DNA of 64,000 nt from Acidobacteriaceae bacterium (GTDB taxonomy: Bacteria; Acidobacteriota; Terriglobia; Terriglobales; Acidobacteriaceae). The stretch lies in assembly GCA_027449545.1 (NCBI GenBank), contig DAIDLI010000122.1, positions 1 through 64,000 of the forward strand, in the 5' to 3' direction. Position numbers and translations under genes: made by a program. Shown piece after piece: positions 1 through 64,000 of the stretch (position 1 is the stretch's first letter; every line of letters starts with the position of its first letter). The notes beneath the pieces were generated by a model. It was given only the letters and a program-made list of their open reading frames with translations. It ran no database searches and was not told the origin of the DNA.

Positions 1-78
1 GTGGAACGCACAGAACGCGTCCCACATTTACACAGCCTCGACGGCGGCTACGGGACTAAATCTATGCCGCACAGAAAC

Positions 79-1428
79 TCAACCAACAACCTTCCTGATC
101 TTCAATGTTGCTGGAATGTGCGAAAAAAGCTGGACACTACCGATGCCCAGCAGGCTGCGCAGAAAATGGAGCCCAAAAGCTCTGAGGAGCTTGTGGAAGT
201 TCATGGCTGCGGCCGCCAGCATGGCGTTGATTGCGTTGCCGGAAATGCCCTTCAGCCGATTCCGCTCGAAGCGGTGTTCGTTCTTCAGATGTCCGATGCT
301 GGGCTCGACAGCGGCGCGGCGTTTCATCCATCGCCACAGCGCTTTTGGCGTGCGGCCTCTGGTTCGTTTATCGACATGCACCATGACAGCGCCCGCGTAG
401 TCGTGGCCGCGATAGCCCATGTCCACATGTGCCTCAGCGACCCGGTCCCCGATCATGTTGCCAACCTGATTCATCTGCGCGGCCAGCGTATGCCCATCGT
501 AGGGATTGCCCGTAAAGCTCCTGGCGCCCACCAGCCATCCACCACGGCTGGTAACCGCCACACTGACCTTGTTGCCAAACTCGTATGGCTTGCCAGCCTT
601 GCCCTTGGCGATGCACTCGACCTCGGACTCGTGCACGCTGTAAACCTTGTTCTTGTCGTGCCGCTGTTGCGCATGGATGCGATGCGCTGTCGCCAGTAAC
701 CGGGATAACTGCTCGGAAGGTTGGCTGACTTGCCGTTCTATCTCCCGCACCACACGCCCCAACTGCGTGCGTAATTTGCGCGTGCAAGCCCGCGCCCGCT
801 TCATCTGACGTGCGTGCGCGTAGCGGCTCGAGGCCAGCAGCAACCGTTTGCCCACACGCTGGTAGCTCTGCTTGATCGCCACACCTTCCCGCCGCGCCTG
901 CTTCACCAGCCGCTCCCGCGAGCGGTGATACAGCCGCGCGTCGGTCGGATAACGGACCGCCTTGGTCTGCACCGTCGTGTCCACATTGATCCGCTTCAGG
1001 TCCGCGCTCCGAATCGCTCCCGTCCTGATCCCCGCCGCGATGGTCTCGCGTAGCATCTGCTCGGCTCCCGCTTCGCCCAGCCGCTGCCGCCAGCGCGTCA
1101 TTCTCGACGCATCGATCGGCAACCGGTGTTGGAAATACCGCTCCCCGCTGAAGTACTGCCAGTAGGGATTCTCCACCCAGTGCAGCACCACATCCTCGTC
1201 GCTCAGATCGTGCTCGTACTTCAAATAGTGCAACGCCACCATCAAACGCGTCGGCGTCCCCGGCGCTCCCTGCGTCGGGTGATAGGTTGCGCCCAAGACT
1301 GATTCCAACGATTCCCAATCGAGGCTCGTCCCTAACCGCACCAGAGGATGGTTCAGGTCGATGATCTGCTCCAGCTCCGACTGGAACAACTCACGCTCAA
1401 CCTGCTTCGGCTCGCTCTTTGGACGCAT
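79..1428 (-). CDS. IS5-family transposase (DDE)
   Basis: Cut-and-paste transposase of an insertion sequence, about 449 residues. The N-terminal part (RPKSEPKQVERELFQ onward, with the WVENPYWQYFSGE stretch near residue 90) matches the InsH-like N-terminal domain of IS5-type transposases. The catalytic acids are visible as NVDTTVQ, HVDMGYRG and the late AAVEPSIGHLK with the usual Arg/Lys-rich helix after it. I start at ATG 1428, which has GGGGA seven bases upstream; an in-frame GTG at 1464 would add 12 residues. The frame is intact, so the element may still be active. The terminal inverted repeats were not resolved, and the left end lies at or outside the window edge. It sits beside a decayed mobile-element region. 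Confidence 0.9.
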   Translation of the reverse strand: MRPKSEPKQVERELFQSELEQIIDLNHPLVRLGTSLDWESLESVLGATYHPTQGAPGTPTRLMVALHYLKYEHDLSDEDVVLHWVENPYWQYFSGERYFQHRLPIDASRMTRWRQRLGEAGAEQMLRETIAAGIRTGAIRSADLKRINVDTTVQTKAVRYPTDARLYHRSRERLVKQARREGVAIKQSYQRVGKRLLLASSRYAHARQMKRARACTRKLRTQLGRVVREIERQVSQPSEQLSRLLATAHRIHAQQRHDKNKVYSVHESEVECIAKGKAGKPYEFGNKVSVAVTSRGGWLVGARSFTGNPYDGHTLAAQMNQVGNMIGDRVAEAHVDMGYRGHDYAGAVMVHVDKRTRGRTPKALWRWMKRRAAVEPSIGHLKNEHRFERNRLKGISGNAINAMLAAAAMNFHKLLRAFGLHFLRSLLGIGSVQLFSHIPATLKIRKVVG

Positions 1429-1475
1429 TCGGTTTTCCCCAGATATCAGCGGAATTTGCACCAAAACTGAGGCAA

Positions 1476-1738
1476 TTATAACATCATAACATCTTGTATG
1501 TTACTGATAAAACAGTATCTTACATGCTTTTTCAGGATCGACTCTTTAGCTTCCTTCTCAGTGAGAGTCAACTGCTTGTCGCAAATCTTCAGGGCGCGGT
1601 CGAGATGCGCAACTGTGTGGTGATCCAGAAGATTCGCCAGCTCAGGATGTCCCACTCCTGCCCACTGAATCTTCACCGGGCGCGCGAGGGAAACGCGGCC
1701 CCAGCAAAAGCCAACGTCCGACAGGAGACGCTCTGAAC
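1476..1738 (-). other. Unrecognised coding-like remnant next to the IS
   Basis: An open frame on the minus strand runs from just after the stop of the excisionase-like pseudogene to the IS edge. It contains the peptide stretch KIQWAGVGHPELANLLDHH followed by a Leu/Glu/Lys-rich helix-like segment. It has no convincing start codon with a ribosome site except a GTG near 1676. The composition looks protein-like, but I recognise no family. It may be the 5' part of a mobile-element gene cut off by the IS insertion, or noise. Confidence 0.25.
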
Positions 1739-2056
1739 CTATGGTAAATCGCTAATGCGCTTACCGATTCCGAGTGATTCTTCGAGATCAGATCTACGCG
1801 CCTCTGAAATCACGACGCTCGTCGACGTCTGTTTTGATGCGTACCGCTCTGGAATCAAGCTCTTGGTCAACCATTCGCTGAGTCTCGAAAGGCGAAACAC
1901 CCAGATATTGCCTTTTCTTCATTGCGGGAATCTCGCCAGCGCGCGCCATGATTTCGAGGGTTTTGTAGTGGAGGCGGAGGAACGGCGCCGCTCACGTGAG
2001 GTCAGTAGCGGCTCGAACAATGATTCTGTACCGGTTGGTGCTTGCAGGGTAGACAT
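1739..2056 (-). pseudogene. Excisionase-like helix-turn-helix protein, frameshifted
   Basis: Read from ATG 2056, the minus strand gives MSTLQAP...LLTSRE. A one-base deletion then shifts the frame, which continues as AAPFLRLHYKTLEIMARAG and EIPAMKK. After a second shift it continues as WVFRLSRLSEWLTKSLIPE and ends in TAG at 1739. The pieces joined give about 105 residues with the pattern of the MerR/excisionase-type helix-turn-helix (HTH_17) proteins that accompany integrases: a helix with the HYKTLE-type recognition element, a GEIPA turn, then W-F-R and a W-containing helix. Two frameshifts mean no functional product. It belongs to an element lying left of the first attachment repeat. Confidence 0.6.
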
Positions 2057-2288
2057 GGCCCTCTTGAACAGTGCATCGCGGCGCGACCTCCTTGGACGCA
2101 AAGATCGCAATCAGGTGTTGTGGATTTGTAGAGACAGAGTTTGTAGAGACAGAGAGGAGGACGGCGGGACAAGAAGGGGCTGACTTGACAGTGAGTCAAC
2201 CCAACTTTAACCCATCCGTGAAACTCCTCCAAACTCCAGGAAATTACTGTGAACTAGAGATGCTAACCCACCATGCGTGCTAACTCTA

Positions 2289-2460
<172 letters not shown>

Positions 2461-2504
2461 AGAATCGGCCGAACGGCCTGGCTGTTGGCCCCGCTGATTG
2501 TCCA

Positions 2505-2945
2505 TCACCTCCCCGTACTGCGTGGTGGTGCGAATATCGGCGTGCCGAGCCAGACGCTGCTGCACGTCCCGAGGAGTTTTGGCGCCGCGCAGCAGGGTAG
2601 GCGTAGTAGGTGCTCGGATTCCTCGGGCCCGATCCGTTCCGCGCGACGCCGCCGCGCCAGTTGTGCCGTCGAGAGGCGCAGGTATCGCACCGCCTCTGCG
2701 ATTGGAAATCCGGAACGGCTCAGAGACTGCTCGAGAGAGGCTGCGGGGGATCCTTTGGCCAGCATCTCGAGCAGCTCGCCGAGGTCTGCGGGATGCAGAT
2801 CAAGCAGCTGACGGGCCACGGAAAGAATGCCATTGAAATTCCGGCGCGCAGTGACGTGTTGCAGGGCTTCAGCGCTGACCTGCTGGTGAATGCCCTCCTT
2901 CTTCAACCAGCTGTCGAATGTCGATCCTATGTTCTTGCTCTCCAT
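2505..2945 (-). pseudogene. Chimeric antitoxin debris (HigA-like N-terminus joined to Xre/MbcA/ParS-like helix-turn-helix)
   Basis: The frame opens MESKNIGSTFDSWLKKEGI, like the start of short XRE-type antitoxins that accompany RelE/HigB toxins. After ALQHVTARR it changes character to GFPIAEAVRYLRLSTAQLARRRR and GPEESEHLLRL. The latter looks like the DNA-binding half of the Xre/MbcA/ParS antitoxin family (partner of RES-domain toxins). The frame then runs into the integrase remnant in a different phase. I read it as two unrelated antitoxin fragments fused by deletion. No toxin gene is visible. The family assignments rest on motif memory and are moderate. Confidence 0.5.
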
Positions 2946-2960
2946 AATGGGGTAATCCAC

Positions 2961-3744
2961 CCTTCACGGCCCTTGCCCGATTTCGCACCCCGCAAATCGT
3001 AGACATGCGAACCGGTCGGTGCGCCCACGGTCCGCTCGCGCACGGCTTACGCCGGGGCGATACATCGTCCGGGTATTGGTCTGTTTTCAATGACTTAAAC
3101 GTCCTTAACGTGCGCTCTGAGCCGTTAAATGCTTTACAACTATTCTGGGAGAGTGCTCGAATACCGCTGGTCGTAGGAAGGGACCAGCGAAGGCTTCGAT
3201 AGAAATGACGTTGCCAGAAAAAAAGCGGTCAATAGGCATGGGGGCAGCTCTGACTTTGGCAGCCACTCCCAGTGGGCATCCCGCCGTTGCTCCATCGGCA
3301 GTCCCCGGCGCCGCGGCCGATGCACGGAGGGCTGGAACTCCAGTCATCTCCAGTGGAAGACACGCTCATGCCACGGCATATCGCACGACTGGCACCCGAG
3401 CCCTGCCCCACTTTGCCGGTTCGTACGACGCACGTGCGACGCTCTACCGCAAGCTCAATGACGGGCAAGACGAACAAGATGCGCGGCCAAAGTTCCTGCG
3501 GATGAAGGACCCGAGGGCAGTGAAGGGGAGCCGATACGCCGTGCAAAGGATGCGCACCAGTCACCCGTTGACGGTGGTCGACCGGAAAATGAGCTTGACA
3601 TCTGCGGATACCTAAACTGAGCTGGGATGACTTCGGGGTCCCTCGCGGCAGCCGCACCGCAGGGCCGGAACAGAGAACACCAGGAGCGGCAATCCAAACC
3701 CGGATGTTTATATCGCCGGGTAAACGTTTTCTAGAGGAGGCGGA
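2961..3744. other. 784-base stretch without a supported gene
   Basis: Short open frames on both strands (for example plus strand 3205-3615) show no recognisable domain, no good ribosome site and no signal peptide. A TTGACA at 3596-3601 could be the -35 of a promoter for the transporter at 3745, but the spaced -10 is poor. The transporter has its own strong ribosome site (GAGGAGG) just before 3745. Confidence 0.4.
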
Positions 3745-6700
3745 ATGAACCCAACGAACGCAATGGCTTCACCTGGAAGGAAAATCCCCGTATTGCTGGG
3801 TGCATGGCTCGGGCTGCTGCTGCTTATGCTGGCAGGTTTCTCCATCCCAGCTCGCGCGCAGCTTGATACCGGTTCCATCAGCGGCATAGTCACCGACCCT
3901 ACCGGCGCAGTGGTCCCCGGCGCGCAGATTATGGCCACTGAATCATCCACGGGAACGAAATACACCACCGTAAGTTCCAGCACGGGGTATTATGTGATTC
4001 CCTCGGTCCGCACCGGCAACTACACCGTTGAGGTAAGTGCCAATGGATTCAAGACGGCGGTCTATGCGGACGTGGCGGTTACGATCGGCGGCAATCGAGC
4101 CCAGAATGCTCGACTCGCGATCGGAGCTGCCTCGCAGACCGTCAGCGTCAGTGCCGCGCGTCTTGCCCTGGAAACGCAGACCTCAGAAGTCGACGACAGT
4201 ATCACACCCGAAGAGGTGACGGACCTGCCGTTGCAGGTCGGCGGCACCATGCGCTCGCTTTCGTCGCTTGAGTTTCTCGTGCCCGGCGCGGTTGGTCCCG
4301 GCACATCTTCGGGTGGATCCCCTTTCCAGATGGCAAAGATCAACGGCGGCCAGCAGGAAGGTACCGATTATCTCGTCGACGGAATCACCACCGATCGGAT
4401 GGAGAACGGATCTGGCAGCGTGGACATCCTGATGCCGTCAGTGGAGGCTATCAACGAATTCCACATTGACCTCTCCGGGCTTCCCGCCAACCTGGGCAAT
4501 ACCACCGGCGGCCTGGCTAACTACAACTCCAGGAGCGGCACCAACCAGTATCATGGCGTGGTTTTCGACTTTTACAAAAATTCGGCGTTCGACGGCAACA
4601 ACTGGTTCAATAACGGCTATCTTTCGCAAACTCCGGCCACCGATGTAGCCGTGCGCACCGCTCTGCAGCGCCCCTTTGATACGAAAAACGACTACGGCGT
4701 GTCGCTTGGCGGTCCCATCAGCGTTCCGCACGCTTACAACGGGCATGATAAGAGCTTCTTCTTTTTCACCTGGGAACAGTTGCATTATCACTACGGTTCT
4801 GCTGTTACCAGCCTGCTTCCGACTGCGGCGGAACTAGGCAGCAACGGCCAGTACTTCGATTTCACCTCCATGCTGGGCGCGCAGATCCCCGGCGCATCTG
4901 ACCCCTGCAATTCGGCGCTCTACTACGGTGAGATCTTTGATCCCACAACGGAGCAGACCATTAATGGTCAAAGCTGCCGGAAGCCCTTCATGGTGAATGG
5001 ACAACTCAACAAGATTCCCGTCTCGCGCGAGAGCCGGACAGCCAAAGCGGTGCTTCAATACCTGCCGGCACCGAATCTCTCCGGCGGAACCAATAACTAC
5101 GTCTATGACGCAGTCGCCACCCACGATGAGACGGTGTACGACATACGGATCGACCAGAACCTCGGCGCAAATCACAAGGTCTGGGGCTTCTGGAGCTCGC
5201 GCGAAAATACCGATCAGGGCGTGGGCCTCAATTTGCCCCCACCGATCAACTCGGGAGGCGGCGGTCCCGTCAATCAGTTGGGCAAGCTCTTTCGCATGGG
5301 CTGGGACTGGACCATCACTCCGAATCTCATCAACTCCCTCACCTTCGGAACGAACCGCTCGAACAACTACAACCTGTCTCGCGCGGCCAATATGAATACC
5401 GACTGGGACCAGAAGCTCGGCATTGCCAATGGCAGCGGTCTCGACTTTCCTGGATTCGTATTCGTTGGCAGTCCGTTCCCGAATTTCGGACAGAACGTCG
5501 ACAGCCAGGACGTGGACAATCTGATTGCCATCAACGATGAGGTGCACTGGCAACATGGCGCGCACAGCTTCACTTTCGGTGGAGAGACGCAATACCATCA
5601 GTACTCCTTCGTAAGCAGCATTGGCGGAACCTGCAGCGGCACGCAGGGCTGCTTCACGTTCTGGGACAACCAGACGGCCTCCGACACAACCTACTGGGGC
5701 CGTGACGGCAATTCCTTTGCGGCATTCCTGATTGGGCAGGCAGGCACCACCGATCATCTGCAGTACCTGCACTCGCCCCGCTGGATCATGCACTATGGTG
5801 CGTTGTTTGCGCAGGACGACTGGAAGCTGCGGCCGACATTGACTGTGAACCTCGGCTTCCGCTGGGACTACACCACGCCCCGGCATGAAGCGGATGGCGA
5901 CACCTCCATCATGGATATGACTGCGATGAATCCGAGAGACGGGATTCCCGGCGCACTGGTGTTCGCGGGTAAAGGCGCTGGCCGCAACGGCAACGTAGGC
6001 GAGACCTGGGCCCATACTTGGTACAAGGATTTCGCTCCCCGTGTTGGTTTCGCCTGGCAGGTTGCCAGCAAGGACGTGCTACGCGCTAACGGTGGAATCT
6101 ACTATGGACCGCTGGTCTATGCGGACTTCGGTCAAGGCACGACACGCGGATTTACACCGGAGGAAACGCTCTTTAGCGCCGATCCTCTCTCCGGGCCGCA
6201 AGTAGATACCGGACTGCCCGTACTGCCGACCACTCCGAACCTCGATCCGAGCCAGGCGAATACGCAGGCAGTCGACAACATCGAGCCCACCTTTGGGCGG
6301 CCGGCGATGGTTACGACGTGGACCCTCGAAGACCAATATGCCATCACGCGCAATTTGCAGGTCTCGCTCGGGTATCTTGGGATGAGGTCAACGCGTCTGC
6401 ACGGACTCCTCGACTTCCCGAACGATATCCCGCTCAACGATCTCTCCATGGGAACCTGCCTGCTCTGGTGGGCGGCCGCGCCATGCCCGAACGGATTTAA
6501 CTCGCCTGCGCTCAAGCCGTACGGAAACTTTTTCAATGAGTGGGGAGGCGCGGTTCCTGTGGAGCAGGCGTTGCGCCCATTTCCGCAGTACGGCTACATC
6601 AACCAGGACAGCTATCTGCAGAACATCGGCCAATCCAGCTACAACGCTCTGGAAGCCAAGCTGGAACGGCGTTTCCACAACGGTCTCAACATGCTCGTGT

Positions 6701-7455
6701 CGTACACCTTCTCGCAGACGCTCACCGACGCGGATTCAATCCAACCCTACTTCGGTACGCTGCAGAGCCAGGGGGGCACGCAGAATCCGTACAATCTGAA
6801 AGCCGAAAAGGCAGTCAGCGATCAGGACATTCCGCAGAACCTGGTGTTCAGCTACGTCTACCAACTGCCTGTGGGCAAGGGCAAGGCGCTTTTCGGTGGC
6901 GCATCGACGGCCGTGGATGAAGTGATCGGCGGATGGCGGGTCAGCGGAATTCATCGCTACATGGGCGGCCAACCCATCAGCTTCTTTGGCGCCAACGGCA
7001 TTCCGGGCTTCGACAACGGCATACGTCCGAATCGGGTTCCGGGACAGGCGGTCCGGCGTTCAGGCAACTTCAACCCCTTCAACTTTGTCAACGACGGCAA
7101 CACCGGTTACGACCATGCTTCCGGAGCCTGCAACACCGGCTACTGGAACTGCGCATTCATCACTGACCCCAATCCGAATCCCGGCGTGAATGTTCCCTAT
7201 CAGTTTGGTAACATGCCACGCAACTCCGCCAGCATTCGGAGCTTTGGCTTCTACGACGAGGACCTGGGCGTCACCAAGGCTTTCCCCATCCGCGAGGGCA
7301 TTACCGCGGAGTTCAGCGGTCAGATGTTCAATGCGTTTAACCGGCATGTCTTCAATAAACCGGATTCAGGCGTGCAGGACACCAACTTTGGACAAGTTGG
7401 CAGTACACTGCTGGGGCCGAGAAATATCCAATTCTATCTGAGAATCAACTACTGA
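3745..7455 (+). CDS. TonB-dependent transporter, Oar-like, with carboxypeptidase-regulatory-like domain
   Basis: Outer-membrane, energy-dependent channel of 1236 residues. After the start (RBS GAGGAGG, six bases upstream) there is a signal peptide ending near ARAQ (residues 20-39). A carboxypeptidase-regulatory-like Ig fold (SGIVTDPTGAVVPGAQI, about 45-125) follows. Next comes a plug region with VDGITTDRMENG and SRSGTNQYHG (about 200-275). The long beta-barrel ends in an aromatic residue (LRINY), as BAM substrates do. The length and domain order are those of acidobacterial Oar-like transporters. It directly precedes two GH43 enzymes, so an arabino-oligosaccharide ligand is likely, though this is inferred from the neighbours only. 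Confidence 0.9.
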   Translation: MNPTNAMASPGRKIPVLLGAWLGLLLLMLAGFSIPARAQLDTGSISGIVTDPTGAVVPGAQIMATESSTGTKYTTVSSSTGYYVIPSVRTGNYTVEVSANGFKTAVYADVAVTIGGNRAQNARLAIGAASQTVSVSAARLALETQTSEVDDSITPEEVTDLPLQVGGTMRSLSSLEFLVPGAVGPGTSSGGSPFQMAKINGGQQEGTDYLVDGITTDRMENGSGSVDILMPSVEAINEFHIDLSGLPANLGNTTGGLANYNSRSGTNQYHGVVFDFYKNSAFDGNNWFNNGYLSQTPATDVAVRTALQRPFDTKNDYGVSLGGPISVPHAYNGHDKSFFFFTWEQLHYHYGSAVTSLLPTAAELGSNGQYFDFTSMLGAQIPGASDPCNSALYYGEIFDPTTEQTINGQSCRKPFMVNGQLNKIPVSRESRTAKAVLQYLPAPNLSGGTNNYVYDAVATHDETVYDIRIDQNLGANHKVWGFWSSRENTDQGVGLNLPPPINSGGGGPVNQLGKLFRMGWDWTITPNLINSLTFGTNRSNNYNLSRAANMNTDWDQKLGIANGSGLDFPGFVFVGSPFPNFGQNVDSQDVDNLIAINDEVHWQHGAHSFTFGGETQYHQYSFVSSIGGTCSGTQGCFTFWDNQTASDTTYWGRDGNSFAAFLIGQAGTTDHLQYLHSPRWIMHYGALFAQDDWKLRPTLTVNLGFRWDYTTPRHEADGDTSIMDMTAMNPRDGIPGALVFAGKGAGRNGNVGETWAHTWYKDFAPRVGFAWQVASKDVLRANGGIYYGPLVYADFGQGTTRGFTPEETLFSADPLSGPQVDTGLPVLPTTPNLDPSQANTQAVDNIEPTFGRPAMVTTWTLEDQYAITRNLQVSLGYLGMRSTRLHGLLDFPNDIPLNDLSMGTCLLWWAAAPCPNGFNSPALKPYGNFFNEWGGAVPVEQALRPFPQYGYINQDSYLQNIGQSSYNALEAKLERRFHNGLNMLVSYTFSQTLTDADSIQPYFGTLQSQGGTQNPYNLKAEKAVSDQDIPQNLVFSYVYQLPVGKGKALFGGASTAVDEVIGGWRVSGIHRYMGGQPISFFGANGIPGFDNGIRPNRVPGQAVRRSGNFNPFNFVNDGNTGYDHASGACNTGYWNCAFITDPNPNPGVNVPYQFGNMPRNSASIRSFGFYDEDLGVTKAFPIREGITAEFSGQMFNAFNRHVFNKPDSGVQDTNFGQVGSTLLGPRNIQFYLRINY

Positions 7456-7463
7456 TCTGCGCA

Positions 7464-7499
7464 GGCATGCGGATACGTCTTTCGATATGTCCGCATGCC
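7464..7499 (+). terminator. Hairpin between transporter and GH43 gene
   Basis: A perfect 10-base stem, GGCATGCGGA (7464-7473) with TCCGCATGCC (7490-7499), starts 9 bases after the transporter stop and ends 31 bases before the lipoprotein start. There is no long T-run after it, so it may act as a partial terminator or mRNA-stabilising element within an operon. Confidence 0.5.
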
Positions 7500-7530
7500 A
7501 TTCCTCAAGATGGCATCTCCTGGAGAACTC

Positions 7531-9018
7531 ATGAGCATTCGCGTCTTCGCGACTACAGCCCTTTTTTTCTATTTACTCTCCGGCTGCGGCAGCGGAGGAG
7601 CATCCAGCCAGGGTACCGGTGCAAATGGACAAACGTCCGATATGGGCACACTGGCGTCTGTGAGCGATAGCACGATCTTCACGCTTGCGAACGCCTCCAC
7701 CGCGACGCTGCTTGGCATCTCCGGCCAAAGCCAAACCGCCGGCGCCCAGGTTGCGTTGGACGCCGCGGGCTCAACTACGCCCGACATCGGATGGCACTTC
7801 ATCCCCATGAGCGGCAATCAGTACAACATCGAGAACATGTTGACACATCAGCTTATGGGTGTCAGCAATGCCTCCACCTCCGCCGGAGCCCAGGTAGTCC
7901 AATGGGCCGATAACGGAACCAACGATCACCTATGGGAGTTCTATAAGCTATCCGACGGAAATTACCTCATCAAGAACGTCAACAGCGGCTACTACCTCGA
8001 AGCCAATTCTTCGTCGGGGATCGATCAGGCTGCACGTGCAACTACGGGATCGGGCTGCACATGCCAGGAGTGGACGCTTGCTTCGACGGGAACATCGCCT
8101 TACCCGGCGCCGCGAACGGTTAACGTTGCCTATAGCGGCACAGATTCGGCGGCGATCGGCATCCATGATCCTTCGATAGTGCTCGCCGGCGGACAGTATG
8201 ACTTGTTCTCTACACACGGACTCATTCACGAGCACCAGTCCTCCGATGGTGTGAACTTTTCCGACGAGGGGTACGCTCTGTCCTCGCTTCCAGCCTGGAC
8301 GACTTCGTTTACCGGTGGTACCGGCGATCTGTGGGCGCCCGACGTCTCTGTGCATCATGGGCAATACTGGCTCTACTACGCTGCTTCCACTTTCGGCAAC
8401 ACAGACTCGGCGATCGGCTTGGCAACAAGCTCGACGGCAGAGCCGGGATCTTTCGTGGACACGGGATCACCCGCTTATACCTCGACAAACTGCTCCGGCT
8501 CCAATGCGATCGATCCAGCATCGGTAGTGGATACCGCAGGGAATGCCTGGCTGGCGTTTGGCTCCTGGTCGAACGGAATCCAGATCGTTCCGGTGAACAA
8601 CAGCACGGGAATTCCGACCGGCGCCGCATGTACGCAACTCGCGTTCCATCCGACCGGGACCGGAATTGAAGGCTCCTACATCTATCCACACGGAGGCAAT
8701 TACTACCTTTTCGCCTCTATCGACACCTGCTGCCAAGGAGTCAATAGTACCTATCGCATCATTGTTGGCCGGGCGATGTCGATCACTGGGCCGTACACAG
8801 ACCGCGGCGGAGTCCCACTTACACAAGGCGGAGGAACAATTCTTCTAAGCGCACATGGCAATATCAATGGTCCAGGCGGCGAGAGCGTGATGACCGACAG
8901 CAGTGGCAATGCCATACTGGTCTACCACTACTACGACGGAAATAACAACGGCGATCCAGCTTTAGGAATGAATGCGCTGGGTTGGTCGGCCGACGGCTGG
9001 CCTTCTGTCGAGCAGTGA
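7531..9018 (+). CDS. Lipoprotein endo-arabinanase-like GH43 with ricin-type lectin domain
   Basis: Predicted surface lipoprotein of 495 residues that hydrolyses arabinan. The start at ATG 7531 is preceded by TGGAGA; an ATG at 7495 is possible but has no ribosome site. Residues 1-19 form a lipoprotein signal with lipobox LSGC (Cys19). Residues about 45-185 form a ricin-B/CBM13-like lectin repeat (several W-x-F/Y blocks such as GWHFIP, HLWEFY and CQEWTL). The GH43 five-blade propeller follows. Asp213 (HDPS) would be the general base, Asp328 (AIDPAS) the pKa modulator and Glu380 (GIEGS) the acid. The block CCQGVNSTYRI with GPY and GGG downstream is typical of endo-1,5-alpha-arabinanases. A second GH43 gene follows in the same direction. 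Confidence 0.85.
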   Translation: MSIRVFATTALFFYLLSGCGSGGASSQGTGANGQTSDMGTLASVSDSTIFTLANASTATLLGISGQSQTAGAQVALDAAGSTTPDIGWHFIPMSGNQYNIENMLTHQLMGVSNASTSAGAQVVQWADNGTNDHLWEFYKLSDGNYLIKNVNSGYYLEANSSSGIDQAARATTGSGCTCQEWTLASTGTSPYPAPRTVNVAYSGTDSAAIGIHDPSIVLAGGQYDLFSTHGLIHEHQSSDGVNFSDEGYALSSLPAWTTSFTGGTGDLWAPDVSVHHGQYWLYYAASTFGNTDSAIGLATSSTAEPGSFVDTGSPAYTSTNCSGSNAIDPASVVDTAGNAWLAFGSWSNGIQIVPVNNSTGIPTGAACTQLAFHPTGTGIEGSYIYPHGGNYYLFASIDTCCQGVNSTYRIIVGRAMSITGPYTDRGGVPLTQGGGTILLSAHGNINGPGGESVMTDSSGNAILVYHYYDGNNNGDPALGMNALGWSADGWPSVEQ

Positions 9019-9080
9019 GCCCAATACACAGGTGCACAAACAATCCCCATCCACAAACGCCGGTACAGACCGGAGGAGAC

Positions 9081-10196
9081 ATGTCTGCCGAAGTCCTCGA
9101 AGCTGCGATTTACGAATCGGAAGCACGTCATCGGCCTCTTCGCATGAGGCAAATCGGAACTGGAATGCGGCGGTGCATCTCTTGCCTGATGGTCATTGCC
9201 TGCATCGCGCTCTGCGGCGCGCTCAAAGCGCACAGTCCGCAGGCCATTCCTCTCACAGGCGACTATTGGGGAACGCACGATCCTTCGATCATCAAGGCGG
9301 GGAATACGTGGTACGTTTTCGCCACCGGAAAAGCACGCGATGGTGGTCAATTCCAGATTCGCTGCTCAAACGACTTGCGCGCGTGGCGATTCTGCGGGCA
9401 TGTATTCGACGCGATTCCCGATTGGATTCATAGGGAAAGTCCTGAGACGAAGGAATTGTGGGCTCCGGATATCTCCTACGAACAGGGGGAATACCGTCTC
9501 TATTACGCCTATTCGTTGTTCGGAAAGAACATCTCCGGGATCGCCTTGGCAACCAACAAGACTCTGGACCGTTCCCGGCCGGACTATCAGTGGATTGACC
9601 GCGGCCTGGTCTTACGTTCCACCGCGGCCGACGACTACAACGCGATCGATCCCAATTTCGTGACCGACGAGCACCATCATGCCTGGATTGTGTTCGGCAG
9701 CTTTTGGAGTGGAATCAAGCTGCGGCGCCTCAACGATCAGACCGGGCTTGCAGGAGATCCAAAGCTCTATTCGCTGGCCACTCGCATGCGTCCCACCGAT
9801 CCCTCACCGCAGAAGCCTGGACTCCCTCCCGATTGGGAAGCTGTGGAGGCTCCATTCATTGTCCATCACAGCGGCTACTACTATCTGTTTGTCTCGTGGG
9901 ACCTGTGCTGCCGGGGGGTCCACAGTACGTATCGAACGATGGTGGGGCGATCGCGGAAGATCACAGGTCCGTATCTAGACGCCCAAGGAGTTCCCATGGA
10001 GAAAGGCGGTGGAACGCCTTTACTCATTGCGGATAGACGCTGGTTAGGCCCGGGCGGAGAGTCTGTCTTGATGCAATCTCCCGGTCCGGACATCATCGTC
10101 TTCCATGCTTACGACGCGCACACTGGATTGCCGGCGCTGCAAGTCTCGACTTTGGTATGGCAAAGGGGTTGGCCGCACGCCGCGCTCGGGCAGTAG
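9081..10196 (+). CDS. Secreted endo-arabinanase-like GH43
   Basis: A 371-residue second arabinanase-like enzyme. ATG 9081 is chosen because GGAGGAG lies just upstream; an earlier ATG at 8982 would overlap the preceding gene. An N-terminal hydrophobic segment (CISCLMVIACIALCGAL, about 35-52) serves as signal peptide or anchor, behind an unusually long charged N-tail. The catalytic set is conserved: Asp67 (THDPS), Asp190 (AIDPN) and Glu256 (AVEAP). It shares the Trp-Asp-Leu-Cys-Cys block and STYRTMVGRS with its neighbour but lacks the lectin domain. It probably works with that neighbour on arabinan, one enzyme tethered and lectin-bearing and the other with a simple catalytic domain. Confidence 0.85.
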   Translation: MSAEVLEAAIYESEARHRPLRMRQIGTGMRRCISCLMVIACIALCGALKAHSPQAIPLTGDYWGTHDPSIIKAGNTWYVFATGKARDGGQFQIRCSNDLRAWRFCGHVFDAIPDWIHRESPETKELWAPDISYEQGEYRLYYAYSLFGKNISGIALATNKTLDRSRPDYQWIDRGLVLRSTAADDYNAIDPNFVTDEHHHAWIVFGSFWSGIKLRRLNDQTGLAGDPKLYSLATRMRPTDPSPQKPGLPPDWEAVEAPFIVHHSGYYYLFVSWDLCCRGVHSTYRTMVGRSRKITGPYLDAQGVPMEKGGGTPLLIADRRWLGPGGESVLMQSPGPDIIVFHAYDAHTGLPALQVSTLVWQRGWPHAALGQ

Positions 10197-10671
10197 CGGC
10201 ACTCTCGCCAGCGCCGCTGCAAATTGGTTCTTCGGCACATTTTCATCCCCGCATGACGGTCATTCTGGAGCTCCGCGACGACAGCGAATCATTCGCCGCT
10301 GCACCCCGTCCGCATCGAGCCGTCTGCCATGCCACAGCCAGTGGTGCCGCCCCGGCAAATGTGCCGCCTTTGAAAAAGCTTCTCCGATCCATAGGTCCTC
10401 CCGGGCGGCCCTCGCGATGGCAATCGCAGGTGCCGCGGGCGCGTGCAAAATCATTGCCAGAGAAAGGGAGGTCTCTTTAGTCTGGGAATCCGTCAAGGCG
10501 CCAAGCGATCCATAGGCGAAAAATGGCCGGTCTTCGCGAAGCGTAAGACCATACCGCTATTTCGACGCACGTTCGGCCCGTAGAAAGTCTCAGAAGCCGC
10601 TCCATGAAGGCGTTAGATCGGGTGGTATATTTAGGGACCAGGGACCTAGAGCTAGAATCAAAAAGTGATCC
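10197..10671. other. 475-base intergenic region
   Basis: No open frame here has a ribosome site or a recognisable domain. It separates the GH43 pair from the regulator gene, so that gene probably has its own promoter, which I could not define. No clear terminator hairpin was found after 10196. Confidence 0.4.
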
Positions 10672-12720
10672 ATGCCCAATGCCGCTCAACCCGCGACTCA
10701 CGGAGCGGAGAGTCTCACTCCCGAAAAAATCCGACTGGTCCGCGAACACTTGGAAGAGGTTTTGGCCAGCCGCACGATCAGGGGCAGCAAACGGACCCAG
10801 GACTTCCTTGCACTCATCGTAAACCGCGCTTTAGACGGTGAGATCGATAGCCTCCGGGAGCGAATGATTGGGGCGGAATTGTTTCATCGCCCGATCAGCT
10901 ACGACACCGGCAGCGATTCTGTGGTGCGCGTACGCGCCAGCGAAGCGCGCAAAAAGCTTGCGCAGTACTACAGCGCGGAAGCCCGGAACCAGGAGTTGGC
11001 GGTCCGCATCGAGCTACCCAGCGGATCCTATGTTCCCAGATTTCATTTCATCGATTCCAACGACGCTAAGCTCGCCTCCGAATCGGAAGACCGGGGCTCG
11101 GATCCCGACCACAGCGGCATGATCGAAGGCCAGTTCCCGGCGTCCGACGTTGAGCGGAATGCCGGCGATGACCGAGGCACCGCAGTGGAATTGAGCACGG
11201 AGCCGGCCTCTCATGAAAGTTCTGCCACCCAAAGGTCGGCGAAGCTTCTGATCGTTGTGGCTACCGCATTGCTGCTGGCAGCCTTCCTGGGCTCTTTTGG
11301 ATATGAGAGATGGCGGGCAGACCACGTCCCTTCGGCCGGCATTCACTCCATCGCGGTGCTCCCCTTCGATAATCTTTCCGGCATTGCCAATCAAGACTAT
11401 TTTGCCGATGGCCTAACTGAGGAGCTGATTAACGACCTCGGACAGGTTTCCACGCTGCGCATCATTTCGTTCACGTCTTCCATGAGCTTTAAGGGAAGTC
11501 AGAAAACTCTACCTGAGATTGCCCAACAACTCTCTGTGGACGGTGTGGTCGAAGGAGGGGTGCTCCGTGACGGAAACCAAGTGCGGGTTACCGTGCAGTT
11601 GATCGATGCGCGCACCGACCGGCCTGTGTGGGCCAGCAGCTACGACCAGGACATCGGCAGTGTCTTCTCATGGCAGGGCCAGGTGGCCCAATCCATTGCG
11701 GAGGAGATCAGTACCAGGGTGACTCCGCAAGAGCAGGCGCGGCTGCAGCGGCAGCGGCCTGTCGATCCCGGGGCACAGGACATGTACCTGCATGGGCTCG
11801 TCTTGCGCAATGCATCCAACTGTCAGGGCGCAATCGAAGATTTCAAGAAAGCCATCGCGAAAAGCCCGGAATATGCTCAAGCGTGGTCCGGTCTGGCCAC
11901 TTGTTACGGGCTCCTGGGCGAATCGGGGCAGATGCCCTATGACCAGGCCTTCACCCTGCAAAAATCCGCGGCCCAAAAAGCAGTCGCGCTCGATGAATCG
12001 CTTTCTGAGGCACATGCCGAGCTGGGCAACACCGCCATGACGCTGGACCGCAATTGGCCGGAAGCCGCCGCCGAATTCCGGCGGGCGCTGGAACTCAACC
12101 CGAGTTCGGCAACCAACCACGAAAAGTACGCCTTCTATCTGGTTCGCACCGGAAATCCCGACGAGGCCATCGCTCAGATCGAAGAGAGCGTGGAACTCGA
12201 TCCGGTCTCCGGAAGCACGTTCCACTCAGAGGGTTTCATCTACTATTTCGCTCGCCAGTACAATCATGCACTGACGGTCACGCGAACGGTGCGCGGACTC
12301 AATATAGCGCTCCCCGATTGGAACTTCCTGCTGGGAGCGACCTACGCGGCTAAGGGAATGTATGCGGATTCGATTCGGGCCTTCCAACAATCGGGAAACG
12401 GACCTTATACACTCGGTCACCTGGGCAATGTCTATGCGCGCTCCGGAAATGCGGCTGAAGCTCGAAAGATCATCCCGCAACTGCAGGCCGATGTGCAGCG
12501 CAATGGCGTGGGACGATATGAAATTGCATTGGTTTACATCGGACTAGGAGACAAAGATCAGGCATTTCACTGGCTGAACGAGGCTTATCGCGCTCACGAC
12601 GTGGGCCTCGTCTATTTAAAGGTCGACCCGTGCCTCGATCCGTTGCGTTCGGATCCGCGCTTCAAAGACCTGTTGCGACTGCTGGGGATGACCCCAGCAA
12701 GCGTTCCCCAGCCTCTGTAG
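10672..12720 (+). CDS. Membrane regulator: DNA-binding-like N-terminus, TM helix, TolB-like domain, TPR repeats
   Basis: A 682-residue protein in four parts. Residues 1-130 form a basic domain found in many acidobacterial regulators (LRERMIGAELFHRP, DSVVRVRASEARKKL, ELPSGSYVP). Residues about 190-212 form a TM helix (LLIVVATALLLAAFLG). Residues 224-345 form a TolB-N/adenylate-cyclase-associated-like domain (IAVLPFDNLSG, DYFADGLTEELI, VEGGVLRDGNQVRV). Residues about 365-670 hold TPR repeats. The order suggests cytoplasmic DNA binding coupled to an outside sensor, as in CadC-like one-component regulators, but no winged-helix call was tested. It lies downstream of the transporter and GH43 genes and may control them. 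The other regulator of this type is at 54248. Confidence 0.75.
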   Translation: MPNAAQPATHGAESLTPEKIRLVREHLEEVLASRTIRGSKRTQDFLALIVNRALDGEIDSLRERMIGAELFHRPISYDTGSDSVVRVRASEARKKLAQYYSAEARNQELAVRIELPSGSYVPRFHFIDSNDAKLASESEDRGSDPDHSGMIEGQFPASDVERNAGDDRGTAVELSTEPASHESSATQRSAKLLIVVATALLLAAFLGSFGYERWRADHVPSAGIHSIAVLPFDNLSGIANQDYFADGLTEELINDLGQVSTLRIISFTSSMSFKGSQKTLPEIAQQLSVDGVVEGGVLRDGNQVRVTVQLIDARTDRPVWASSYDQDIGSVFSWQGQVAQSIAEEISTRVTPQEQARLQRQRPVDPGAQDMYLHGLVLRNASNCQGAIEDFKKAIAKSPEYAQAWSGLATCYGLLGESGQMPYDQAFTLQKSAAQKAVALDESLSEAHAELGNTAMTLDRNWPEAAAEFRRALELNPSSATNHEKYAFYLVRTGNPDEAIAQIEESVELDPVSGSTFHSEGFIYYFARQYNHALTVTRTVRGLNIALPDWNFLLGATYAAKGMYADSIRAFQQSGNGPYTLGHLGNVYARSGNAAEARKIIPQLQADVQRNGVGRYEIALVYIGLGDKDQAFHWLNEAYRAHDVGLVYLKVDPCLDPLRSDPRFKDLLRLLGMTPASVPQPL

Positions 12721-12806
12721 GGCGGTAGACCTGTTCACCGACCCTCAATTGTGTGGCCCACGTACACACCGGCCAATAGAATTGTGGTTCCTCCTCGCAC
12801 GTGCGC

Positions 12807-13532
12807 TCACTCTGCCGAGATCGATGCTTCCATCTGAATCGCTCGCGGAAACAGGATGTTGTTTTCCAGATGGACATGCCGGTGCAGATCGCGCTCAAAT
12901 TCGCGCAGGCCATCGTAGAACGCACGATAGGCCGTACAGGCGTATTCCGGAGCGATGAAATTTTGGCTCAAGCTTCGGATTTCGGCAAGCAGAACGCCGG
13001 CATGATCGTGTTCACGGACGAGCAGATCGACAGGATTGCCGAGTGAACTACGCGACTCCACCGGTTCGGCGCTGTCACTCCCCTGTTGCCCTTCCAGCTT
13101 CTCCACCATCGGGAATACGAAGATCTCTTCCTCTGCCAGATGATCCGTTAACTCCTCGGCGAGGTGGGCGAGCTTCGATTGAATTACGACCAGCTCGGGA
13201 TTCGTGCCTCCATGCACGTTGACGACCTTCGCGGCCAGCCCGGATAAGCGCGGAAGCTCTCTCTTGCAATAGGCGTGATGCGTCGTCACGATGTAGTCTG
13301 TCAAGCTCGCGAGAGGCTCTTTTGCCCAGTCCCTCGCGGGTGCCGTCTCGTCACGGCAGGCTGCTTCAAGAGCAGCGATGACCGTGTCGACGTCGATGTC
13401 CTTGGCAGCGCATGCGTCGGCGAGTGGTTTGCCCCCTCCACAGCAGTACTCAATTCCAAATTGTTCGAAAACCCGGACGGACGCCGGCTGCGTTCGCGCA
13501 ATCTCCCGAATCGTCTGTGTTGAAGCTGTCAT
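12807..13532 (-). CDS. ric: Iron-sulfur cluster repair di-iron protein (RIC/YtfE/ScdA)
   Basis: Cytoplasmic di-iron protein that helps repair iron-sulfur clusters damaged by nitric oxide or peroxide, 241 residues. The N-terminal ScdA_N domain carries the Cys-Cys-Gly-Gly-Gly signature (FGIEYCCGGG, residues 24-33). The hemerythrin-like four-helix part supplies the iron ligands in YIVTTHHAYCKREL, HLAEELTDHLAEEEIF, REHDHAG and LHRHVHLENNILFPR. ATG 13532 is preferred over an ATG four codons earlier because the GGAGGAG overlapping that earlier codon is its ribosome site. It diverges from a universal stress protein gene. Confidence 0.92.
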   Translation of the reverse strand: MTASTQTIREIARTQPASVRVFEQFGIEYCCGGGKPLADACAAKDIDVDTVIAALEAACRDETAPARDWAKEPLASLTDYIVTTHHAYCKRELPRLSGLAAKVVNVHGGTNPELVVIQSKLAHLAEELTDHLAEEEIFVFPMVEKLEGQQGSDSAEPVESRSSLGNPVDLLVREHDHAGVLLAEIRSLSQNFIAPEYACTAYRAFYDGLREFERDLHRHVHLENNILFPRAIQMEASISAE

Positions 13533-13603
13533 GTTCTCCTCCATGAAGCACGGTTGATGTCAGTTTTGCGAAACCAGGATCGCAGAACAACGGTATGTTT
13601 GTA

Positions 13604-13647
13604 CGCTTTCGAGGGAGTTGCGTAATCTCCCGCTCCTTTCGAAAGCG
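13604..13647. promoter_or_regulatory. Inverted repeat in the ric/usp divergent region
   Basis: CGCTTTCGA (13604-13612) and TCGAAAGCG (13639-13647) are perfect 9-base arms separated by 26 bases, placed between the divergent ric and universal-stress genes. It could be a paired operator for a common regulator. It does not match the FNR or NorR sites I know. Confidence 0.4.
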
Positions 13648-13831
13648 ACGCTCTTGCGATCCGGCAACTGACCGTCCAGGCTGTAAATGTGGGTCCTGGT
13701 CCTGAAATGTTCATCCTCCCTCTGGTGATAAATGAACCATTGTCGATGCGTGCCGCAGTCAGCCATCGTGAGGACATCAGACCACGGTTGTTGCCATAGG
13801 GCGCGATGCCCTGAGGCTGAGGGAGGCATTC

Positions 13832-14689
13832 ATGTTAGCCAACGACACAGCTACGTCACGCATTGCAGGCAAGGTCAATTCCCTGATTTCGAACATTCTT
13901 GTCCCCATCGACTTTTCGAAACGCTGCGCGCAGGCTGCGACCTTTGCGGTGGGCCTGGCGCGGCAATTGGATGCCAAGGTCACCCTTCTTCACGTGGAAC
14001 GGCCCATTGAGGATGACCACTACTGGAATCGCGAAACGGCACGTTGGGCAAAAGAGGAATTGGCTCGAATTCTCCCGGAATTTTCCCGGGATTCCAACGT
14101 GCAGCGCGTCGTCAGCATGCATCCGAGCATCGCCAACGGCATTCTGCGCTTTTCGTACGAACATGATTTCGACCTGATCGCAATGCCAACTCACGGCTAC
14201 GGTGCGATTCGAAAGGCATTGCTGGGATCGGTGACTGCGACGGTGCTGCGTGCTGCACCCTGTCCCGTGTGGACAAGTTCGCAGCCGCGCATGCACCTCG
14301 ATCCGAAGCATCCCAATCTGCAGCGCATCCTTTGTGCAGTCAATTCGGCGACGGAGGTGGATCCCACGTCCGCCGCCGACGGCTCCAAGGCGCTATCGTG
14401 GGCCGCGGAGCTGGCTTCTGTGCTGGATGCGAGATTGTATGTTGCATGGAGCCGGGAAAGCTTGTCGGAAACGCGCGAACAGATCGACCGATTAGAGGAT
14501 GCATTCGACATTTCGGCGGAAACTGTGACTGAACCTGGGAATGTTCCGGATGCCTTGCGCCATACTGCTGCTCAACTCCGATCGGATCTGCTGGTTGTCA
14601 GCAGAGAGTTCGGAAACCCGCTGGAAGAATCGCGCTTGGACACATATGAAGTAGTTCGTGAATCCCCATGTCCTGTGGTGAGTATGTGA
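13832..14689 (+). CDS. Universal stress protein, two UspA domains
   Basis: A 285-residue tandem-Usp protein, cytoplasmic, probably nucleotide-binding. ATG 13832 follows GGGAGG. The first Usp domain (NILVPIDFSKRCAQAATFAVG to about residue 150) keeps the ATP-binding loop, with Gly-Tyr-Gly and a later GSVTATVLRAAPCPV. The second (about 160-285, RILCAVNSATE onward to SPCPVVSM) is more divergent. Proteins of this type respond to oxygen limitation or general stress. Its neighbours (ric, PAS-LuxR regulator, cupin, DUF488) support a stress role. Confidence 0.88.
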   Translation: MLANDTATSRIAGKVNSLISNILVPIDFSKRCAQAATFAVGLARQLDAKVTLLHVERPIEDDHYWNRETARWAKEELARILPEFSRDSNVQRVVSMHPSIANGILRFSYEHDFDLIAMPTHGYGAIRKALLGSVTATVLRAAPCPVWTSSQPRMHLDPKHPNLQRILCAVNSATEVDPTSAADGSKALSWAAELASVLDARLYVAWSRESLSETREQIDRLEDAFDISAETVTEPGNVPDALRHTAAQLRSDLLVVSREFGNPLEESRLDTYEVVRESPCPVVSM

Positions 14690-14755
14690 GTCTTGCCCCA
14701 GCAGCTAAGAAAGGATACCGAAAGCCTGCGCGCGGGGCACCAAGGAGGAAATCTC

Positions 14756-14914
14756 ATGAGGCTGCCGTTCAATCTCGGAGACTCAAGCCATCGCGATCCC
14801 GAAGGCCGCGCCATCGATGAGCAAAGCTTAGTTCAGATTCGCGAGAAGATGCTGACAAGACGCTCGCCGATTCGTTTCCGGCGAGCGACCCCCATCGTCC
14901 AATCCCGCACCTAG
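14756..14914 (+). CDS. Small hypothetical protein (52 aa)
   Basis: Short basic protein starting MRLPFNLGDSSH. It is supported mainly by a strong ribosome site (AAGGAGG, eight bases before ATG 14756) and by close placement 66 bases after the universal stress gene. A CEBA-type search was not possible; I recognise no family. A hairpin overlaps its 3' end, so the real end could differ or the frame could be spurious. Confidence 0.4.
   Translation: MRLPFNLGDSSHRDPEGRAIDEQSLVQIREKMLTRRSPIRFRRATPIVQSRT
14861..14887. terminator. Hairpin between convergent usp and luxR-type genes
   Basis: CGCTCGCCG (14861-14869) pairs perfectly with CGGCGAGCG (14879-14887) around a 9-base loop. It has no T-run. It is placed downstream of the universal stress gene and upstream of the convergent gene end at 15044, so it could act for transcription from the left. 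Confidence 0.4.
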
Positions 14915-15043
14915 CATGGATTCCTCCGCGCATTGAACCCGGTAGCAGCGTTACAGGAGCTTGGGTGGCGCGGGCATTCGCATCGGGGCGTGAGGGACAG
15001 GATGGCGAGAGCTTGGTTTGCTACGCGCTATCCCGATCGCGGA

Positions 15044-15697
15044 TCAGATCAGGCGACGATGCAGGGCGTGAGTGACAGCCTCGAGCCGATTGTGGGTACG
15101 CAGCTTCTTGTTGATGTGATGGAGATGATTGCGCAGTGTCTGTGGGCTGATTCCGAGCGCCTTCGAGATGCGCGAAGCGTCGTTTCCGGCTGCGAACATT
15201 CGTAAAATCTCGAGTTCCTGAGAGGACAAGGGAGCAACTGGGGCCGCCCCGCTCATGGTACTTTCGAGACTTGCCACATCATGTGAGATCGCGATCATCT
15301 TGTGAAAGACCTCTTCGCGCTTCTTCTGCTCACTGATATCGCGCGCGAGATGGACAAGAAGCGTGCTCTGTGTCCGGCGGTTCAAGTAGGAGATGGTTGA
15401 AATATTCACCCACTTTCGTTCGCCGGTAGCCGTCGTCACATTCAGGTCGAAATTCGGCATGGGCTGCGCTTTCAGTGTGCATTGCAGTTCCACGCACCGT
15501 TCATGGCAGACCTCGGTGCCAAGCGCCCCGACACCGTGGAGCAGTTCCGAGCACGTCTTGCCGAGTACCTGCTCGGCCGGGTATCCAAAGATATCCTGGG
15601 CGGCGTGGTTCCAAAACCAGATTTCGCCTGTCTCCCGCACCGCAAATGCGCCGTCAGACGCCCCTTCGAGAAAGGCAAACAGTTCAGCTTCCAGCAT
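15044..15697 (-). CDS. PAS-domain LuxR-family transcriptional regulator
   Basis: A 217-residue cytoplasmic regulator. A PAS fold occupies residues 5-115 (GASDGAFAVRETGEIWFWN, DIFGYPAEQVLGK), followed by a linker helix. A C-terminal LuxR-type helix-turn-helix (LSSQELEILRMFAAGNDASRI, SPQTLRNHLHHINKKL) spans about 152-217. Two cysteines in GTEVCHERCVELQC are notable and could bind metal or sense redox state. There is no receiver domain, so it is a one-component sensor. ATG 15697 is chosen, with GAGG seven bases upstream; a GTG lies two codons earlier. It sits in the stress gene group. Confidence 0.85.
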   Translation of the reverse strand: MLEAELFAFLEGASDGAFAVRETGEIWFWNHAAQDIFGYPAEQVLGKTCSELLHGVGALGTEVCHERCVELQCTLKAQPMPNFDLNVTTATGERKWVNISTISYLNRRTQSTLLVHLARDISEQKKREEVFHKMIAISHDVASLESTMSGAAPVAPLSSQELEILRMFAAGNDASRISKALGISPQTLRNHLHHINKKLRTHNRLEAVTHALHRRLI

Positions 15698-16192
15698 GTT
15701 CACACCTCAAGCCTCAGGACCGCTTCCCAGGCGTCATGACTGGAGAATTGCGCTCTCAGCTTGTCCGGGGCAGTGACTTTTGTCGCATGGCATCGATTCC
15801 ATCGGTTCCCAAGCCTCTACGCAGAGGAGTGAATCCCACTCTGCTCAATGTATACAGGATTCGGCAGATCGGTAGTCAACGGTGTGGGGACGAATCAATG
15901 GATGTGATCAGTGATCCAGGCTATGCTCAAATGCTGCAATGATCTTTTCGACGGATACTATGCAAAAGTGCTCCAACTCCTCGTTCAGTGCAGAACTTTT
16001 GCCTCGGCTTCGACCACCGCATCATTGATGGCGCAGATGCCGGCAGGTTTATGAGTGAGTTCAAAAGATCTCTAGAGGAATGGAATTAGGAAATCGACTG
16101 GCCACGCCGTCAGGCAAGCAATCGGGGATCTCTTCCAGCAGACCGAACTGACGAGTAAAAACAGGCAGCCAGGCCGCCGCTGATGGGGATTC
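15698..16192. other. 495-base intergenic region
   Basis: No gene is supported. The part nearest 15700 should hold the promoter of the PAS-LuxR gene. Open frames here on the plus strand are the antisense shadow of that gene running on. Confidence 0.35.
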
Positions 16193-16594
16193 CTATTCTT
16201 TCGACGCCGTATCCGGCCACGCGATGGTGAGCAGAAACGCACTCTCTTCTACGGCTTCCACGTCGTGTTCCAGGCAGCGGTCGAGCGTCAGAAGTTCACC
16301 AGGATCGAGTTCCTCAATGCGATCCTCCGGAAGATGGACGCGGATCTTCCCTTGAAGAATGTGAATGGAGATAGGCCCCTCCGCTCGATGCTGGCTCATG
16401 TAGCTTCCCGGCTTCATGCGCACCAGAACAATGCGGAACTCGTTGTACTTTGTCAGGGTTTCTGAACTCCGTCCGGATTCGCGCTGCCACGAAGGCGCTT
16501 GCTTTAGCTTTTCTAGCTCCTTGCCAATATTGACCCGGATTACTTCCGCCTCGAGTCCTGGGAGGCGTGTCAGGTGTGCTCCTTGGCTGCTCAT
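16193..16594 (-). CDS. Cupin-domain protein
   Basis: A 133-residue single-domain cupin, probably cytoplasmic. The second half carries the barrel motifs: GSYMSQHRAEGPISIHILQG (motif 1, with His at the metal position but only part of the usual His set) and DPGELLTLDRCLEHDVEA (motif 2, His retained). GGAGGGAGGA precedes the ATG. Small cupins of this kind are often found with RIC/hemerythrin and DUF488 genes in hypoxia or nitrosative stress loci; the substrate is unknown. Confidence 0.8.
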   Translation of the reverse strand: MSSQGAHLTRLPGLEAEVIRVNIGKELEKLKQAPSWQRESGRSSETLTKYNEFRIVLVRMKPGSYMSQHRAEGPISIHILQGKIRVHLPEDRIEELDPGELLTLDRCLEHDVEAVEESAFLLTIAWPDTASKE

Positions 16595-16748
16595 GAAAGA
16601 TTCCTCCCTCCGAAAAGGCTGTCACCGCCTTGTCCGTACGGCGATCCATTTCGAGACTAGGCCTGAGGCCGGGAATGGGAAATAGTTCGAATGTCCTAAA
16701 CATGCATACAACTGTACCTCCCGTGCTTCCTGCAGCGAATGAGACGCA

Positions 16749-17141
16749 CTACTGCAGACACAGGCACGATGAAGGTTCCGACGGGCAGAGCAGATGCTGA
16801 ATGAATTCCCTGAGTGCGACCGCGTTGTTGTGTGTGCCGTCGTGTGAGCTGTAAAGGAGCGTCACGGCACCGTGATGAGCGGCATTGAGGATCGGAGACA
16901 AACCCTCTTCGCGATGTTTCAGCTCTGCAAAGTATCGTCTCCGAAACTCATCCCAGCGCTGCGGGTCATGATGGAACCATTTGCGCAGTTCCGGACTCGG
17001 CGCGGCATCCTTGAGCCACTGAACCTCAGCCAAGTCGGCCTTGGCAACACCCCGGGGCCACAACCGCTCTACCAGAAAGCGAGCTCCATCCTCCTCGCTC
17101 GGCGGGTCGTACACTCGCTTTAGCTGCAACCTGATTTCCAC
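16749..17141 (-). CDS. DUF488 family protein
   Basis: About 130 residues. The family signature is clear: RVYDPPSEEDGARFLVERLWPRG, then WLKDAAPSPELRKWFHHDP and WDEFRRRYFAEL. The function is uncharacterised. I start at GTG 17141, preceded by GGGAGG; an upstream ATG at 17216 would add 25 residues of unlike composition. It is the last gene of the stress set, transcribed in the same direction as the cupin. Confidence 0.85.
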   Translation of the reverse strand: MEIRLQLKRVYDPPSEEDGARFLVERLWPRGVAKADLAEVQWLKDAAPSPELRKWFHHDPQRWDEFRRRYFAELKHREEGLSPILNAAHHGAVTLLYSSHDGTHNNAVALREFIQHLLCPSEPSSCLCLQ

Positions 17142-17689
17142 CTTCGTCACCTCCCGCTTGAACGGCTCTCTCTTCCGAGCTTCTTCCCATGAGATCGAGC
17201 AGGATGATTGTGCCACCGTCGCCGAAGACTACATCGGGTGGAGCAATCGTGCCCTTCAAATAGAGGATGATCGTAGCTGAGGTTGCGGGCAATGAATCAT
17301 CCGTACCGTTCCGATGACAGATGTTGATTTCGGCCTCCTGGCCCTGTCCCGGCCTGTGTGAACCGCCCGGCATGCCCAGCATTCGAGTTTATCGTGCGTC
17401 CGCAAGCCGAATACTCCAGCTGTGCGACGGGAACACGGACATTTCACGTACGTTCCGCGCGCAAACTGAAAAGGCCGCTCATCTACCGGATTCAGGCCAT
17501 GATTCTGGAAAATGCGACGGCCGCCTCCTCAGTTGCCGAGTCGGGGAGGCCCGCTATGAACAGACGCTCGGTAATATCCAATGTTGGATTCCACTTGCCC
17601 CCTGCCCTATTAACCTGAGTTGAGAGCGGTCGTGCTTCATCTATGACCAGCCGCCTCCCGCCTTAATACAACGTCTTTATGACTCAGGC
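17142..17689. other. Roughly 550-base region without a supported gene
   Basis: Several short plus-strand frames overlap here with no ribosome site or recognisable domain. No terminator was recognised after the sulfatase stop at 17690. Confidence 0.35.
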
Positions 17690-19420
17690 CTAGACACGGT
17701 CGTGCCGCAGATAGGGCGGAGAAGGCATGGCGCCATCGTGGATGGGGCCTTCCGGAGTCTCTGGCATGGGCCAGGGCTGCACTCCGACCCGAGTAGCCCA
17801 TGCCTTGTAATCGGCGGCCATCTTCTTGACGCGATCCGCATTCTGGTCGGCGATATCGTGCATCTCCGTGCGGTCCTGTTCCATGTCGTAGAGCTCCCAC
17901 GTATCAGGGAATTTGGAAACCAGTTTCCACTTGCCTTCGCGCACGGCGGAGTTGCCTTCGTGCTCCCAGAAGAGCGAGCGTTCCGGAAGCATTCGGCCCT
18001 GAAAGAGCGGCACAAGGCTCTTGCCTTCCAGCAGCGGAGGCGGAGTGCCGGCTTTGCTGACCTTGGGATACTCGACTCCCGCAGCCTCGAGGCAGGTGGG
18101 CATCACGTCAATTTCATGACCGATGGTATGCGAGATGCCGGTACGCTTGAGGCCCTTGGGCCAGTGCACGATGAACGGCGTGGAGATGCCGCCCTCGTGC
18201 GCGTAGTGCTTGTAGAGGCGGAAGGGCGTGTTGCTCACGTTGCCCCAGGGGATTCCATAGCTGGCGAAGGTGGTGGCGGGGCCGGGCATGATGGAGGGAT
18301 CGTTGCCGGGTACAACCGGTTGTCCTTCTTTGGTGTAATAAGGCATAAAGGCCGGCCGCTGGTGGCCGGGGACCATACGGCCCATCTCTTCGAAATTGCC
18401 GCCATTGTCGGACATGAAGAAGATGAGCGTGTTATCGAGTATTCCCAAGTTGCGGAGCTTGTCGACAATTTTGCCGATGTTCTGGTCGAGGATGTGGATT
18501 TGCGCAGCATAGACCTCCATGCGCCGCTCTTCCCATTCATGGAACGAGGCAAGCTCCCACTGCGGGACGCGGGCATCGCGCGGGGTGATGCCCCACTCCT
18601 CGCGTACCAAGCCCATCTCGAGCTGCTTCTTATGGCGGGCGGCGCGTAGCGCGTCCCAGCCTTGGCTGTAGCGGCCTTTCTGCTGCGCAATGGCCTCTTC
18701 CGGAGCCATGAGCGGCCAGTGTCCCGCGGTGAAGGCAGCGTAGAGGAAAAACGGCTTCTCGCCTTTGGCGGCATCGTCAATAAATTGCACGGCATGATCG
18801 CCTAGGGCATTGGTGAAGTAGTAGTCCTCCGGGAGCTTGGAGACTTCGACCGGATCGTTGTTGCTGGTGAGCGAGGCGGGATCGAAGTAGCTGGCGGCTC
18901 CGTTGATGATTCCGTAATAGCGATCGAAGCCACGCTGCACCGGGAAGTTGTGTATGCCGGCACCGAGCGGTGTAAGGTGCCACTTGCCGGTCATCATAGT
19001 ATGGTAGCCGCCGCCTTTGAGGGCCTCGGCGATGGTGACGCACTTCTGACTGAGATCGCCCGCGTAAGCAGGGTATGGGTAGCGACCGTAGTCGGCGGTC
19101 ATCATGCCCATTCCGGCCTGGTGCGAATACATGCCGGTCATGAGTGCGGCGCGCGAGGGGCAGCAGCGTGGGCTGTTGTGGAAGTCGCTGAAGCGGAGGC
19201 CCCCGTTTGCCAGCGCGTCGAGATGGGGAGTTTCAATTTCCGAGCCGTAACATCCGATGTCGGAGTAGCCCATGTCATCGGCGAGTATGAAGATGATGTT
19301 GGGTCTCTGCTTGCCGGCGCCTTGTTCAGATTGAGCCGGTTCGGCTTGGGCGCGGGAAGCCAACAGTGCCGAAGCACCGGCACAAAAGCTGATCTGCAAA
19401 AATTCTCGGCGTGTCTTCAT
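17690..19420 (-). CDS. Secreted sulfatase (arylsulfatase-like, S1 family)
   Basis: Hydrolyses sulfate esters; 576 residues. ATG 19420 follows AAGGAG. The N-terminus MKTRREFLQISFCAGASALL looks like a Tat-type signal, cleaved near SRAQA. The type I sulfatase signature is Cys86 in C-C-P-S-R, the residue normally converted to formylglycine. Metal ligands appear in ILADDMGYSDIG (Asp48/49) and in FFMSDNGGN further on. The C-terminal domain ends with a typical WELYDMEQDRTEMHD segment. The size fits arylsulfatase A-like enzymes. No formylglycine-generating or anSME maturase gene is in the window, so the enzyme depends on one elsewhere. Confidence 0.9.
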   Translation of the reverse strand: MKTRREFLQISFCAGASALLASRAQAEPAQSEQGAGKQRPNIIFILADDMGYSDIGCYGSEIETPHLDALANGGLRFSDFHNSPRCCPSRAALMTGMYSHQAGMGMMTADYGRYPYPAYAGDLSQKCVTIAEALKGGGYHTMMTGKWHLTPLGAGIHNFPVQRGFDRYYGIINGAASYFDPASLTSNNDPVEVSKLPEDYYFTNALGDHAVQFIDDAAKGEKPFFLYAAFTAGHWPLMAPEEAIAQQKGRYSQGWDALRAARHKKQLEMGLVREEWGITPRDARVPQWELASFHEWEERRMEVYAAQIHILDQNIGKIVDKLRNLGILDNTLIFFMSDNGGNFEEMGRMVPGHQRPAFMPYYTKEGQPVVPGNDPSIMPGPATTFASYGIPWGNVSNTPFRLYKHYAHEGGISTPFIVHWPKGLKRTGISHTIGHEIDVMPTCLEAAGVEYPKVSKAGTPPPLLEGKSLVPLFQGRMLPERSLFWEHEGNSAVREGKWKLVSKFPDTWELYDMEQDRTEMHDIADQNADRVKKMAADYKAWATRVGVQPWPMPETPEGPIHDGAMPSPPYLRHDRV

Positions 19421-19615
19421 GATTCTCCTTGGTAAGGTCGGGGACAAGCATGTAGCGTCACCGCATTGTCGCACGGCGAGGTGAACCCGCGTCTTGTTTC
19501 GGGGGTTTGATTTGCCAGGAATCCTGGCCACCCAGTCAGCGGCAATTCGCTCACAAGAATCGCTCAAAACTTGCGGCCCACTGGAATCTGGATGCGAGAA
19601 TGACGGAGGGTGACC

Positions 19616-20148
19616 TTGCCAGCATTACCGCCTGGCCCTTGGAAGGAATTTCTGCAGGCACTCGATGCGCAACTCGCTGAGACCTGTGTATTGAACTGCT
19701 TTGGTGGTTTTGCGGTCACTTTAGCCTAGGGAATCAGCCGGACCACACAGGATATCGATGTGCTGGATGTTGCGCCGCACAGGATGGCCGGAGAGTTGTT
19801 ATACCTGGCGGGCAAGGGCTCTCCGCTCGCGATCAAACATCAGATCTACATAGACATCGTCGGCATTGCCCAACCCGCCATACGAATATGAGTCGCGGCT
19901 TCAACCACTCTACGAAGGAGCATTCGAGCACTTGGTCATTCGCGTGATGGATCCATACGATGTGGCGCTCGCCAAGCAGAAGCGAGACAGCGACAAAGAT
20001 TTTCAAGACGTTCTTGCACTGCAGAAATGGTTCCCTTCGATCTGGACCTGTTTGAGCGGCGCTACATCTCGGAACTCCGAGACAATACTACTGGGACACC
20101 CGAAGCGAACGATTCTGTGTTTTATCGATGGAAGCAGAGCATACTTGA
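19616..20148 (+). pseudogene. Nucleotidyltransferase-like (DUF6036/AbiEii-type) pseudogene
   Basis: Fragments of one protein lie in successive frames. The first reads GPWKEFLQALDAQL, then NCFGGFAV, an in-frame TAG, then SRTTQDIDVLDV and GKGSPLAIKHQIYIDIVG (19616-19890). The second reads YESRLQPLYEGAFEHLVIRV and DPYDVALAKQKRDSDKDFQD (from about 19872). The third reads VPFDLDLFERRYISELRD (from 20030). The GG...T-x-D-I-D-V core is that of nucleotidyltransferase-fold proteins. One stop and two frameshifts destroy it. Such genes are common cargo of mobile islands, and it lies against the second attachment repeat. Confidence 0.65.
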
Positions 20149-20344
20149 GAATCGCGCCGCCACGCGGGTAGCCAGCTGCAGTCGAATCGCCAGTGCGAAG
20201 CATGCTCCTCCTCATTTCAAGGTCGTCAATTCAACCCAGTTTCAAACCATCCGCAAAACTCCTTGAACTTCCTGCATGTTTCTCGAAACTATTGACGGTA
20301 ACCAACCATGCTCGCTAACCCTTTGTAGATACTGCATTTAAGAA

Positions 20345-20389
<45 letters not shown>

Positions 20390-20398
20390 TTTAGGTCT

Positions 20399-20498
20399 TA
20401 GGCCAACCGGATTTCAACCCAGTTTCAACCCAACGAGGGCGCCCCAGCGGGTGCCCTCTCCGGTTTTCGGGACGCATACCGCACCGATTTCCTTTCCG
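20399..20498 (-). pseudogene. Integrase C-terminal tail remnant at att2
   Basis: The minus strand repeats the last coding bases of the integrase seen at att1 (GKEIGAVCV...). A one-base insertion relative to the left copy gives a different ending frame, and the catalytic block is gone. It is only a scar. Confidence 0.5.
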
Positions 20499-20538
20499 AG
20501 CGCATCGGCAATATCCGCCCCATCTAGGAAGATGCCCC

Positions 20539-20575
20539 GGGCCCTTTGCGCCGATGATGCGAAGGGCCCATTTTT
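20539..20575 (+). terminator. Rho-independent terminator right of att2
   Basis: The stem GGGCCCTTTGC (20539-20549) pairs with GCGAAGGGCCC (20559-20569; one G-T pair), followed by A and TTTTT. No plus-strand gene ends here. It may be the original terminator of the tRNA-Met transcript, displaced from its gene by the island. Confidence 0.6.
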
Positions 20576-20618
20576 ATGCCTTCTCTATAACCCTGCACCG
20601 GAACGGATGGGAGAATGC

Positions 20619-22403
20619 TTAGCGCAGTTCACCAATATAGATGCCGAAAGGAGCCAGGGTGATGTGATCGGGCCTGGTTGGAGGGGAGCCGCCGGGGGAT
20701 TTGAGCAGCGTTTGCAGCGCACCCTTGCCGGCGCCAGAAAGATCGACCGTTTGCGGCGTGGCGGTGAAATTTACGCTGACCAGTACCGCCGGGGCTCCGG
20801 GTGCCTGGCGCTTCCAACTCAGGACCTTGGTGTTGCTGGTATCGAGCATGGTATTCGCGCCGCGCTCCAAGGCGGGGGTTATCTTCTTGAGCCGAATCAA
20901 TGCGCGGTACCAAGCGAGCAGCGAGTCTGGATCGTTCTTCTCGGCCTGTACATTGATGCTGGATGCGCTGGAGGGCACAGGCAGCCAAGGTGTTGCGGTG
21001 CTGAAGCCGGCATTTAGGCCTGCGTTCCATTGCATCGGAGTGCGCTCGCCGTCGCGGCCCTTGTACTTCGGCCAGTTCGCCAGGCCGGTCATGGTGTCCT
21101 TTACATCAGCTTTGGTTTTTGGTGGCGTGGTCTTCATGCCGATCTCGTCGCCGTAGTACATGAGGGATGCTCCCCCGCTCTCGAACAAGATGGTGGCGAG
21201 CACGCGCTGAATGGCCACGTCGTGAATTCCGTCGCCATAGCGCACGTCCATGCGGTCGCGATCGTGGTTATCGAAGACCAGCAGCGGGACGTTGCCATCC
21301 AGTTCCGTTTCTGCCTCGGTGATGCGCTTGCGGAACGCGGATACATCGAGCTTGTTGACGAAGCCCACCTGCTGGTCCATCGGCAGTTGGAATTCGGGCT
21401 TTTGCGAGGTCCCGTACCACTTGAGCAGATCGCTGGTGTTGCGCGAGAAGATTTCTCCGATCAGAACGCGCGTGCCGGGGAATGCTCCGGTGTCGAAGCG
21501 GTCGATATTGGCGCGCATCTGCTGCATGACGGTGTGTACCTGCGGCAGATTGCCTTCTTTCGTGCGTTGCAGCATGGGATGGCCGTGGGAGTCGAGAACC
21601 GGCTTTCCATTCTTATCCAGGAGTGGAGCTTCGTCGGAGTAGGTAGGATCTTCGAACAGGGTTCCGATGGCATCGAACCGGAATCCAGCGACTCCGAGCT
21701 TCAGCCAGTAGGCTGTGATCTCCTTGAACTCCTGCTCGATCGCAGGGTTGTACCAGTTCAGGTCCGGCTGGTGCACTGAGAAGTGATGGTAGTAGTACTG
21801 GCGCGTCGTAGGATCCCACTGCCAGGAGGAGCGGCCGTAGCCGCCCCAATTGTTGGGTGGTCCACCTTGACTGGTGGCAGTCTCGCCTTTGCCGTCGCGC
21901 CACACGTACCAGTCGCGATAGGGATCGGTGCGGGAGGAGCGGGATTGAACGAACCAAGTGTTCTCATCGGAAGTGTGGTTCATCACCATATCCATAATGA
22001 CCCGGATGTTGCGCTTTTTGGCCTCGGCCACCAGATGGTCAAAGTCCGCCAGAGACCCGTACTCGGGGTTGATATCGCGGTAGTCTGCGACGTCGTAGCC
22101 ATAGTCGGCGTTTGGCGACGGATAGACAGGGGTGAGCCAGATCGCACTGACACCGAGCTCCTGCAGGTAGTCGAGATGTTCGGTGATTCCCTTCAGGTCT
22201 CCGATGCCGTCGCCATTGGTGTCCTGAAAGCTGCGCGGGTAGACCTCGTAGATGACGGCGTTCTTCCACCAGTTTGCTTCAGAAGCCGTGGATGCATTGA
22301 ATGGCTTTGTGGCTGGAGCCTGTGCGCAGGCAATGCCGGCGGCGAGGGATAGGACGAATGCGAAGCTGCAGATTGCGGCTGTGCCTTTGGATACGGTGGT
22401 CAT
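20619..22403 (-). CDS. Secreted GH13 alpha-glucosidase / oligo-1,6-glucosidase-like
   Basis: A 594-residue alpha-glucan hydrolase of family GH13. ATG 22403 has GGGAG upstream and opens a signal peptide (about residues 8-27, ending ACAQ), so it acts in the periplasm or outside. The start of the barrel is WWKNAVIYEVYPRSFQDTNG. The four conserved regions are VIMDMVMNHT, GFRFDAIG (Asp nucleophile), VLIGEIFS (Glu acid) and FDNHDRDR (Asp stabiliser; the residues after NHD are unusual). HQPDLNWYNP is typical of alpha-glucosidases rather than amylases. It is the last gene of the minus-strand sugar run, and an upstream GTATAGGCA element is present. Confidence 0.88.
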   Translation of the reverse strand: MTTVSKGTAAICSFAFVLSLAAGIACAQAPATKPFNASTASEANWWKNAVIYEVYPRSFQDTNGDGIGDLKGITEHLDYLQELGVSAIWLTPVYPSPNADYGYDVADYRDINPEYGSLADFDHLVAEAKKRNIRVIMDMVMNHTSDENTWFVQSRSSRTDPYRDWYVWRDGKGETATSQGGPPNNWGGYGRSSWQWDPTTRQYYYHHFSVHQPDLNWYNPAIEQEFKEITAYWLKLGVAGFRFDAIGTLFEDPTYSDEAPLLDKNGKPVLDSHGHPMLQRTKEGNLPQVHTVMQQMRANIDRFDTGAFPGTRVLIGEIFSRNTSDLLKWYGTSQKPEFQLPMDQQVGFVNKLDVSAFRKRITEAETELDGNVPLLVFDNHDRDRMDVRYGDGIHDVAIQRVLATILFESGGASLMYYGDEIGMKTTPPKTKADVKDTMTGLANWPKYKGRDGERTPMQWNAGLNAGFSTATPWLPVPSSASSINVQAEKNDPDSLLAWYRALIRLKKITPALERGANTMLDTSNTKVLSWKRQAPGAPAVLVSVNFTATPQTVDLSGAGKGALQTLLKSPGGSPPTRPDHITLAPFGIYIGELR

Positions 22404-22519
22404 TCCGGGAGTCTCCCTATGTGCAGGAGGCTCCATATCTGATTCATGGATTGGGCACTCCGCTCAGGGCCAAGCTAGCATAGGAATCAGCACTCTGTGC
22501 GCCCCAGCAGTCAGAATGA

Positions 22520-22528
22520 TGCCTATAC
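22520..22528 (-). promoter_or_regulatory. GTATAGGCA element upstream of the GH13 gene
   Basis: GTATAGGCA on the minus strand, 117 bases before the GH13 start and oriented toward it. A TATGCT at 22477-22482 could serve as -10, but no good -35 is spaced from it. This is the weakest promoter of the four sites carrying the element. Confidence 0.45.
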
Positions 22529-22622
22529 CAATCGCAGGTGCTTCGCCCAAGGAGACTGAGATCAGGGAAGAGACGGCTGCCGCGCAGAACGGACTTCAGC
22601 AGGACTCATGGACAAAGCAAGA

Positions 22623-22662
22623 GAGGGCTGTGTGAGTGGCATTCAATCCACAGGCAGCCCTC
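22623..22662 (-). terminator. Terminator hairpin after the TonB-dependent transporter
   Basis: GAGGGCTG (22623-22630) pairs with CAGCCCTC (22655-22662), extended by an inner TGTG/CACA pairing. It lies 12 bases past the stop of the transporter whose gene ends at 22675 and upstream of the GH13 gene. The T-run is weak. Confidence 0.5.
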
Positions 22663-22674
22663 CCTCTTCATGGC

Positions 22675-25600
22675 TTAGAAGCTCAGTCGCAGTGCGAACT
22701 CAATGTTGCGAGGCGGCCCCGCAGTCGCTGTAACAATTCCCGTAACACCAGGAAGACCCGCAGTTGGATTCGGGCCGTTGAATTGGGTTCGATTGAAGAG
22801 GTTGTAAGCCTGAGCCGTGAATTTGACCTTCATATTCTCTCCAATGCCGGTCTCCTTCGATAGGGCCATATCCCAGTTCATGATGCCATCCATCCGAAGC
22901 GTCGAATCCAGTCTGGACTCCGTTCCGAAGGCGGTAGGGGAGGTGGTGGGTGTGAAGCAGGCGGTATTGAACCAGCCATTGAGCGCGCGCGTGTACCGGG
23001 AGCCGCTTACGGTTTTGCGGCAGCCGGGAACGACGTCTGGGCGAATATACGCGCCAGGCGCCCAGATGAACCCATTGCCGGCGCCAAATTGCTGCATAAT
23101 CGGACTGGAAAACTCTACCATCCCGATAGGTGTGCCGCTCCGCAGCGTCGTAAGGCCCTGCAGGTTCCAGCCGCCAATCAGGGTGGAGATGACAGAGTTC
23201 GTGTCGTAGGCAAAAGCCCGGCCCTTGCCCAAGGGGAGTGGCAACACATACGCGAAGGTAAGGTTTTGCGGTATGTCGTAGGCACTCAGGGAGCGCTCTG
23301 CGCGGCCAATATTTGTGTTGTCCTGGACCTGACCGCTAAAGATATTCCCTTGATCCAGAAAGCTTGTGATATTGTCCGTGTTGGATATGAGCTTTGACCA
23401 GGTATATGCCCCAACGATCTGCCCGTCTGACCATAGCCGCTTATTGACCGAAATCTGCAACGAGTTGTAGCTGGAGAAGCCACGCCGCGGATCGTCGGCC
23501 AAGGCGCGGTCGTACTGCGGGAAGGGCTTCAACAAATACCCTGCGGCGACGGTGGGTTGAGACAAGGGCGAGGACGGATTCGTGATGGAACCGAAGAAAG
23601 GATTGGGTACCTGTGCTTGCAAGGCCGGAGATCCTAATCCAAAGTACTTGGTTTCGAGCTGGTTAACGTTCAGGTTGGATGCCGTCGCAAATCCCTGCAT
23701 GAGCAGATGAGTTCCCTTCGATCCCGCATAGGCGACAGTCAACGTGCCATTTCTCCCAATCTGCCGTTCGATGGCGAGGTTCCACTGCTGCTGATATGGA
23801 TAGCTCTCCCCCGGAACCCTCGATACGATGCTCGTGCCGTAGTAGTTTGCCAGGTTTGCCCCTCTGCCCGGGGGCAGGTTGAGGCCCTGCGGGAATGGAT
23901 TTGCGGTTGTGGCGTTGATCTGGTCCGGATTTCCGGTCGACACCTGGAACGAGTTGTAAACACCGGTGACGATGGTGTTAATGGGGGAGAAGTTCGGCCC
24001 ATCTTGCGCCAACGAAAACGGCAGATACGATAATCCGTAGCCCGCCCGAACCACGGTCTGTTCGTTCATGCGGTAGGCGAGGCCAATCCTTGGCGCAAAC
24101 AGCTTCCAGTGCAAATGGTCTTCGCGCTGGGAGGGCCACTGGGGACTTGCGACCAGAGCCAGGACGCCGCGCGCTTGCTGTGTGCTTCCCGTGATCGGCT
24201 GGGTATAAGAGGTTACAGTGCCAACCGTCGTTGTTAGATTCGGTAGGAAGACGGTATCCCGATTCTGAGCCTCAGAGTACATGCCGGGCTGGTCCCAGCG
24301 GAGGCCGAGCGTGGCCGTGAGTCTGTGAGAAACCTGGTAGGTGTCCTCGATAAAAAGTCCATAGTTCGTGAAGTACGCTCGGGAGCCGCCAACGTTCCCG
24401 AGATTGCTGCTCGCCGGGATTCCCAGCAGATTCGAAGCGAGGGCAGCGCCAGAGGCGGTAGGGGCAGATGGGCTTGCAGTTGCTTGATTGTCGTAGATCA
24501 GCGTAATGCCGCTCGTATCCGGATCAGAGATCCACTGGACGTGACGGATGTTCGCCCCCATCTTGATCTGATGTTTGCCGAGAGTCTTGATGATGCTTCC
24601 CGAGAGGGCGAGAATATTCTGGTGCCAGTACAACTGCGATCCGATGCCATTCGAAGCGGTGAGGGCGGTGGAAGGGAATCCGGTTGTTCCATTGAAGGTG
24701 GTCGACGGAATCGAGCCCGCACCGGTGGTCGCGGTCGCGGTCATTTGGCTTGGCAGATGGCTGTAGGCGGCTCCATACTTGCCCAGGTCGATGTTGGTGC
24801 TGTCGGGTGCTTCGTTCTGGAATATTCGAAGATAAGAGGCGCGAACGTCGGCCAGCGCGGTAGGGGTGATGGTGTAGCTGTTGCCCAGCACAGCTTCCTG
24901 ACTGTAAAGTCCTGTTGCTCCCTGTCCCTGGGTGTGTGTGCCCCATGCGTCGTAGGGGGTGCTGATGACCTTTGAGTACAAGTAGCGCGCAAAGAGCATA
25001 TCTTTGCTGCCGAAATTCTGATCGACGCGCCCGTCGTAAAGATCCTGAACGCCACCGGTCTTGAAGTGCGTGATGAAGTTGTTGATCAATCCCGGCTGGT
25101 TGGGAACAGGGAAGGTGTCCTTCAGGATAGTGAGCGCACTCGTGTCAAGCTGCGACGCACAAATTACATTCAGTTGCCCGTTGCAACTGAACTGCGGGTT
25201 TCCCGGCTGGCTGTGATCGTAAATTGGCGGGAGGCCAGTGGCAGAAAAGTCACCTGAAAGCTGAGCCGAAGTTGGGACGGTGGTTGTAGAGAGGACGGCG
25301 CTATGGGTGCGCGTGCCTTCATAGCCGAAGAAGAAGAATGTCTTATTGCGCCGGATGGGCCCTCCGACATTGAACCCGAACTGATTTTGAATGAGCGGAG
25401 AACGGGCGAGGCCAGCGTGATTGGAAAAGAAATCATTTGCATTCAGGACGGTATTTCGCAAATAGTCATAGGCGGATCCATGGAATTCGTTCGTACCGGA
25501 CTTGGTGGTGGTGTTGATGACTCCGCCTGCATAGTTGCCATATTCGGCGCTCACATTATTTGTGGCGACGCGAAACTCCTGCACGAAATCCTGGGAGACG

Positions 25601-26379
25601 ATGATACCGTTGACGTTGTTTGCGGGACCATTCGACGAGACCCCGTCAACGAAGAAGGCACTCTGGTTGCCAAATGCGCCACCTATAAAGTAATTGCCAA
25701 AGGCGATCGAGTTGGTTCTTGCTCCACCGGCCTGATCACCAGACGCAGTGCCATAGGTAGAGCCGCCAGCGCTCACGCCAGGAACCAGGGTCATCAGATT
25801 GTTCACCGTGCGGCCGCTGACCGGAATATTGGCGACTGTCTGCTGAGCAACTACAGACCCCAGCGAGGTGCTGTCCGTTTGCAGGGTGATGGCGTCGGCT
25901 CGCACTTCGACGGTTTCGGATACATTGCCCACCTCGAGGGTTGCGTCAACGCGCGAAGCAACATCGACGAGGACATTGACGTTATCCGCGATGAATCGCT
26001 TGAATCCGCTCTGTTCAATGTCGACCCGGTATCGCCCGGGAAGGACGTTGGCAAACAGGTAGTTGCCGTCGGCGGTGGTCTGGAGTGTGCGTACCTCATT
26101 CGTGCCGAGATTCGTTAATGTGACATGAGCTCCGACAACAGAGCCTCCGGTGGGGTCAGCGACAAAGCCGACTACAGACCCAAACCGGACTTGTGCTTCC
26201 AAGGGCGTTGAGCTTCCAACAAAGACATAGAGTAGGAGAAGGGCTGCAATGACAGGGCAGGTCATGGCGCGGATGGTGCGCTGCCGGCCTTGCGTGAGTG
26301 GGCGAGAAGGTTGTGACTTCGGAAAATCGAGTTTGTATTCGGAAGTATGCGTCGTGAGCTTCCACAGAGGCGAGTACAT
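22675..26379 (-). CDS. TonB-dependent transporter, Oar-like
   Basis: Outer-membrane transporter of 1234 residues. AGGAGG lies nine bases before ATG 26379. A long N-terminal stretch with the hydrophobic run CPVIAALLLLYVFVG (about 41-55) gives the signal peptide. The regulatory-like Ig domain (FGSVVGFVADPTGGSVVGA, about 65-145), plug (VDGVSSNGPANNV, TTKSGTNEFHG) and barrel ending LRLSF follow. Close blocks (YLRNTVLNANDFF, GWFNTACF, NWDMALSKET) show that it is a paralogue of the transporter at 50565. It has its own promoter with the GTATAGGCA element. Confidence 0.9.
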   Translation of the reverse strand: MYSPLWKLTTHTSEYKLDFPKSQPSRPLTQGRQRTIRAMTCPVIAALLLLYVFVGSSTPLEAQVRFGSVVGFVADPTGGSVVGAHVTLTNLGTNEVRTLQTTADGNYLFANVLPGRYRVDIEQSGFKRFIADNVNVLVDVASRVDATLEVGNVSETVEVRADAITLQTDSTSLGSVVAQQTVANIPVSGRTVNNLMTLVPGVSAGGSTYGTASGDQAGGARTNSIAFGNYFIGGAFGNQSAFFVDGVSSNGPANNVNGIIVSQDFVQEFRVATNNVSAEYGNYAGGVINTTTKSGTNEFHGSAYDYLRNTVLNANDFFSNHAGLARSPLIQNQFGFNVGGPIRRNKTFFFFGYEGTRTHSAVLSTTTVPTSAQLSGDFSATGLPPIYDHSQPGNPQFSCNGQLNVICASQLDTSALTILKDTFPVPNQPGLINNFITHFKTGGVQDLYDGRVDQNFGSKDMLFARYLYSKVISTPYDAWGTHTQGQGATGLYSQEAVLGNSYTITPTALADVRASYLRIFQNEAPDSTNIDLGKYGAAYSHLPSQMTATATTGAGSIPSTTFNGTTGFPSTALTASNGIGSQLYWHQNILALSGSIIKTLGKHQIKMGANIRHVQWISDPDTSGITLIYDNQATASPSAPTASGAALASNLLGIPASSNLGNVGGSRAYFTNYGLFIEDTYQVSHRLTATLGLRWDQPGMYSEAQNRDTVFLPNLTTTVGTVTSYTQPITGSTQQARGVLALVASPQWPSQREDHLHWKLFAPRIGLAYRMNEQTVVRAGYGLSYLPFSLAQDGPNFSPINTIVTGVYNSFQVSTGNPDQINATTANPFPQGLNLPPGRGANLANYYGTSIVSRVPGESYPYQQQWNLAIERQIGRNGTLTVAYAGSKGTHLLMQGFATASNLNVNQLETKYFGLGSPALQAQVPNPFFGSITNPSSPLSQPTVAAGYLLKPFPQYDRALADDPRRGFSSYNSLQISVNKRLWSDGQIVGAYTWSKLISNTDNITSFLDQGNIFSGQVQDNTNIGRAERSLSAYDIPQNLTFAYVLPLPLGKGRAFAYDTNSVISTLIGGWNLQGLTTLRSGTPIGMVEFSSPIMQQFGAGNGFIWAPGAYIRPDVVPGCRKTVSGSRYTRALNGWFNTACFTPTTSPTAFGTESRLDSTLRMDGIMNWDMALSKETGIGENMKVKFTAQAYNLFNRTQFNGPNPTAGLPGVTGIVTATAGPPRNIEFALRLSF

Positions 26380-26516
26380 CTCCTTAATCCTCCTAACGTG
26401 CAGGGCGGCAATCCGGAGCAGTTCCTCTGTGCGAGGGCAATTCAGACGTGCCGCCCATTAGGGACCCGGAGCAAGTGTCGGACGAGTCCAGCCGGTAATG
26501 GGCATCTTGGGGTTCA

Positions 26517-26582
26517 CTTGTAGGCCTTTCCTGATTGCTTGTCAACAAATCGTGACGCAAACTGTCACAAAGTTGCCTATAC
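26517..26582 (-). promoter_or_regulatory. Promoter with GTATAGGCA element for the TonB-dependent transporter
   Basis: On the minus strand: GTATAGGCA (26574-26582), 28 bases, TTGACA (26540-26545), 17 bases, TACAAG (26517-26522). The -35 is perfect and the spacing optimal. The -10 matches the consensus at four of six bases. The transporter start is about 140 bases further on, leaving a moderate leader. Confidence 0.6.
26552..26568. promoter_or_regulatory. GTGAC-N7-GTCAC inverted repeat just upstream of the -35
   Basis: Perfect 5-base arms with a 7-base spacer, lying between the GTATAGGCA element and TTGACA of the transporter promoter. The size and symmetry fit a dimeric regulator site. The spacing (N7) differs from the CRP consensus. 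Confidence 0.4.
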
Positions 26583-26701
26583 ATAGATAGTTGCTTGGAA
26601 GTGGGTCATCCGCCTCATGTGACGGCAAGCACCTTTTGATGCGGGATGGCCATTCCATTTTGGAACAAAGCGACCGGAGGTGCCTTGGAGGGAGGGGCGG
26701 C

Positions 26702-26729
26702 ATCCGTAAGGGAAAGCTGTCTTACGGAT
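26702..26729 (-). terminator. Hairpin after the second TonB-dependent transporter
   Basis: ATCCGTAAG (26702-26710) pairs perfectly with CTTACGGAT (26721-26729) around a 10-base loop, 52 bases beyond the stop at 26781. There is no T-run on the minus strand, so termination is likely but not certain. Confidence 0.45.
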
Positions 26730-26780
26730 ACAGGAAATGGCAGGATGAGCGGAGATTCGGCTCTCGATGGTGCGGGAGCA

Positions 26781-29700
26781 CTAGAACGTAATCCGAACTC
26801 CCAGTTGTGCTGCAAACGGGATGCCCACGGTGGTGCCCGGACCGAAGAAGTCGCCCAGCGCACCCTCGGGAATCTCAAGTTGCTTCAAGCTGGTGATGGG
26901 CGCTGTCTGCGAGCAGTCGGCGACGGTACAGACCTGGGTGATGTTGGTGATGCCGTCCTGATTGGGCTGCATCTGGGCGGCGGGGACTGGCAGTTGGGCG
27001 ACGTTGGCGGCGAAATTTGCTCCGGGATTATTGCGATTGAAGAGATTGAAGAACTCGACGAATGGCTTGATGTGCCAGCGGTCGCGGATGGTGAAAGGAC
27101 GGGTGATGCGGAGGTCCGTCTGGAGATACGGAGTTCCCCGGAACTGGTCCAGGCTGGTGTAAACGCCGTTTACCCAGATGCGCGCGGAACTGCCAGCGTT
27201 GGTGATGGTGAAGGGGCGAGCGCTTTCCATCTGCGACAGGCCGCTCAATTCCAATCCACCGCGCACGGTTGCGGTGCCGGCAAGCACGATGCGGTGCCGT
27301 ATATCTTCGCCCGAGGGACCGTAATCGCCGGGGCCAAAGGCGTCCAGTTGTCCGGCGCGGGGACCGCTCTGCAATGGGCAGACGCCATCGACATAATCGA
27401 AGAGCTCGCCCAGCAGGCAGCCCCAGGTCTGAGCCTTGGCGAGCTGGTAGTTGGCGATCAGGCTGAACCGGCGCATATGACCTTGCAGGTGAAGCATGAG
27501 AGCGTTGTAACTGGAGCGGTTGTCTGACTCAAAGACATTGACATTCGGGACGACGTTGGCTTGGTCGACGGAATATTGCGGGTCCGAAGTGCCAATTAGC
27601 GGAGTGAAGAGATTCGCGGCACTGGAGTAAGGGAAAGCGCGGTAGCCGTGATTGCCTTGTTCGTGGATGTAATCGGCGCTGACAAGCCAATGCTGATTGA
27701 ACGCGTGTTCCATGCCACCGGTGATGTGAATGGCGTAAGGGGTCTTATAGGAGGAGCCGATGAGGTTCCCGGTGGCGGCAGAGCCGCCTTGCAGGCAGCC
27801 GGAGCCGGTCAGGGCGTAAGTACCGGGGCCACCGGCAAGCTGACAAGTGCCTGTAGTGGCGTTGGTACTGTTGATGCCCTGGAATGCGGTGGCCCACCCG
27901 TTCTGGGCGAGATCTGCGTAGTAGAGGCCAATGCCCGCGCGGAGTACGGTGGTCCGGCTGCCGCGAGGTGCCCAGACGATGCCAAGCCGGGGTGCGATCT
28001 GCTTGTCATCGTCGTGAGGAGCTTTGGGCACAAGGGGAATCTTGAGCGCCTGCAGGGTGATGTACGCGCTGTTCTGGAGTTGCGTGCGGCCTGATGCTGT
28101 GAACAGTCCAAATGTAGCCTGGTAGCGCAATCCGTAGTTCAAAGTGAAATGAAAGGGAGCGCGCCAGGAGTCTTCCGCATACATGGCAAGACGCTGTACG
28201 TTCTGCGCAAAGTTGCCGTCACTTGCCGGGGTGTAGGTGCAGGTGATGCCGGACTCGGCGCTGGGCTCGGGATTGCACTGAGCCGAAGGAGCGACGTCGT
28301 AGAAGGGCAGAGGAGAGGTGATGCCACCGCAGTCCGGTCCGGGCTGTCCTAGGTAGCAGTCGGGGTTGAATGGATATTGGACAATCTGTTCGGCGTTCGA
28401 GGCGAACGCACCGCTCAGGACAGGTTCATGGATGAAATCGATACCGAATTTGAGAGCATGGCTGCCGAGGACGTGGCTCAGGTCGTAGCGGGCCTGGTAC
28501 TTATCTTGATTCCGCAGGTCTGGAAAGAACGTGACCGGAGTTGCGAACTGATTGTCTCCAAAGGTCTCGAAGCCAGAGACGGTGAGGGCGGTAGAGCTGA
28601 AGGGGAAGGCCAGAGCGAAGCCAAGGTTGGAGTTGCGTGTCTGGGTAAGATGCAGAAGACTCGCGGCCAGGACTAGATTGCCAACCCAGGTGGGCTTGAT
28701 GGCATAGGAGTTACTCAGCACCACATTCCAGTAGTTGTTGTGCGTCAGCAAACCGGTGGAAGGGAGAGTTCCTTGCTCGACCAGATCGTTGTGTGTGGTG
28801 TAAGAGTCTTCGGAGGTGCGAAGGAACCAGTGCGACCGGTCCGATTGAGCCCAGTCGAAACGCAGGGAACCCAGAGAGTCGCGGAATGGAATGGGAACGT
28901 TGGGAGGAGTTGCAATGGAAGAAACACCGGAGATGAGGCCCTGTGAAGCAATCTGGCTGAGAGCGATGAACTGGCCCATGCTTGCGGGGCTATAGGCGAT
29001 GCTTGCGTTTTCGTGCACGTACTCGAAGGAGGTGAAGAACCAGAGCCTGTTTTGGGCGATGGGGCCCCCAAGAGTGGCAACATAGTTTTGCCGGGAGAAT
29101 GGCTGCTTGGGGTTGTGGACGCAGGCGCCATTGGCGCAGGTCACAGCAGGATTCTCGATGGGAAAGCGGGCATTGAGCGCTGCTGCCCGTTCAAAGAATG
29201 CCGCGTCGCCGTGCCAGCTGTTGGTGCCACGCTTGGTGGTGATGACGACGGAGCCAGCGGTTGTCCAGCCGGTATCTGCGTCTTCATTGGAGGTTCGGAC
29301 GGCGAATTCCTGAATTGCATCGGGCGAGAAGTTTTGCAGGAAGCCGCCGATCCAGTCATCCGAGTCGTCGGCCCCATCCACGGAGAGCGCGTTATTCAGG
29401 CCGGAGCTGCCACCTGTGGAGACGGCGGTGATGCGCGCCTTGGTTGGGTCCGAAGGCTCGACCGGCTCTGTGCCGGGTACGAGATAGGCGATATCGGCGA
29501 AGCTGCGGTCGGGCAGGGGCATGGTCTGGAGATCGCTGCTGCCAACGATGCCGCCCCGGACTGCGCTGGTGGTGTTGACGGGGGCCTCGGTGATGGAAGA
29601 GGGGCCTCCCTGCACGTTGACCGTTTCGCTGCTGCCCTCTGGCTTGAGCGTAATCCTGACGTCCTGCACAGTGCTTACCGCGACGTCCACGGCGGCGGTA

Positions 29701-30008
29701 GCCTGGGCGAAGGCCTGGGCCGTGACGACGACCTGGTAATGACCTGGGAGAAGGCCGTCGATGCGGAAGTTGCCACGGCGGTCTGTGATGGCGCTGCGGC
29801 TGATGGAGGATCCGAGGGCGCGAACCACAACCCGGGCGCCAATCACGCGCGCCGCGGTAGCATCCTGAACTTCGCCGCGTAATGCGGCATTGGAGTTCTG
29901 CGCACGCACCAGGAAAGAGAGACAAGAAATCATCAACAGGAATATCAGTACGCAGCCTGCACAGCGGAATTTACCGAATGATTGAACCTTCGAACAGGAC
30001 ATTTCCAT
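26781..30008 (-). CDS. TonB-dependent transporter, Oar-like (short form)
   Basis: Outer-membrane transporter of 1075 residues, the shortest of the five. The signal peptide runs from CAGCVLIFLLMISCLSFLVRAQ (about 15-37). The regulatory-like domain (AALRGEVQDATAARVIGA) spans about 40-125. The plug includes LSVDGADDSDDWIGG and TTKRGTNSWHG. The barrel ends LGVRITF. ATG 30008 has GGGAGA upstream; a second ATG two codons on is equally possible. It directly follows the GH32 gene (113-base gap) and is probably co-transcribed with it, so a fructo-oligosaccharide or sucrose ligand is the natural guess. Confidence 0.9.
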   Translation of the reverse strand: MEMSCSKVQSFGKFRCAGCVLIFLLMISCLSFLVRAQNSNAALRGEVQDATAARVIGARVVVRALGSSISRSAITDRRGNFRIDGLLPGHYQVVVTAQAFAQATAAVDVAVSTVQDVRITLKPEGSSETVNVQGGPSSITEAPVNTTSAVRGGIVGSSDLQTMPLPDRSFADIAYLVPGTEPVEPSDPTKARITAVSTGGSSGLNNALSVDGADDSDDWIGGFLQNFSPDAIQEFAVRTSNEDADTGWTTAGSVVITTKRGTNSWHGDAAFFERAAALNARFPIENPAVTCANGACVHNPKQPFSRQNYVATLGGPIAQNRLWFFTSFEYVHENASIAYSPASMGQFIALSQIASQGLISGVSSIATPPNVPIPFRDSLGSLRFDWAQSDRSHWFLRTSEDSYTTHNDLVEQGTLPSTGLLTHNNYWNVVLSNSYAIKPTWVGNLVLAASLLHLTQTRNSNLGFALAFPFSSTALTVSGFETFGDNQFATPVTFFPDLRNQDKYQARYDLSHVLGSHALKFGIDFIHEPVLSGAFASNAEQIVQYPFNPDCYLGQPGPDCGGITSPLPFYDVAPSAQCNPEPSAESGITCTYTPASDGNFAQNVQRLAMYAEDSWRAPFHFTLNYGLRYQATFGLFTASGRTQLQNSAYITLQALKIPLVPKAPHDDDKQIAPRLGIVWAPRGSRTTVLRAGIGLYYADLAQNGWATAFQGINSTNATTGTCQLAGGPGTYALTGSGCLQGGSAATGNLIGSSYKTPYAIHITGGMEHAFNQHWLVSADYIHEQGNHGYRAFPYSSAANLFTPLIGTSDPQYSVDQANVVPNVNVFESDNRSSYNALMLHLQGHMRRFSLIANYQLAKAQTWGCLLGELFDYVDGVCPLQSGPRAGQLDAFGPGDYGPSGEDIRHRIVLAGTATVRGGLELSGLSQMESARPFTITNAGSSARIWVNGVYTSLDQFRGTPYLQTDLRITRPFTIRDRWHIKPFVEFFNLFNRNNPGANFAANVAQLPVPAAQMQPNQDGITNITQVCTVADCSQTAPITSLKQLEIPEGALGDFFGPGTTVGIPFAAQLGVRITF

Positions 30009-30120
30009 TCCATCAAGATCTCTCCCAATTCTCTAACCGCTGAGACGGGAGGTCCTTACTCTTGAAACAGAGCTTGCTTCGGCTGTATGGCCCCGGCTAT
30101 CGCGCCTAAGCATTCAGTAG

Positions 30121-31794
30121 TCATACGCGAAACAGTTCCGCGCCGGAGGTCAGGCGGTTATCAGAAATGGGAGCGAGGTCCCACACCGTCATCGAGCGCA
30201 GTTGCGCTGAGCCGCCCTCTGCAAACAGCCCGATGCCCAGACTAGCAGGGCTCAGAGGGTAGACACGATCCGAGAGAGAAGCACGGCCATTGGCGAACGT
30301 CTCCAGCACGGATGCGTCGACGAAGACGCGCAGCCGCAGTGGCTCGGTCCCCAGCTTCAGAGCTCCTTGCGTAACGCCGCGGTTGGCGAAGATGCGTGAG
30401 GGGGTAGCTGTCTCGGGATCCTTGCTGGAGTGGGTTGTATCGGAGAAGAGCATCTGCGTCTCCCTGTCGTAGCCGATGAGCGTATGTTCGGATCCATCGG
30501 CCGTAGAGCGGACCCGCAATCCGCATTGCTTTGCGTCACTGGGATCGATCTCCGCTTTGATTTCGACGCAGTCCCCGGAGATGCCCTTCAAGAGCAGGGG
30601 GCTGGATGCGTCGATCTTTTGCGGAGCCACGTTGCGCGCCCGCCGACGCAGCACCCTCAACTCATCAACAGGATTCATCCCCAACATTCCGTCGCTTCGC
30701 AGGGTCAGGTGTTTGGGAAGGGACATGACGCCAGCCCATCCGGCCTCGACCTGCGCCTTCATGCTGCGTTTCTCGTGCAGCCATGCCCACCAGATGCGCC
30801 TTCCCTGGTCATCTTCCATCGTCTTTTGCGCGTAGGCTGCGGTTCCGAAGTCGATCCGGCCCTCATTTTTCCGGTGGAAAAAGTGATTGGAGTAGCTGCC
30901 GGTGAGGTACGAGTTCCCTGCTGCAACGAGCAGGATCGGTTGTCCCTGGAGGATGAAGAAGTCAGGGCACTCCCACATGGAGCGAAACGCCATCGCCGGC
31001 CCATGCGCGTTGGGGTTCGGCCTGGCCACTGCCAAGGGGTGCAGGTATTTCCAACTGCGGAGATTTTTGGAGGTGTAAAGCAGAGCCATTCCACCTTTGC
31101 CGAGTTCTCCGCAGCCGATGGTCATATACCAGTCAGCGCCTTCTCGCCATACGCAGGGGTCGCGCCATCCTACGGCCTTGATGCCCTCAGGCGGCGCGGC
31201 CAGCACGGGATCCTGCGGAACCTTGTTCCACTTGAGCAGGTCGAGATCGTTGGGATCGGCAGCAACAGCCACCATCTGCCGTTCGGGGACGAACCCCGCT
31301 GCGCGTGCGGCACGCTCCGACTCCTGCGACCATGTAGCGCCCGTGTACACGATGGTGGGGACACCGTTGTAAACCACGGCGGAGCCGGTCCAGCAGCCGT
31401 CCTTATCGGGCCCTCCTGGAGTGGGCGCCAATGCAATGCCGAGATTTTTCCAGTGGACCATGTCCGTGGATACCGCATGCCCCCAGTACTTGGTAGCTGA
31501 GTTCGAGATGACGCCAGCGTACTGGTAGAACATGTGGTAACGGCCTTTCCAGTAGAGAGGGCCGTTGGGATCGTTCATCCAGTTGGCCGGAGGCATCAGG
31601 TGATATTGCGGACGGTGCCGGTCGTGCGCCAGGCGATTGCTGGAGTTCTGGCCGAAGAGGGCATGGGAGGATGCGGCCAAGGTAGCAGCGGCGATGAAGT
31701 CGCGGCGGGTGATGCATTTTGAAGCCTCGATTGAGCTTGAAGCGGTGCTGTATCCCCCGGGCAAAACTCCAGTTTGGATGTCTCGATATTTCAT
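30121..31794 (-). CDS. GH32 beta-fructosidase (levanase/invertase type)
   Basis: Hydrolyses terminal beta-fructosyl bonds in sucrose, levan or inulin; 557 residues. The N-terminus has a twin-arginine signal (ITRRDFIAAATLAASSHAL, about 28-46), so export is folded via Tat. The catalytic triad of GH32 is complete: Asp75 in NWMNDPNG (nucleophile), Asp212 in WRDP (transition-state stabiliser) and Glu275 in WECPDFF (acid/base). The C-terminal beta-sandwich ends EGGSAQLRSMTVWDL. The adjoining transporter downstream and the PfkB sugar kinase of the same run fit a fructan pathway. Confidence 0.92.
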   Translation of the reverse strand: MKYRDIQTGVLPGGYSTASSSIEASKCITRRDFIAAATLAASSHALFGQNSSNRLAHDRHRPQYHLMPPANWMNDPNGPLYWKGRYHMFYQYAGVISNSATKYWGHAVSTDMVHWKNLGIALAPTPGGPDKDGCWTGSAVVYNGVPTIVYTGATWSQESERAARAAGFVPERQMVAVAADPNDLDLLKWNKVPQDPVLAAPPEGIKAVGWRDPCVWREGADWYMTIGCGELGKGGMALLYTSKNLRSWKYLHPLAVARPNPNAHGPAMAFRSMWECPDFFILQGQPILLVAAGNSYLTGSYSNHFFHRKNEGRIDFGTAAYAQKTMEDDQGRRIWWAWLHEKRSMKAQVEAGWAGVMSLPKHLTLRSDGMLGMNPVDELRVLRRRARNVAPQKIDASSPLLLKGISGDCVEIKAEIDPSDAKQCGLRVRSTADGSEHTLIGYDRETQMLFSDTTHSSKDPETATPSRIFANRGVTQGALKLGTEPLRLRVFVDASVLETFANGRASLSDRVYPLSPASLGIGLFAEGGSAQLRSMTVWDLAPISDNRLTSGAELFRV

Positions 31795-31819
31795 GTGACC
31801 TCATTCGCGATGCTCGGGG

Positions 31820-31960
31820 TTGAGGGAGGCGCGAAGCGCTGCACTTTGCACCATCCAGGATTCAGGCGGCCAGTGCCTTGGCAACCGATTGAGGGGATGC
31901 CTGCACGCTGGGCGACTGCCGTCAGTGCTAGGCGCTCGCCCGCATCAGGTGTCGAGCGGG
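31820..31960. repeat. Decayed duplicate of the 3' end and trailer of the BNR gene (copy A)
   Basis: Collinear and about 80% identical, with a single one-base gap, to 33070-33207. That segment includes the last codons of the BNR gene at 33161 and its trailer. Here the coding part is broken by stops. The two copies flank the alpha/beta hydrolase gene as direct repeats. Confidence 0.6.
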
Positions 31961-32006
31961 GCGCAATGGTGAACCTCCGACGGTATGCAAAGGCGGGGCC
32001 CGCCGG

Positions 32007-33005
32007 CTATTTCATGTCCTTACGTTTGATCGTCCAGGCCGGATCTTTGCAGAGCGTGCAGTCTGGACCCACGAAATTGGTGCTGGCTTTGCGGCTTCCC
32101 CTCAACTGCCACTGCAGCCATTCGACTGCGACCTGTGCGAACTTTCCTCCATAAGGCTGCCGGATAGTGCCGCCGTGGCCCACGCCATTCAGGTTGGCAT
32201 CGAAGAGCGGAATGCCATGAATATCTCGAAAATCCGCCTCTGAATTGTTGTAGGCAATATCGGTTTTACCGCCGATGATGTAGATCACCGGCGTGTGGAG
32301 CTTCTTCAACGTGTCAACGTTGCCAGGTAGAACCATGGGCAACGCCGGTCCGCGCCCATTCTGAGCACCAGGCATTTTGGGTAGGCTATCCATGTTGCGA
32401 ATGATTCCGCTGTTCATGATCACCGCAGTCTTCACGCGCCGGTCAGCCGCGGCTACCAGCGCCTCGAGACCGCCGCACGATTGTCCGCCGACCGCCATCG
32501 CATTCGTGTCGATCTTGCCGTAATAAAGGCTCTTGGGCTGGCTGTTTTGCGCCCCCACCCAGTCCAGCGTCTGCAACAGCTCGCTGGATTTGGTCTGTTC
32601 GTGCATCCAGGCTGGCATCTTCCGTGGATTCGGCGGTTGTGGCGGCCTGCCCGGACCTCCCTCGGGACGAAAGTCGGGCCGGATTGGACCATTGGCCACA
32701 ACCAGGTAGCCGTAGGAGGCGATCTCCGCAAGATACTCCTGCATGGAATTGCCGGCATTGAGGCAGCCACCGTTTCCCCATGCCAGAACCGGTAATCTCC
32801 CCTTCACATCCGCCAGATGAATCGGGCGGTAGACCGTGTGGCTGGGAAGCGAGGCATCCATCTCCTCGACCACCTTATAAGGACCGTTGGTTTGGAAGGC
32901 AGGCTCGGTAATCCTCAGGGAGCCATTCTTCTGTGCGGGTGCCTGTGCGTAAAGCTGGGCCGCAAAAATCGAGATAGCGACAACAAATGCTGGAAACCGC
33001 CTCAT
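32007..33005 (-). CDS. Secreted alpha/beta hydrolase (lipase/PHB depolymerase-like)
   Basis: A 332-residue exported hydrolase. ATG 33005, after a G-rich ribosome site, opens a clear signal peptide (RRFPAFVVAISIFAAQLYAQ). The nucleophile elbow is G-Q-S-C-G-G in MAVGGQSCGGLEALV. Before it is the oxyanion region LPVLAWGNGGCLNAG, and the late HGGTIRQ near the C-terminus supplies a His candidate. The substrate is unknown; carbohydrate-ester or polyester cleavage is plausible from the neighbours. An ATG at 33152 would give 49 extra residues with no signal and is rejected. The gene is flanked by direct repeats. Confidence 0.75.
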   Translation of the reverse strand: MRRFPAFVVAISIFAAQLYAQAPAQKNGSLRITEPAFQTNGPYKVVEEMDASLPSHTVYRPIHLADVKGRLPVLAWGNGGCLNAGNSMQEYLAEIASYGYLVVANGPIRPDFRPEGGPGRPPQPPNPRKMPAWMHEQTKSSELLQTLDWVGAQNSQPKSLYYGKIDTNAMAVGGQSCGGLEALVAAADRRVKTAVIMNSGIIRNMDSLPKMPGAQNGRGPALPMVLPGNVDTLKKLHTPVIYIIGGKTDIAYNNSEADFRDIHGIPLFDANLNGVGHGGTIRQPYGGKFAQVAVEWLQWQLRGSRKASTNFVGPDCTLCKDPAWTIKRKDMK

Positions 33006-33069
33006 ATCGAGCCCCCCTTCCCAATGTTCCATTCCGCGGAGGTCCCAGAATCCTGCTACTGAGACCATT

Positions 33070-33207
33070 TTGAGGGCGGCGCGAAGCACTGCGTTTTGCG
33101 CCACCCGAGATTCAACCGGCTCTTGCCTTGGCAACTGATGGAGGAAGCCCATAAGCCAGGCTATTTGTAGTCAGCGATAGGCACTCGCCCATACCAGGTA
33201 CCGCGGA
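33070..33207. repeat. Direct repeat (copy B) covering the end of the BNR gene and its trailer
   Basis: Intact counterpart of 31820-31960. The part above 33161 is coding (end of the BNR gene) and the rest is non-coding. On the minus strand the trailer holds GGTGGCGC paired with GCGCCGCC (one G-T), which could serve as a terminator stem. Confidence 0.6.
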
Positions 33208-34801
33208 AGCCGGCACGATCGTCGAACCAGGACATGTGGACAAAGTCGGGGCCGACAGCTACGCTGATGAAGTCGCTTCCGAGGTTGGACATGCTGCGCC
33301 GGAGCGAGACGCCTGGCGATACCGCTGTGCTCACTTTGTAGGCAGTGCTGAACGTCTTGCCGCCGTCGTGCGAGAGCGCCGAATAGATCTCGAACTGTTG
33401 CGGCAAATCATGGAAGACGCGCGGCTGGGTCCATTGGGAAGGCGGCCCCTTGTCACCCGCGGGCTGCCGCGGATACGGATGCGGGTCCGGATAGAGCGCC
33501 CGCCAGGCGAGCGCCAGAACTCCTTTGGGGCTGTAGCCCGCAGTCAGCATGGCGACGGTGGTTCCCGAAGGCCCCTGGATGCTCGGCGAGTGTGTCCAGG
33601 TCTTGCCGGCGTCCTGGGTCAAGTAAGCATCGACAGAATTGCCCGCCGCATAGAAGACAGAAAATTCACCTTTTCTGGTTGGATTAGCGGCTACGATCAT
33701 GCCGCCAGGTCCGAAGCCGGCGCGCTTCGGCGCAGGGGAAGGAATCAGGTGCCGGTCAAAGCTCTTGCCCTGATCGGTGCTGGCGCCGAAGACGCGGCAG
33801 GGGCATTGGACGTTGAGCGAAGCGGGCGCGCTGGTGGCGATGTAGGCGGTCCCCATGATGCCGTTTGCCACATCGTAGCCAGGACCGAATCCGGGCCACT
33901 GCGGGGAATCGACTGCGTAAACCATGCCCCACGTGCGTCCACGGTCTTTCGATACACGGAAGGTTGTCTGATAGTGTGGCGGATCGGAGGCCATGCTGTT
34001 GCCGTTCAGATAGATGTAGCCGGTGGAGAGATCGACCCTGATCTGCGGGCGATCACCCTGCGATCCGGTCTGTGCATAGGTGACAAATGGACCCAGAATT
34101 TCTTTAGGCATGTAGGAGTGCATGATCTGCACCGGATCGCTGAAGGTATGGCCTCCATCCGTGGACCAGATGATTGCAGAGCCTCCGTAATCTTCAGTGT
34201 CTCCGCCGGTCACCTGATTGATGGCTTCCTGATCTCCTGGATTCTCGGGAAAATGCGCTTCGCAGCCCAGGATCATGGTGCCATCCGCGGCAAACGCGGA
34301 GAAGGGATCGAGGCAGCGATAGCGATGGAAATACGCCCGCATCGGATCTTCCATGACGGTCCAGGTCAAACCGCGATCCCGTGTCCACGCAAACTCCGTA
34401 ATGGTCGCCCGGGGGGTTCGCTCGAATTCGCGCTCGTTCTGTTCGAATTTGCCTTCGTTCTGGTTCTGCTGGCACATGGCGGCCACAGCAATTTCATTGG
34501 GATTGAGTGGATTGACGGAAACCTGCGATTCGCCGCACCCACGAGTGGCCGAGCCCATCAAAAGATACTGCTCCGGCACGATCTGGGTATCCGCCCTGGC
34601 GCTCGCGTTGGCTTCCTGTCCAGAGAGATAGATGGGGCCGGAATCGAAGATCTGTGCGTGGGCAATGGCGACGCCCGGCACGGAGAGCAGGAGAAAAGCC
34701 CAGATGCGAGAGAGGCCGACCGCTCGCTGGAGCGAAGGCCCGACTCGCCATGTCTGGATCTGCCGATTGTGGATTGGGAGGGCACGGATGCCGTAACTCA
34801 T
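33161..34801 (-). CDS. BNR/Asp-box repeat protein, sialidase-fold, Cys-Pro-Cys family member 1
   Basis: Exported protein of 546 residues with a signal peptide at about 32-49 (IWAFLLLSVPGVAIAHAQ). It has several Asp-box motifs of sialidase-type propellers (TRDRGLTWTVM, STDGGHTFSD, SKDRGRTWGMV, TQDAGKTWTH, SHDGGKTFST). It shares with the genes at 36793 and 59811 an opening block (QYLLMGSATRGCGESQVSVNP), a QCPCRVFGAS block and the same final SWFDDRAGFRGTWYGRVP. The Arg triad of true sialidases was not evident, so enzymatic activity is unproven. It lies between esterase genes. Confidence 0.75.
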   Translation of the reverse strand: MSYGIRALPIHNRQIQTWRVGPSLQRAVGLSRIWAFLLLSVPGVAIAHAQIFDSGPIYLSGQEANASARADTQIVPEQYLLMGSATRGCGESQVSVNPLNPNEIAVAAMCQQNQNEGKFEQNEREFERTPRATITEFAWTRDRGLTWTVMEDPMRAYFHRYRCLDPFSAFAADGTMILGCEAHFPENPGDQEAINQVTGGDTEDYGGSAIIWSTDGGHTFSDPVQIMHSYMPKEILGPFVTYAQTGSQGDRPQIRVDLSTGYIYLNGNSMASDPPHYQTTFRVSKDRGRTWGMVYAVDSPQWPGFGPGYDVANGIMGTAYIATSAPASLNVQCPCRVFGASTDQGKSFDRHLIPSPAPKRAGFGPGGMIVAANPTRKGEFSVFYAAGNSVDAYLTQDAGKTWTHSPSIQGPSGTTVAMLTAGYSPKGVLALAWRALYPDPHPYPRQPAGDKGPPSQWTQPRVFHDLPQQFEIYSALSHDGGKTFSTAYKVSTAVSPGVSLRRSMSNLGSDFISVAVGPDFVHMSWFDDRAGFRGTWYGRVPIADYK

Positions 34802-34863
34802 GATTCACCTCGTAACAGATCAATCCTTGCGGCCGCCCAGAATCTCTGAGCGGTCGGCGTATT

Positions 34864-35802
34864 TCAAAATCTCTCGTAATGCAGCCAGCGGTTGAAAAGA
34901 TCAATCCAATTGTCGGTGGGGCGATTATGAATGGCCATACCAAACCCATGCCCGCCGGCAACAAGCGAATGAATTTCGGCCGGTTTCCTGGCGGCTCTCC
35001 AATCCATGAACAGAGAGGGGCTGGCCGCCGAGATAGGATCATCGGCAGCATTCAGAAGGAAGAGTGGTGGTGCGTCGGCAGGAACATTGATCGTACTGGC
35101 GTTGAGGGTGTTGTTTGGATTGAAGCAGCACGGGTAAATCGCACCGACGAAGTCAGGGCGGTCAGCCCCGTTATGTTCGAGAGCGGTCATCACCGCAGCC
35201 CAGCCGCCCGCCGAGAAACCTATAATTCCGATCTTATTCGCATCGATATGCCATTCCGCTGCGTGTGAGCGCACAGTCTCAAGGGCCTTCAAAGAATCGG
35301 TGACCGACATGTGGACCACCGGGTTATCCATGCGGGGAATGCCGGGAGGAGGTCCAGAGCGCGGCCCGGGATGGCGCAGCGCCTGCGTCAGCTTCTTTTG
35401 GGCTTGTGCGTATTGTTCATCGGTCCCGGTGTCCACGAGCCGGTATTTCAGAACAAACGCTGCTATCCCGTGTGCTTGCAGCCACTCGCCTACCTTGGTC
35501 CCCTCGTTTTCCCAGGCAAGATGGGTGAATGCTCCTCCGGGGGCGACGATCACAGCCGTACCGCTCGCCTCCGCAACGGGTGGAAGGTAGAGCGTGATGC
35601 TCGGCTTGGTGACGTTGCGGATTTCTTTCCAGGGGCCGAACATGTACTCGGTTTCCTTTTGGGTCCAATGTTCAGCACCGGGGGCGCCATTAGGCCAAAG
35701 GAAAACAACTTTGTTTTGAGCGTGAACCGTGGCGGTAACGGTCATCAGGAAAGCGAACACCGCCACAGCGGAACGGAAGCGAGTTACTGATGGATGGCTC
35801 AT
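34864..35802 (-). CDS. Secreted alpha/beta hydrolase, acetyl-xylan-esterase-like
   Basis: A 312-residue exported esterase of the BD-FAE/acetylesterase type. ATG 35802 has GAGG upstream and a signal peptide (FRSAVAVFAFLMTVTATVHAQ). Visible motifs are VIVAPGGAFTHLAWENEG (oxyanion), GIIGFSAGGWAAV (Ser nucleophile), LLNAADDP (Asp) and VAGGHGFGM (His). Its closest relative in the window is the gene at 46974. It probably removes acetyl or acyl groups from plant glycans in the periplasm. Confidence 0.82.
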   Translation of the reverse strand: MSHPSVTRFRSAVAVFAFLMTVTATVHAQNKVVFLWPNGAPGAEHWTQKETEYMFGPWKEIRNVTKPSITLYLPPVAEASGTAVIVAPGGAFTHLAWENEGTKVGEWLQAHGIAAFVLKYRLVDTGTDEQYAQAQKKLTQALRHPGPRSGPPPGIPRMDNPVVHMSVTDSLKALETVRSHAAEWHIDANKIGIIGFSAGGWAAVMTALEHNGADRPDFVGAIYPCCFNPNNTLNASTINVPADAPPLFLLNAADDPISAASPSLFMDWRAARKPAEIHSLVAGGHGFGMAIHNRPTDNWIDLFNRWLHYERF

Positions 35803-35841
35803 GTGGTTGCCTCGTTGACGAATCTTCCTCAAGCTGTTGCG

Positions 35842-35865
35842 GCTTCCTGGCAACTGGCAGGAAGC
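35842..35865. other. Perfect hairpin between SGNH and esterase genes
   Basis: GCTTCCTG (35842-35849) and CAGGAAGC (35858-35865) form an 8-base stem with an 8-base loop in the 79-base gap. The TGGCAACTG in it also occurs in the direct repeats at 31820 and 33070. There is no T-run. Confidence 0.4.
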
Positions 35866-35881
35866 GACGAGGAATACCTGC

Positions 35882-36709
35882 TTATGGCCGCTGCCCACCC
35901 TGGAGCGCTTGCGCTATGCCAGCCTCTGCAAGCGGCGCCATGATGGCGAAGCCCTTGGGATTGGGGTGCACGCCATCGGGGCTGAGGTCGGAGCGCAGGC
36001 CGCCGTCCTTATCGACCATTGCGTCGTAATAGTCCACGTAAGGGAAGCCGCGGCGCGCTGCATACGCGCGAATCCACTGATTCAGTTCAACGATTTTGGC
36101 GGAGGGATCGATTCCAGGATGCCACCAGAAGGACTTGGCGGGCAATACCGAGCACAGAACAACACGGATGCCGTTGGCGGTGGCAAGGTCGCTCATGGAC
36201 TGGAGATTGGACTCGGTATCTTGCAGACGCATCGGTCCGGTATTTTCCGCAAGATCGTTGGTTCCGGCGAGGATGACGACAACCTTAGGCTTCAGATCAA
36301 TCACGTCCTGGCGGAATCGCACCAGCATCTGGGGTGAGGTCTGGCCGGAGATGCCACGGTTGATATACGGTTTGCCGGGGAAGAAGGGCGCGGGCTCCGG
36401 CATGGACGGATTCAGGCGCTTGCCCCAGATTTCGGTGATGGAGTCGCCCATAAATACAACTCTGGTTTCGTTCGCAGCGGGAGGGGGTAACGCTGCGTCC
36501 GCGGCCTGGTACTTCTTCAGATCAGCCCAGTCCGTGCGCATCTGTTCATCATGTGCTTGTTGGGCGCGCGCGATCTGCTCGGGAGTCATCCGGGGAAGGC
36601 CGGGCGTCCGGGCAGGAGTGGTGGTTTGACTGAGCAGGTGAGGCGCACCCAAAACAGTTGCGCACACTGCGACTGCCAGGGCGGTGAGCGCTCGGTTTGC
36701 GTTCTTCAT
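35882..36709 (-). CDS. SGNH/GDSL-family esterase
   Basis: A 275-residue secreted esterase. ATG 36709 follows GAGAGG and a signal peptide (LTALAVAVCATVLGA). The SGNH blocks are VVFMGDSIT (Ser), a Gly in INRGISGQT, VVILAGTNDLAEN (Asn) and SPDGVHPNPKG (Asp/His). It resembles acetylhydrolases of the platelet-activating-factor type and carbohydrate deacetylases. It belongs to the esterase group of the minus-strand run. Confidence 0.88.
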   Translation of the reverse strand: MKNANRALTALAVAVCATVLGAPHLLSQTTTPARTPGLPRMTPEQIARAQQAHDEQMRTDWADLKKYQAADAALPPPAANETRVVFMGDSITEIWGKRLNPSMPEPAPFFPGKPYINRGISGQTSPQMLVRFRQDVIDLKPKVVVILAGTNDLAENTGPMRLQDTESNLQSMSDLATANGIRVVLCSVLPAKSFWWHPGIDPSAKIVELNQWIRAYAARRGFPYVDYYDAMVDKDGGLRSDLSPDGVHPNPKGFAIMAPLAEAGIAQALQGGQRP

Positions 36710-36755
36710 CGTCATCCTCTCTTTCGAGGGCAGTGATTCCATGATGAAAAGCCAA

Positions 36756-36778
36756 GGCCGGGGGATCTTCCCCCGGCC
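36756..36778 (-). terminator. Strong terminator after BNR gene 2
   Basis: GGCCGGGGG (36756-36764) pairs perfectly with CCCCCGGCC (36770-36778) around a 5-base loop, 15 bases past the stop at 36793. On the minus strand it is followed by TTGGCTTTTC. Confidence 0.75.
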
Positions 36779-36792
36779 TGGAATGGTATGGA

Positions 36793-38388
36793 CTACTTGT
36801 AGGCGCTTAAGGGCACTTTGCCGAACCATGTCCCTTCGAAGCCGGAGCGGTTATCGCCCCAGACCGCATAAAGATAGTCGGCGTCGATATCGAGCGACGA
36901 GAGATCGTCGCCAAACATGAAGTTACCGCGGATCCGGTTATAAGTCGGCGAGACCTCATGGCTCACGCGCACCGTCTTGAAGCTACGCGCGTGATCGAGC
37001 GAGACGGCGGACCAGAGATCGAAGCTCCCGCCTGGATACATTGCTTTCCAGATGAACCCGAGATTCCCCTGGGGCGAATACTTCATGGCGACGTGACCAA
37101 CGTAGTCGCCCGAAGGCAATTGAGCCACGGTGACCGGCGGCTGCCAGTTTTTGCCGCCATCTTCGGTCAGCGAGAGCATGATCCGTCCACCCTTGATCTG
37201 TGCGACTGCATATCTACCTTCCTTGGTGGGATCGGCGGAGACCAGCACTCTGGTTCTACGGAACATGAATCCCATTCCGGGGGCGGCTGCGGCGGAGTCG
37301 TCCTTGGGTAACTGGGGAAGAACGGTGTAGTGGAAGGTCTTTCCGTCGTTCTCGCTCAACCCGAGAACTGTGCAGGGGCATTTTGCGGCATCCGGACCAG
37401 GGACCTTGGATGCGCTGTAAGCCACCACCAGATGACCAAATGCGGCGCTGAAACCGCCGACGCCGGCGAAGGCGCCGCCCGGATATTCGTCATTGTCCAT
37501 CGGATAGATCACACCCCAGGTGCGGCCATCGTCGTGAGAGGCGCGGATGAAGGTGCGGCTCCGCGCCTCGCTGGAGGGCGGATAGCCTTCATATCCCTTG
37601 CTGGGAATGTTTGGATTCTCTGGCGCACGCTTCACTGTCTTGGGATCAACGGTCCATGCCAGCCCGCTTCCGCTCACGTAAATGGTGCCGGTGGAGGCGT
37701 CGGCGATAAAGACGGGCCGATCCCAGGGAGAGGCCTGTTCGAGAACCGGGTGCACCGTGGGCGCATAGAGCGAGGGCGAGAGGGCGGGATGTACCCAGAC
37801 CGGATGACTCCAGGTTCTGCCATGATCTTTGGACCACTCGATGGCAGATCCGCCGTGATAAAAGTGGGCCTCGCCGTTGGGCGCATAGCCCTGGGCGTAA
37901 TCGGCAGCACCGCGGTTCAAATAGGCAAGGCAGCCCATGTACAGTGTCCCGTCGGGCCCGGCGCCCGCGAAGGAATCGCTGCAGCGATTCTTGTCAAAGA
38001 TCTGTCGCAAGTCGTCCTGGCTGAAGGTCCAGGTGTTGCCGCCGTCGTGCGAGACGGCGATATCCGTGCGCGAGCCGTCGGGTGTGGAGAGTTCCTTGAT
38101 GCGCAAGGCGGTGCGGGCTGGCGTGATCTGGAAAGGCGGTCCGGTGCGCGGCAGCGGCACTTCGCCATCGGGCAAACGGTTCAGCGTCGCCATCGCGACC
38201 ACAATGATGTTCTTGGGATCCTTGGGGTTGACGAAGACCCATGGCTCACCCGCTCCACGATTGGGGCTCCCCAGCAGGAGGTACTCTTCGGATTGCGGGG
38301 CCGGCGGTTTCTGTGCAGTTAGGAAAGGGGCTGAAAAGGCAACACCGCAAGCGCTCACAACGGTCCAGCGAAATAAATTCTTTAACAT
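36793..38388 (-). CDS. BNR/Asp-box repeat protein, Cys-Pro-Cys family member 2
   Basis: Exported 531-residue sialidase-fold protein. ATG 38388 has GGAGGA upstream; an upstream frame to 38532 is rejected. The signal peptide ends near FLTAQK. Family blocks are EEYLLLGSPNRGAGEPWVFVNPKDP, AKCPCTVLGLSENDGKTFH and, at the end, WGDNRSGFEGTWFGKVPLSAYK. Asp-boxes include SHDGGNTWTFS, SKDHGRTWSH, SHDDGRTWGV and TEDGGKNWQ. A strong terminator ends its transcript, so the genes beyond 36709 form a separate unit or rely on read-through. Confidence 0.78.
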   Translation of the reverse strand: MLKNLFRWTVVSACGVAFSAPFLTAQKPPAPQSEEYLLLGSPNRGAGEPWVFVNPKDPKNIIVVAMATLNRLPDGEVPLPRTGPPFQITPARTALRIKELSTPDGSRTDIAVSHDGGNTWTFSQDDLRQIFDKNRCSDSFAGAGPDGTLYMGCLAYLNRGAADYAQGYAPNGEAHFYHGGSAIEWSKDHGRTWSHPVWVHPALSPSLYAPTVHPVLEQASPWDRPVFIADASTGTIYVSGSGLAWTVDPKTVKRAPENPNIPSKGYEGYPPSSEARSRTFIRASHDDGRTWGVIYPMDNDEYPGGAFAGVGGFSAAFGHLVVAYSASKVPGPDAAKCPCTVLGLSENDGKTFHYTVLPQLPKDDSAAAAPGMGFMFRRTRVLVSADPTKEGRYAVAQIKGGRIMLSLTEDGGKNWQPPVTVAQLPSGDYVGHVAMKYSPQGNLGFIWKAMYPGGSFDLWSAVSLDHARSFKTVRVSHEVSPTYNRIRGNFMFGDDLSSLDIDADYLYAVWGDNRSGFEGTWFGKVPLSAYK

Positions 38389-38578
38389 GGGTCCTCCTTC
38401 AAGTCTGTGACTCCTGCCTACCACAGCGGCTGCATGCAAGCCGGTGCAGGCCTCTCCGCCAGATGAACTCACGTGTCCGTGGCAGGAATGAGTTCCACGG
38501 CGTCCTTGTATTTCAGCCGTCGCGGTTTTCACCTATGCGATCACGCCGCGTTGCCGCGGTAGCGCAGGCTGCTTGCTC

Positions 38579-39508
38579 TTATGCGCTCACCTTGGTATTG
38601 CCGGGACTGCCAAGATTCAAAATCTCCTCCAGGCGATCCCGGGATATAACCGGCGTGGCGCCCACTTGCGTTGCCACCCATGACGCAAAGCTGTTGGCGG
38701 CATCGCTCATCTGTTCCAGCGGCCGCCCCTGCATCCAATAATGGGCCACACAGGCGGTAAAGGCATCTCCGGCGCCGATGGCGTCCGCAACCTGAACGCG
38801 CAACCCGGCATGCCGAACGGCTTTCGTTGCAGAGACGAGAAGGCTGCCACGCGCGCCTTTGGTTACGCAAACCAGGTCCAGATCAAACTTGTGGCGCAGG
38901 TTGGTTGCCAACTCTTCTTCACTCGCGCCCTTGATGTCGAGCAGAGCCGACACCTGAATCAATTCGGCATCGTTCAGTTTGAGGACGTTAGCAATTTGGA
39001 ATGACCGGCGCAGCGTCTCCGCGGTGTAGAACGGTTCGCGCAGGTTTGCATCGCAAATACGAAGAGTGCCGGCCGGCGCGCTCATAAGAAAGCGTTCGAT
39101 GGTCGCGGCGGAAGTTGGTGAGCGCTGCGCGAGAGATCCAAAGCATATGGCGTTGGCGCGGACGGAGAGCTCTTGCCATGCCGGAGTCCAGTCGAGGTAA
39201 TCCCAGGCGACCGCATCCTCGATCGAAAATTGTGGCTGGCCCCCGGCATCGAGCCGGACAATGGCTGTGCCAGTCTTGTGCAGGGCATCCTGCTGTAGAA
39301 AACCAGCGTCCATTCCACGTTCCTGAATGACCCGCCGCGCTTCCCATCCCAGTTGATCGTCTCCGATCCGACTGGCGATGATGCCCTCATTTCCCAGTAC
39401 CTGGGCCATGTAAGCAAAATTTGCGGGAGCGCCGCCCAAAACCTTCCCTGAAGGTAGAAGGTCCCAAAGAAGCTCACCCAACCCGACCATTACCGGATGC
39501 GTGCTCAT
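38579..39508 (-). CDS. PfkB-family sugar kinase, probable fructokinase
   Basis: Cytoplasmic ATP-dependent sugar kinase of 309 residues, the usual ribokinase-family size. It has the N-terminal signature LGGAPANFAYMAQVLG with GELLWDLLP (the fructokinase-type GE-x-LWD start). The C-terminal signature is DAIGAGDAFTA with the catalytic Asp. GAGG lies very close to the ATG, so the start is not certain. With the GH32 enzyme in the same run, phosphorylation of fructose is the best guess. A strong promoter carrying the GTATAGGCA element lies about 530 bases upstream. Confidence 0.88.
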   Translation of the reverse strand: MSTHPVMVGLGELLWDLLPSGKVLGGAPANFAYMAQVLGNEGIIASRIGDDQLGWEARRVIQERGMDAGFLQQDALHKTGTAIVRLDAGGQPQFSIEDAVAWDYLDWTPAWQELSVRANAICFGSLAQRSPTSAATIERFLMSAPAGTLRICDANLREPFYTAETLRRSFQIANVLKLNDAELIQVSALLDIKGASEEELATNLRHKFDLDLVCVTKGARGSLLVSATKAVRHAGLRVQVADAIGAGDAFTACVAHYWMQGRPLEQMSDAANSFASWVATQVGATPVISRDRLEEILNLGSPGNTKVSA

Positions 39509-40347
39509 TCCTCTGTCACCGTTTGCAGCTCAATGGATATCGGAGTTGGAATCTCAATTTGTTCTAACCGGTGCTTTAGGTCAAATCCCATGATCTTTTC
39601 AGGCACCGCAGGACTTACTCCTCAACGGAAAGCAAGGTCTATGCAATCAGGTGCTCAATATACGTCGAGCCAAGATTGCACCAGGGCTTCTGCCGGGCAG
39701 CGCAATTGTCGTTGGAAAGCGAAACTCGGTGGGCATATGCAAAGAATCCAGCCCTCTCTGCCAATTCAGCAAACGCGGGCGCGCGACGCCGAATCCGGAA
39801 TGTACCTACACAACAGCCTGACAATCGAACTAATTGCTAAATCTGAAAACATTCGAAAGCAAATTCGCCAATCGCCTGCTTTCGTCCGCAGAACACTTCC
39901 ATTCTCGTTACCCTGCCGTTCCTTGTCTGCCGTTGCCCCATTCCATCTCAGATATCCGCTCAAGGGAGGAGGGGTTTTGTGAGCATAATCAGCCTCATCT
40001 CACGGTCAAAAGTAATACTCCACAGTTGCCCTTAAAGACCACTTTACGTGTTGTGAACGCGGCACTGTCAAGCGATAAGCTAGGCAAATCAGGAAAAGTT
40101 GCCTATACGTTCCGCAGCTCTCGAAAGTCTACGGGCCGCGTTGTGAGTGCTGAAAGAAATGGAACCGGCGCAGTCGCAGACAAGTTTTACCGGAGGCGCG
40201 CTTTCTTGGCTGCGCGCGGAAAGCGAAGCTCGAAGAACGCACTCCCTTTCGTCATCGTTGCTGCCGGGCGGGCGCCTTGGATTCGAAACCAGGGCGCCCG
40301 TGCTAGCGGGGAGCCGCGCCTAGGCAAGTGTGCAGTGCAGTCGATGT
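39509..40347. other. 840-base region: promoter and long leader of pfkB, no supported gene
   Basis: Short frames on both strands show no domain or ribosome site. The only clear signal is the promoter at 40041-40108 on the minus strand. It implies a leader of about 530 bases before the kinase, or a small undetected gene or regulatory RNA in between. Confidence 0.45.
40041..40108 (-). promoter_or_regulatory. Promoter with GTATAGGCA element upstream of pfkB
   Basis: On the minus strand: GTATAGGCA (40100-40108), 28 bases, TTGACA (40066-40071), 19 bases, TAAAGT (40041-40046). The element and its next five bases (ACTTT) are the same as in the promoter at 26517-26582, as is the 28-base distance to the -35. 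Confidence 0.6.
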
Positions 40348-41787
40348 CTATTGGATCGTCTGGCGCTGATTCAGAACGATCGCGGTTTCCTGGGTCATCT
40401 CCAGAATCGTGTCTTTGATGCTTTCCCGCCCGATTCCACTCAGCTTGAATCCGCCGAAGGGAACGTTGCCCGGCCGGAACGAGCCGGCGCCGTTGACGAC
40501 GACTCCTCCCACCTGAAGGCGGTGTGCTACCCCGAGTGCGTTGTGAATGTTCTCGGAGAAGACACTTGCCTGGAGGCCATAGGGCGCGGCATTTGCGGCT
40601 TCGATCGCAGCAGACAGGCTCTTGAATGGCTCAATAGGCGCAACCGGTCCGAAGACCTCGTCGGAGATGCAAGGCATCTCTTCGCTGACGTTGGTCAGTA
40701 CAGTGGGTGCATAGAAGTTCTTGCCTACGCGCTTTCCTCCCGCCACGCAGTTCGCTCCCATTTCAATGCACTTGAGTACTTCGCTATGGACCCGCTCTGC
40801 CGCTCTTTCACTGATGAGCGGACCCAAGTCGGTCCTGTCGTCGAGTGGGTCGCCCATGTGGATCGTTTCGACCTTCTTGAGCAACAGCGCAAGAAATTCG
40901 TTGTACACCGGCTCGGCGACCATGATGCGCTTGACAGCACAACAGATCTGGCCGGCGCCGTTGGTCAGGCGGCCTTGGACCACGGCATCGGCCGCCGCAG
41001 CCAAGTTGGCATCTTCCAGAACGAGCATGACATCCACGCCACCCAACTCATAGGCAGTCTTCTTAAGATGAGGAGCTGTCGCTTTCGCAATGCTTCGCGC
41101 CGAATGGAGGCCGCCGGTGAAGCTGACCATGGCGACTTCAGGATGGGTTAAGAGGAGATCGCCCATCTCGTGCGGATAGCCGGTGAGCAATTGCAGGCCG
41201 CGAGGCGGCAGGCCCGCTTCGACAAGGATTTTCCCCAGTTCGAAGACGGTCAGCGGACATTGTTCGGGAAGCTTGGCAATCACCGCGTTTCCTGCGGCGA
41301 GCGCGCCCGGAACTTTATGTGCGAACAACTCCGCCGGATAATTGAAAGGAATGATGCCCACAATCAGCCCCAGCGGCTGGCGGATCGTGTAGGCGATCAT
41401 GTGTTCCAGACCGGCCACTGCATCCATGGGAATCGTCTCGCCGTGAATGCGCTTTGCCTCTTCAGAGAAGTCCAGAAACAAGCGCTGTGTGGCGGTCATT
41501 TCTGCCCGGCACTGGCGAATGGTCTTGCCGTTTTCGCGGCATAGCATGCGGCTCAGTTCCTCGTGGCGCGCGGCAATCGTCTCCGATGCCTTGCGCAGAA
41601 TTTCGCTTCTCCGGTGGGCCGGCAAATTGCGCATTTCGCGTCGACCTACCAGGCCTTCTTCGATTGCCCTTTCTACATCTTCGATTCCGGCACGGCGAAC
41701 CGTATCGATAAGCTCTCCTGTTGCCGGATTTCTTACCTCGAGAGTCATTTGCGCGGCCTCTGCCACGGGTGCATTCATAGTAGACAT
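40348..41787 (-). CDS. NAD(P)-dependent aldehyde dehydrogenase
   Basis: A 479-residue cytoplasmic ALDH-superfamily enzyme oxidising an aldehyde to the acid. Visible are the Rossmann block PLGLIVGIIPFNYP, VSFTGG, the catalytic Glu in YELGG, and the catalytic Cys within NGAGQICCAVKRI (two adjacent Cys). The late block is EVFGPVAPIEPF. The sequence resembles lactaldehyde/succinate-semialdehyde dehydrogenases more than betaine-aldehyde ones. ATG 41787 is preferred to a TTG two codons earlier. It is 63 bases downstream of the MFS gene and clearly in operon with it, which suggests catabolism of an imported sugar or sugar acid. Confidence 0.9.
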   Translation of the reverse strand: MSTMNAPVAEAAQMTLEVRNPATGELIDTVRRAGIEDVERAIEEGLVGRREMRNLPAHRRSEILRKASETIAARHEELSRMLCRENGKTIRQCRAEMTATQRLFLDFSEEAKRIHGETIPMDAVAGLEHMIAYTIRQPLGLIVGIIPFNYPAELFAHKVPGALAAGNAVIAKLPEQCPLTVFELGKILVEAGLPPRGLQLLTGYPHEMGDLLLTHPEVAMVSFTGGLHSARSIAKATAPHLKKTAYELGGVDVMLVLEDANLAAAADAVVQGRLTNGAGQICCAVKRIMVAEPVYNEFLALLLKKVETIHMGDPLDDRTDLGPLISERAAERVHSEVLKCIEMGANCVAGGKRVGKNFYAPTVLTNVSEEMPCISDEVFGPVAPIEPFKSLSAAIEAANAAPYGLQASVFSENIHNALGVAHRLQVGGVVVNGAGSFRPGNVPFGGFKLSGIGRESIKDTILEMTQETAIVLNQRQTIQ

Positions 41788-41850
41788 GTGCAAGATCCTG
41801 CCTTTCTGCTGGGAGGGGATTCGTCCCGGGTTGATCTGTAAGAGTGCGAT

Positions 41851-43026
41851 TTAGCCGTGGGCCACTGCCATGGCCTCCTGCTTGTCCTCTTCCTTGCGGA
41901 GGAGGTTACGAGAGACGAGGAAGATTGCGGTGATGATGCAGGAGAGAATCGGCAGCAACAGGAGACCGCGGCGGATTCCTGAGGCATTGGCACCGGAGAG
42001 CCAGCCAATCACCGGTGAGCTCAGCATGAAACCGCTGAATCCGCAGGTGATCGCGAAGCCGATTGCCGTTCCAGATTGCTTTTTGAAGAGCTTTCCTACA
42101 ATCGCGATGGTGGTGGGGAATACCGGAGCCATTGCCATGCCGGTGAAAAATACGACGGTTCCCGTCATCCATGCCGACATGGGATAGAGAACCAAATAGG
42201 TGGTGCAGATCATCGCGATCGAGCAAGCCGTCGCAACGACGAAGGGAGGGACGCGCCAGAGCACGCTCGTGGCCACCACGCGGCCGACCAACAACCCACA
42301 GGCGAAGCCAAGGGACAGGATGTTGAGAGCCATCGTGCTCGACATTCCGGTGCTGATGAGATATTTCGGCAGCCAATTCCAGATGCCGAATTCGCAGGCG
42401 GTGTAGAGCAAGGTTATGGCGGACAAAATATAGAGTGCGGAATGTGTGAAGACGGTGTGTCCTGCCTCTGCCTCCCGTGACCCGGTAGTTCGGGACTGTG
42501 GGATGGGCGTGAAGATCACCACTGCCAGAACTGCCAGGGAAGCGGCCGCACCGAAGAGCGCCGTGTGGCTCGCGTTTGCGGCAAGCAGGTTCCCCGCAAC
42601 AAACGGGGTGATGAGCCCGCCCAGGCCGGAAAATACGTTGAGAAAATTAAGCGCTGCGGCGCGGCGCTTGTCGCTCACATCGCTGGTGATCGCATTTGCG
42701 CCCACGATGACGATACTGCCGCCGCAGCCGAGAATGAACATCGCGAGCGCCACCAGCGACATGCTCGTGGGATGAAGCAGCATCATGAGGCCCGCGATTG
42801 TCGCGCAGAGGCCCAGAATCACACCCAGCTTCTTGCCTTTACGGTCCATGAGCGCGCCGGAGAGAACCGACATGCCCGCCAGCCCCAGCCCTTGCGCCAG
42901 GCCGATATATCCAATGTCCGCGTTGGTAAGGTGCAGGGAATCGGCCAGTCCAGGGATGATCGTCCCCAGGAGGGAGGACAGCAGACCGTAGACGAAGATG
43001 ACGAGGCACGAGACAAAGATCAACAT
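41851..43026 (-). CDS. MFS transporter
   Basis: Inner-membrane permease of 391 residues with about 12 hydrophobic segments and the MFS loop motif GALMDRKGKKLG between helices 2 and 3. The size and the second-half block FTGMAMAPVFPTTIAIVG fit the sugar-transporting FucP/NagP-like branch, but the substrate is uncertain. It is first in a two-gene unit with the aldehyde dehydrogenase and diverges from the tannase gene. Confidence 0.88.
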   Translation of the reverse strand: MLIFVSCLVIFVYGLLSSLLGTIIPGLADSLHLTNADIGYIGLAQGLGLAGMSVLSGALMDRKGKKLGVILGLCATIAGLMMLLHPTSMSLVALAMFILGCGGSIVIVGANAITSDVSDKRRAAALNFLNVFSGLGGLITPFVAGNLLAANASHTALFGAAASLAVLAVVIFTPIPQSRTTGSREAEAGHTVFTHSALYILSAITLLYTACEFGIWNWLPKYLISTGMSSTMALNILSLGFACGLLVGRVVATSVLWRVPPFVVATACSIAMICTTYLVLYPMSAWMTGTVVFFTGMAMAPVFPTTIAIVGKLFKKQSGTAIGFAITCGFSGFMLSSPVIGWLSGANASGIRRGLLLLPILSCIITAIFLVSRNLLRKEEDKQEAMAVAHG

Positions 43027-43527
43027 GATGGATCTGCCGTCCTATTTCTTACGAACACCCAGCGGATAGGTACTGCCGGACCAGTTGCTCCTTAAGTTCA
43101 CGTGCATGCGCCGGTGAGTTCTGGTGCGCTGCGTTGATCGGGAGCCTTTCAGTGTGCAGCCGGACGAAGCTCTGTCTCCGTCCAACAACGACTCATGCCA
43201 GCCTATGATCATGGGTCCGACACTGCGGGTCAAGCCCCGGAACGATGGCTATTCCATGAAATATGGCTGTACGGCCACGCAAGTGCGACTAAGATCTCGT
43301 GAATTATCTGCTACTTACCTTGGCGGTCGATGGCGAACTGCCTGGCAATCACGGCAAATCATCGCACTTAGAAAGTTCCATAGGCATCAGGCGCATTCTG
43401 CGAATGCGGAGTTAATATGCTCGGAGATGTAACTCAGCCATTGGACATCCAAATGCCCCGAGAGCTTCCATGCCTTCCAGCTGGAATGCGGATCTGACCC
43501 GTTCAAAGTGCACGAAGAAGAGGCAAG
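43027..43527. other. 500-base divergent control region (MFS / tannase)
   Basis: No gene is supported. It contains a perfect operator-like inverted repeat, GCATTC-TGC-GAATGC (43393-43407), 121 bases before the tannase start. Just left of this is CATAGGCA (43379-43386), a near match to the GTATAGGCA element. A clear -35/-10 pair was not found. Confidence 0.45.
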
Positions 43528-45072
43528 ATGAAGCGGCGGTTCCTGAGTTGCGGGATAGGGGTGGTAATCCTGGCGGCGTCCTGTTCCTGGGGGCAGCAGG
43601 CGATGTCCTGTGCGAAGCTGATGAGCTTCAAGGCTCCGGACGTGGAGATTACCAAGGCAGTTGCCATCCCCGCGGGCAGCGTAGCGCCAACGCCTCCGGG
43701 GGTGCCGGTGGGTGGGCCGCTTCCTGCTTACTGCCGTGTAGAGGGCATCATTGGCAAGCGGGTGGGAGTGGGGGGAGAAGAGTTCGGCATCCGCTTTGCA
43801 CTGGCCATGCCTGACCAATGGAATGGTGATTTTCTGATGCAGGGCGGGGGCGGCAGTAACGGAGTGGTGCTGCCGCCGACCGGCTATATTGCCTCAGGGA
43901 CTGAGCCGGCTCTGACGCGTGGTTACGCAGTGCTCAGCAATGACACCGGGCATCAGGCGCACAGACGCGGGTTCGACTTCAGCTTTCAAAAGGACCAGCA
44001 GGCCTATCTTGATTTTGCCTACCAGGCGAACGCCCGTGCGGCAGGAGTGGCGAAGAGAATCATCGCGCAGCGCTATGGAAGACCGGCCGCCTATTCCTAC
44101 TTTGCCGGATGTTCGACAGGCGGTCGGGAAGGCATGATCCTCTCTCAGCGTTTTCCCACGGTTTTTAACGGGATCATCGTGGGCGATCCGGCGATGCGCA
44201 CCGGGTTTTCGAATCTTGCGATTGGCAAATGGATCCCGGCGGCATACAACCAGGTCGCGCCCAAGGACGAACACGGCAAGCCGCTGATCGCAGAGGCAAT
44301 TACCGACAGCGATCGCAAGCTCATTCTGAGTGCGTTGATGAAGCAGTGTGACGCGCTGGATGGGCTGGCGGACGGCATGATCTTCAATCCGCTGGCCTGT
44401 CATTTCGATCCGGAAGAGCTGGCATGTAAGCCGGGGCAAACCGCTTCCTGCCTGCCTCCCGCCAAGGCTGCGGCTATTCACAAGGCCTTTGCCGGACCGA
44501 AGACCTCAGAAGGGATCCAGGTTTATCCAGGATTTCTTTACGATTCCGGCATCGCCAATCCCGGTCCGATTCGCGGCCTGCTGGTTCCGGGCCCTGGGCT
44601 CTTTGGGCCGGCGCCTACGCTCATGCACGTGGACGTAGAGGCGGATGCGCTCAAGGCATCGCAGCCGCTTACGGATTCTACCTACACGAATCTCACAACC
44701 TTCGAGCAGCATGGAGGAAAGTTGATCTTCTTTCATGGCGACAGCGATCCCTGGTTTTCGCCGCTCGATACCCTCAACTACTACAAGGAGATGGCGGCGG
44801 ACAATGGCGGTCTCGACGCCGTCTCCAAGTGGAGCCAGTTTTATCTGGTTCCGGGCATGAGCCACTGCGCGGGAGGACCATCGCTCGACGAGTTCGATCT
44901 GGTGGACGCGCTCGCGCAATGGGTGGAGAAGGGCACCGCGCCACAGTCGGTGGTTTCTACAGGACGGGCTTTCCCTGGGCGGAGCAGACCGCTATGCCCC
45001 TATCCGGAACATGCGCAATACACGGGCCACGGCGACATACAACTTGCTTCCAGCTTTGAATGCGTTCCGTAA
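43528..45072 (+). CDS. Tannase/feruloyl esterase family protein
   Basis: Secreted 514-residue esterase that releases gallic or ferulic acid from plant polymers. AGAGG precedes ATG 43528. The signal peptide ends near SWGQQ. Family marks are SYFAGCSTGGREGMILSQRFP (Ser nucleophile in GCSTGG), the lid region with Cys pairs (CDALDGLADGMIFNPLACHF, CKPGQTASC), FFHGDSDPWFSP (Asp) and LVPGMSHCAGGPS (His next to Cys), which gives the Ser-Asp-His triad bridged by a disulfide. It opens the plus-strand esterase group. Confidence 0.93.
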   Translation: MKRRFLSCGIGVVILAASCSWGQQAMSCAKLMSFKAPDVEITKAVAIPAGSVAPTPPGVPVGGPLPAYCRVEGIIGKRVGVGGEEFGIRFALAMPDQWNGDFLMQGGGGSNGVVLPPTGYIASGTEPALTRGYAVLSNDTGHQAHRRGFDFSFQKDQQAYLDFAYQANARAAGVAKRIIAQRYGRPAAYSYFAGCSTGGREGMILSQRFPTVFNGIIVGDPAMRTGFSNLAIGKWIPAAYNQVAPKDEHGKPLIAEAITDSDRKLILSALMKQCDALDGLADGMIFNPLACHFDPEELACKPGQTASCLPPAKAAAIHKAFAGPKTSEGIQVYPGFLYDSGIANPGPIRGLLVPGPGLFGPAPTLMHVDVEADALKASQPLTDSTYTNLTTFEQHGGKLIFFHGDSDPWFSPLDTLNYYKEMAADNGGLDAVSKWSQFYLVPGMSHCAGGPSLDEFDLVDALAQWVEKGTAPQSVVSTGRAFPGRSRPLCPYPEHAQYTGHGDIQLASSFECVP

Positions 45073-45080
45073 TCAGCGGT

Positions 45081-45100
45081 GATCGCCAACGCAGGCGATC
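45081..45100 (+). terminator. Short hairpin after the tannase gene
   Basis: GATCGCC (45081-45087) pairs with GGCGATC (45094-45100), 8 bases past the tannase stop. There is no T-run, so it is a weak candidate. Confidence 0.3.
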
Positions 45101-45200
45101 GTCCGAGTCGCAATGCCCTCGACGCCTCGTCCGAGAGGCATCCCGGGCCGGCTCTGTTCTTTGCAGAGTCGCTAGATCGCCACAGAAGGGGAGGATCGGA

Positions 45201-46901
45201 ATGAGAAGAACGGATCTGAATCGACGCGAGCTCTTGCTGGGCGGCGGCATCATGACCGCCGGAGCGTTTCTTCCAGCAACGGCCGCTGCATTGGGCGGAA
45301 ATTCAGCAAGCGCCTATCCTGATCGCGCCCCATCCAGTGGCGATCCCATTGCCATCGGCAAAGAGATTGCGATTGTCGAAACCCGGTATGGCAAGGTCGC
45401 GGGATATACCGACCGTGGTGTGCTCGCGTTCAAAGGGATTCCCTACGGGGCGACCACGGCCGGCGCGGGACGTTTCAAAGCCCCGAAACCGCCGGCCGCT
45501 TGGACCGGAGTACGCAGCAGCCGGCACTTCGGGCCTGAATCGCCGCAGGCCTACCGAGCGATCTGGGAAAACGATGAGGAGGGCTTTCTCTTCCAGTGGG
45601 ATTACGGCCGCCAGAGCGAGGATTGCTTGCGGCTGAATGTCTGGAGTCCCTCGACGGAAGGCACGCACCGTCCGGTGCTCGTCTACCTGCATGGCGGCGG
45701 CTACTCGGTAGGGTCCAGCTCGGAACTGAAGATGTTCGACGGCGTCCATCTCGCCAGGCGTGGCGATGTCGTGCTGGTTACGATCAATCACCGGCTGAAC
45801 GTGGTTGGCTATTTCGACTTATCGGCTTACGGTGACGAATTTGCCGAGTCGGGCAATGCGGGAACGCTCGATACGGTTCTAGCTCTGCAATGGGTCCATG
45901 ACAACATTGCCCAGTTTGGAGGCGACCCGGGGAACGTGATGATCTTCGGGCAGTCGGGCGGTGGCGGAAAGGTGTGCACCCTGATGGCCACGCCGGCCGC
46001 GCGCGGACTCTTTCACAAGGCCGCCGTGGAAAGCGGTGCGACCATTCGGATCGGAACTCAAGATCGCAGCCGCGAACTGGCCGAGCGCACCTTAAAGCGC
46101 CTGGGGATTGCTCCCAGCGAGGTACGCACGCTCCAGCAGATGCCTTATGCGCAATTGGAGGCCGCAGCGAGCGCAGTAATTGCCGAAGCGCGGCCGAAGG
46201 GCCCGTTCGATATGAGGCATCTGAACCGGTACCTGGGTTACGTGCCGGTGGTGGATGGGAAGGTGGTCACCCAGCAGCCATTCGATCCGGCTGCGCCGGC
46301 CAGCGCTGCTCCGATTCCGCTTCTGATTGGCAACACGCTGAACGAGATGACGAATGGCATCAATCATCCGGACGCGTTTGAGATGACCGAGGCGCAGTTG
46401 CAGGAGAAAGCCAACCAGAGCTTCAATGGGCATGGCACGGAGGTGATCGCCAGCTATCGCGAGCTATATTCCAATGCCAATCCGTTTCAGCTATGGTCCA
46501 TCCTCAATACGTCGCGGATGCGCAGCTCAAGCCTGACGCTGGCGGAAACCAAGGCCAAGCAGCCGGCACCTGTCTATGTCTACCAGTTTGCCTGGCAGAC
46601 GCCCGTTCTCGACGGCCGTCCCATGGCTTTCCATTGCGCCGAGCTTCCCTTTGTGTTCGATAATCCTGACCTCTGTGAACACATGACCGGCGGAGGAGAA
46701 GCAGCGCATGTGCTGGCGGGCAAGGTCAGCCAGGCATGGATCCATTTTGCTCGCTCCGGCGATCCGAATCACTCCGGAATTCCACACTGGAATCGCTTCG
46801 ATACGAGCACCAAGACAACCATGGTGTTCGACGATACCTGCGAAGCAAAGGACAACCTTGATACGAAGCAACTGAATTTGATCGAGGGCCTGTCCGTCTA
46901 G
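45201..46901 (+). CDS. Type-B carboxylesterase, Tat-exported
   Basis: A 566-residue esterase of the cholinesterase-like family. ATG 45201 has GGGGAGG upstream. Twin-arginine signal NRRELLLGGGIMTAGAFL. Marks are KGIPYGATTAGAGRFKAPKPP, SEDCLRLNVWSP, VLVYLHGGGYSVGSS (oxyanion) and the nucleophile elbow FGQSGGGGKV; the usual final Ala-Gly after the Ser-Gly is replaced by Gly-Gly. The late His is in FHCAELPFVF. It lies 128 bases after the tannase and is likely to act on aromatic or acyl esters with it. Confidence 0.88.
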   Translation: MRRTDLNRRELLLGGGIMTAGAFLPATAAALGGNSASAYPDRAPSSGDPIAIGKEIAIVETRYGKVAGYTDRGVLAFKGIPYGATTAGAGRFKAPKPPAAWTGVRSSRHFGPESPQAYRAIWENDEEGFLFQWDYGRQSEDCLRLNVWSPSTEGTHRPVLVYLHGGGYSVGSSSELKMFDGVHLARRGDVVLVTINHRLNVVGYFDLSAYGDEFAESGNAGTLDTVLALQWVHDNIAQFGGDPGNVMIFGQSGGGGKVCTLMATPAARGLFHKAAVESGATIRIGTQDRSRELAERTLKRLGIAPSEVRTLQQMPYAQLEAAASAVIAEARPKGPFDMRHLNRYLGYVPVVDGKVVTQQPFDPAAPASAAPIPLLIGNTLNEMTNGINHPDAFEMTEAQLQEKANQSFNGHGTEVIASYRELYSNANPFQLWSILNTSRMRSSSLTLAETKAKQPAPVYVYQFAWQTPVLDGRPMAFHCAELPFVFDNPDLCEHMTGGGEAAHVLAGKVSQAWIHFARSGDPNHSGIPHWNRFDTSTKTTMVFDDTCEAKDNLDTKQLNLIEGLSV

Positions 46902-46973
46902 GAATGCGGGGTAAGCCGGTTCTCGCGATAGCCCCATGAGCATTATGATCTTGATCCCTGTGAGGAGATTCTC

Positions 46974-47984
46974 GTGAAGAAATGCGGCATCCTGCTGGCA
47001 ATCCTCAACCTTGCGGCCATTCTTCTGGGTGCTGGCAGACTCCAGGCACAACAGTCGGCTGACTTCCCGCGCCAGCTTCCCCCACGGATTCGGCAGTATC
47101 TGGAACAGATAACGCCTCCTCCGACGGTTTCACTTCCGCTCTACGGGGCCGCTCCGATTCCCAATTCCAAGCCGACGCCGAATGAGGAAAAGATGACTGG
47201 CTGGGGCCAGATGATCGATGTCTCGCGGCCTGAACTGGAAGTGTTTTTACCGGCCAAGGTGAAAGCCAATGGCGCCAGCATCATCATTTTCCCAGGCGGC
47301 GGCTATGTCGGGCTTACCTGGAAGACTGAAGGGCCGTCGATGGGGCGATTCTTTCAGGACTATGGCATCGCGGCGTTCGTGGTGAAATACCGTCTCCCGA
47401 GCGAGAAAACGATGGCTGATCCGTCGCTCGGTCCCATTGAGGATGCCGAGCAGGCGATGATTCTGGTTCGCGAACATGCAAAGGAATGGCATCTTGATCC
47501 GAACCGGGTCGGAATCATCGGCTTCTCCGCCGGGGGACATCTCGCTTCAACCTTGGGAACGCATTTTGGGACGGACTATGTTGCAAACCCGGAGCACATC
47601 AACCTGCGGCCCGACTTCATGATCCTCTGCTATCCGGTTATCAGTATGGATCCAGCGATTGCGCATATGGGGTCGCGCATTGCGCTCCTCGGCCAGCATC
47701 CCACCGCTGACAAGGTGCGGCTCTTTTCCAACGAGCTTCAGGTAACCAAAGAGACGCCGCCGACGCTCCTCCTGCATGCCGCCGATGACCGGCTGGTGGA
47801 CGTCGACAACAGCGTCCGGTTTTTCGAGGCGCTGCGCCACGCAGGCGTGCCGGTCGATATGACGATCTTTCGCAAAGGGGAACACGCATTCGTGCTTCTC
47901 CCCAGGGATCAGTGGCTGTCGATCGTCATTGGCTGGATTCAGGGAAATGGCTGGACGAACCAGAAGGCCAAACAGCCGAACTAG
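46974..47984 (+). CDS. Secreted alpha/beta hydrolase, acetyl-esterase-like
   Basis: A 336-residue exported esterase. GTG 46974 has GAGGAG six bases upstream. The signal peptide (GILLAILNLAAILLGAGRLQAQ) is clear. Motifs are IIIFPGGGYVGLTWKTEG (oxyanion), VGIIGFSAGGHLASTLG (Ser), LLHAADDRLVDV (Asp) and KGEHAFVL (His). It is paralogous to the gene at 34864 and is the last of three consecutive esterases, followed by the sigma-factor promoter. Confidence 0.85.
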   Translation: MKKCGILLAILNLAAILLGAGRLQAQQSADFPRQLPPRIRQYLEQITPPPTVSLPLYGAAPIPNSKPTPNEEKMTGWGQMIDVSRPELEVFLPAKVKANGASIIIFPGGGYVGLTWKTEGPSMGRFFQDYGIAAFVVKYRLPSEKTMADPSLGPIEDAEQAMILVREHAKEWHLDPNRVGIIGFSAGGHLASTLGTHFGTDYVANPEHINLRPDFMILCYPVISMDPAIAHMGSRIALLGQHPTADKVRLFSNELQVTKETPPTLLLHAADDRLVDVDNSVRFFEALRHAGVPVDMTIFRKGEHAFVLLPRDQWLSIVIGWIQGNGWTNQKAKQPN

Positions 47985-48019
47985 TGACTTTTGCCCCAAT
48001 CCAGCGGCCCGGAGCAATT

Positions 48020-48075
48020 GTATAGGCAGGAATCTGATTCGCCGTCTTGACAGCGCCGGATTGAGTTCCTAGTAT
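48020..48075 (+). promoter_or_regulatory. Promoter with GTATAGGCA element upstream of the ECF sigma gene
   Basis: GTATAGGCA (48020-48028), 18 bases, TTGACA (48047-48052), 17 bases, TAGTAT (48070-48075). Compared with the other two promoters the element is ten bases, one helical turn, nearer the -35. The sigma-factor start is about 300 bases downstream. Confidence 0.6.
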
Positions 48076-48378
48076 TCCGATTCTAAATAGGTCATCGCAA
48101 GATGGATGCAGATGGTAAGGCTTCAGGGAAGGCCAATGCCAATCTGTCACCCCGATGAAAAGCAGTGTCCCAGCAGGAACGGTAAGCGGATACGAGACTG
48201 TTGTCCAGTCGCAGACATTGCCGGCAATGAGGGTGCTGTCGGTGCGCGCACATTGAGCAGCATTGCTGTGAGTCTCTCCCGCTACATTGGGAATGCTCCG
48301 CATCATCGGTGAAGATTCTTCTCGCTTTTATTATTTCTGGTTGAATGCCAGGCTGCGATTCCTTCGGGAGGCCACCGC

Positions 48379-49125
48379 GTGTCGAATATTCGTTCTTTGC
48401 TCCACCCCTTGAGCTTCAGCAAAGACATCTACGAGGGTTTGGATCCGGATCTGATGCCTGCTCCTGATGACTCGCGAAAGCGGGCAGGTGAGAGTGCCGA
48501 AGATGCTGCCTTGATTCAGGCCATGCAGGGCGGTTGTGAACAATCCTTCGACCTGTTGTTTGCGCGCTACTGGAAGCTCGTGTTCTCGATTGCGTGGAAG
48601 ATCCTGCGACAGCGGACAGAGTCGGAAGATGTGGTCCAGGACGTGTTTCTCGCTATTTACCAGCAGAGCGCCCAATACGACCCGTGCCGGGCTTCGGTCA
48701 GAACCTGGATCGCGCAGTTCGCGTATTACAAGGCGCTGCTGCGGCGCAGGTCGCTTCAAGTGGCTGCTGCCGCCAATCTCGACGAATTGAAGGAATTTGA
48801 AATCGGGTTGTCACGCTTCGGCCAAATGGAGGACGTGCTCGAAAGAGCTGCTTTTGTGGAGCAGTGCCTGGCAGTGGTCAATCCGCGGCAGCGCAGGCTT
48901 CTGGAACTGGTGCATTTTGATGGTTACACACTGACGGAGGCCGCCACGATCCTGAAGCAGTCGCTGCCCAATACGCGCAACCTTTACTATCGCGGCCTGA
49001 ATGCGCTCAGGATCCAGATGCAAGGGCAACATCTGCCGAGCTCACGCATCCAGCCGCAGTTGAACGAGGCTTTGCCTGAACGGGGCAGCCAACCGCTCAT
49101 TTTAGGACGGACCTGTCGGCCATGA
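48379..49125 (+). CDS. ECF-type RNA polymerase sigma factor
   Basis: A 248-residue sigma factor, large for the ECF group because of about 40 extra N-terminal and 30 extra C-terminal residues. GTG 48379 has CGGGAGG upstream. Sigma2 region: FDLLFARYWKLVFSIAWKIL, SEDVVQDVFLAIYQQ (about 58-95). Sigma4 region: LERAAFVEQCLAVVNPRQRRLLELVHFDGYTLTEAA, then LKQSLPNTRNLYYRGL (about 150-212). Its last codons overlap the start of the anti-sigma gene, so translation is coupled. It probably directs transcription of downstream transporter genes, which is inferred from gene order. Confidence 0.9.
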   Translation: MSNIRSLLHPLSFSKDIYEGLDPDLMPAPDDSRKRAGESAEDAALIQAMQGGCEQSFDLLFARYWKLVFSIAWKILRQRTESEDVVQDVFLAIYQQSAQYDPCRASVRTWIAQFAYYKALLRRRSLQVAAAANLDELKEFEIGLSRFGQMEDVLERAAFVEQCLAVVNPRQRRLLELVHFDGYTLTEAATILKQSLPNTRNLYYRGLNALRIQMQGQHLPSSRIQPQLNEALPERGSQPLILGRTCRP

Positions 49126-50438
49126 ATGCATCGCGCTGTTCACTCTTCAGCAATATGGGCCCTGAAAAGGTAGACGAACTGTGCTGTCTTTATGCCTTGG
49201 GCGAGCTCTCTCCCGAGGAGATCCTTCGCGTGCGGGGGCATCTTCTGGAATGCCAGCGGTGTCGCAGCCTGGTAGAAGAATTCGAGAGGATCATGCTTTT
49301 CGATATTCCTTCCGTTTCGGTGCTTCGTTCCGAGGGCACAGTTCCTGAAGATCCAGAATCGGTAGATCCAACAAAGCTCCTGGAAAGGGTTCGCGAAAAG
49401 GCCCGCTCGGTACCTGAGGAATACGATCCGGAGGCGAAGTGGAAGGCTGCTGTCGAATGCGCGCCGCCGCTGCCCCGGCCTGTACGGCGCTGGCGCGGAT
49501 TGCGATTCGCGGCACTGGCAGCCGGATGGCTGATCGCTATGTTGCTGATCCCCTATCGGGGATCATTCCAGCAGAAGCAGAAAACTGCAGGCGTGCCCGA
49601 AACGCGCGCGATAGAGCAGCGCGGGCAGGCTCTTGCGGCCCGGGCGGCTGAGCTCTCCCGACGGCTGCAAGCCGCCGATGCCACCGTGAAGAGTCTCGAA
49701 GCTGAGCTTGCGCGAAGTTCGGAGCGGGGACGCATCGCCCAGTCGCAGATGGCGCGCATTCAGCTGCGCAATCAGGATTTGAATGGCAGTAACTCCGACC
49801 TGCATGCTCAACTACACCAGCAAGAGGAGCTTATTGCGCAGGAACAGGCGCAACTGCAACTGACACGCGATAGCCTGAACGCAGAGCTCGCAGCAAAGAA
49901 CGCGCTCCAGGAACAGCTCGAGGACGTCAACAGCAGGCTGGATAAGCAAAGGCAGGAGGTCGCCAGGCTGGTTCGCGTCGCCGCCACTGTACCGGCTGCC
50001 TATCCCGTATCGGAAAGCAAGGTGAGCGAAGGGGAGGCGCGAGAGATCCTCGGAGCGCGGGACCTGCACATCGTGGACGTCTACGATGTAGATGATTCAG
50101 GCGCGGCCTCGCATGCTTACGGACGCATCTATTACGTCAACCATCGCGTGCTGGTCTTCTACGCCTTCGACCTTTCCGGGCTGGAAAAGAACCACAAGCT
50201 TGTGGCATTTCAAGCGTGGGGTTTCCGCCAGCCGCGTTCCTCCAAGGTTGAAAGCCTCGGCTTGTTCTATCTGGACAATGCAACCTTGAACCGATGGGCG
50301 CTGCGAATTTCAAACCCTGAAGTTCTTTCACGTATCGATACGCTCTTTGTCACCGTGGAGCCGCCGGGCGGCAGTCGCTTCCCCAAGGGGCGGCGGTTGC
50401 TCATGGCTTCGTTAGCTGGCCCGCCGAATCATCCCTGA
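49122..50438 (+). CDS. Anti-sigma factor with zinc-binding head, TM helix and long coiled coil
   Basis: A 438-residue membrane anti-sigma factor. The start overlaps the sigma stop by four bases (ATGA). Zinc anti-sigma motif His40-x3-Cys44-x2-Cys47 (RGHLLECQRCRS). One TM helix (about 127-145, FAALAAGWLIAMLLI). A heptad-like coiled coil of about 125 residues (165-290, rich in Ala/Glu/Gln/Leu) follows. The C-terminal globular domain (about 300-438: LHIVDVYDVDDSG, YGRIYYVNHRVLVFYAFDLSG) is one I do not recognise. The C-terminal half is far larger than in typical anti-sigma factors and probably senses or contacts something in the periplasm. Confidence 0.82.
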   Translation: MNASRCSLFSNMGPEKVDELCCLYALGELSPEEILRVRGHLLECQRCRSLVEEFERIMLFDIPSVSVLRSEGTVPEDPESVDPTKLLERVREKARSVPEEYDPEAKWKAAVECAPPLPRPVRRWRGLRFAALAAGWLIAMLLIPYRGSFQQKQKTAGVPETRAIEQRGQALAARAAELSRRLQAADATVKSLEAELARSSERGRIAQSQMARIQLRNQDLNGSNSDLHAQLHQQEELIAQEQAQLQLTRDSLNAELAAKNALQEQLEDVNSRLDKQRQEVARLVRVAATVPAAYPVSESKVSEGEAREILGARDLHIVDVYDVDDSGAASHAYGRIYYVNHRVLVFYAFDLSGLEKNHKLVAFQAWGFRQPRSSKVESLGLFYLDNATLNRWALRISNPEVLSRIDTLFVTVEPPGGSRFPKGRRLLMASLAGPPNHP

Positions 50439-50564
50439 TCGCCAAGCAGGGATGTCAGGGAGAGCAATTGCCTAGACAGCTAAATCGAAGCTGGAAGCGA
50501 TGTCTGTGAGAACATTTCGCGGCAATCTGAAATTCATCTATGAAACACTCCCTGGAGGTCATGG

Positions 50565-53500
50565 ATGAGATTGCTGCGGTGGCTGTCTTTGGCATTTGTG
50601 TTTTCATGGAGCGCTCTCTACGCAGTCGGGCAACTTACGTCGGCGACCTTAACCGGCGCCGTTTCCGATCCAAGCGGGGCGTCCATTCCCGGAGCGTCCG
50701 TGGTGGTGGAGAATCTGGAAACCCATGTGCGGGTGCCGGCAGTGACCAATTCAGCAGGTTTCTACCGGGTACTCGGCCTGCTGCCGGGTATCTATCGCGT
50801 CACGGCTACCAAGCCGGGATTCAAGTCTGTGGTACGCGATGGCATCGAACTGCACGCGCAGGATGAGGTCGCCATCAACTTCAGGCTGCAGGTAGGCTCC
50901 GTTACCGAGACTGTCACAGTCGACTCAGGGGAACCGCTGCTCCAGACTGAATCCGACACGGTCAGCACCGTCATCGAATCGCAGCAGATTCAGAACACAC
51001 CCCTCAACGGCCGAAATGTGATGAATCTAACCGCGCTCACGCCGGGCGTGGTGCCGCAGGGCGCGACCTCTGGCAACCCGATTGGAAACCAGGCAGCGAT
51101 CGGGAATTACACCAATCCGGCCGGGTGGGGTAATTACCAAATCGGAGGCGCCATCACGGGCGGGAATATCGAGTACGTGGATGGCGGCCCGCTCAACCTC
51201 CCCATTGCGAACTGGATGGGCCTGGTTCCCACGCAAGATTCCATTCAAGAGTTCCGCGTAGAGACCAATAACATCAGCCCAGAATACGGCCGCTATTACG
51301 GCGGTGTCATCAACTTCACCACCAAGTCCGGAACGAATGATTTTCACGGCACTGTCTACGAATATCTTCGCAATACCGTTTTGGATGCCAACAGTTTCTT
51401 CAACAAGCACAACCCGACTAACCTGATTGCGCGTCCTCCTGTCCAGCAGAACCAGTATGGCGCCGCCCTGGGCGGCCCAATCATGAAAGACAAAGCATTC
51501 TTTTTCGGCAACTGGGAAGGATACGCGAACCGATCCGGATTGCCGTATCAGACCATCGTTCCCTCGCTGGCAGAGACCACGGGCGACTTTACCGGGGACG
51601 CTCCCGTCTATTACACCAGTACCCTGAATAGCGGCAATCCGCAACAAGTCTCGTGCAATGGAGTTGCAAACAAGGTTTGTCCGGACTCGACCGCTTTGTA
51701 CATGGCCAGCGTCTACAAGTACTGGACGAAGCCGAACATTCCTGGAGCGCCCGAGGGCCAGATCAACTTTGCCACCAATGCCAGTTCAGGGGATAACAGC
51801 AACCAGTACAACTTCCGCACCGACTACACTCTTGGTTCGCGCCAGCAGCTTTTCGCGCGCTACACCATGTGGAAGACAAAGACTCTCGCCACCAACTACT
51901 ACCACAACAATGTCCCTCAACCTGAAGTGTTGAGCACGTCCGATCAGGCGGTGGTGGGCGACACCATCACCATCAATCCAACCACCGTCATCGATGTGAG
52001 GGCAGCTTACCTGAGGTTCCTCTTCACTTCGCAGCCGCCGAACATCGGTCATGTCGACCTCTCGCAGTTTGGCCCTGCATACGGCGCATTGCAGGGGCAA
52101 GCGACGTATGATGTTCTTCCGGTCCCCTATCTGATTGGCTACGGAAGCCAGTTCCCGCTGCTGATTATCAACGTGATCCAGTACTACAACTTCGACACCT
52201 ACAATCTGTCGTTCAATATCAGCAAGACTATGGGAAAGCATGCTCTGATGTTCGGGGGCTCGGCGGAACGCGCTGAAGCGTACCTTTCCGGATTGACCGG
52301 TTTGGGTCCCACGGGCGTGTTCTTCTTCCTGCCGAACGTTCCTACCACCAATCCCTTTGCAAACTTTATGCTGGGCGCGGATATTCCGGTGGTGAGCAAC
52401 ATCGGCGTCGGCCGCAGCACCAGCACGGTGAACACGTTTCAGGGCTACTATATTGACGACATCTACCACGTGACACCGCGCCTGACGCTCACAGGCGGCG
52501 TGCGGTGGGAACTGCCCGGCGGGTACGCGGAGAAGCATAACCTCAACACGGTATTCCTGCCCAACCTTCCGAGCCCCCTGGGAACCATTCAGAACCCAGC
52601 AACTGGGGCTTCGCAGGCTCTCAAGGGGAATCTTGCCCTTGTGGCTTCGGCAGCCTATCCAAGCCGGAACGACAATATCAACTACTACCATCTGTTTGCT
52701 CCCAGTGTCGGATTTTCTTATCGCGTCTTCCAGAACACGATCCTGCGGGGCGGTTTCGGAATGTCCTATGTCGACCTGGACGCAAATGGGTCCACCACTC
52801 CGCAAAGTTCGCCGATCACTTCGCTGACTCTTCCCGCTCTGGGGCCACTCAGCAACCCGTTTCCGCAACTCAATGGTCATCTGCCGCAGCCGGTGGGCCG
52901 CGATCCCAACTTCTCCAAGAGCATTCAAGGCCTCAGCGTGGGCGGGAATGTGCCGGGCTCGCCCTATCCGTACGTCGAACAGTGGAACCTCAACATCCAG
53001 CATCAGCTTCCGGGCAACTCGGTCGTCCAAATTGGCTACCAGGGATCGAAGGGAACTCATATTGAGATTGGGATGAACATGAACCAGATCCCTGACAGCG
53101 TTGCTGCGCAGGCTGCAAGCCAGTACCAGAGCCTGATCAGTTCTGGCGACTCGAGCAAGCAGGCCGACAGTAACACCTTTGTGAATCAGCAGGTCTCCAA
53201 TCCTATGGCTGGGCAGCTTGCTCCGGGTAGTGCATACAACGGCTCGGACATCGCACAGGGGCAGTTGCTGCGCCCTTATCCGCAATTCAACAATGTCACC
53301 AATTCGGCAGCGAATGTGGGCAGCTCGATCTACCATTCGTTGCAGGCAACTTACGAGAAGAACTTCCGGACTGCCGGGACCTTTTTCGCGGCGTATACGT
53401 GGTCGAAGCTGATCGGAACCGTTGATTCCAGAACGGGATTTCTGGAGGGTAATACCACCGGTGGAATTCAGGATTACAACGACCTTGCCAAGGAGCGCTC

Positions 53501-54083
53501 GATTGAAAGCTTCGATGTGCCGCAGCGGCTGGTGCTGAACTATTCTCTGGTCCTGCCCTTCGGCAGAAATCAGTTGTTTCTTTCCAATATCGGCGACGGT
53601 TTGGATCGAGTGGTGAGTGGTTGGCGGGTCAGCAGCATCACCACCTTCCAGCACGGATATCCGATTGCGGTGACGGCGCAGGCGAATGATCTCTCCAACA
53701 GCTTCGGAGCGGGGGGCATTCGTCCCGACCGCGTCCCGGGATGCAGTCCGGCGAAATCGGGGTCGGCAACCTCTCGCCTGAACAAATGGTTTAACACGGC
53801 ATGTTTCGTTCAGCCGCCGACGCCCTTCAGCCTAGGCAACGAGAGCCGCGTAGACTCCCGGCTTTGGGGCCAAGGCATCGACAACTGGGATATGGCGGTG
53901 GCGAAAGATACCAAGATTGCGGAGCGGCTGCATGCCATGTTTGAAGCCGATTTCCTCAACGCCTTCAATCGTACGCAGTTCGCTCCTCCAGCGGCGCAAG
54001 TGGGCTCACCGCTCTATGGTGAGGTTACAGGCACGCTGAACAGCCCAAGAGAAATCCAGTTTGCGCTACGACTCCTCTTTTGA
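50565..54083 (+). CDS. TonB-dependent transporter, Oar-like
   Basis: Outer-membrane transporter of 1172 residues. CTGGAGG lies before ATG 50565. The signal peptide (LLRWLSLAFVFSWSALYAVGQ) runs directly into the regulatory-like domain (SATLTGAVSDPSGASIPGASV, about 25-105). Plug: QNTPLNGRNVMNLTALTPGV, TTKSGTNDFHG, EYLRNTVLDANSFF. The barrel ends FALRLLF. It follows the sigma/anti-sigma pair, a classic place for a transporter under ECF control, though no FecA-type signalling domain is present. It is paralogous to the transporter at 22675. Confidence 0.9.
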   Translation: MRLLRWLSLAFVFSWSALYAVGQLTSATLTGAVSDPSGASIPGASVVVENLETHVRVPAVTNSAGFYRVLGLLPGIYRVTATKPGFKSVVRDGIELHAQDEVAINFRLQVGSVTETVTVDSGEPLLQTESDTVSTVIESQQIQNTPLNGRNVMNLTALTPGVVPQGATSGNPIGNQAAIGNYTNPAGWGNYQIGGAITGGNIEYVDGGPLNLPIANWMGLVPTQDSIQEFRVETNNISPEYGRYYGGVINFTTKSGTNDFHGTVYEYLRNTVLDANSFFNKHNPTNLIARPPVQQNQYGAALGGPIMKDKAFFFGNWEGYANRSGLPYQTIVPSLAETTGDFTGDAPVYYTSTLNSGNPQQVSCNGVANKVCPDSTALYMASVYKYWTKPNIPGAPEGQINFATNASSGDNSNQYNFRTDYTLGSRQQLFARYTMWKTKTLATNYYHNNVPQPEVLSTSDQAVVGDTITINPTTVIDVRAAYLRFLFTSQPPNIGHVDLSQFGPAYGALQGQATYDVLPVPYLIGYGSQFPLLIINVIQYYNFDTYNLSFNISKTMGKHALMFGGSAERAEAYLSGLTGLGPTGVFFFLPNVPTTNPFANFMLGADIPVVSNIGVGRSTSTVNTFQGYYIDDIYHVTPRLTLTGGVRWELPGGYAEKHNLNTVFLPNLPSPLGTIQNPATGASQALKGNLALVASAAYPSRNDNINYYHLFAPSVGFSYRVFQNTILRGGFGMSYVDLDANGSTTPQSSPITSLTLPALGPLSNPFPQLNGHLPQPVGRDPNFSKSIQGLSVGGNVPGSPYPYVEQWNLNIQHQLPGNSVVQIGYQGSKGTHIEIGMNMNQIPDSVAAQAASQYQSLISSGDSSKQADSNTFVNQQVSNPMAGQLAPGSAYNGSDIAQGQLLRPYPQFNNVTNSAANVGSSIYHSLQATYEKNFRTAGTFFAAYTWSKLIGTVDSRTGFLEGNTTGGIQDYNDLAKERSIESFDVPQRLVLNYSLVLPFGRNQLFLSNIGDGLDRVVSGWRVSSITTFQHGYPIAVTAQANDLSNSFGAGGIRPDRVPGCSPAKSGSATSRLNKWFNTACFVQPPTPFSLGNESRVDSRLWGQGIDNWDMAVAKDTKIAERLHAMFEADFLNAFNRTQFAPPAAQVGSPLYGEVTGTLNSPREIQFALRLLF

Positions 54084-54124
54084 GAAAGGTTGATTGCAAT
54101 TCAAGCTCGAGCAGTTTTCCTCCG

Positions 54125-54154
54125 GCGTGCCGTCCGTGTTTGCGGGCGGCACGC
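54125..54154 (+). terminator. Terminator after the transporter
   Basis: GCGTGCCG (54125-54132) pairs perfectly with CGGCACGC (54147-54154), followed by GTTTGTG, 42 bases past the transporter stop. Confidence 0.6.
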
Positions 54155-54247
54155 GTTTGTGCGTTGCCGAGAGGATGGTTCCGGCAAGGAGGCTGATCGG
54201 GCTATCGAATCTTAGGACACAGGGAACTTCTAAAGGGGGCAATACCG

Positions 54248-55546
54248 ATGGCAGCGATAGCACCTTCTCCAAGCGAACCGATCTCCTCTGCCGGGAGATG
54301 GGAGATCGCTGATCAACTTAGCAAAGTGCTCGTCAGCCCGTGGTTTCGTAGTTCCTCGCGATGTTCCCAGTTGCTGCGTCACGTTGTCGAGTTGTCGCTC
54401 TATGGGCAGGAGGAACGTCTCAGGGAGCGCCAGATTGCGGTGGAGATCTTTCACCGCAAGCCCACCTACGATAACAATCTCGACCCGGTCGTGCGGGTTG
54501 CTGCCGGAGAGGTGCGCAAGCGCCTGGCCCAGTACTATGGCACAGCGGAGAATGCCGGCCAAATCCGGATTGAACTTCCCATCGGCTCGTATGTTCCTTC
54601 GTTTCATTTTCCAGTTCCTGCGGCGCCTCTCGCTGAGGCCGCGCCGCCAGCCGCTGAACCGGACGAGCAGTGCAGCCTTGCTCAGGAGAGTATTGCCGGC
54701 GCTTCGGAGGAACGCGAGCCAGGAACGCCGGTTGGCCGCCGCTCCCGGACTTGGCTGGCGCTGGCCGCCGCAGCGATTCTTGTCGCCACCACATGGGGAG
54801 TTTGGCACAGGCCCGCGGCATCAGCCCATATCGCGGGCTTCGATGCATTTTGGGCTCCGCTGCTTACGGCGCAGAGTTCACCGTTGATTTCCGTGGGAGA
54901 ATTACATTCCAGGGAGCTGACGTTTGTGCCCGATCGTCAGCGGAGTCCCCACTCCGAGGCGTTCGATGTGCAGGTCCCTCGAGAGGACTCCCAAGGCATT
55001 CCGGTCGAGCGGATTGGCTATTTGCAGGCGGTTGCAAAAATAGCCAGCGTGCTCGGGGCCAAAGAAAAGCCGTTTGATTTTCGAGATCAATCTGAGACCA
55101 CGTTCGCCGATTTTGCCGGGCGCCCCACCATTCTGCTTGGCGCGTATGAAAACGATTGGTCCATGGGCCTCTCTGAGGGACGGCGATTCGAGTTCCAGGC
55201 AGATTATGCTCGGGGCCGCAAATGGATCTCGGACCGGCTCAAGCCAGGGCAGGAGATCGGTTCTCTGCCCACCTCTTCTCCAGCGCCCACTTCTTACGAC
55301 GCCTATTCCATCGTGATGCGCGATACCGGCGCGGTAAGCAGGCAGTCTCGCATTCTGCTGGCCGGCGTCGGCGATGAAGGTACGGTCGCGGCGGCAGAGT
55401 TTGCCTCCAACCCAAAGTATCTTGACGAATTCGCCAGACATTTGCCTAAAGGCTGGGCGGGCAAAAACATGGAGATCCTGATTCGCACGCGGATCGTCGA
55501 AGGTGTCCTGGGCATTCCCACCGTGGTCGATTACAGCATCTGGTAA
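54248..55546 (+). CDS. One-TM regulator with acidobacterial DNA-binding-like N-terminal domain
   Basis: A 432-residue protein. Residues 15-120 match the N-terminal domain of the regulator at 10672 (LLRHVVELSLYGQEERLRERQIAVEIFHRKP, DPVVRVAAGEVRKRLAQYYG, ELPIGSYVPSF). One TM helix is at about 167-186 (TWLALAAAAILVATTWGVW). The outer domain of about 240 residues is not TPR and not TolB-like; it contains FRDQSETTFADFAGRPTILLGAY and VGDEGTVAAAEFASNP. The shared cytoplasmic head with different sensor tails suggests a modular one-component regulator. It sits between two TonB-dependent transporter genes. Confidence 0.7.
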   Translation: MAAIAPSPSEPISSAGRWEIADQLSKVLVSPWFRSSSRCSQLLRHVVELSLYGQEERLRERQIAVEIFHRKPTYDNNLDPVVRVAAGEVRKRLAQYYGTAENAGQIRIELPIGSYVPSFHFPVPAAPLAEAAPPAAEPDEQCSLAQESIAGASEEREPGTPVGRRSRTWLALAAAAILVATTWGVWHRPAASAHIAGFDAFWAPLLTAQSSPLISVGELHSRELTFVPDRQRSPHSEAFDVQVPREDSQGIPVERIGYLQAVAKIASVLGAKEKPFDFRDQSETTFADFAGRPTILLGAYENDWSMGLSEGRRFEFQADYARGRKWISDRLKPGQEIGSLPTSSPAPTSYDAYSIVMRDTGAVSRQSRILLAGVGDEGTVAAAEFASNPKYLDEFARHLPKGWAGKNMEILIRTRIVEGVLGIPTVVDYSIW

Positions 55547-55875
55547 AGATCCGGCTAGAGGACGCTGGCAGGTTCGGTCGTCGCATCGCATCGTTGCGCT
55601 CTGGCGGGAGAGTACCGTCCTCCATCTGCCCTGCTGCCGCACGGCGCCCAAAAATCTTTCCATCCTGTGGAGCGCGGCGAGCTTTGCGCGATGTCGCGTG
55701 GCCGAAGTGAACGCGTCGACTCGGCCGCAGCGCCTGCTGAACCGTAGAGTACGTCCGTATCCCTGAGCCGGAGCAAATCTTTTGGGTTTGGCGTAAGTGC
55801 TTTCGGTTCAGCCTGTCGTCTGAGTTCTTTCGGCGCGAGGGCATGTAAAACGCAGATTCCTACATGTAAGATACG

Positions 55876-55905
55876 TTGAAAATCCCGGAAAAGAGCACCT
55901 ATAAG
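55876..55905 (+). promoter_or_regulatory. Probable promoter of the transporter at 56055
   Basis: TTGAAA (55876-55881), 18 bases, TATAAG (55900-55905), about 150 bases before the start. Two CATGTAA words (55842 and 55863) lie 14-40 bases upstream, 21 bases apart, and could be a tandem regulator site. The rest of the 508-base gap 55547-56054 holds no supported gene. Confidence 0.45.
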
Positions 55906-56054
55906 ACAGGCATTAGCCGCCGCCCCCTTTACCAGCCCCGGTGAAGAAGCACTGTTGCAGAAGAATCCGGCCAGGACACAAAAGACCAGTTGGCTTGTCG
56001 GGCCGGCAACAGGACAGGGATGGAGGGCGGAGTTCGATGGCTGAAGGAGGCAAA

Positions 56055-59000
56055 ATGCGAGCGAGAAAAAGCGGCATCATCCGACACATCGCCTACGGGG
56101 TGCTCTTGGCTGCAATTGGTTTTCTGAGTCTCCCACCAACGTCAGCGCAGACTGTCTACGGGGCCTTATACGGATCGGTTCTCGACAAATCGGGAGCGGT
56201 GATTCCAAACGCAACGGTGGTGGTAACCAGCGAGCAGAAGGGTACAAGCTTCAAAACACAGACAAATAGTGTCGGCCAATATCGGTTGGACCATCTTGTT
56301 CCCGACACCTATGTAGTGACCATCTCGGCGTCCGGCTTCAAGACTTACACGGTCGCCGGGCTCCAGATTAATGCCGGGGACACCCCGAATGTAAACGCAA
56401 ACCTGGAAATCGGTGCGGTGAACCAGTCGGTCACCGTCGCCGCGGGCGCCGAACAGTTGCTCAAGACCGAGAGCCAGGATGTCTCGCTCTCTGTCCCGCA
56501 GGAGACGGTGCAGCAGCTTCCCCTCGTGAATCAGTCAATGAGCAACGTCGTCCTGTTAACCCCCGGCGCCTACGCTGCTTTGGGCCAAATGGGCGTTCAG
56601 GCGTTAAACCCGGCGGGCGGAAGCGAATATGCCATCAACGGCCAGCCGGTCGGCGGCGCCAACTTCGTCCTGGATGGAACCGACAATACCGGACAGACCC
56701 TCGGCTATATTGTGGTGAACCCCGCGCCGAACACCATTCAGGATGTCAAGGTGATCACCACCAGCTTCGTGGCCGAAACCGGCAGAACCCTGGGCGGCGA
56801 CATCGAGATGCAGACGCGGTCCGGCACCAACTCCTTCCACGGTCTGGTTTCGGATACCCGGCAGAGTTCTGCCAACCTGGGCCGCAATCCCTACGCCGCA
56901 GCCCAGTCGGCTCCCAATAAAATTGCACCCGCGCTCTACAACCAGCCCGAGGTCAATATTGGCGGCCCCATCTTCAAAAATCGCCTCTTCTTCTTCTTCG
57001 ATTACTTTGGTCTCCGCCAGCGCCAGGGCGGGTCCGTGCTGACCACCCTGCCTACGGCGCACCTCGAACAGACCTGCCTGGGCCTGGCGCCAACCAGCAA
57101 TGGCACCCAGGGCTGCGATTTCGGGGAATATCAGACCATTCTCGGTGATTTGGGCAAGATCTACTATTTCGACGGACAGCAATACCAGCAATACCCCGCC
57201 AACATCATTCCAGCCGCGCAGCTCTCCCCGCAGGCCCTGGGGTTGCTCAAGATGCTGCCGCCGCCGAATATTGCCAACAGCGTTTACGACAACTACAGCG
57301 TCAACACCACCGGCGTAGCCAACACCAACCAGTTCACCACCCGGGTCGACGATCAGCTCACCTCCAAGATGCATGCCTTTGGCAGGTGGACCTACTACCG
57401 CGACGACCTCATCGGCCATCCGGTGTTTGGCTTGGCTGGCGGCCCTTCCGGCGTGAGTGAAGCGGGACATGGAACCGGACGAACGCATAGCGTTGCGCTG
57501 GGCCTGGACGATGCCATCTCCGATCATCTCTTGATGGACGCGCGCCTCGGCTATTACGAGGACCATCTCACCGACGACATGGCGAATGCCAATCTCAACC
57601 TGGGAACGCAGCTTGGAATTCCGGGCTTGAATGGCACGGGATATCCGATGTCGAACGGCGAGCCGGTCTTTAACATCGTTCCCATCAGTGGCGGGGGCGT
57701 CGGGTCGGCGCAAATTGGAGGGACCCCCAGTACTCCGGTCCGTCAACGGGAGGACCAGTTCCAGTTCACCAACAATTGGACCTTGATTCGCGGAACCCAT
57801 ACCCTCAAAGCCGGTCTCGACCTTCGTTATGGCCGGGAGAATCGTGAAGAGAGCTTCGACAGCCGCACCGGCAATATGACCTTCGGCACCGGACCCACTT
57901 CGAAGGATGGCGCTGGCGGCCTCGGCATGGCGACCTTCGTGCTCGGCGACGTCACCAACTTCATCCGCGACGTCTCCCAGGTGTTATCTCCCAAAGAAAA
58001 CCAGTGGCGCACGTTCTACTATGCGCAGGACACGTGGCGCGTCACCCAGAAACTGATTCTCAACATTGGCGGACGATGGGAGATCTACTACCCCGAGAAG
58101 GTGGACGCCAAGGGGCACGGCGCACTGCTCAATCTCAACACCGGAATGCTTCAGGTGGCCGGCTACGGACCCTATGGCCTGAATATGGGGCAAACCGTAA
58201 GCTTGAGCGATCTTGCCCCGCGGCTGGGCCTGAGCTATCAGCTCAACGATAAGACCGTGATTCGCGCCGGCTACGGACGCAGCTTCTCGCAGGCCAATTA
58301 CGGCTCCATCTTCAGCCAGGTTCCGGTGGAGAGCCCACCGGTGTATGGAACCCAGAATCTCCAGGCTCCGACCATCACGAGTAGCGTCTTTACGCTGTCC
58401 CAAGGTCCGCCGGCGTTTCCCTTTACCGCCGTTCCGGCCAGTGGACTGGTGCCGCTGCCGGCGGGCGTAACCGTAGCGTCGCGGCGTGGACCGACATTGC
58501 AGGTTCCCAGCGTCGACTCCTGGAACGTAGCCTTCCAGCGCGCCATCACACCTACGTTGACTCTGACCGCCGCGTATGTGGGCAACAAGGGTACGCACAC
58601 CTACGTGGGCAATTGGATGTACACATTCCCGAACGAACCGCAGGCAATCTTACCTGCCTCAGATTCGGTTACCGGGCAAACACTGTACTTCGATCCCAAC
58701 GCTGCCCTGGATATTCAGCAAAACGGGCCATTTAGCCCGCAATATCCGGATATCGCTCCGGACGGGCATACCTCCCAGTATCAGTACCTGAGGCCCTACT
58801 ACAACAGGTATGGGTGGGCGCAGGATATCTACTACTACGCCATGGCCGGCGACACTCACTACAACGCCTTGCAACTTACTGCGCAGAAGCAGTACTCGCA
58901 CGGCCTGTCGATGACTGTTAACTACGCCTACCAACTTGCTCGTAACTACGACTCGGGCGGATTCTACACAAACAAGAAGACCGTCTACGGTCCTACCGAT

Positions 59001-59669
59001 ATGAACTTCGATCAGGTCCTCACCGCGTTCGGCTACTATCAGCTGCCGTTCGGACGAAAAGGCGACTTCTTCTCGAACGTTCCCCGGTGGGTGGATGCCC
59101 TGATCGGCGGATACCAGGTGACCCCGTCTATCCACATCTCCAGCGGGCAGCACTTCAACCTCACCTATACGAATTGCGGAACCATTCTGCCGCAACAGCC
59201 GGGTTCGACCGACATTCGGGCGGAGAATGCATCGCAACCGTGCTACCCGAACATCAACGGTTCGTTCCCCATGCATCTGGGGTCCTACAACCCGGTGACT
59301 CACAGCAGGAGCTACTTCACTCCCGTTGCCACTTTGACGACCGCTCATCCCACATCGGGACCCTTCGCGATTCCGACGCTGGATACGGTGGGCAACGTGA
59401 AGCGGAACGCCTACACGGCGCCCAGCAACTGGAATGTAGATCTGGCTGCGGCAAAGACCATCCCCATTCACGAGAACGTAACGGCAGAGTTCCGGGTGAA
59501 TGCGTTCAACGCGTTCAACCATATCAATCCCGGTCCGCCCACTCCGTTCTATCCGCAGTTCGGCCTGTCCGCATCCGTCGACAATCCTTACATCGGCGGA
59601 AAGATCCTGAATGCAGCTTTAGGCACAACTCCGCGGCAGCTCAATTTCGAACTGACGGTTCAATTCTGA
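56055..59669 (+). CDS. TonB-dependent transporter, Oar-like
   Basis: Outer-membrane transporter of 1204 residues. ATG 56055 is chosen for GAAGGAGG upstream; the frame is open to 55941. Signal peptide IAYGVLLAAIGFLSLPPTSAQ. The regulatory-like domain (YGALYGSVLDKSGAVIPNA) follows, then a plug with VLDGTDNTGQTLGY and MQTRSGTNSFHG, and a barrel ending LNFELTVQF. A strong terminator follows 10 bases past the stop. The BNR, esterase and GH127 genes follow downstream, so its ligand may be an arabinose-containing oligosaccharide. Confidence 0.9.
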   Translation: MRARKSGIIRHIAYGVLLAAIGFLSLPPTSAQTVYGALYGSVLDKSGAVIPNATVVVTSEQKGTSFKTQTNSVGQYRLDHLVPDTYVVTISASGFKTYTVAGLQINAGDTPNVNANLEIGAVNQSVTVAAGAEQLLKTESQDVSLSVPQETVQQLPLVNQSMSNVVLLTPGAYAALGQMGVQALNPAGGSEYAINGQPVGGANFVLDGTDNTGQTLGYIVVNPAPNTIQDVKVITTSFVAETGRTLGGDIEMQTRSGTNSFHGLVSDTRQSSANLGRNPYAAAQSAPNKIAPALYNQPEVNIGGPIFKNRLFFFFDYFGLRQRQGGSVLTTLPTAHLEQTCLGLAPTSNGTQGCDFGEYQTILGDLGKIYYFDGQQYQQYPANIIPAAQLSPQALGLLKMLPPPNIANSVYDNYSVNTTGVANTNQFTTRVDDQLTSKMHAFGRWTYYRDDLIGHPVFGLAGGPSGVSEAGHGTGRTHSVALGLDDAISDHLLMDARLGYYEDHLTDDMANANLNLGTQLGIPGLNGTGYPMSNGEPVFNIVPISGGGVGSAQIGGTPSTPVRQREDQFQFTNNWTLIRGTHTLKAGLDLRYGRENREESFDSRTGNMTFGTGPTSKDGAGGLGMATFVLGDVTNFIRDVSQVLSPKENQWRTFYYAQDTWRVTQKLILNIGGRWEIYYPEKVDAKGHGALLNLNTGMLQVAGYGPYGLNMGQTVSLSDLAPRLGLSYQLNDKTVIRAGYGRSFSQANYGSIFSQVPVESPPVYGTQNLQAPTITSSVFTLSQGPPAFPFTAVPASGLVPLPAGVTVASRRGPTLQVPSVDSWNVAFQRAITPTLTLTAAYVGNKGTHTYVGNWMYTFPNEPQAILPASDSVTGQTLYFDPNAALDIQQNGPFSPQYPDIAPDGHTSQYQYLRPYYNRYGWAQDIYYYAMAGDTHYNALQLTAQKQYSHGLSMTVNYAYQLARNYDSGGFYTNKKTVYGPTDMNFDQVLTAFGYYQLPFGRKGDFFSNVPRWVDALIGGYQVTPSIHISSGQHFNLTYTNCGTILPQQPGSTDIRAENASQPCYPNINGSFPMHLGSYNPVTHSRSYFTPVATLTTAHPTSGPFAIPTLDTVGNVKRNAYTAPSNWNVDLAAAKTIPIHENVTAEFRVNAFNAFNHINPGPPTPFYPQFGLSASVDNPYIGGKILNAALGTTPRQLNFELTVQF

Positions 59670-59679
59670 ATCAATGGCC

Positions 59680-59713
59680 GGTCCGGATCTCTTGGGAAGA
59701 AGAGATCCGGACC
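59680..59713 (+). terminator. Strong terminator after the transporter
   Basis: A perfect 14-base stem GGTCCGGATCTCTT (59680-59693) with its complement (59700-59713) around a 6-base loop, followed by GTTTCC. It starts 10 bases after the transporter stop. Confidence 0.75.
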
Positions 59714-59810
59714 GTTTCCACTGCGGTCCGCATTCACCTGGAAACCATCAAGGCCTGCTCCTCAGGCGCATCTGGGCAGGCCCTTGCATCGATATTTGGA
59801 GCGATTCTCA

Positions 59811-61337
59811 ATGAAATCTGGAATATGGCTGTCTGCAACTGCTCTGGCAGTGATTGGTATCTTGCCGGGAACCGGCGCGGCAATCGGGCAACAGACTGGA
59901 TCGGCTGAAGCGAGCGCGATCAACCTTCCGGTCAACCAGGCCACAAGCTACAAGGGAGAAGAATTTTTGCTGCTGGGCAACGCTGTACGCGGCGCAGGAG
60001 AACCGGTGATCGCAGTCGATCCAAAGAATCCCGACATCATCCTCATCGGCGCCATGGCCAACAGGAACTACATCCCGGGTGAAAAATGGGCCGTTGGGGT
60101 GCCCTTTAGCAACTGGGAGTCGGTCGTTCAATACCGCAACACGCCCGATGGCACTGTTTCCGAATATGCGCTCAGCCGCGATCGTGGCCGGACCTGGAAG
60201 TTTTTCGAAGTTCCTGTCCAGCATTACTTCAAGATGAACGGGATCGCCGATACGTTCGTGGGCTTCGGCAAGGACGAGCGGATGTTTACCGGCTCAATGG
60301 ACTTCTTTCCTCTCGACCCGTCGCCGCTCGTCAAGAGTCTGGAGCGGGAGCCGCGTCCGGGCTTGCTCTATGGCAACACCGATATTGCCTGGTCCGACGA
60401 CATGGGCAAGACCTGGAGCACGCCCGAGCACGTGATGGGGCAGGCAACTCCCAAGGAGGAGTACGGGCCGGATGTGAAGCCGCTCTTTCTGGGCAAGACG
60501 CCCTACGATCGGCCCTTCCTGATTACCGACCAGTCGACCGGCACGATCTACATTCCTGGAAACGGCTCCGGCGGAGATCCCGTGCATCAAGAGACGTTTG
60601 TGCGCGCCTCTGACGACAACGGCAAGACCTGGGGACTGATCTATGCCTATGACTCGCCCGATTATCCGGAAGGTGGCATGGCATCGCGTCCGGCAGCCGC
60701 AAATGGCGCGCTGGGGGTCGCGTATATCGCTTCGAAAGTGCCGGCCAATCAGGGGCCCGCGAAATGCCCATGCGCTGTCTTCGGCGTCAGCCGCGACGAA
60801 GGCAAGACCTTCGAACACCACGTAGTGACCTCCGATGTCTATATACCGCATGGCTTCTTCGGCATGGGAAGTCCGGCGCTGGCAGCAGATCCCAGCCATC
60901 CCGGCCGGTTCGCCGTCATGACCTTCAGCAACGAGAACAGCGAAATGCAGATTCGCGTAACCGACGATTACGGCCAAAGCTGGAAAGGCCCGGTGACCGC
61001 AGGCAGCGTGCCGGGGACCACCATGCGGAAGCCGGATATCGCCTACTCTCCTCAGGGCGTGCTAGCGGTGATGTGGCTGGCGACCAAGCCAGACGGTACC
61101 TATACTGCCTGGTCGAATGCCTCGCGGGATGGCGGCGCGACATTCGGCAAGCAAGTGCAGGTCAGCGAAACGCCATCCCCTGCGCGGCAAAGCATCAAGT
61201 TCCGCGGCAACAATTGGGATGGCGACGACCTCTCCTCGATCGCTGTGGATGATCAGTATGTGCACATTGTATGGGCGGATGGACGAGCCGGATTTCTGGG
61301 CTCGTGGTATGCCCGTGTGCCCTTAACCAGCTACTGA
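59811..61337 (+). CDS. BNR/Asp-box repeat protein, Cys-Pro-Cys family member 3
   Basis: Exported 508-residue sialidase-fold protein. ATG 59811 opens a signal peptide (GIWLSATALAVIGILPGTGAA). Family blocks are EEFLLLGNAVRGAGEPVIAV, AKCPCAVFGVSRDEGKTFE and the end WADGRAGFLGSWYARVPLTSY. Asp-boxes are SRDRGRTWKF, SDDMGKTWST, SDDNGKTWGL, SRDEGKTFEH, TDDYGQSWKG and SRDGGATFGK, six in all, which suits a six-bladed propeller. It is followed by the esterase and the GH127-like gene in the same direction. Confidence 0.78.
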   Translation: MKSGIWLSATALAVIGILPGTGAAIGQQTGSAEASAINLPVNQATSYKGEEFLLLGNAVRGAGEPVIAVDPKNPDIILIGAMANRNYIPGEKWAVGVPFSNWESVVQYRNTPDGTVSEYALSRDRGRTWKFFEVPVQHYFKMNGIADTFVGFGKDERMFTGSMDFFPLDPSPLVKSLEREPRPGLLYGNTDIAWSDDMGKTWSTPEHVMGQATPKEEYGPDVKPLFLGKTPYDRPFLITDQSTGTIYIPGNGSGGDPVHQETFVRASDDNGKTWGLIYAYDSPDYPEGGMASRPAAANGALGVAYIASKVPANQGPAKCPCAVFGVSRDEGKTFEHHVVTSDVYIPHGFFGMGSPALAADPSHPGRFAVMTFSNENSEMQIRVTDDYGQSWKGPVTAGSVPGTTMRKPDIAYSPQGVLAVMWLATKPDGTYTAWSNASRDGGATFGKQVQVSETPSPARQSIKFRGNNWDGDDLSSIAVDDQYVHIVWADGRAGFLGSWYARVPLTSY

Positions 61338-61442
61338 TCGAGCGGGAACTGCATTGCCGCGAGGCCGCTTGCTGTGCGGCGATGCGCAGGTCCGGTCCAA
61401 GACGATCGCTCACTTGTCTATGCAACTTTCGGCGCCAACTAG

Positions 61443-62750
<1,308 letters not shown>

Positions 62751-62777
62751 AAACAGGAATCGATGGGGATAACGAAA

Positions 62778-64000
62778 ATGAATCATAAGCCCGGCAGGGA
62801 ATTGGTTGAGATGGAAGCTCAAGCTTCGCAAGATACAGGAGTGAACCGGCGCGACTTCATTAAAGGAGCGGTTGCAGGTTCGGCAGTTCTGGCCACCGGC
62901 TTGCCTGAGACGCTGGCGGCCCAGCCAGAATCCTCCGCGGCGCAGCCCTATGCGGAACTGCGCAATCTGCCGCCGGGCGCGATCAAGCCGGAGGGCTGGC
63001 TGCGGTTGCACCTGGAGTCGCAGGCGAAGTTGACGAATGCGCTTACCGATATCGCGTTCCCATTCTTCAGCGGGAGCGCTGCTGAGTTCTGGGAAGGCGA
63101 GGAGAATTCCCCGGCCTGGTACACCTGGGAGCAAAGAGCCTATTGGATCGACGGAGCCACCCGCCTGGGGCTGGTGCTTGGCGATGATAAAGTGCTTGCG
63201 AGAGGCCGGGCTGGTTTGGACTACACGCTCACCCACCCCTCGAAAGACGGTTTCCTTGGTCCGAAGTTTCTGGAGTTTGGCGACGACTTTGGCGGCTTGA
63301 ACCGCTGGCCCAACAACGTCCTGAACCGTGGCTACATGGCGCTTGCCGATGCTCAGCCGACGCCTGCCAACACCGATCCTGCTAAGATCATCGAGGCGCT
63401 GCGCCGGCACTACGACAATGACAAGGAAAAGGCGGATTACACCGGCGGCAGCCGCAATATCACCAACCTTGAGATCATTCTCTGGTGCTACGAGCGGACT
63501 GGCGACAAGAAGATGCTGGAGTTCGCGCAGTCTACCTGGGACAAATATATAAAGGATGCAGAAGACGAATACCAGGCGAGTCTGCGTCAACCTGCCCATG
63601 GTCCGCTTGCGCGGATGCGCTTTTTCCGCCACAGCGACCTGGCTCCGTCCCGCGTGTATGCGGATGTGCCGATCGAGAGCCACGGAGTATCGTATGCAGA
63701 GATTTCCAAGCTCCCCGCGATCCTGTATCTATATACCGGCAATGAAGAGTACAGGAAGTTTGTCGTAGCCGCGCAGAAGCGGGTCTTCGATCACCACATG
63801 CTCATTGACGGGATTCCGTCCTCATGCGAGGGCTTCGCCGGCACTTCGGCGCTCGACGAGCACGAGACCTGCGACATTACCGATCATCCCTGGGCGTGGA
63901 CTTACGTGCTTCAGGCCACGGGAGATGGAGAATACGGCGATCGCATTGAGCGGGCCGTCTTCAATGCTCACCCGGGAGCCACGCGGGACGATTGGAAGGG
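62778..64000 (+). CDS. GH127-like (DUF1680) beta-L-arabinofuranosidase, partial
   Basis: The first 407 residues of a protein cut by the window end. ATG 62778 has TGGGGA upstream; an ATG five codons earlier is possible. Twin-arginine signal VNRRDFIKGAVAGSAVLATGL (about 29-49). The catalytic region resembles GH127: NLPPGAIKPEGWL, TWEQRAYWIDGATRLGLVLGD, a bundle of (alpha/alpha)-barrel helices, and the conserved His-Glu-Thr-Cys in ALDEHETCDITDHPWAW, where the Cys-Zn/Glu site lies. Such enzymes cleave L-arabinofuranosides. With the two GH43 genes far upstream and the esterases, it supports arabinose-rich glycans as the substrate. Confidence 0.78.
   Translation, partial: MNHKPGRELVEMEAQASQDTGVNRRDFIKGAVAGSAVLATGLPETLAAQPESSAAQPYAELRNLPPGAIKPEGWLRLHLESQAKLTNALTDIAFPFFSGSAAEFWEGEENSPAWYTWEQRAYWIDGATRLGLVLGDDKVLARGRAGLDYTLTHPSKDGFLGPKFLEFGDDFGGLNRWPNNVLNRGYMALADAQPTPANTDPAKIIEALRRHYDNDKEKADYTGGSRNITNLEIILWCYERTGDKKMLEFAQSTWDKYIKDAEDEYQASLRQPAHGPLARMRFFRHSDLAPSRVYADVPIESHGVSYAEISKLPAILYLYTGNEEYRKFVVAAQKRVFDHHMLIDGIPSSCEGFAGTSALDEHETCDITDHPWAWTYVLQATGDGEYGDRIERAVFNAHPGATRDDWK

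Follow-up and report, generated by a model that had tools for sequence, protein, structure and literature searches.

A recurrent 9-mer as part of a predicted GntR-type operator in a candidate sucrose-gene regulon of an Acidobacteriaceae bacterium

The nine-base word GTATAGGCA, which recurs in a 64,000-nucleotide stretch of an Acidobacteriaceae genome (the whole of this stretch is called the window here), is best explained, as far as sequence can tell, as one form of a 12-bp GntR-type palindrome, and its candidate binder is likely a GntR/LacI chimera whose gene lies on that contig too. In other words, a 9-mer picked out by eye turns, through motif learning from other genomes, into a predicted operator. 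To the model as a whole, with this regulator at the head of a sucrose-gene regulon, we give a probability of about 0.82. Acidobacteria are abundant in soil, and to our knowledge their sugar regulons are largely unmapped; for a little-studied bacterium, the analysis puts forward a candidate regulator and an operator consensus, with a list of genes on which they can be tested, and it would link sugar sensing to a sigma-factor/transporter module. The genes of interest within the window are these:

20619..22436, minus: GH13 gene (PF00128, E 4.6e-119)
22675..26379, minus: TBDT1, an Oar-like TonB-dependent transporter (PF25183 and PF13620)
30121..31794, minus: GH32 sucrose/fructan hydrolase (PF00251; TIGR01322 at 267 bits, under the cut-off of 356)
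38579..39508, minus: pfkB-family sugar kinase (PF00294; best NCBIfam match a sub-cut-off fructokinase, NF006957, 90.6 bits of 450)
48379..49125, plus: ECF sigma factor (PF04542 and PF04545; TIGR02937 at 65.5 bits, above the cut-off of 42.9)
49122..50438, plus: putative anti-sigma factor, zinc-finger (PF13490)
50565..54083, plus: TBDT3 (PF25183)
61491..62750, plus: esterase gene (PF00756 in the ORF 61443-62750)

A preliminary description had placed four copies of GTATAGGCA facing the GH13, TonB-dependent transporter (TBDT), pfkB and ECF sigma genes, and our recount agrees: the exact copies, all intergenic, lie at 22520-22528 (minus), 26574-26582 (minus), 40100-40108 (minus) and 48020-48028 (plus). 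How surprising is this? Dinucleotide-shuffled windows hold 0.13 copies on average, and none of 100 held four or more; yet the window has 1093 strand-collapsed 9-mers with at least four occurrences, among which the Poisson rank of GTATAGGCA is 191st, and the count by itself is therefore nothing unusual. Genome-wide, the bare word shows no excess (10 copies, where the reversed word has 13), which speaks for chance recurrence of a 9-mer. Against chance stand the association with TTGACA, the match to an operator model, the clustering of sites and the conservation in a close relative, G085, and we regard it as an extremely improbable explanation. The clustering of the word and its link to TTGACA are not chance.

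The same description had TTGACA following three of the copies at 28, 28 and 18 bases, gaps that we re-counted and found the same; the GH13 copy has no TTGACA.

26540..26545, minus: TTGACA, putative -35 of the TBDT1 promoter (gap 28)
40066..40071, minus: TTGACA, putative -35 of the distal pfkB promoter (gap 28)
48047..48075, plus: TTGACA-17-TAGTAT, predicted promoter of the ECF sigma gene (10/12 consensus positions)

Three of the window's 14 TTGACA hexamers share GTATAGGCA, and no other 9-mer is common to three. A genome scan for GTATAGGCAN{5,35}TTGACA gave just three matches in 4.43 Mb, all within the window, and none for the reversed control; elsewhere the pattern occurs in none of 35 other same-genus genomes and in 2 of 24 more distant ones (reversed pattern, 3 of 59), a scan of named genomes gave one match, the relative's pfkB contig, and a looser form, TMTAGGCR N18-34 TTGACA, showed no excess over its reversed control across 80 genomes of the genus. 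The arrangement of operator and TTGACA is demonstrated in this genome and G085 only. When 38500-50600 and 22400-26800 were scanned for matches to the -35/-10 consensus, the sole site to pass was the ECF promoter, at 10/12, the -10 elements of TBDT1 and pfkB being poor, and neither scan found more promoter-like sites than shuffles did. Rfam at gathering thresholds gave no match in the whole window, and a structured pfkB leader was rejected, its folding being worse than that of shuffles (z +2.16). Searched across the genus, the ECF sigma protein gave no close orthologue, its best match being at 36%.

The assembly of G085 lacks the GH13, TBDT1 and ECF sites. Comparison with it found the pfkB element identical at 42 of 43 positions, against 40-84% upstream of it; TTGTATAGGCTG, in the regulator's promoter, is identical at 12 of 12, and the nine preceding 25-base blocks are 64-88% identical.

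Would an operator model that had never seen this genome have found the word? The palindrome ATGTCTAGACAT was learned from regulator promoters of other genomes only, 24 of them, with the own genome and its nearest relative excluded, as were duplicate loci (L068, L074) and own-species loci (L190, L191). Under the learned model GTATAGGCA falls within the top 28 of 262,144 9-mers, and it alone among the window's 1093 recurrent 9-mers scores so high. Twelve shuffled training sets failed, with geometric-mean p values for the four sites of 0.08 to 0.97 (each shuffled control had 120 starting words, the real set 200). When 16 promoters were drawn at random eight times, seven draws recovered the palindrome and one gave another word and no signal; two non-palindromic models gave weaker p values, 2e-3 to 2e-2. 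In the training data themselves, the best site reaches at least 14 bits in only 12 of 24 orthologue promoters. For pfkB promoters outside training, p was at most 0.015 in 7 of 16 near the regulator vs 1 of 17 away from it, the other nine near it having no site at that level; this count omits the rows of this genome (L046) and of G085 (L047) as well as two duplicates (L204, L209), and takes L066 and L067, second pfkB copies on other contigs, as unlinked and L192, L193, L198, L202 and L210 as regulator-linked.

The predicted operators of the window follow; the width-12 p values come from 23 promoters (one near-duplicate of the 24 dropped) and a background of ~59,000 own-genome windows, and those of the four originally described sites, marked 1 to 4, are not independent, nine bases being common to all.

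22519..22530, minus: 5' of the GH13 gene, site 1 (12.0 bits; background p 8.5e-5, width 12)
26573..26584, minus: 5' of TBDT1, site 2 (15.4 bits; 0 of ~59,000 background windows, width 12)
39635..39646, minus: second, promoter-proximal site 5' of pfkB (12.0 bits; p 0.004 per 300-nt promoter, row L046)
40099..40110, minus: distal pfkB site, site 3 (11.0 bits; p 2.2e-4, width 12; conserved in G085)
48018..48029, plus: 5' of the ECF sigma gene, site 4 (13.1 bits; p 1.7e-5, width 12)
50468..50479, unstranded: 5' of TBDT3 (13.2 bits; 0 of ~59,000 background windows, width 12)
61414..61425, unstranded: 5' of the esterase gene, 66 bases to the in-frame ATG at 61491 (14.7 bits)

The TBDT1 operator has the top score on the whole 175-kb contig. 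Between 20 and 84 kb of the contig there are nine sites of at least 11 bits, where 531 kb from elsewhere in the genome has 1.45 per 64 kb, and eight of the nine are intergenic in a stretch whose intergenic share is 10.5%. Four of these eight are without GTATAGGCA: 50468, 61414, 72941 and 39635, the intergenic call for the last ignoring an opposite-strand ORF, 39497-39982, that has no Pfam match. Copies of GTATAGGCA on contigs C47 and C123 (two, within the genome sample scored) also reach 11-12 bits. The notion of a shared regulator-binding site is upheld, since the word matches an operator model from other genomes and further sites stand before related genes; the extra predicted sites, before another TBDT, the esterase gene and pfkB, support a regulon larger than first read.

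The regulator gene lies at contig positions 83441-84544, 19 kb past the window's end. Its product joins an N-terminal GntR winged helix (residues 5-68; PF00392, E 2.2e-19) to a C-terminal LacI/GalR-type ligand-binding domain (Peripla_BP_3; PF13377, E 3.6e-28), its sequence matches PurR and CcpA structures, and no named NCBIfam equivalog reached its cut-off among the best 25 of 40 matches. The neighbours are genes for a sucrose phosphorylase (adjoining; TIGR03852 at 416 bits, above the cut-off of 334), a sugar porter and a pfkB kinase, and of 24 other genomes with the regulator, 18 have a pfkB homologue within ~3 kb of it. Because it adjoins sucrose phosphorylase and, in most relatives with the gene, is near a fructokinase-like gene, the regulator probably senses sucrose, fructose or a compound derived from these. 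Might another GntR-family protein of the genome bind the sites, with the contig's regulator a bystander? GTMTAKAC is a general consensus of the family (PMC4494728), so such a protein might be the binder; the clustering of sites within ~60 kb of the contig's regulator and the origin of the model in the promoters of that regulator's own orthologues make this improbable. An earlier candidate was a stand-alone arm-binding protein (77073-77588, minus), put forward for the TTCTAGGCA and TTGACA of its promoter, both ends of which are conserved in G085; it was dropped once the GntR/LacI gene was found, and its own site is weak (p 7.7e-3 to 3.4e-2).

In the model that we favour, a dimer of the GntR/LacI chimera would bind a 12-bp palindromic operator of which GTATAGGCA is the core (consensus ATGTCTAGACAT, typical local form TTGTMTAGGCAR), and would control at least eight operators within ~60 kb. 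Its targets would be the GH13 gene, three TBDTs, of which one lies beyond the window, pfkB with two sites, the ECF sigma and anti-sigma genes and the esterase gene, with additional weaker sites at its own gene, where the predicted operator TTGTATAGGCTG (contig 83362-83373) scores moderately (p 2.5e-3 to 3.6e-2, palindromic models). The sites, the conservation of some of them, their match to the model and the genes around the regulator are observed; binding by this protein, ligand and sign of regulation are what we infer here.

The preliminary description spoke of an activator site defining a carbohydrate regulon; the regulon, sigma factor included, is supported, whereas a repressor looks likelier than an activator. 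Because the operator sits on the -35 in several orthologue promoters, the regulator is most likely a sugar-relieved repressor. TBDT1, the distal pfkB promoter and the ECF gene have an intact TTGACA 18 or 28 bp downstream of the operator, and these three could be activated in fixed helical phase or else repressed cooperatively through two sites. A class I activator would make contact with RNA polymerase from a site near -69 or -59, its helical phase with the -35 fixed, and the gaps do point that way: besides 28, 28 and 18, two sites beyond the window each have a gap of 29, which for one of them is 30 in the relative, and four of these five promoters have TTGACA, the fifth TTGACT. The helical phase once claimed, however, holds for 18 vs 28 at the three window sites and is not common to GH13, TBDT3, the esterase gene and the regulator's own promoter, and the operator of several orthologue promoters falls, by eye, on a -35-like hexamer, which fits repression; we think activation possible but on the whole unlikely.

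Paired operators, an upstream site with a second on the -35, bound cooperatively as in AraR, are another reading. The TBDT promoter of the relative G015 has two model matches separated by 35 bp, of which one falls on the -35; GTCTTGAC stands at the -35 of the ECF gene and of the outside TBDT; and among the contig's 60 TTGAC(A/T) hexamers, the outside TBDT ranks 4th (5.8 bits) and TBDT1 6th (3.2 bits). The -35 scores of the arm-domain gene (0.2 bits), pfkB (-4.4) and ECF (-6.5), ranks 13, 23 and 27 of 60, are low, however, and leave this arrangement quite unlikely; a second operator on TTGACA has support at no more than two of the five promoters. A wide inverted repeat, GGCA..TGCC (~15 bp apart, at pfkB and the outside TBDT), was dropped as one large operator; at the 77670 site G085 does not preserve the second arm, which elsewhere is indistinct.

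A bolder version of the sucrose-regulon model is doubtful: the sucrose-sensing chimera might directly run the ECF sigma/anti-sigma/TBDT module, as an autorepressor and phase-dependent activator, and the regulon may include the integrase arm-binding domain protein. If so, a cytoplasmic sugar regulator would govern a cell-surface sigma cascade, and an integrase arm-binding domain that stands alone would have been kept as a small DNA-binding protein, possibly within the regulon.

What does the system resemble? AraR of Bacillus subtilis, with its GntR helix-turn-helix and GalR/LacI-type ligand domain, has the same two-domain build, and PMC4218819 gives it palindromic GT..AC operators, promoters with in-phase spacing and its own gene within the regulon, all of which have counterparts here. 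AraR proper, however, has the consensus GTaCGTAc and the effector arabinose, whereas here the core is GTMTAGRC and the neighbours are of the sucrose type; what comes nearest to the AraR core is TTGTATGTACAG, a site close to the gene for sucrose phosphorylase. HutC-type GntR operators, given as NyGTMTAKACNy in PMC4494728, are fitted by the learned ATGTCTAGACAT, but the four original sites are one base off, their right half having G in place of A (GTATAGGC), and the regulator's ligand domain is LacI-like. A predicted operator in the regulator's own promoter, TTGTATAGGCTG, of moderate score, is a further GntR-type trait. With the LacI-family sucrose regulators (TIGR02417, fruct_sucro_rep) it has the sugar-binding domain and the sucrose gene neighbourhood in common, but its score of 41.8 bits falls short of the cut-off, 389.55, and its DNA-binding domain is GntR, not LacI.

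What is distinctive about the 9-mer GTATAGGCA is its association with TTGACA; the bare word is unremarkable. Its four copies were recounted, and their orientations, their gene neighbours and the gaps of 28, 28 and 18 bases to TTGACA at three of them all stand as the preliminary description had them. The genes downstream of the copies are:

20619-22436, minus strand, GH13 gene
22675-26379, minus strand, Oar-like TonB-dependent transporter gene (TBDT1)
38579-39508, minus strand, pfkB
48379-49125, plus strand, ECF sigma factor gene

Shuffles hold 0.13 copies against the four observed; 1093 strand-collapsed 9-mers, GTATAGGCA among them, reach at least four copies in the window, and genome-wide the word is at chance level (10 copies, as against 13 for its reverse). 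Three of the window's 14 TTGACA hexamers have GTATAGGCA upstream, and the combination, which the preliminary description read as the mark of a regulon, proved in a whole-genome scan to occur in the window only and to be absent from the rest of the genome. TBDT1 and pfkB have 14 bases, GTATAGGCAACTTT, in common, at equal distance from TTGACA. At TBDT1 (26545-26582, minus strand), reading by eye gave a perfect GTGAC-N7-GTCAC inverted repeat between element and hexamer, also classed as a terminator-like stem, and no repeat of that type at the other three GTATAGGCA sites. A DUF772/DDE transposase lies close to the contig start (79-1464, minus strand).

The contig runs to 175 kb, the window being its first 64 kb, and all four own-genome matches of a looser pattern, TMTAGGCR N18-34 TTGACA, lie on it (reversed control, 3): the three known ones and a new one at 77670 (minus strand). 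In 80 genus genomes the pattern shows no excess over the control. Allowing TTGACT adds a match at 72944 (plus strand), upstream of a transporter gene that is, at 48% identity, the most TBDT1-like of eight scored among 75 own-genome candidates. Sixty contig shuffles gave zero matches in 59 cases and one in the other, against five observed, three of which had themselves suggested the pattern. Beyond the window, at 77073-77588 (minus strand) and L115:13573-14088, a 171-aa protein comprises an integrase arm-binding domain (PF13356) alone; it is intact in a close relative, G085 (71% identity; dN/dS 0.22 over residues 21-112), where its TTCTAGGCA..TTGACA promoter is also kept, and many other matches in the genus fall in open frames of close to 400 aa, as long as a complete integrase. 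It has the appearance of a DNA-binding domain that was kept as a stand-alone protein.

What protein might read such an element? In G015, another relative, homologous TonB-dependent transporter (46%), GH32 and pfkB genes lie together with a GntR/LacI-type gene, and the homologue of the latter (62%) is on the window's contig at 83441-84544. This regulator, predicted to bind a 12-bp palindromic operator, joins a GntR helix to a LacI-type sugar domain, falls below the cut-off of every NCBIfam model among the 25 listed of 40 matched, and is 100% identical in G085. Its neighbours code for a sucrose phosphorylase (416 bits to TIGR03852, whose cut-off is 334) and a sugar porter (324 bits to TIGR00879, with a cut-off of 238). 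It is present in 26 of 80 genus genomes (E 1e-40 or better), and by hand count a pfkB homologue lies within about 3 kb of it in 18 of 24, our own genome and G085 excluded. Its own promoter contains AAGTTGTATAGGCTGG, unchanged in G085, and TTGTAT-17-TTAATG there suggests that this site overlies the -35. The stretch 32007-47984, near GH32 and pfkB, is rich in esterases (tannase, carboxylesterase, GDSL, alpha/beta hydrolases); the substrate, speculatively, is perhaps an acylated sucrose or plant ester.

A motif was learned from the 300 bases upstream of the regulator at 24 other loci, our own genome and G085 excluded, by an expectation-maximisation search with starting words drawn randomly from those promoters; a resemblance had been spotted by eye beforehand, and the search itself was not supplied with it. 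The top-scoring palindrome, ATGTCTAGACAT or an extension of it, has a log-likelihood at width 14 of 66.9 (23 promoters, one near-duplicate dropped) against 26.4-39.8 in 12 shuffled sets, which were given fewer starting words. When 16 of the 24 promoters were drawn eight times, seven draws recovered it and one gave another word, without signal. The fairest single test of the match is the ranking of GTATAGGCA itself, which under the learned model is in the top 28 of 262,144 9-mers, none of the other 1092 recurrent window 9-mers scoring up to it. With 531 kb from the genome's remaining contigs as background, p at width 12 is 8.5e-5 for the GH13 site, 2.2e-4 for pfkB and 1.7e-5 for ECF, and the TBDT1 site is equalled by 0 of about 59,000 background windows. 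These four values are not independent, nine bases being common to all the sites. Widths 14 and 16 put every one of the four at 1.5e-3 or better, and the two non-palindromic models give weaker values for them (2.1e-3 to 1.8e-2).

Sites of at least 11 bits number nine in contig 20-84 kb and one elsewhere on the contig; per 64 kb, the background holds 1.45. Of the nine, eight are intergenic, in a stretch that is 10.5% intergenic, and four of those eight lack GTATAGGCA. These four, with the ninth, are:

39635, predicted operator, pfkB proximal
50468, predicted operator, TBDT3 (another transporter gene in the window)
61414, predicted operator, esterase
72941, predicted operator, TonB-dependent transporter outside the window
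33123, ninth site, within a gene

Among pfkB promoters outside the training set, a site at p 0.015 or less occurs in 7 of the 16 located near a regulator gene, compared with 1 of the 17 located elsewhere.

The pfkB element keeps 42 of 43 bases in G085, where the 250 bases upstream are only 40-84% identical in 25-base blocks, the blocks from the element down to 39878, where the match ends, are 96-100%, and pfkB itself is 94%. The first part of the leader (39878-40070, minus strand) is, at 96-100%, above the protein; use of the TTGACA promoter would make the leader longer than 500 nt, and it has no Rfam match and no stable fold. Of the four GTATAGGCA sites, the comparison with G085 covers the one at pfkB: the GH13 gene has only a 69% match there, TBDT1 finds nothing beyond short pieces of 63-65%, and the contig ends before the ECF site.

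With which sign would the regulator act? Several orthologue operators, read by eye (L198, L199, L203, L208, L211), contain TAGACA, TCGACA or TTGACA followed 17-18 bases on by a -10-like word, and an operator so placed over a -35-like hexamer makes autorepression likely. The operator centre at three promoters of the window is some 59 or 69 bases upstream of the probable start, which would suit activation, as the preliminary description proposed, or else the presence of another operator overlying the -35. On the second possibility, G015 has two sites 35 bases apart, one of them on the -35. In a ranking of 60 TTGAC(A/T) words the outside transporter's -35 comes 4th and TBDT1's 6th, but the arm-domain gene, pfkB and ECF have theirs at 13th, 23rd and 27th. 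Between the two signs we lean towards repression.

Matches to GTATAGGCA listed from the open-licence literature are all unrelated by title. Titles and abstract openings of the open-licence matches listed include no paper on an acidobacterial GntR/LacI sucrose regulon with a sigma factor, which is weak evidence of absence, and such openings likewise yielded none on a regulon of this kind linking sucrose phosphorylase, fructokinase, GntR and TonB. The learned palindrome is the GntR operator form NyGTMTAKACNy (PMC4494728). The regulator shares its domain build with AraR, which binds palindromic operators that in some promoters occur as in-phase pairs (PMC4218819). The sigma factor within the predicted regulon is the unusual part of an otherwise known type of system.
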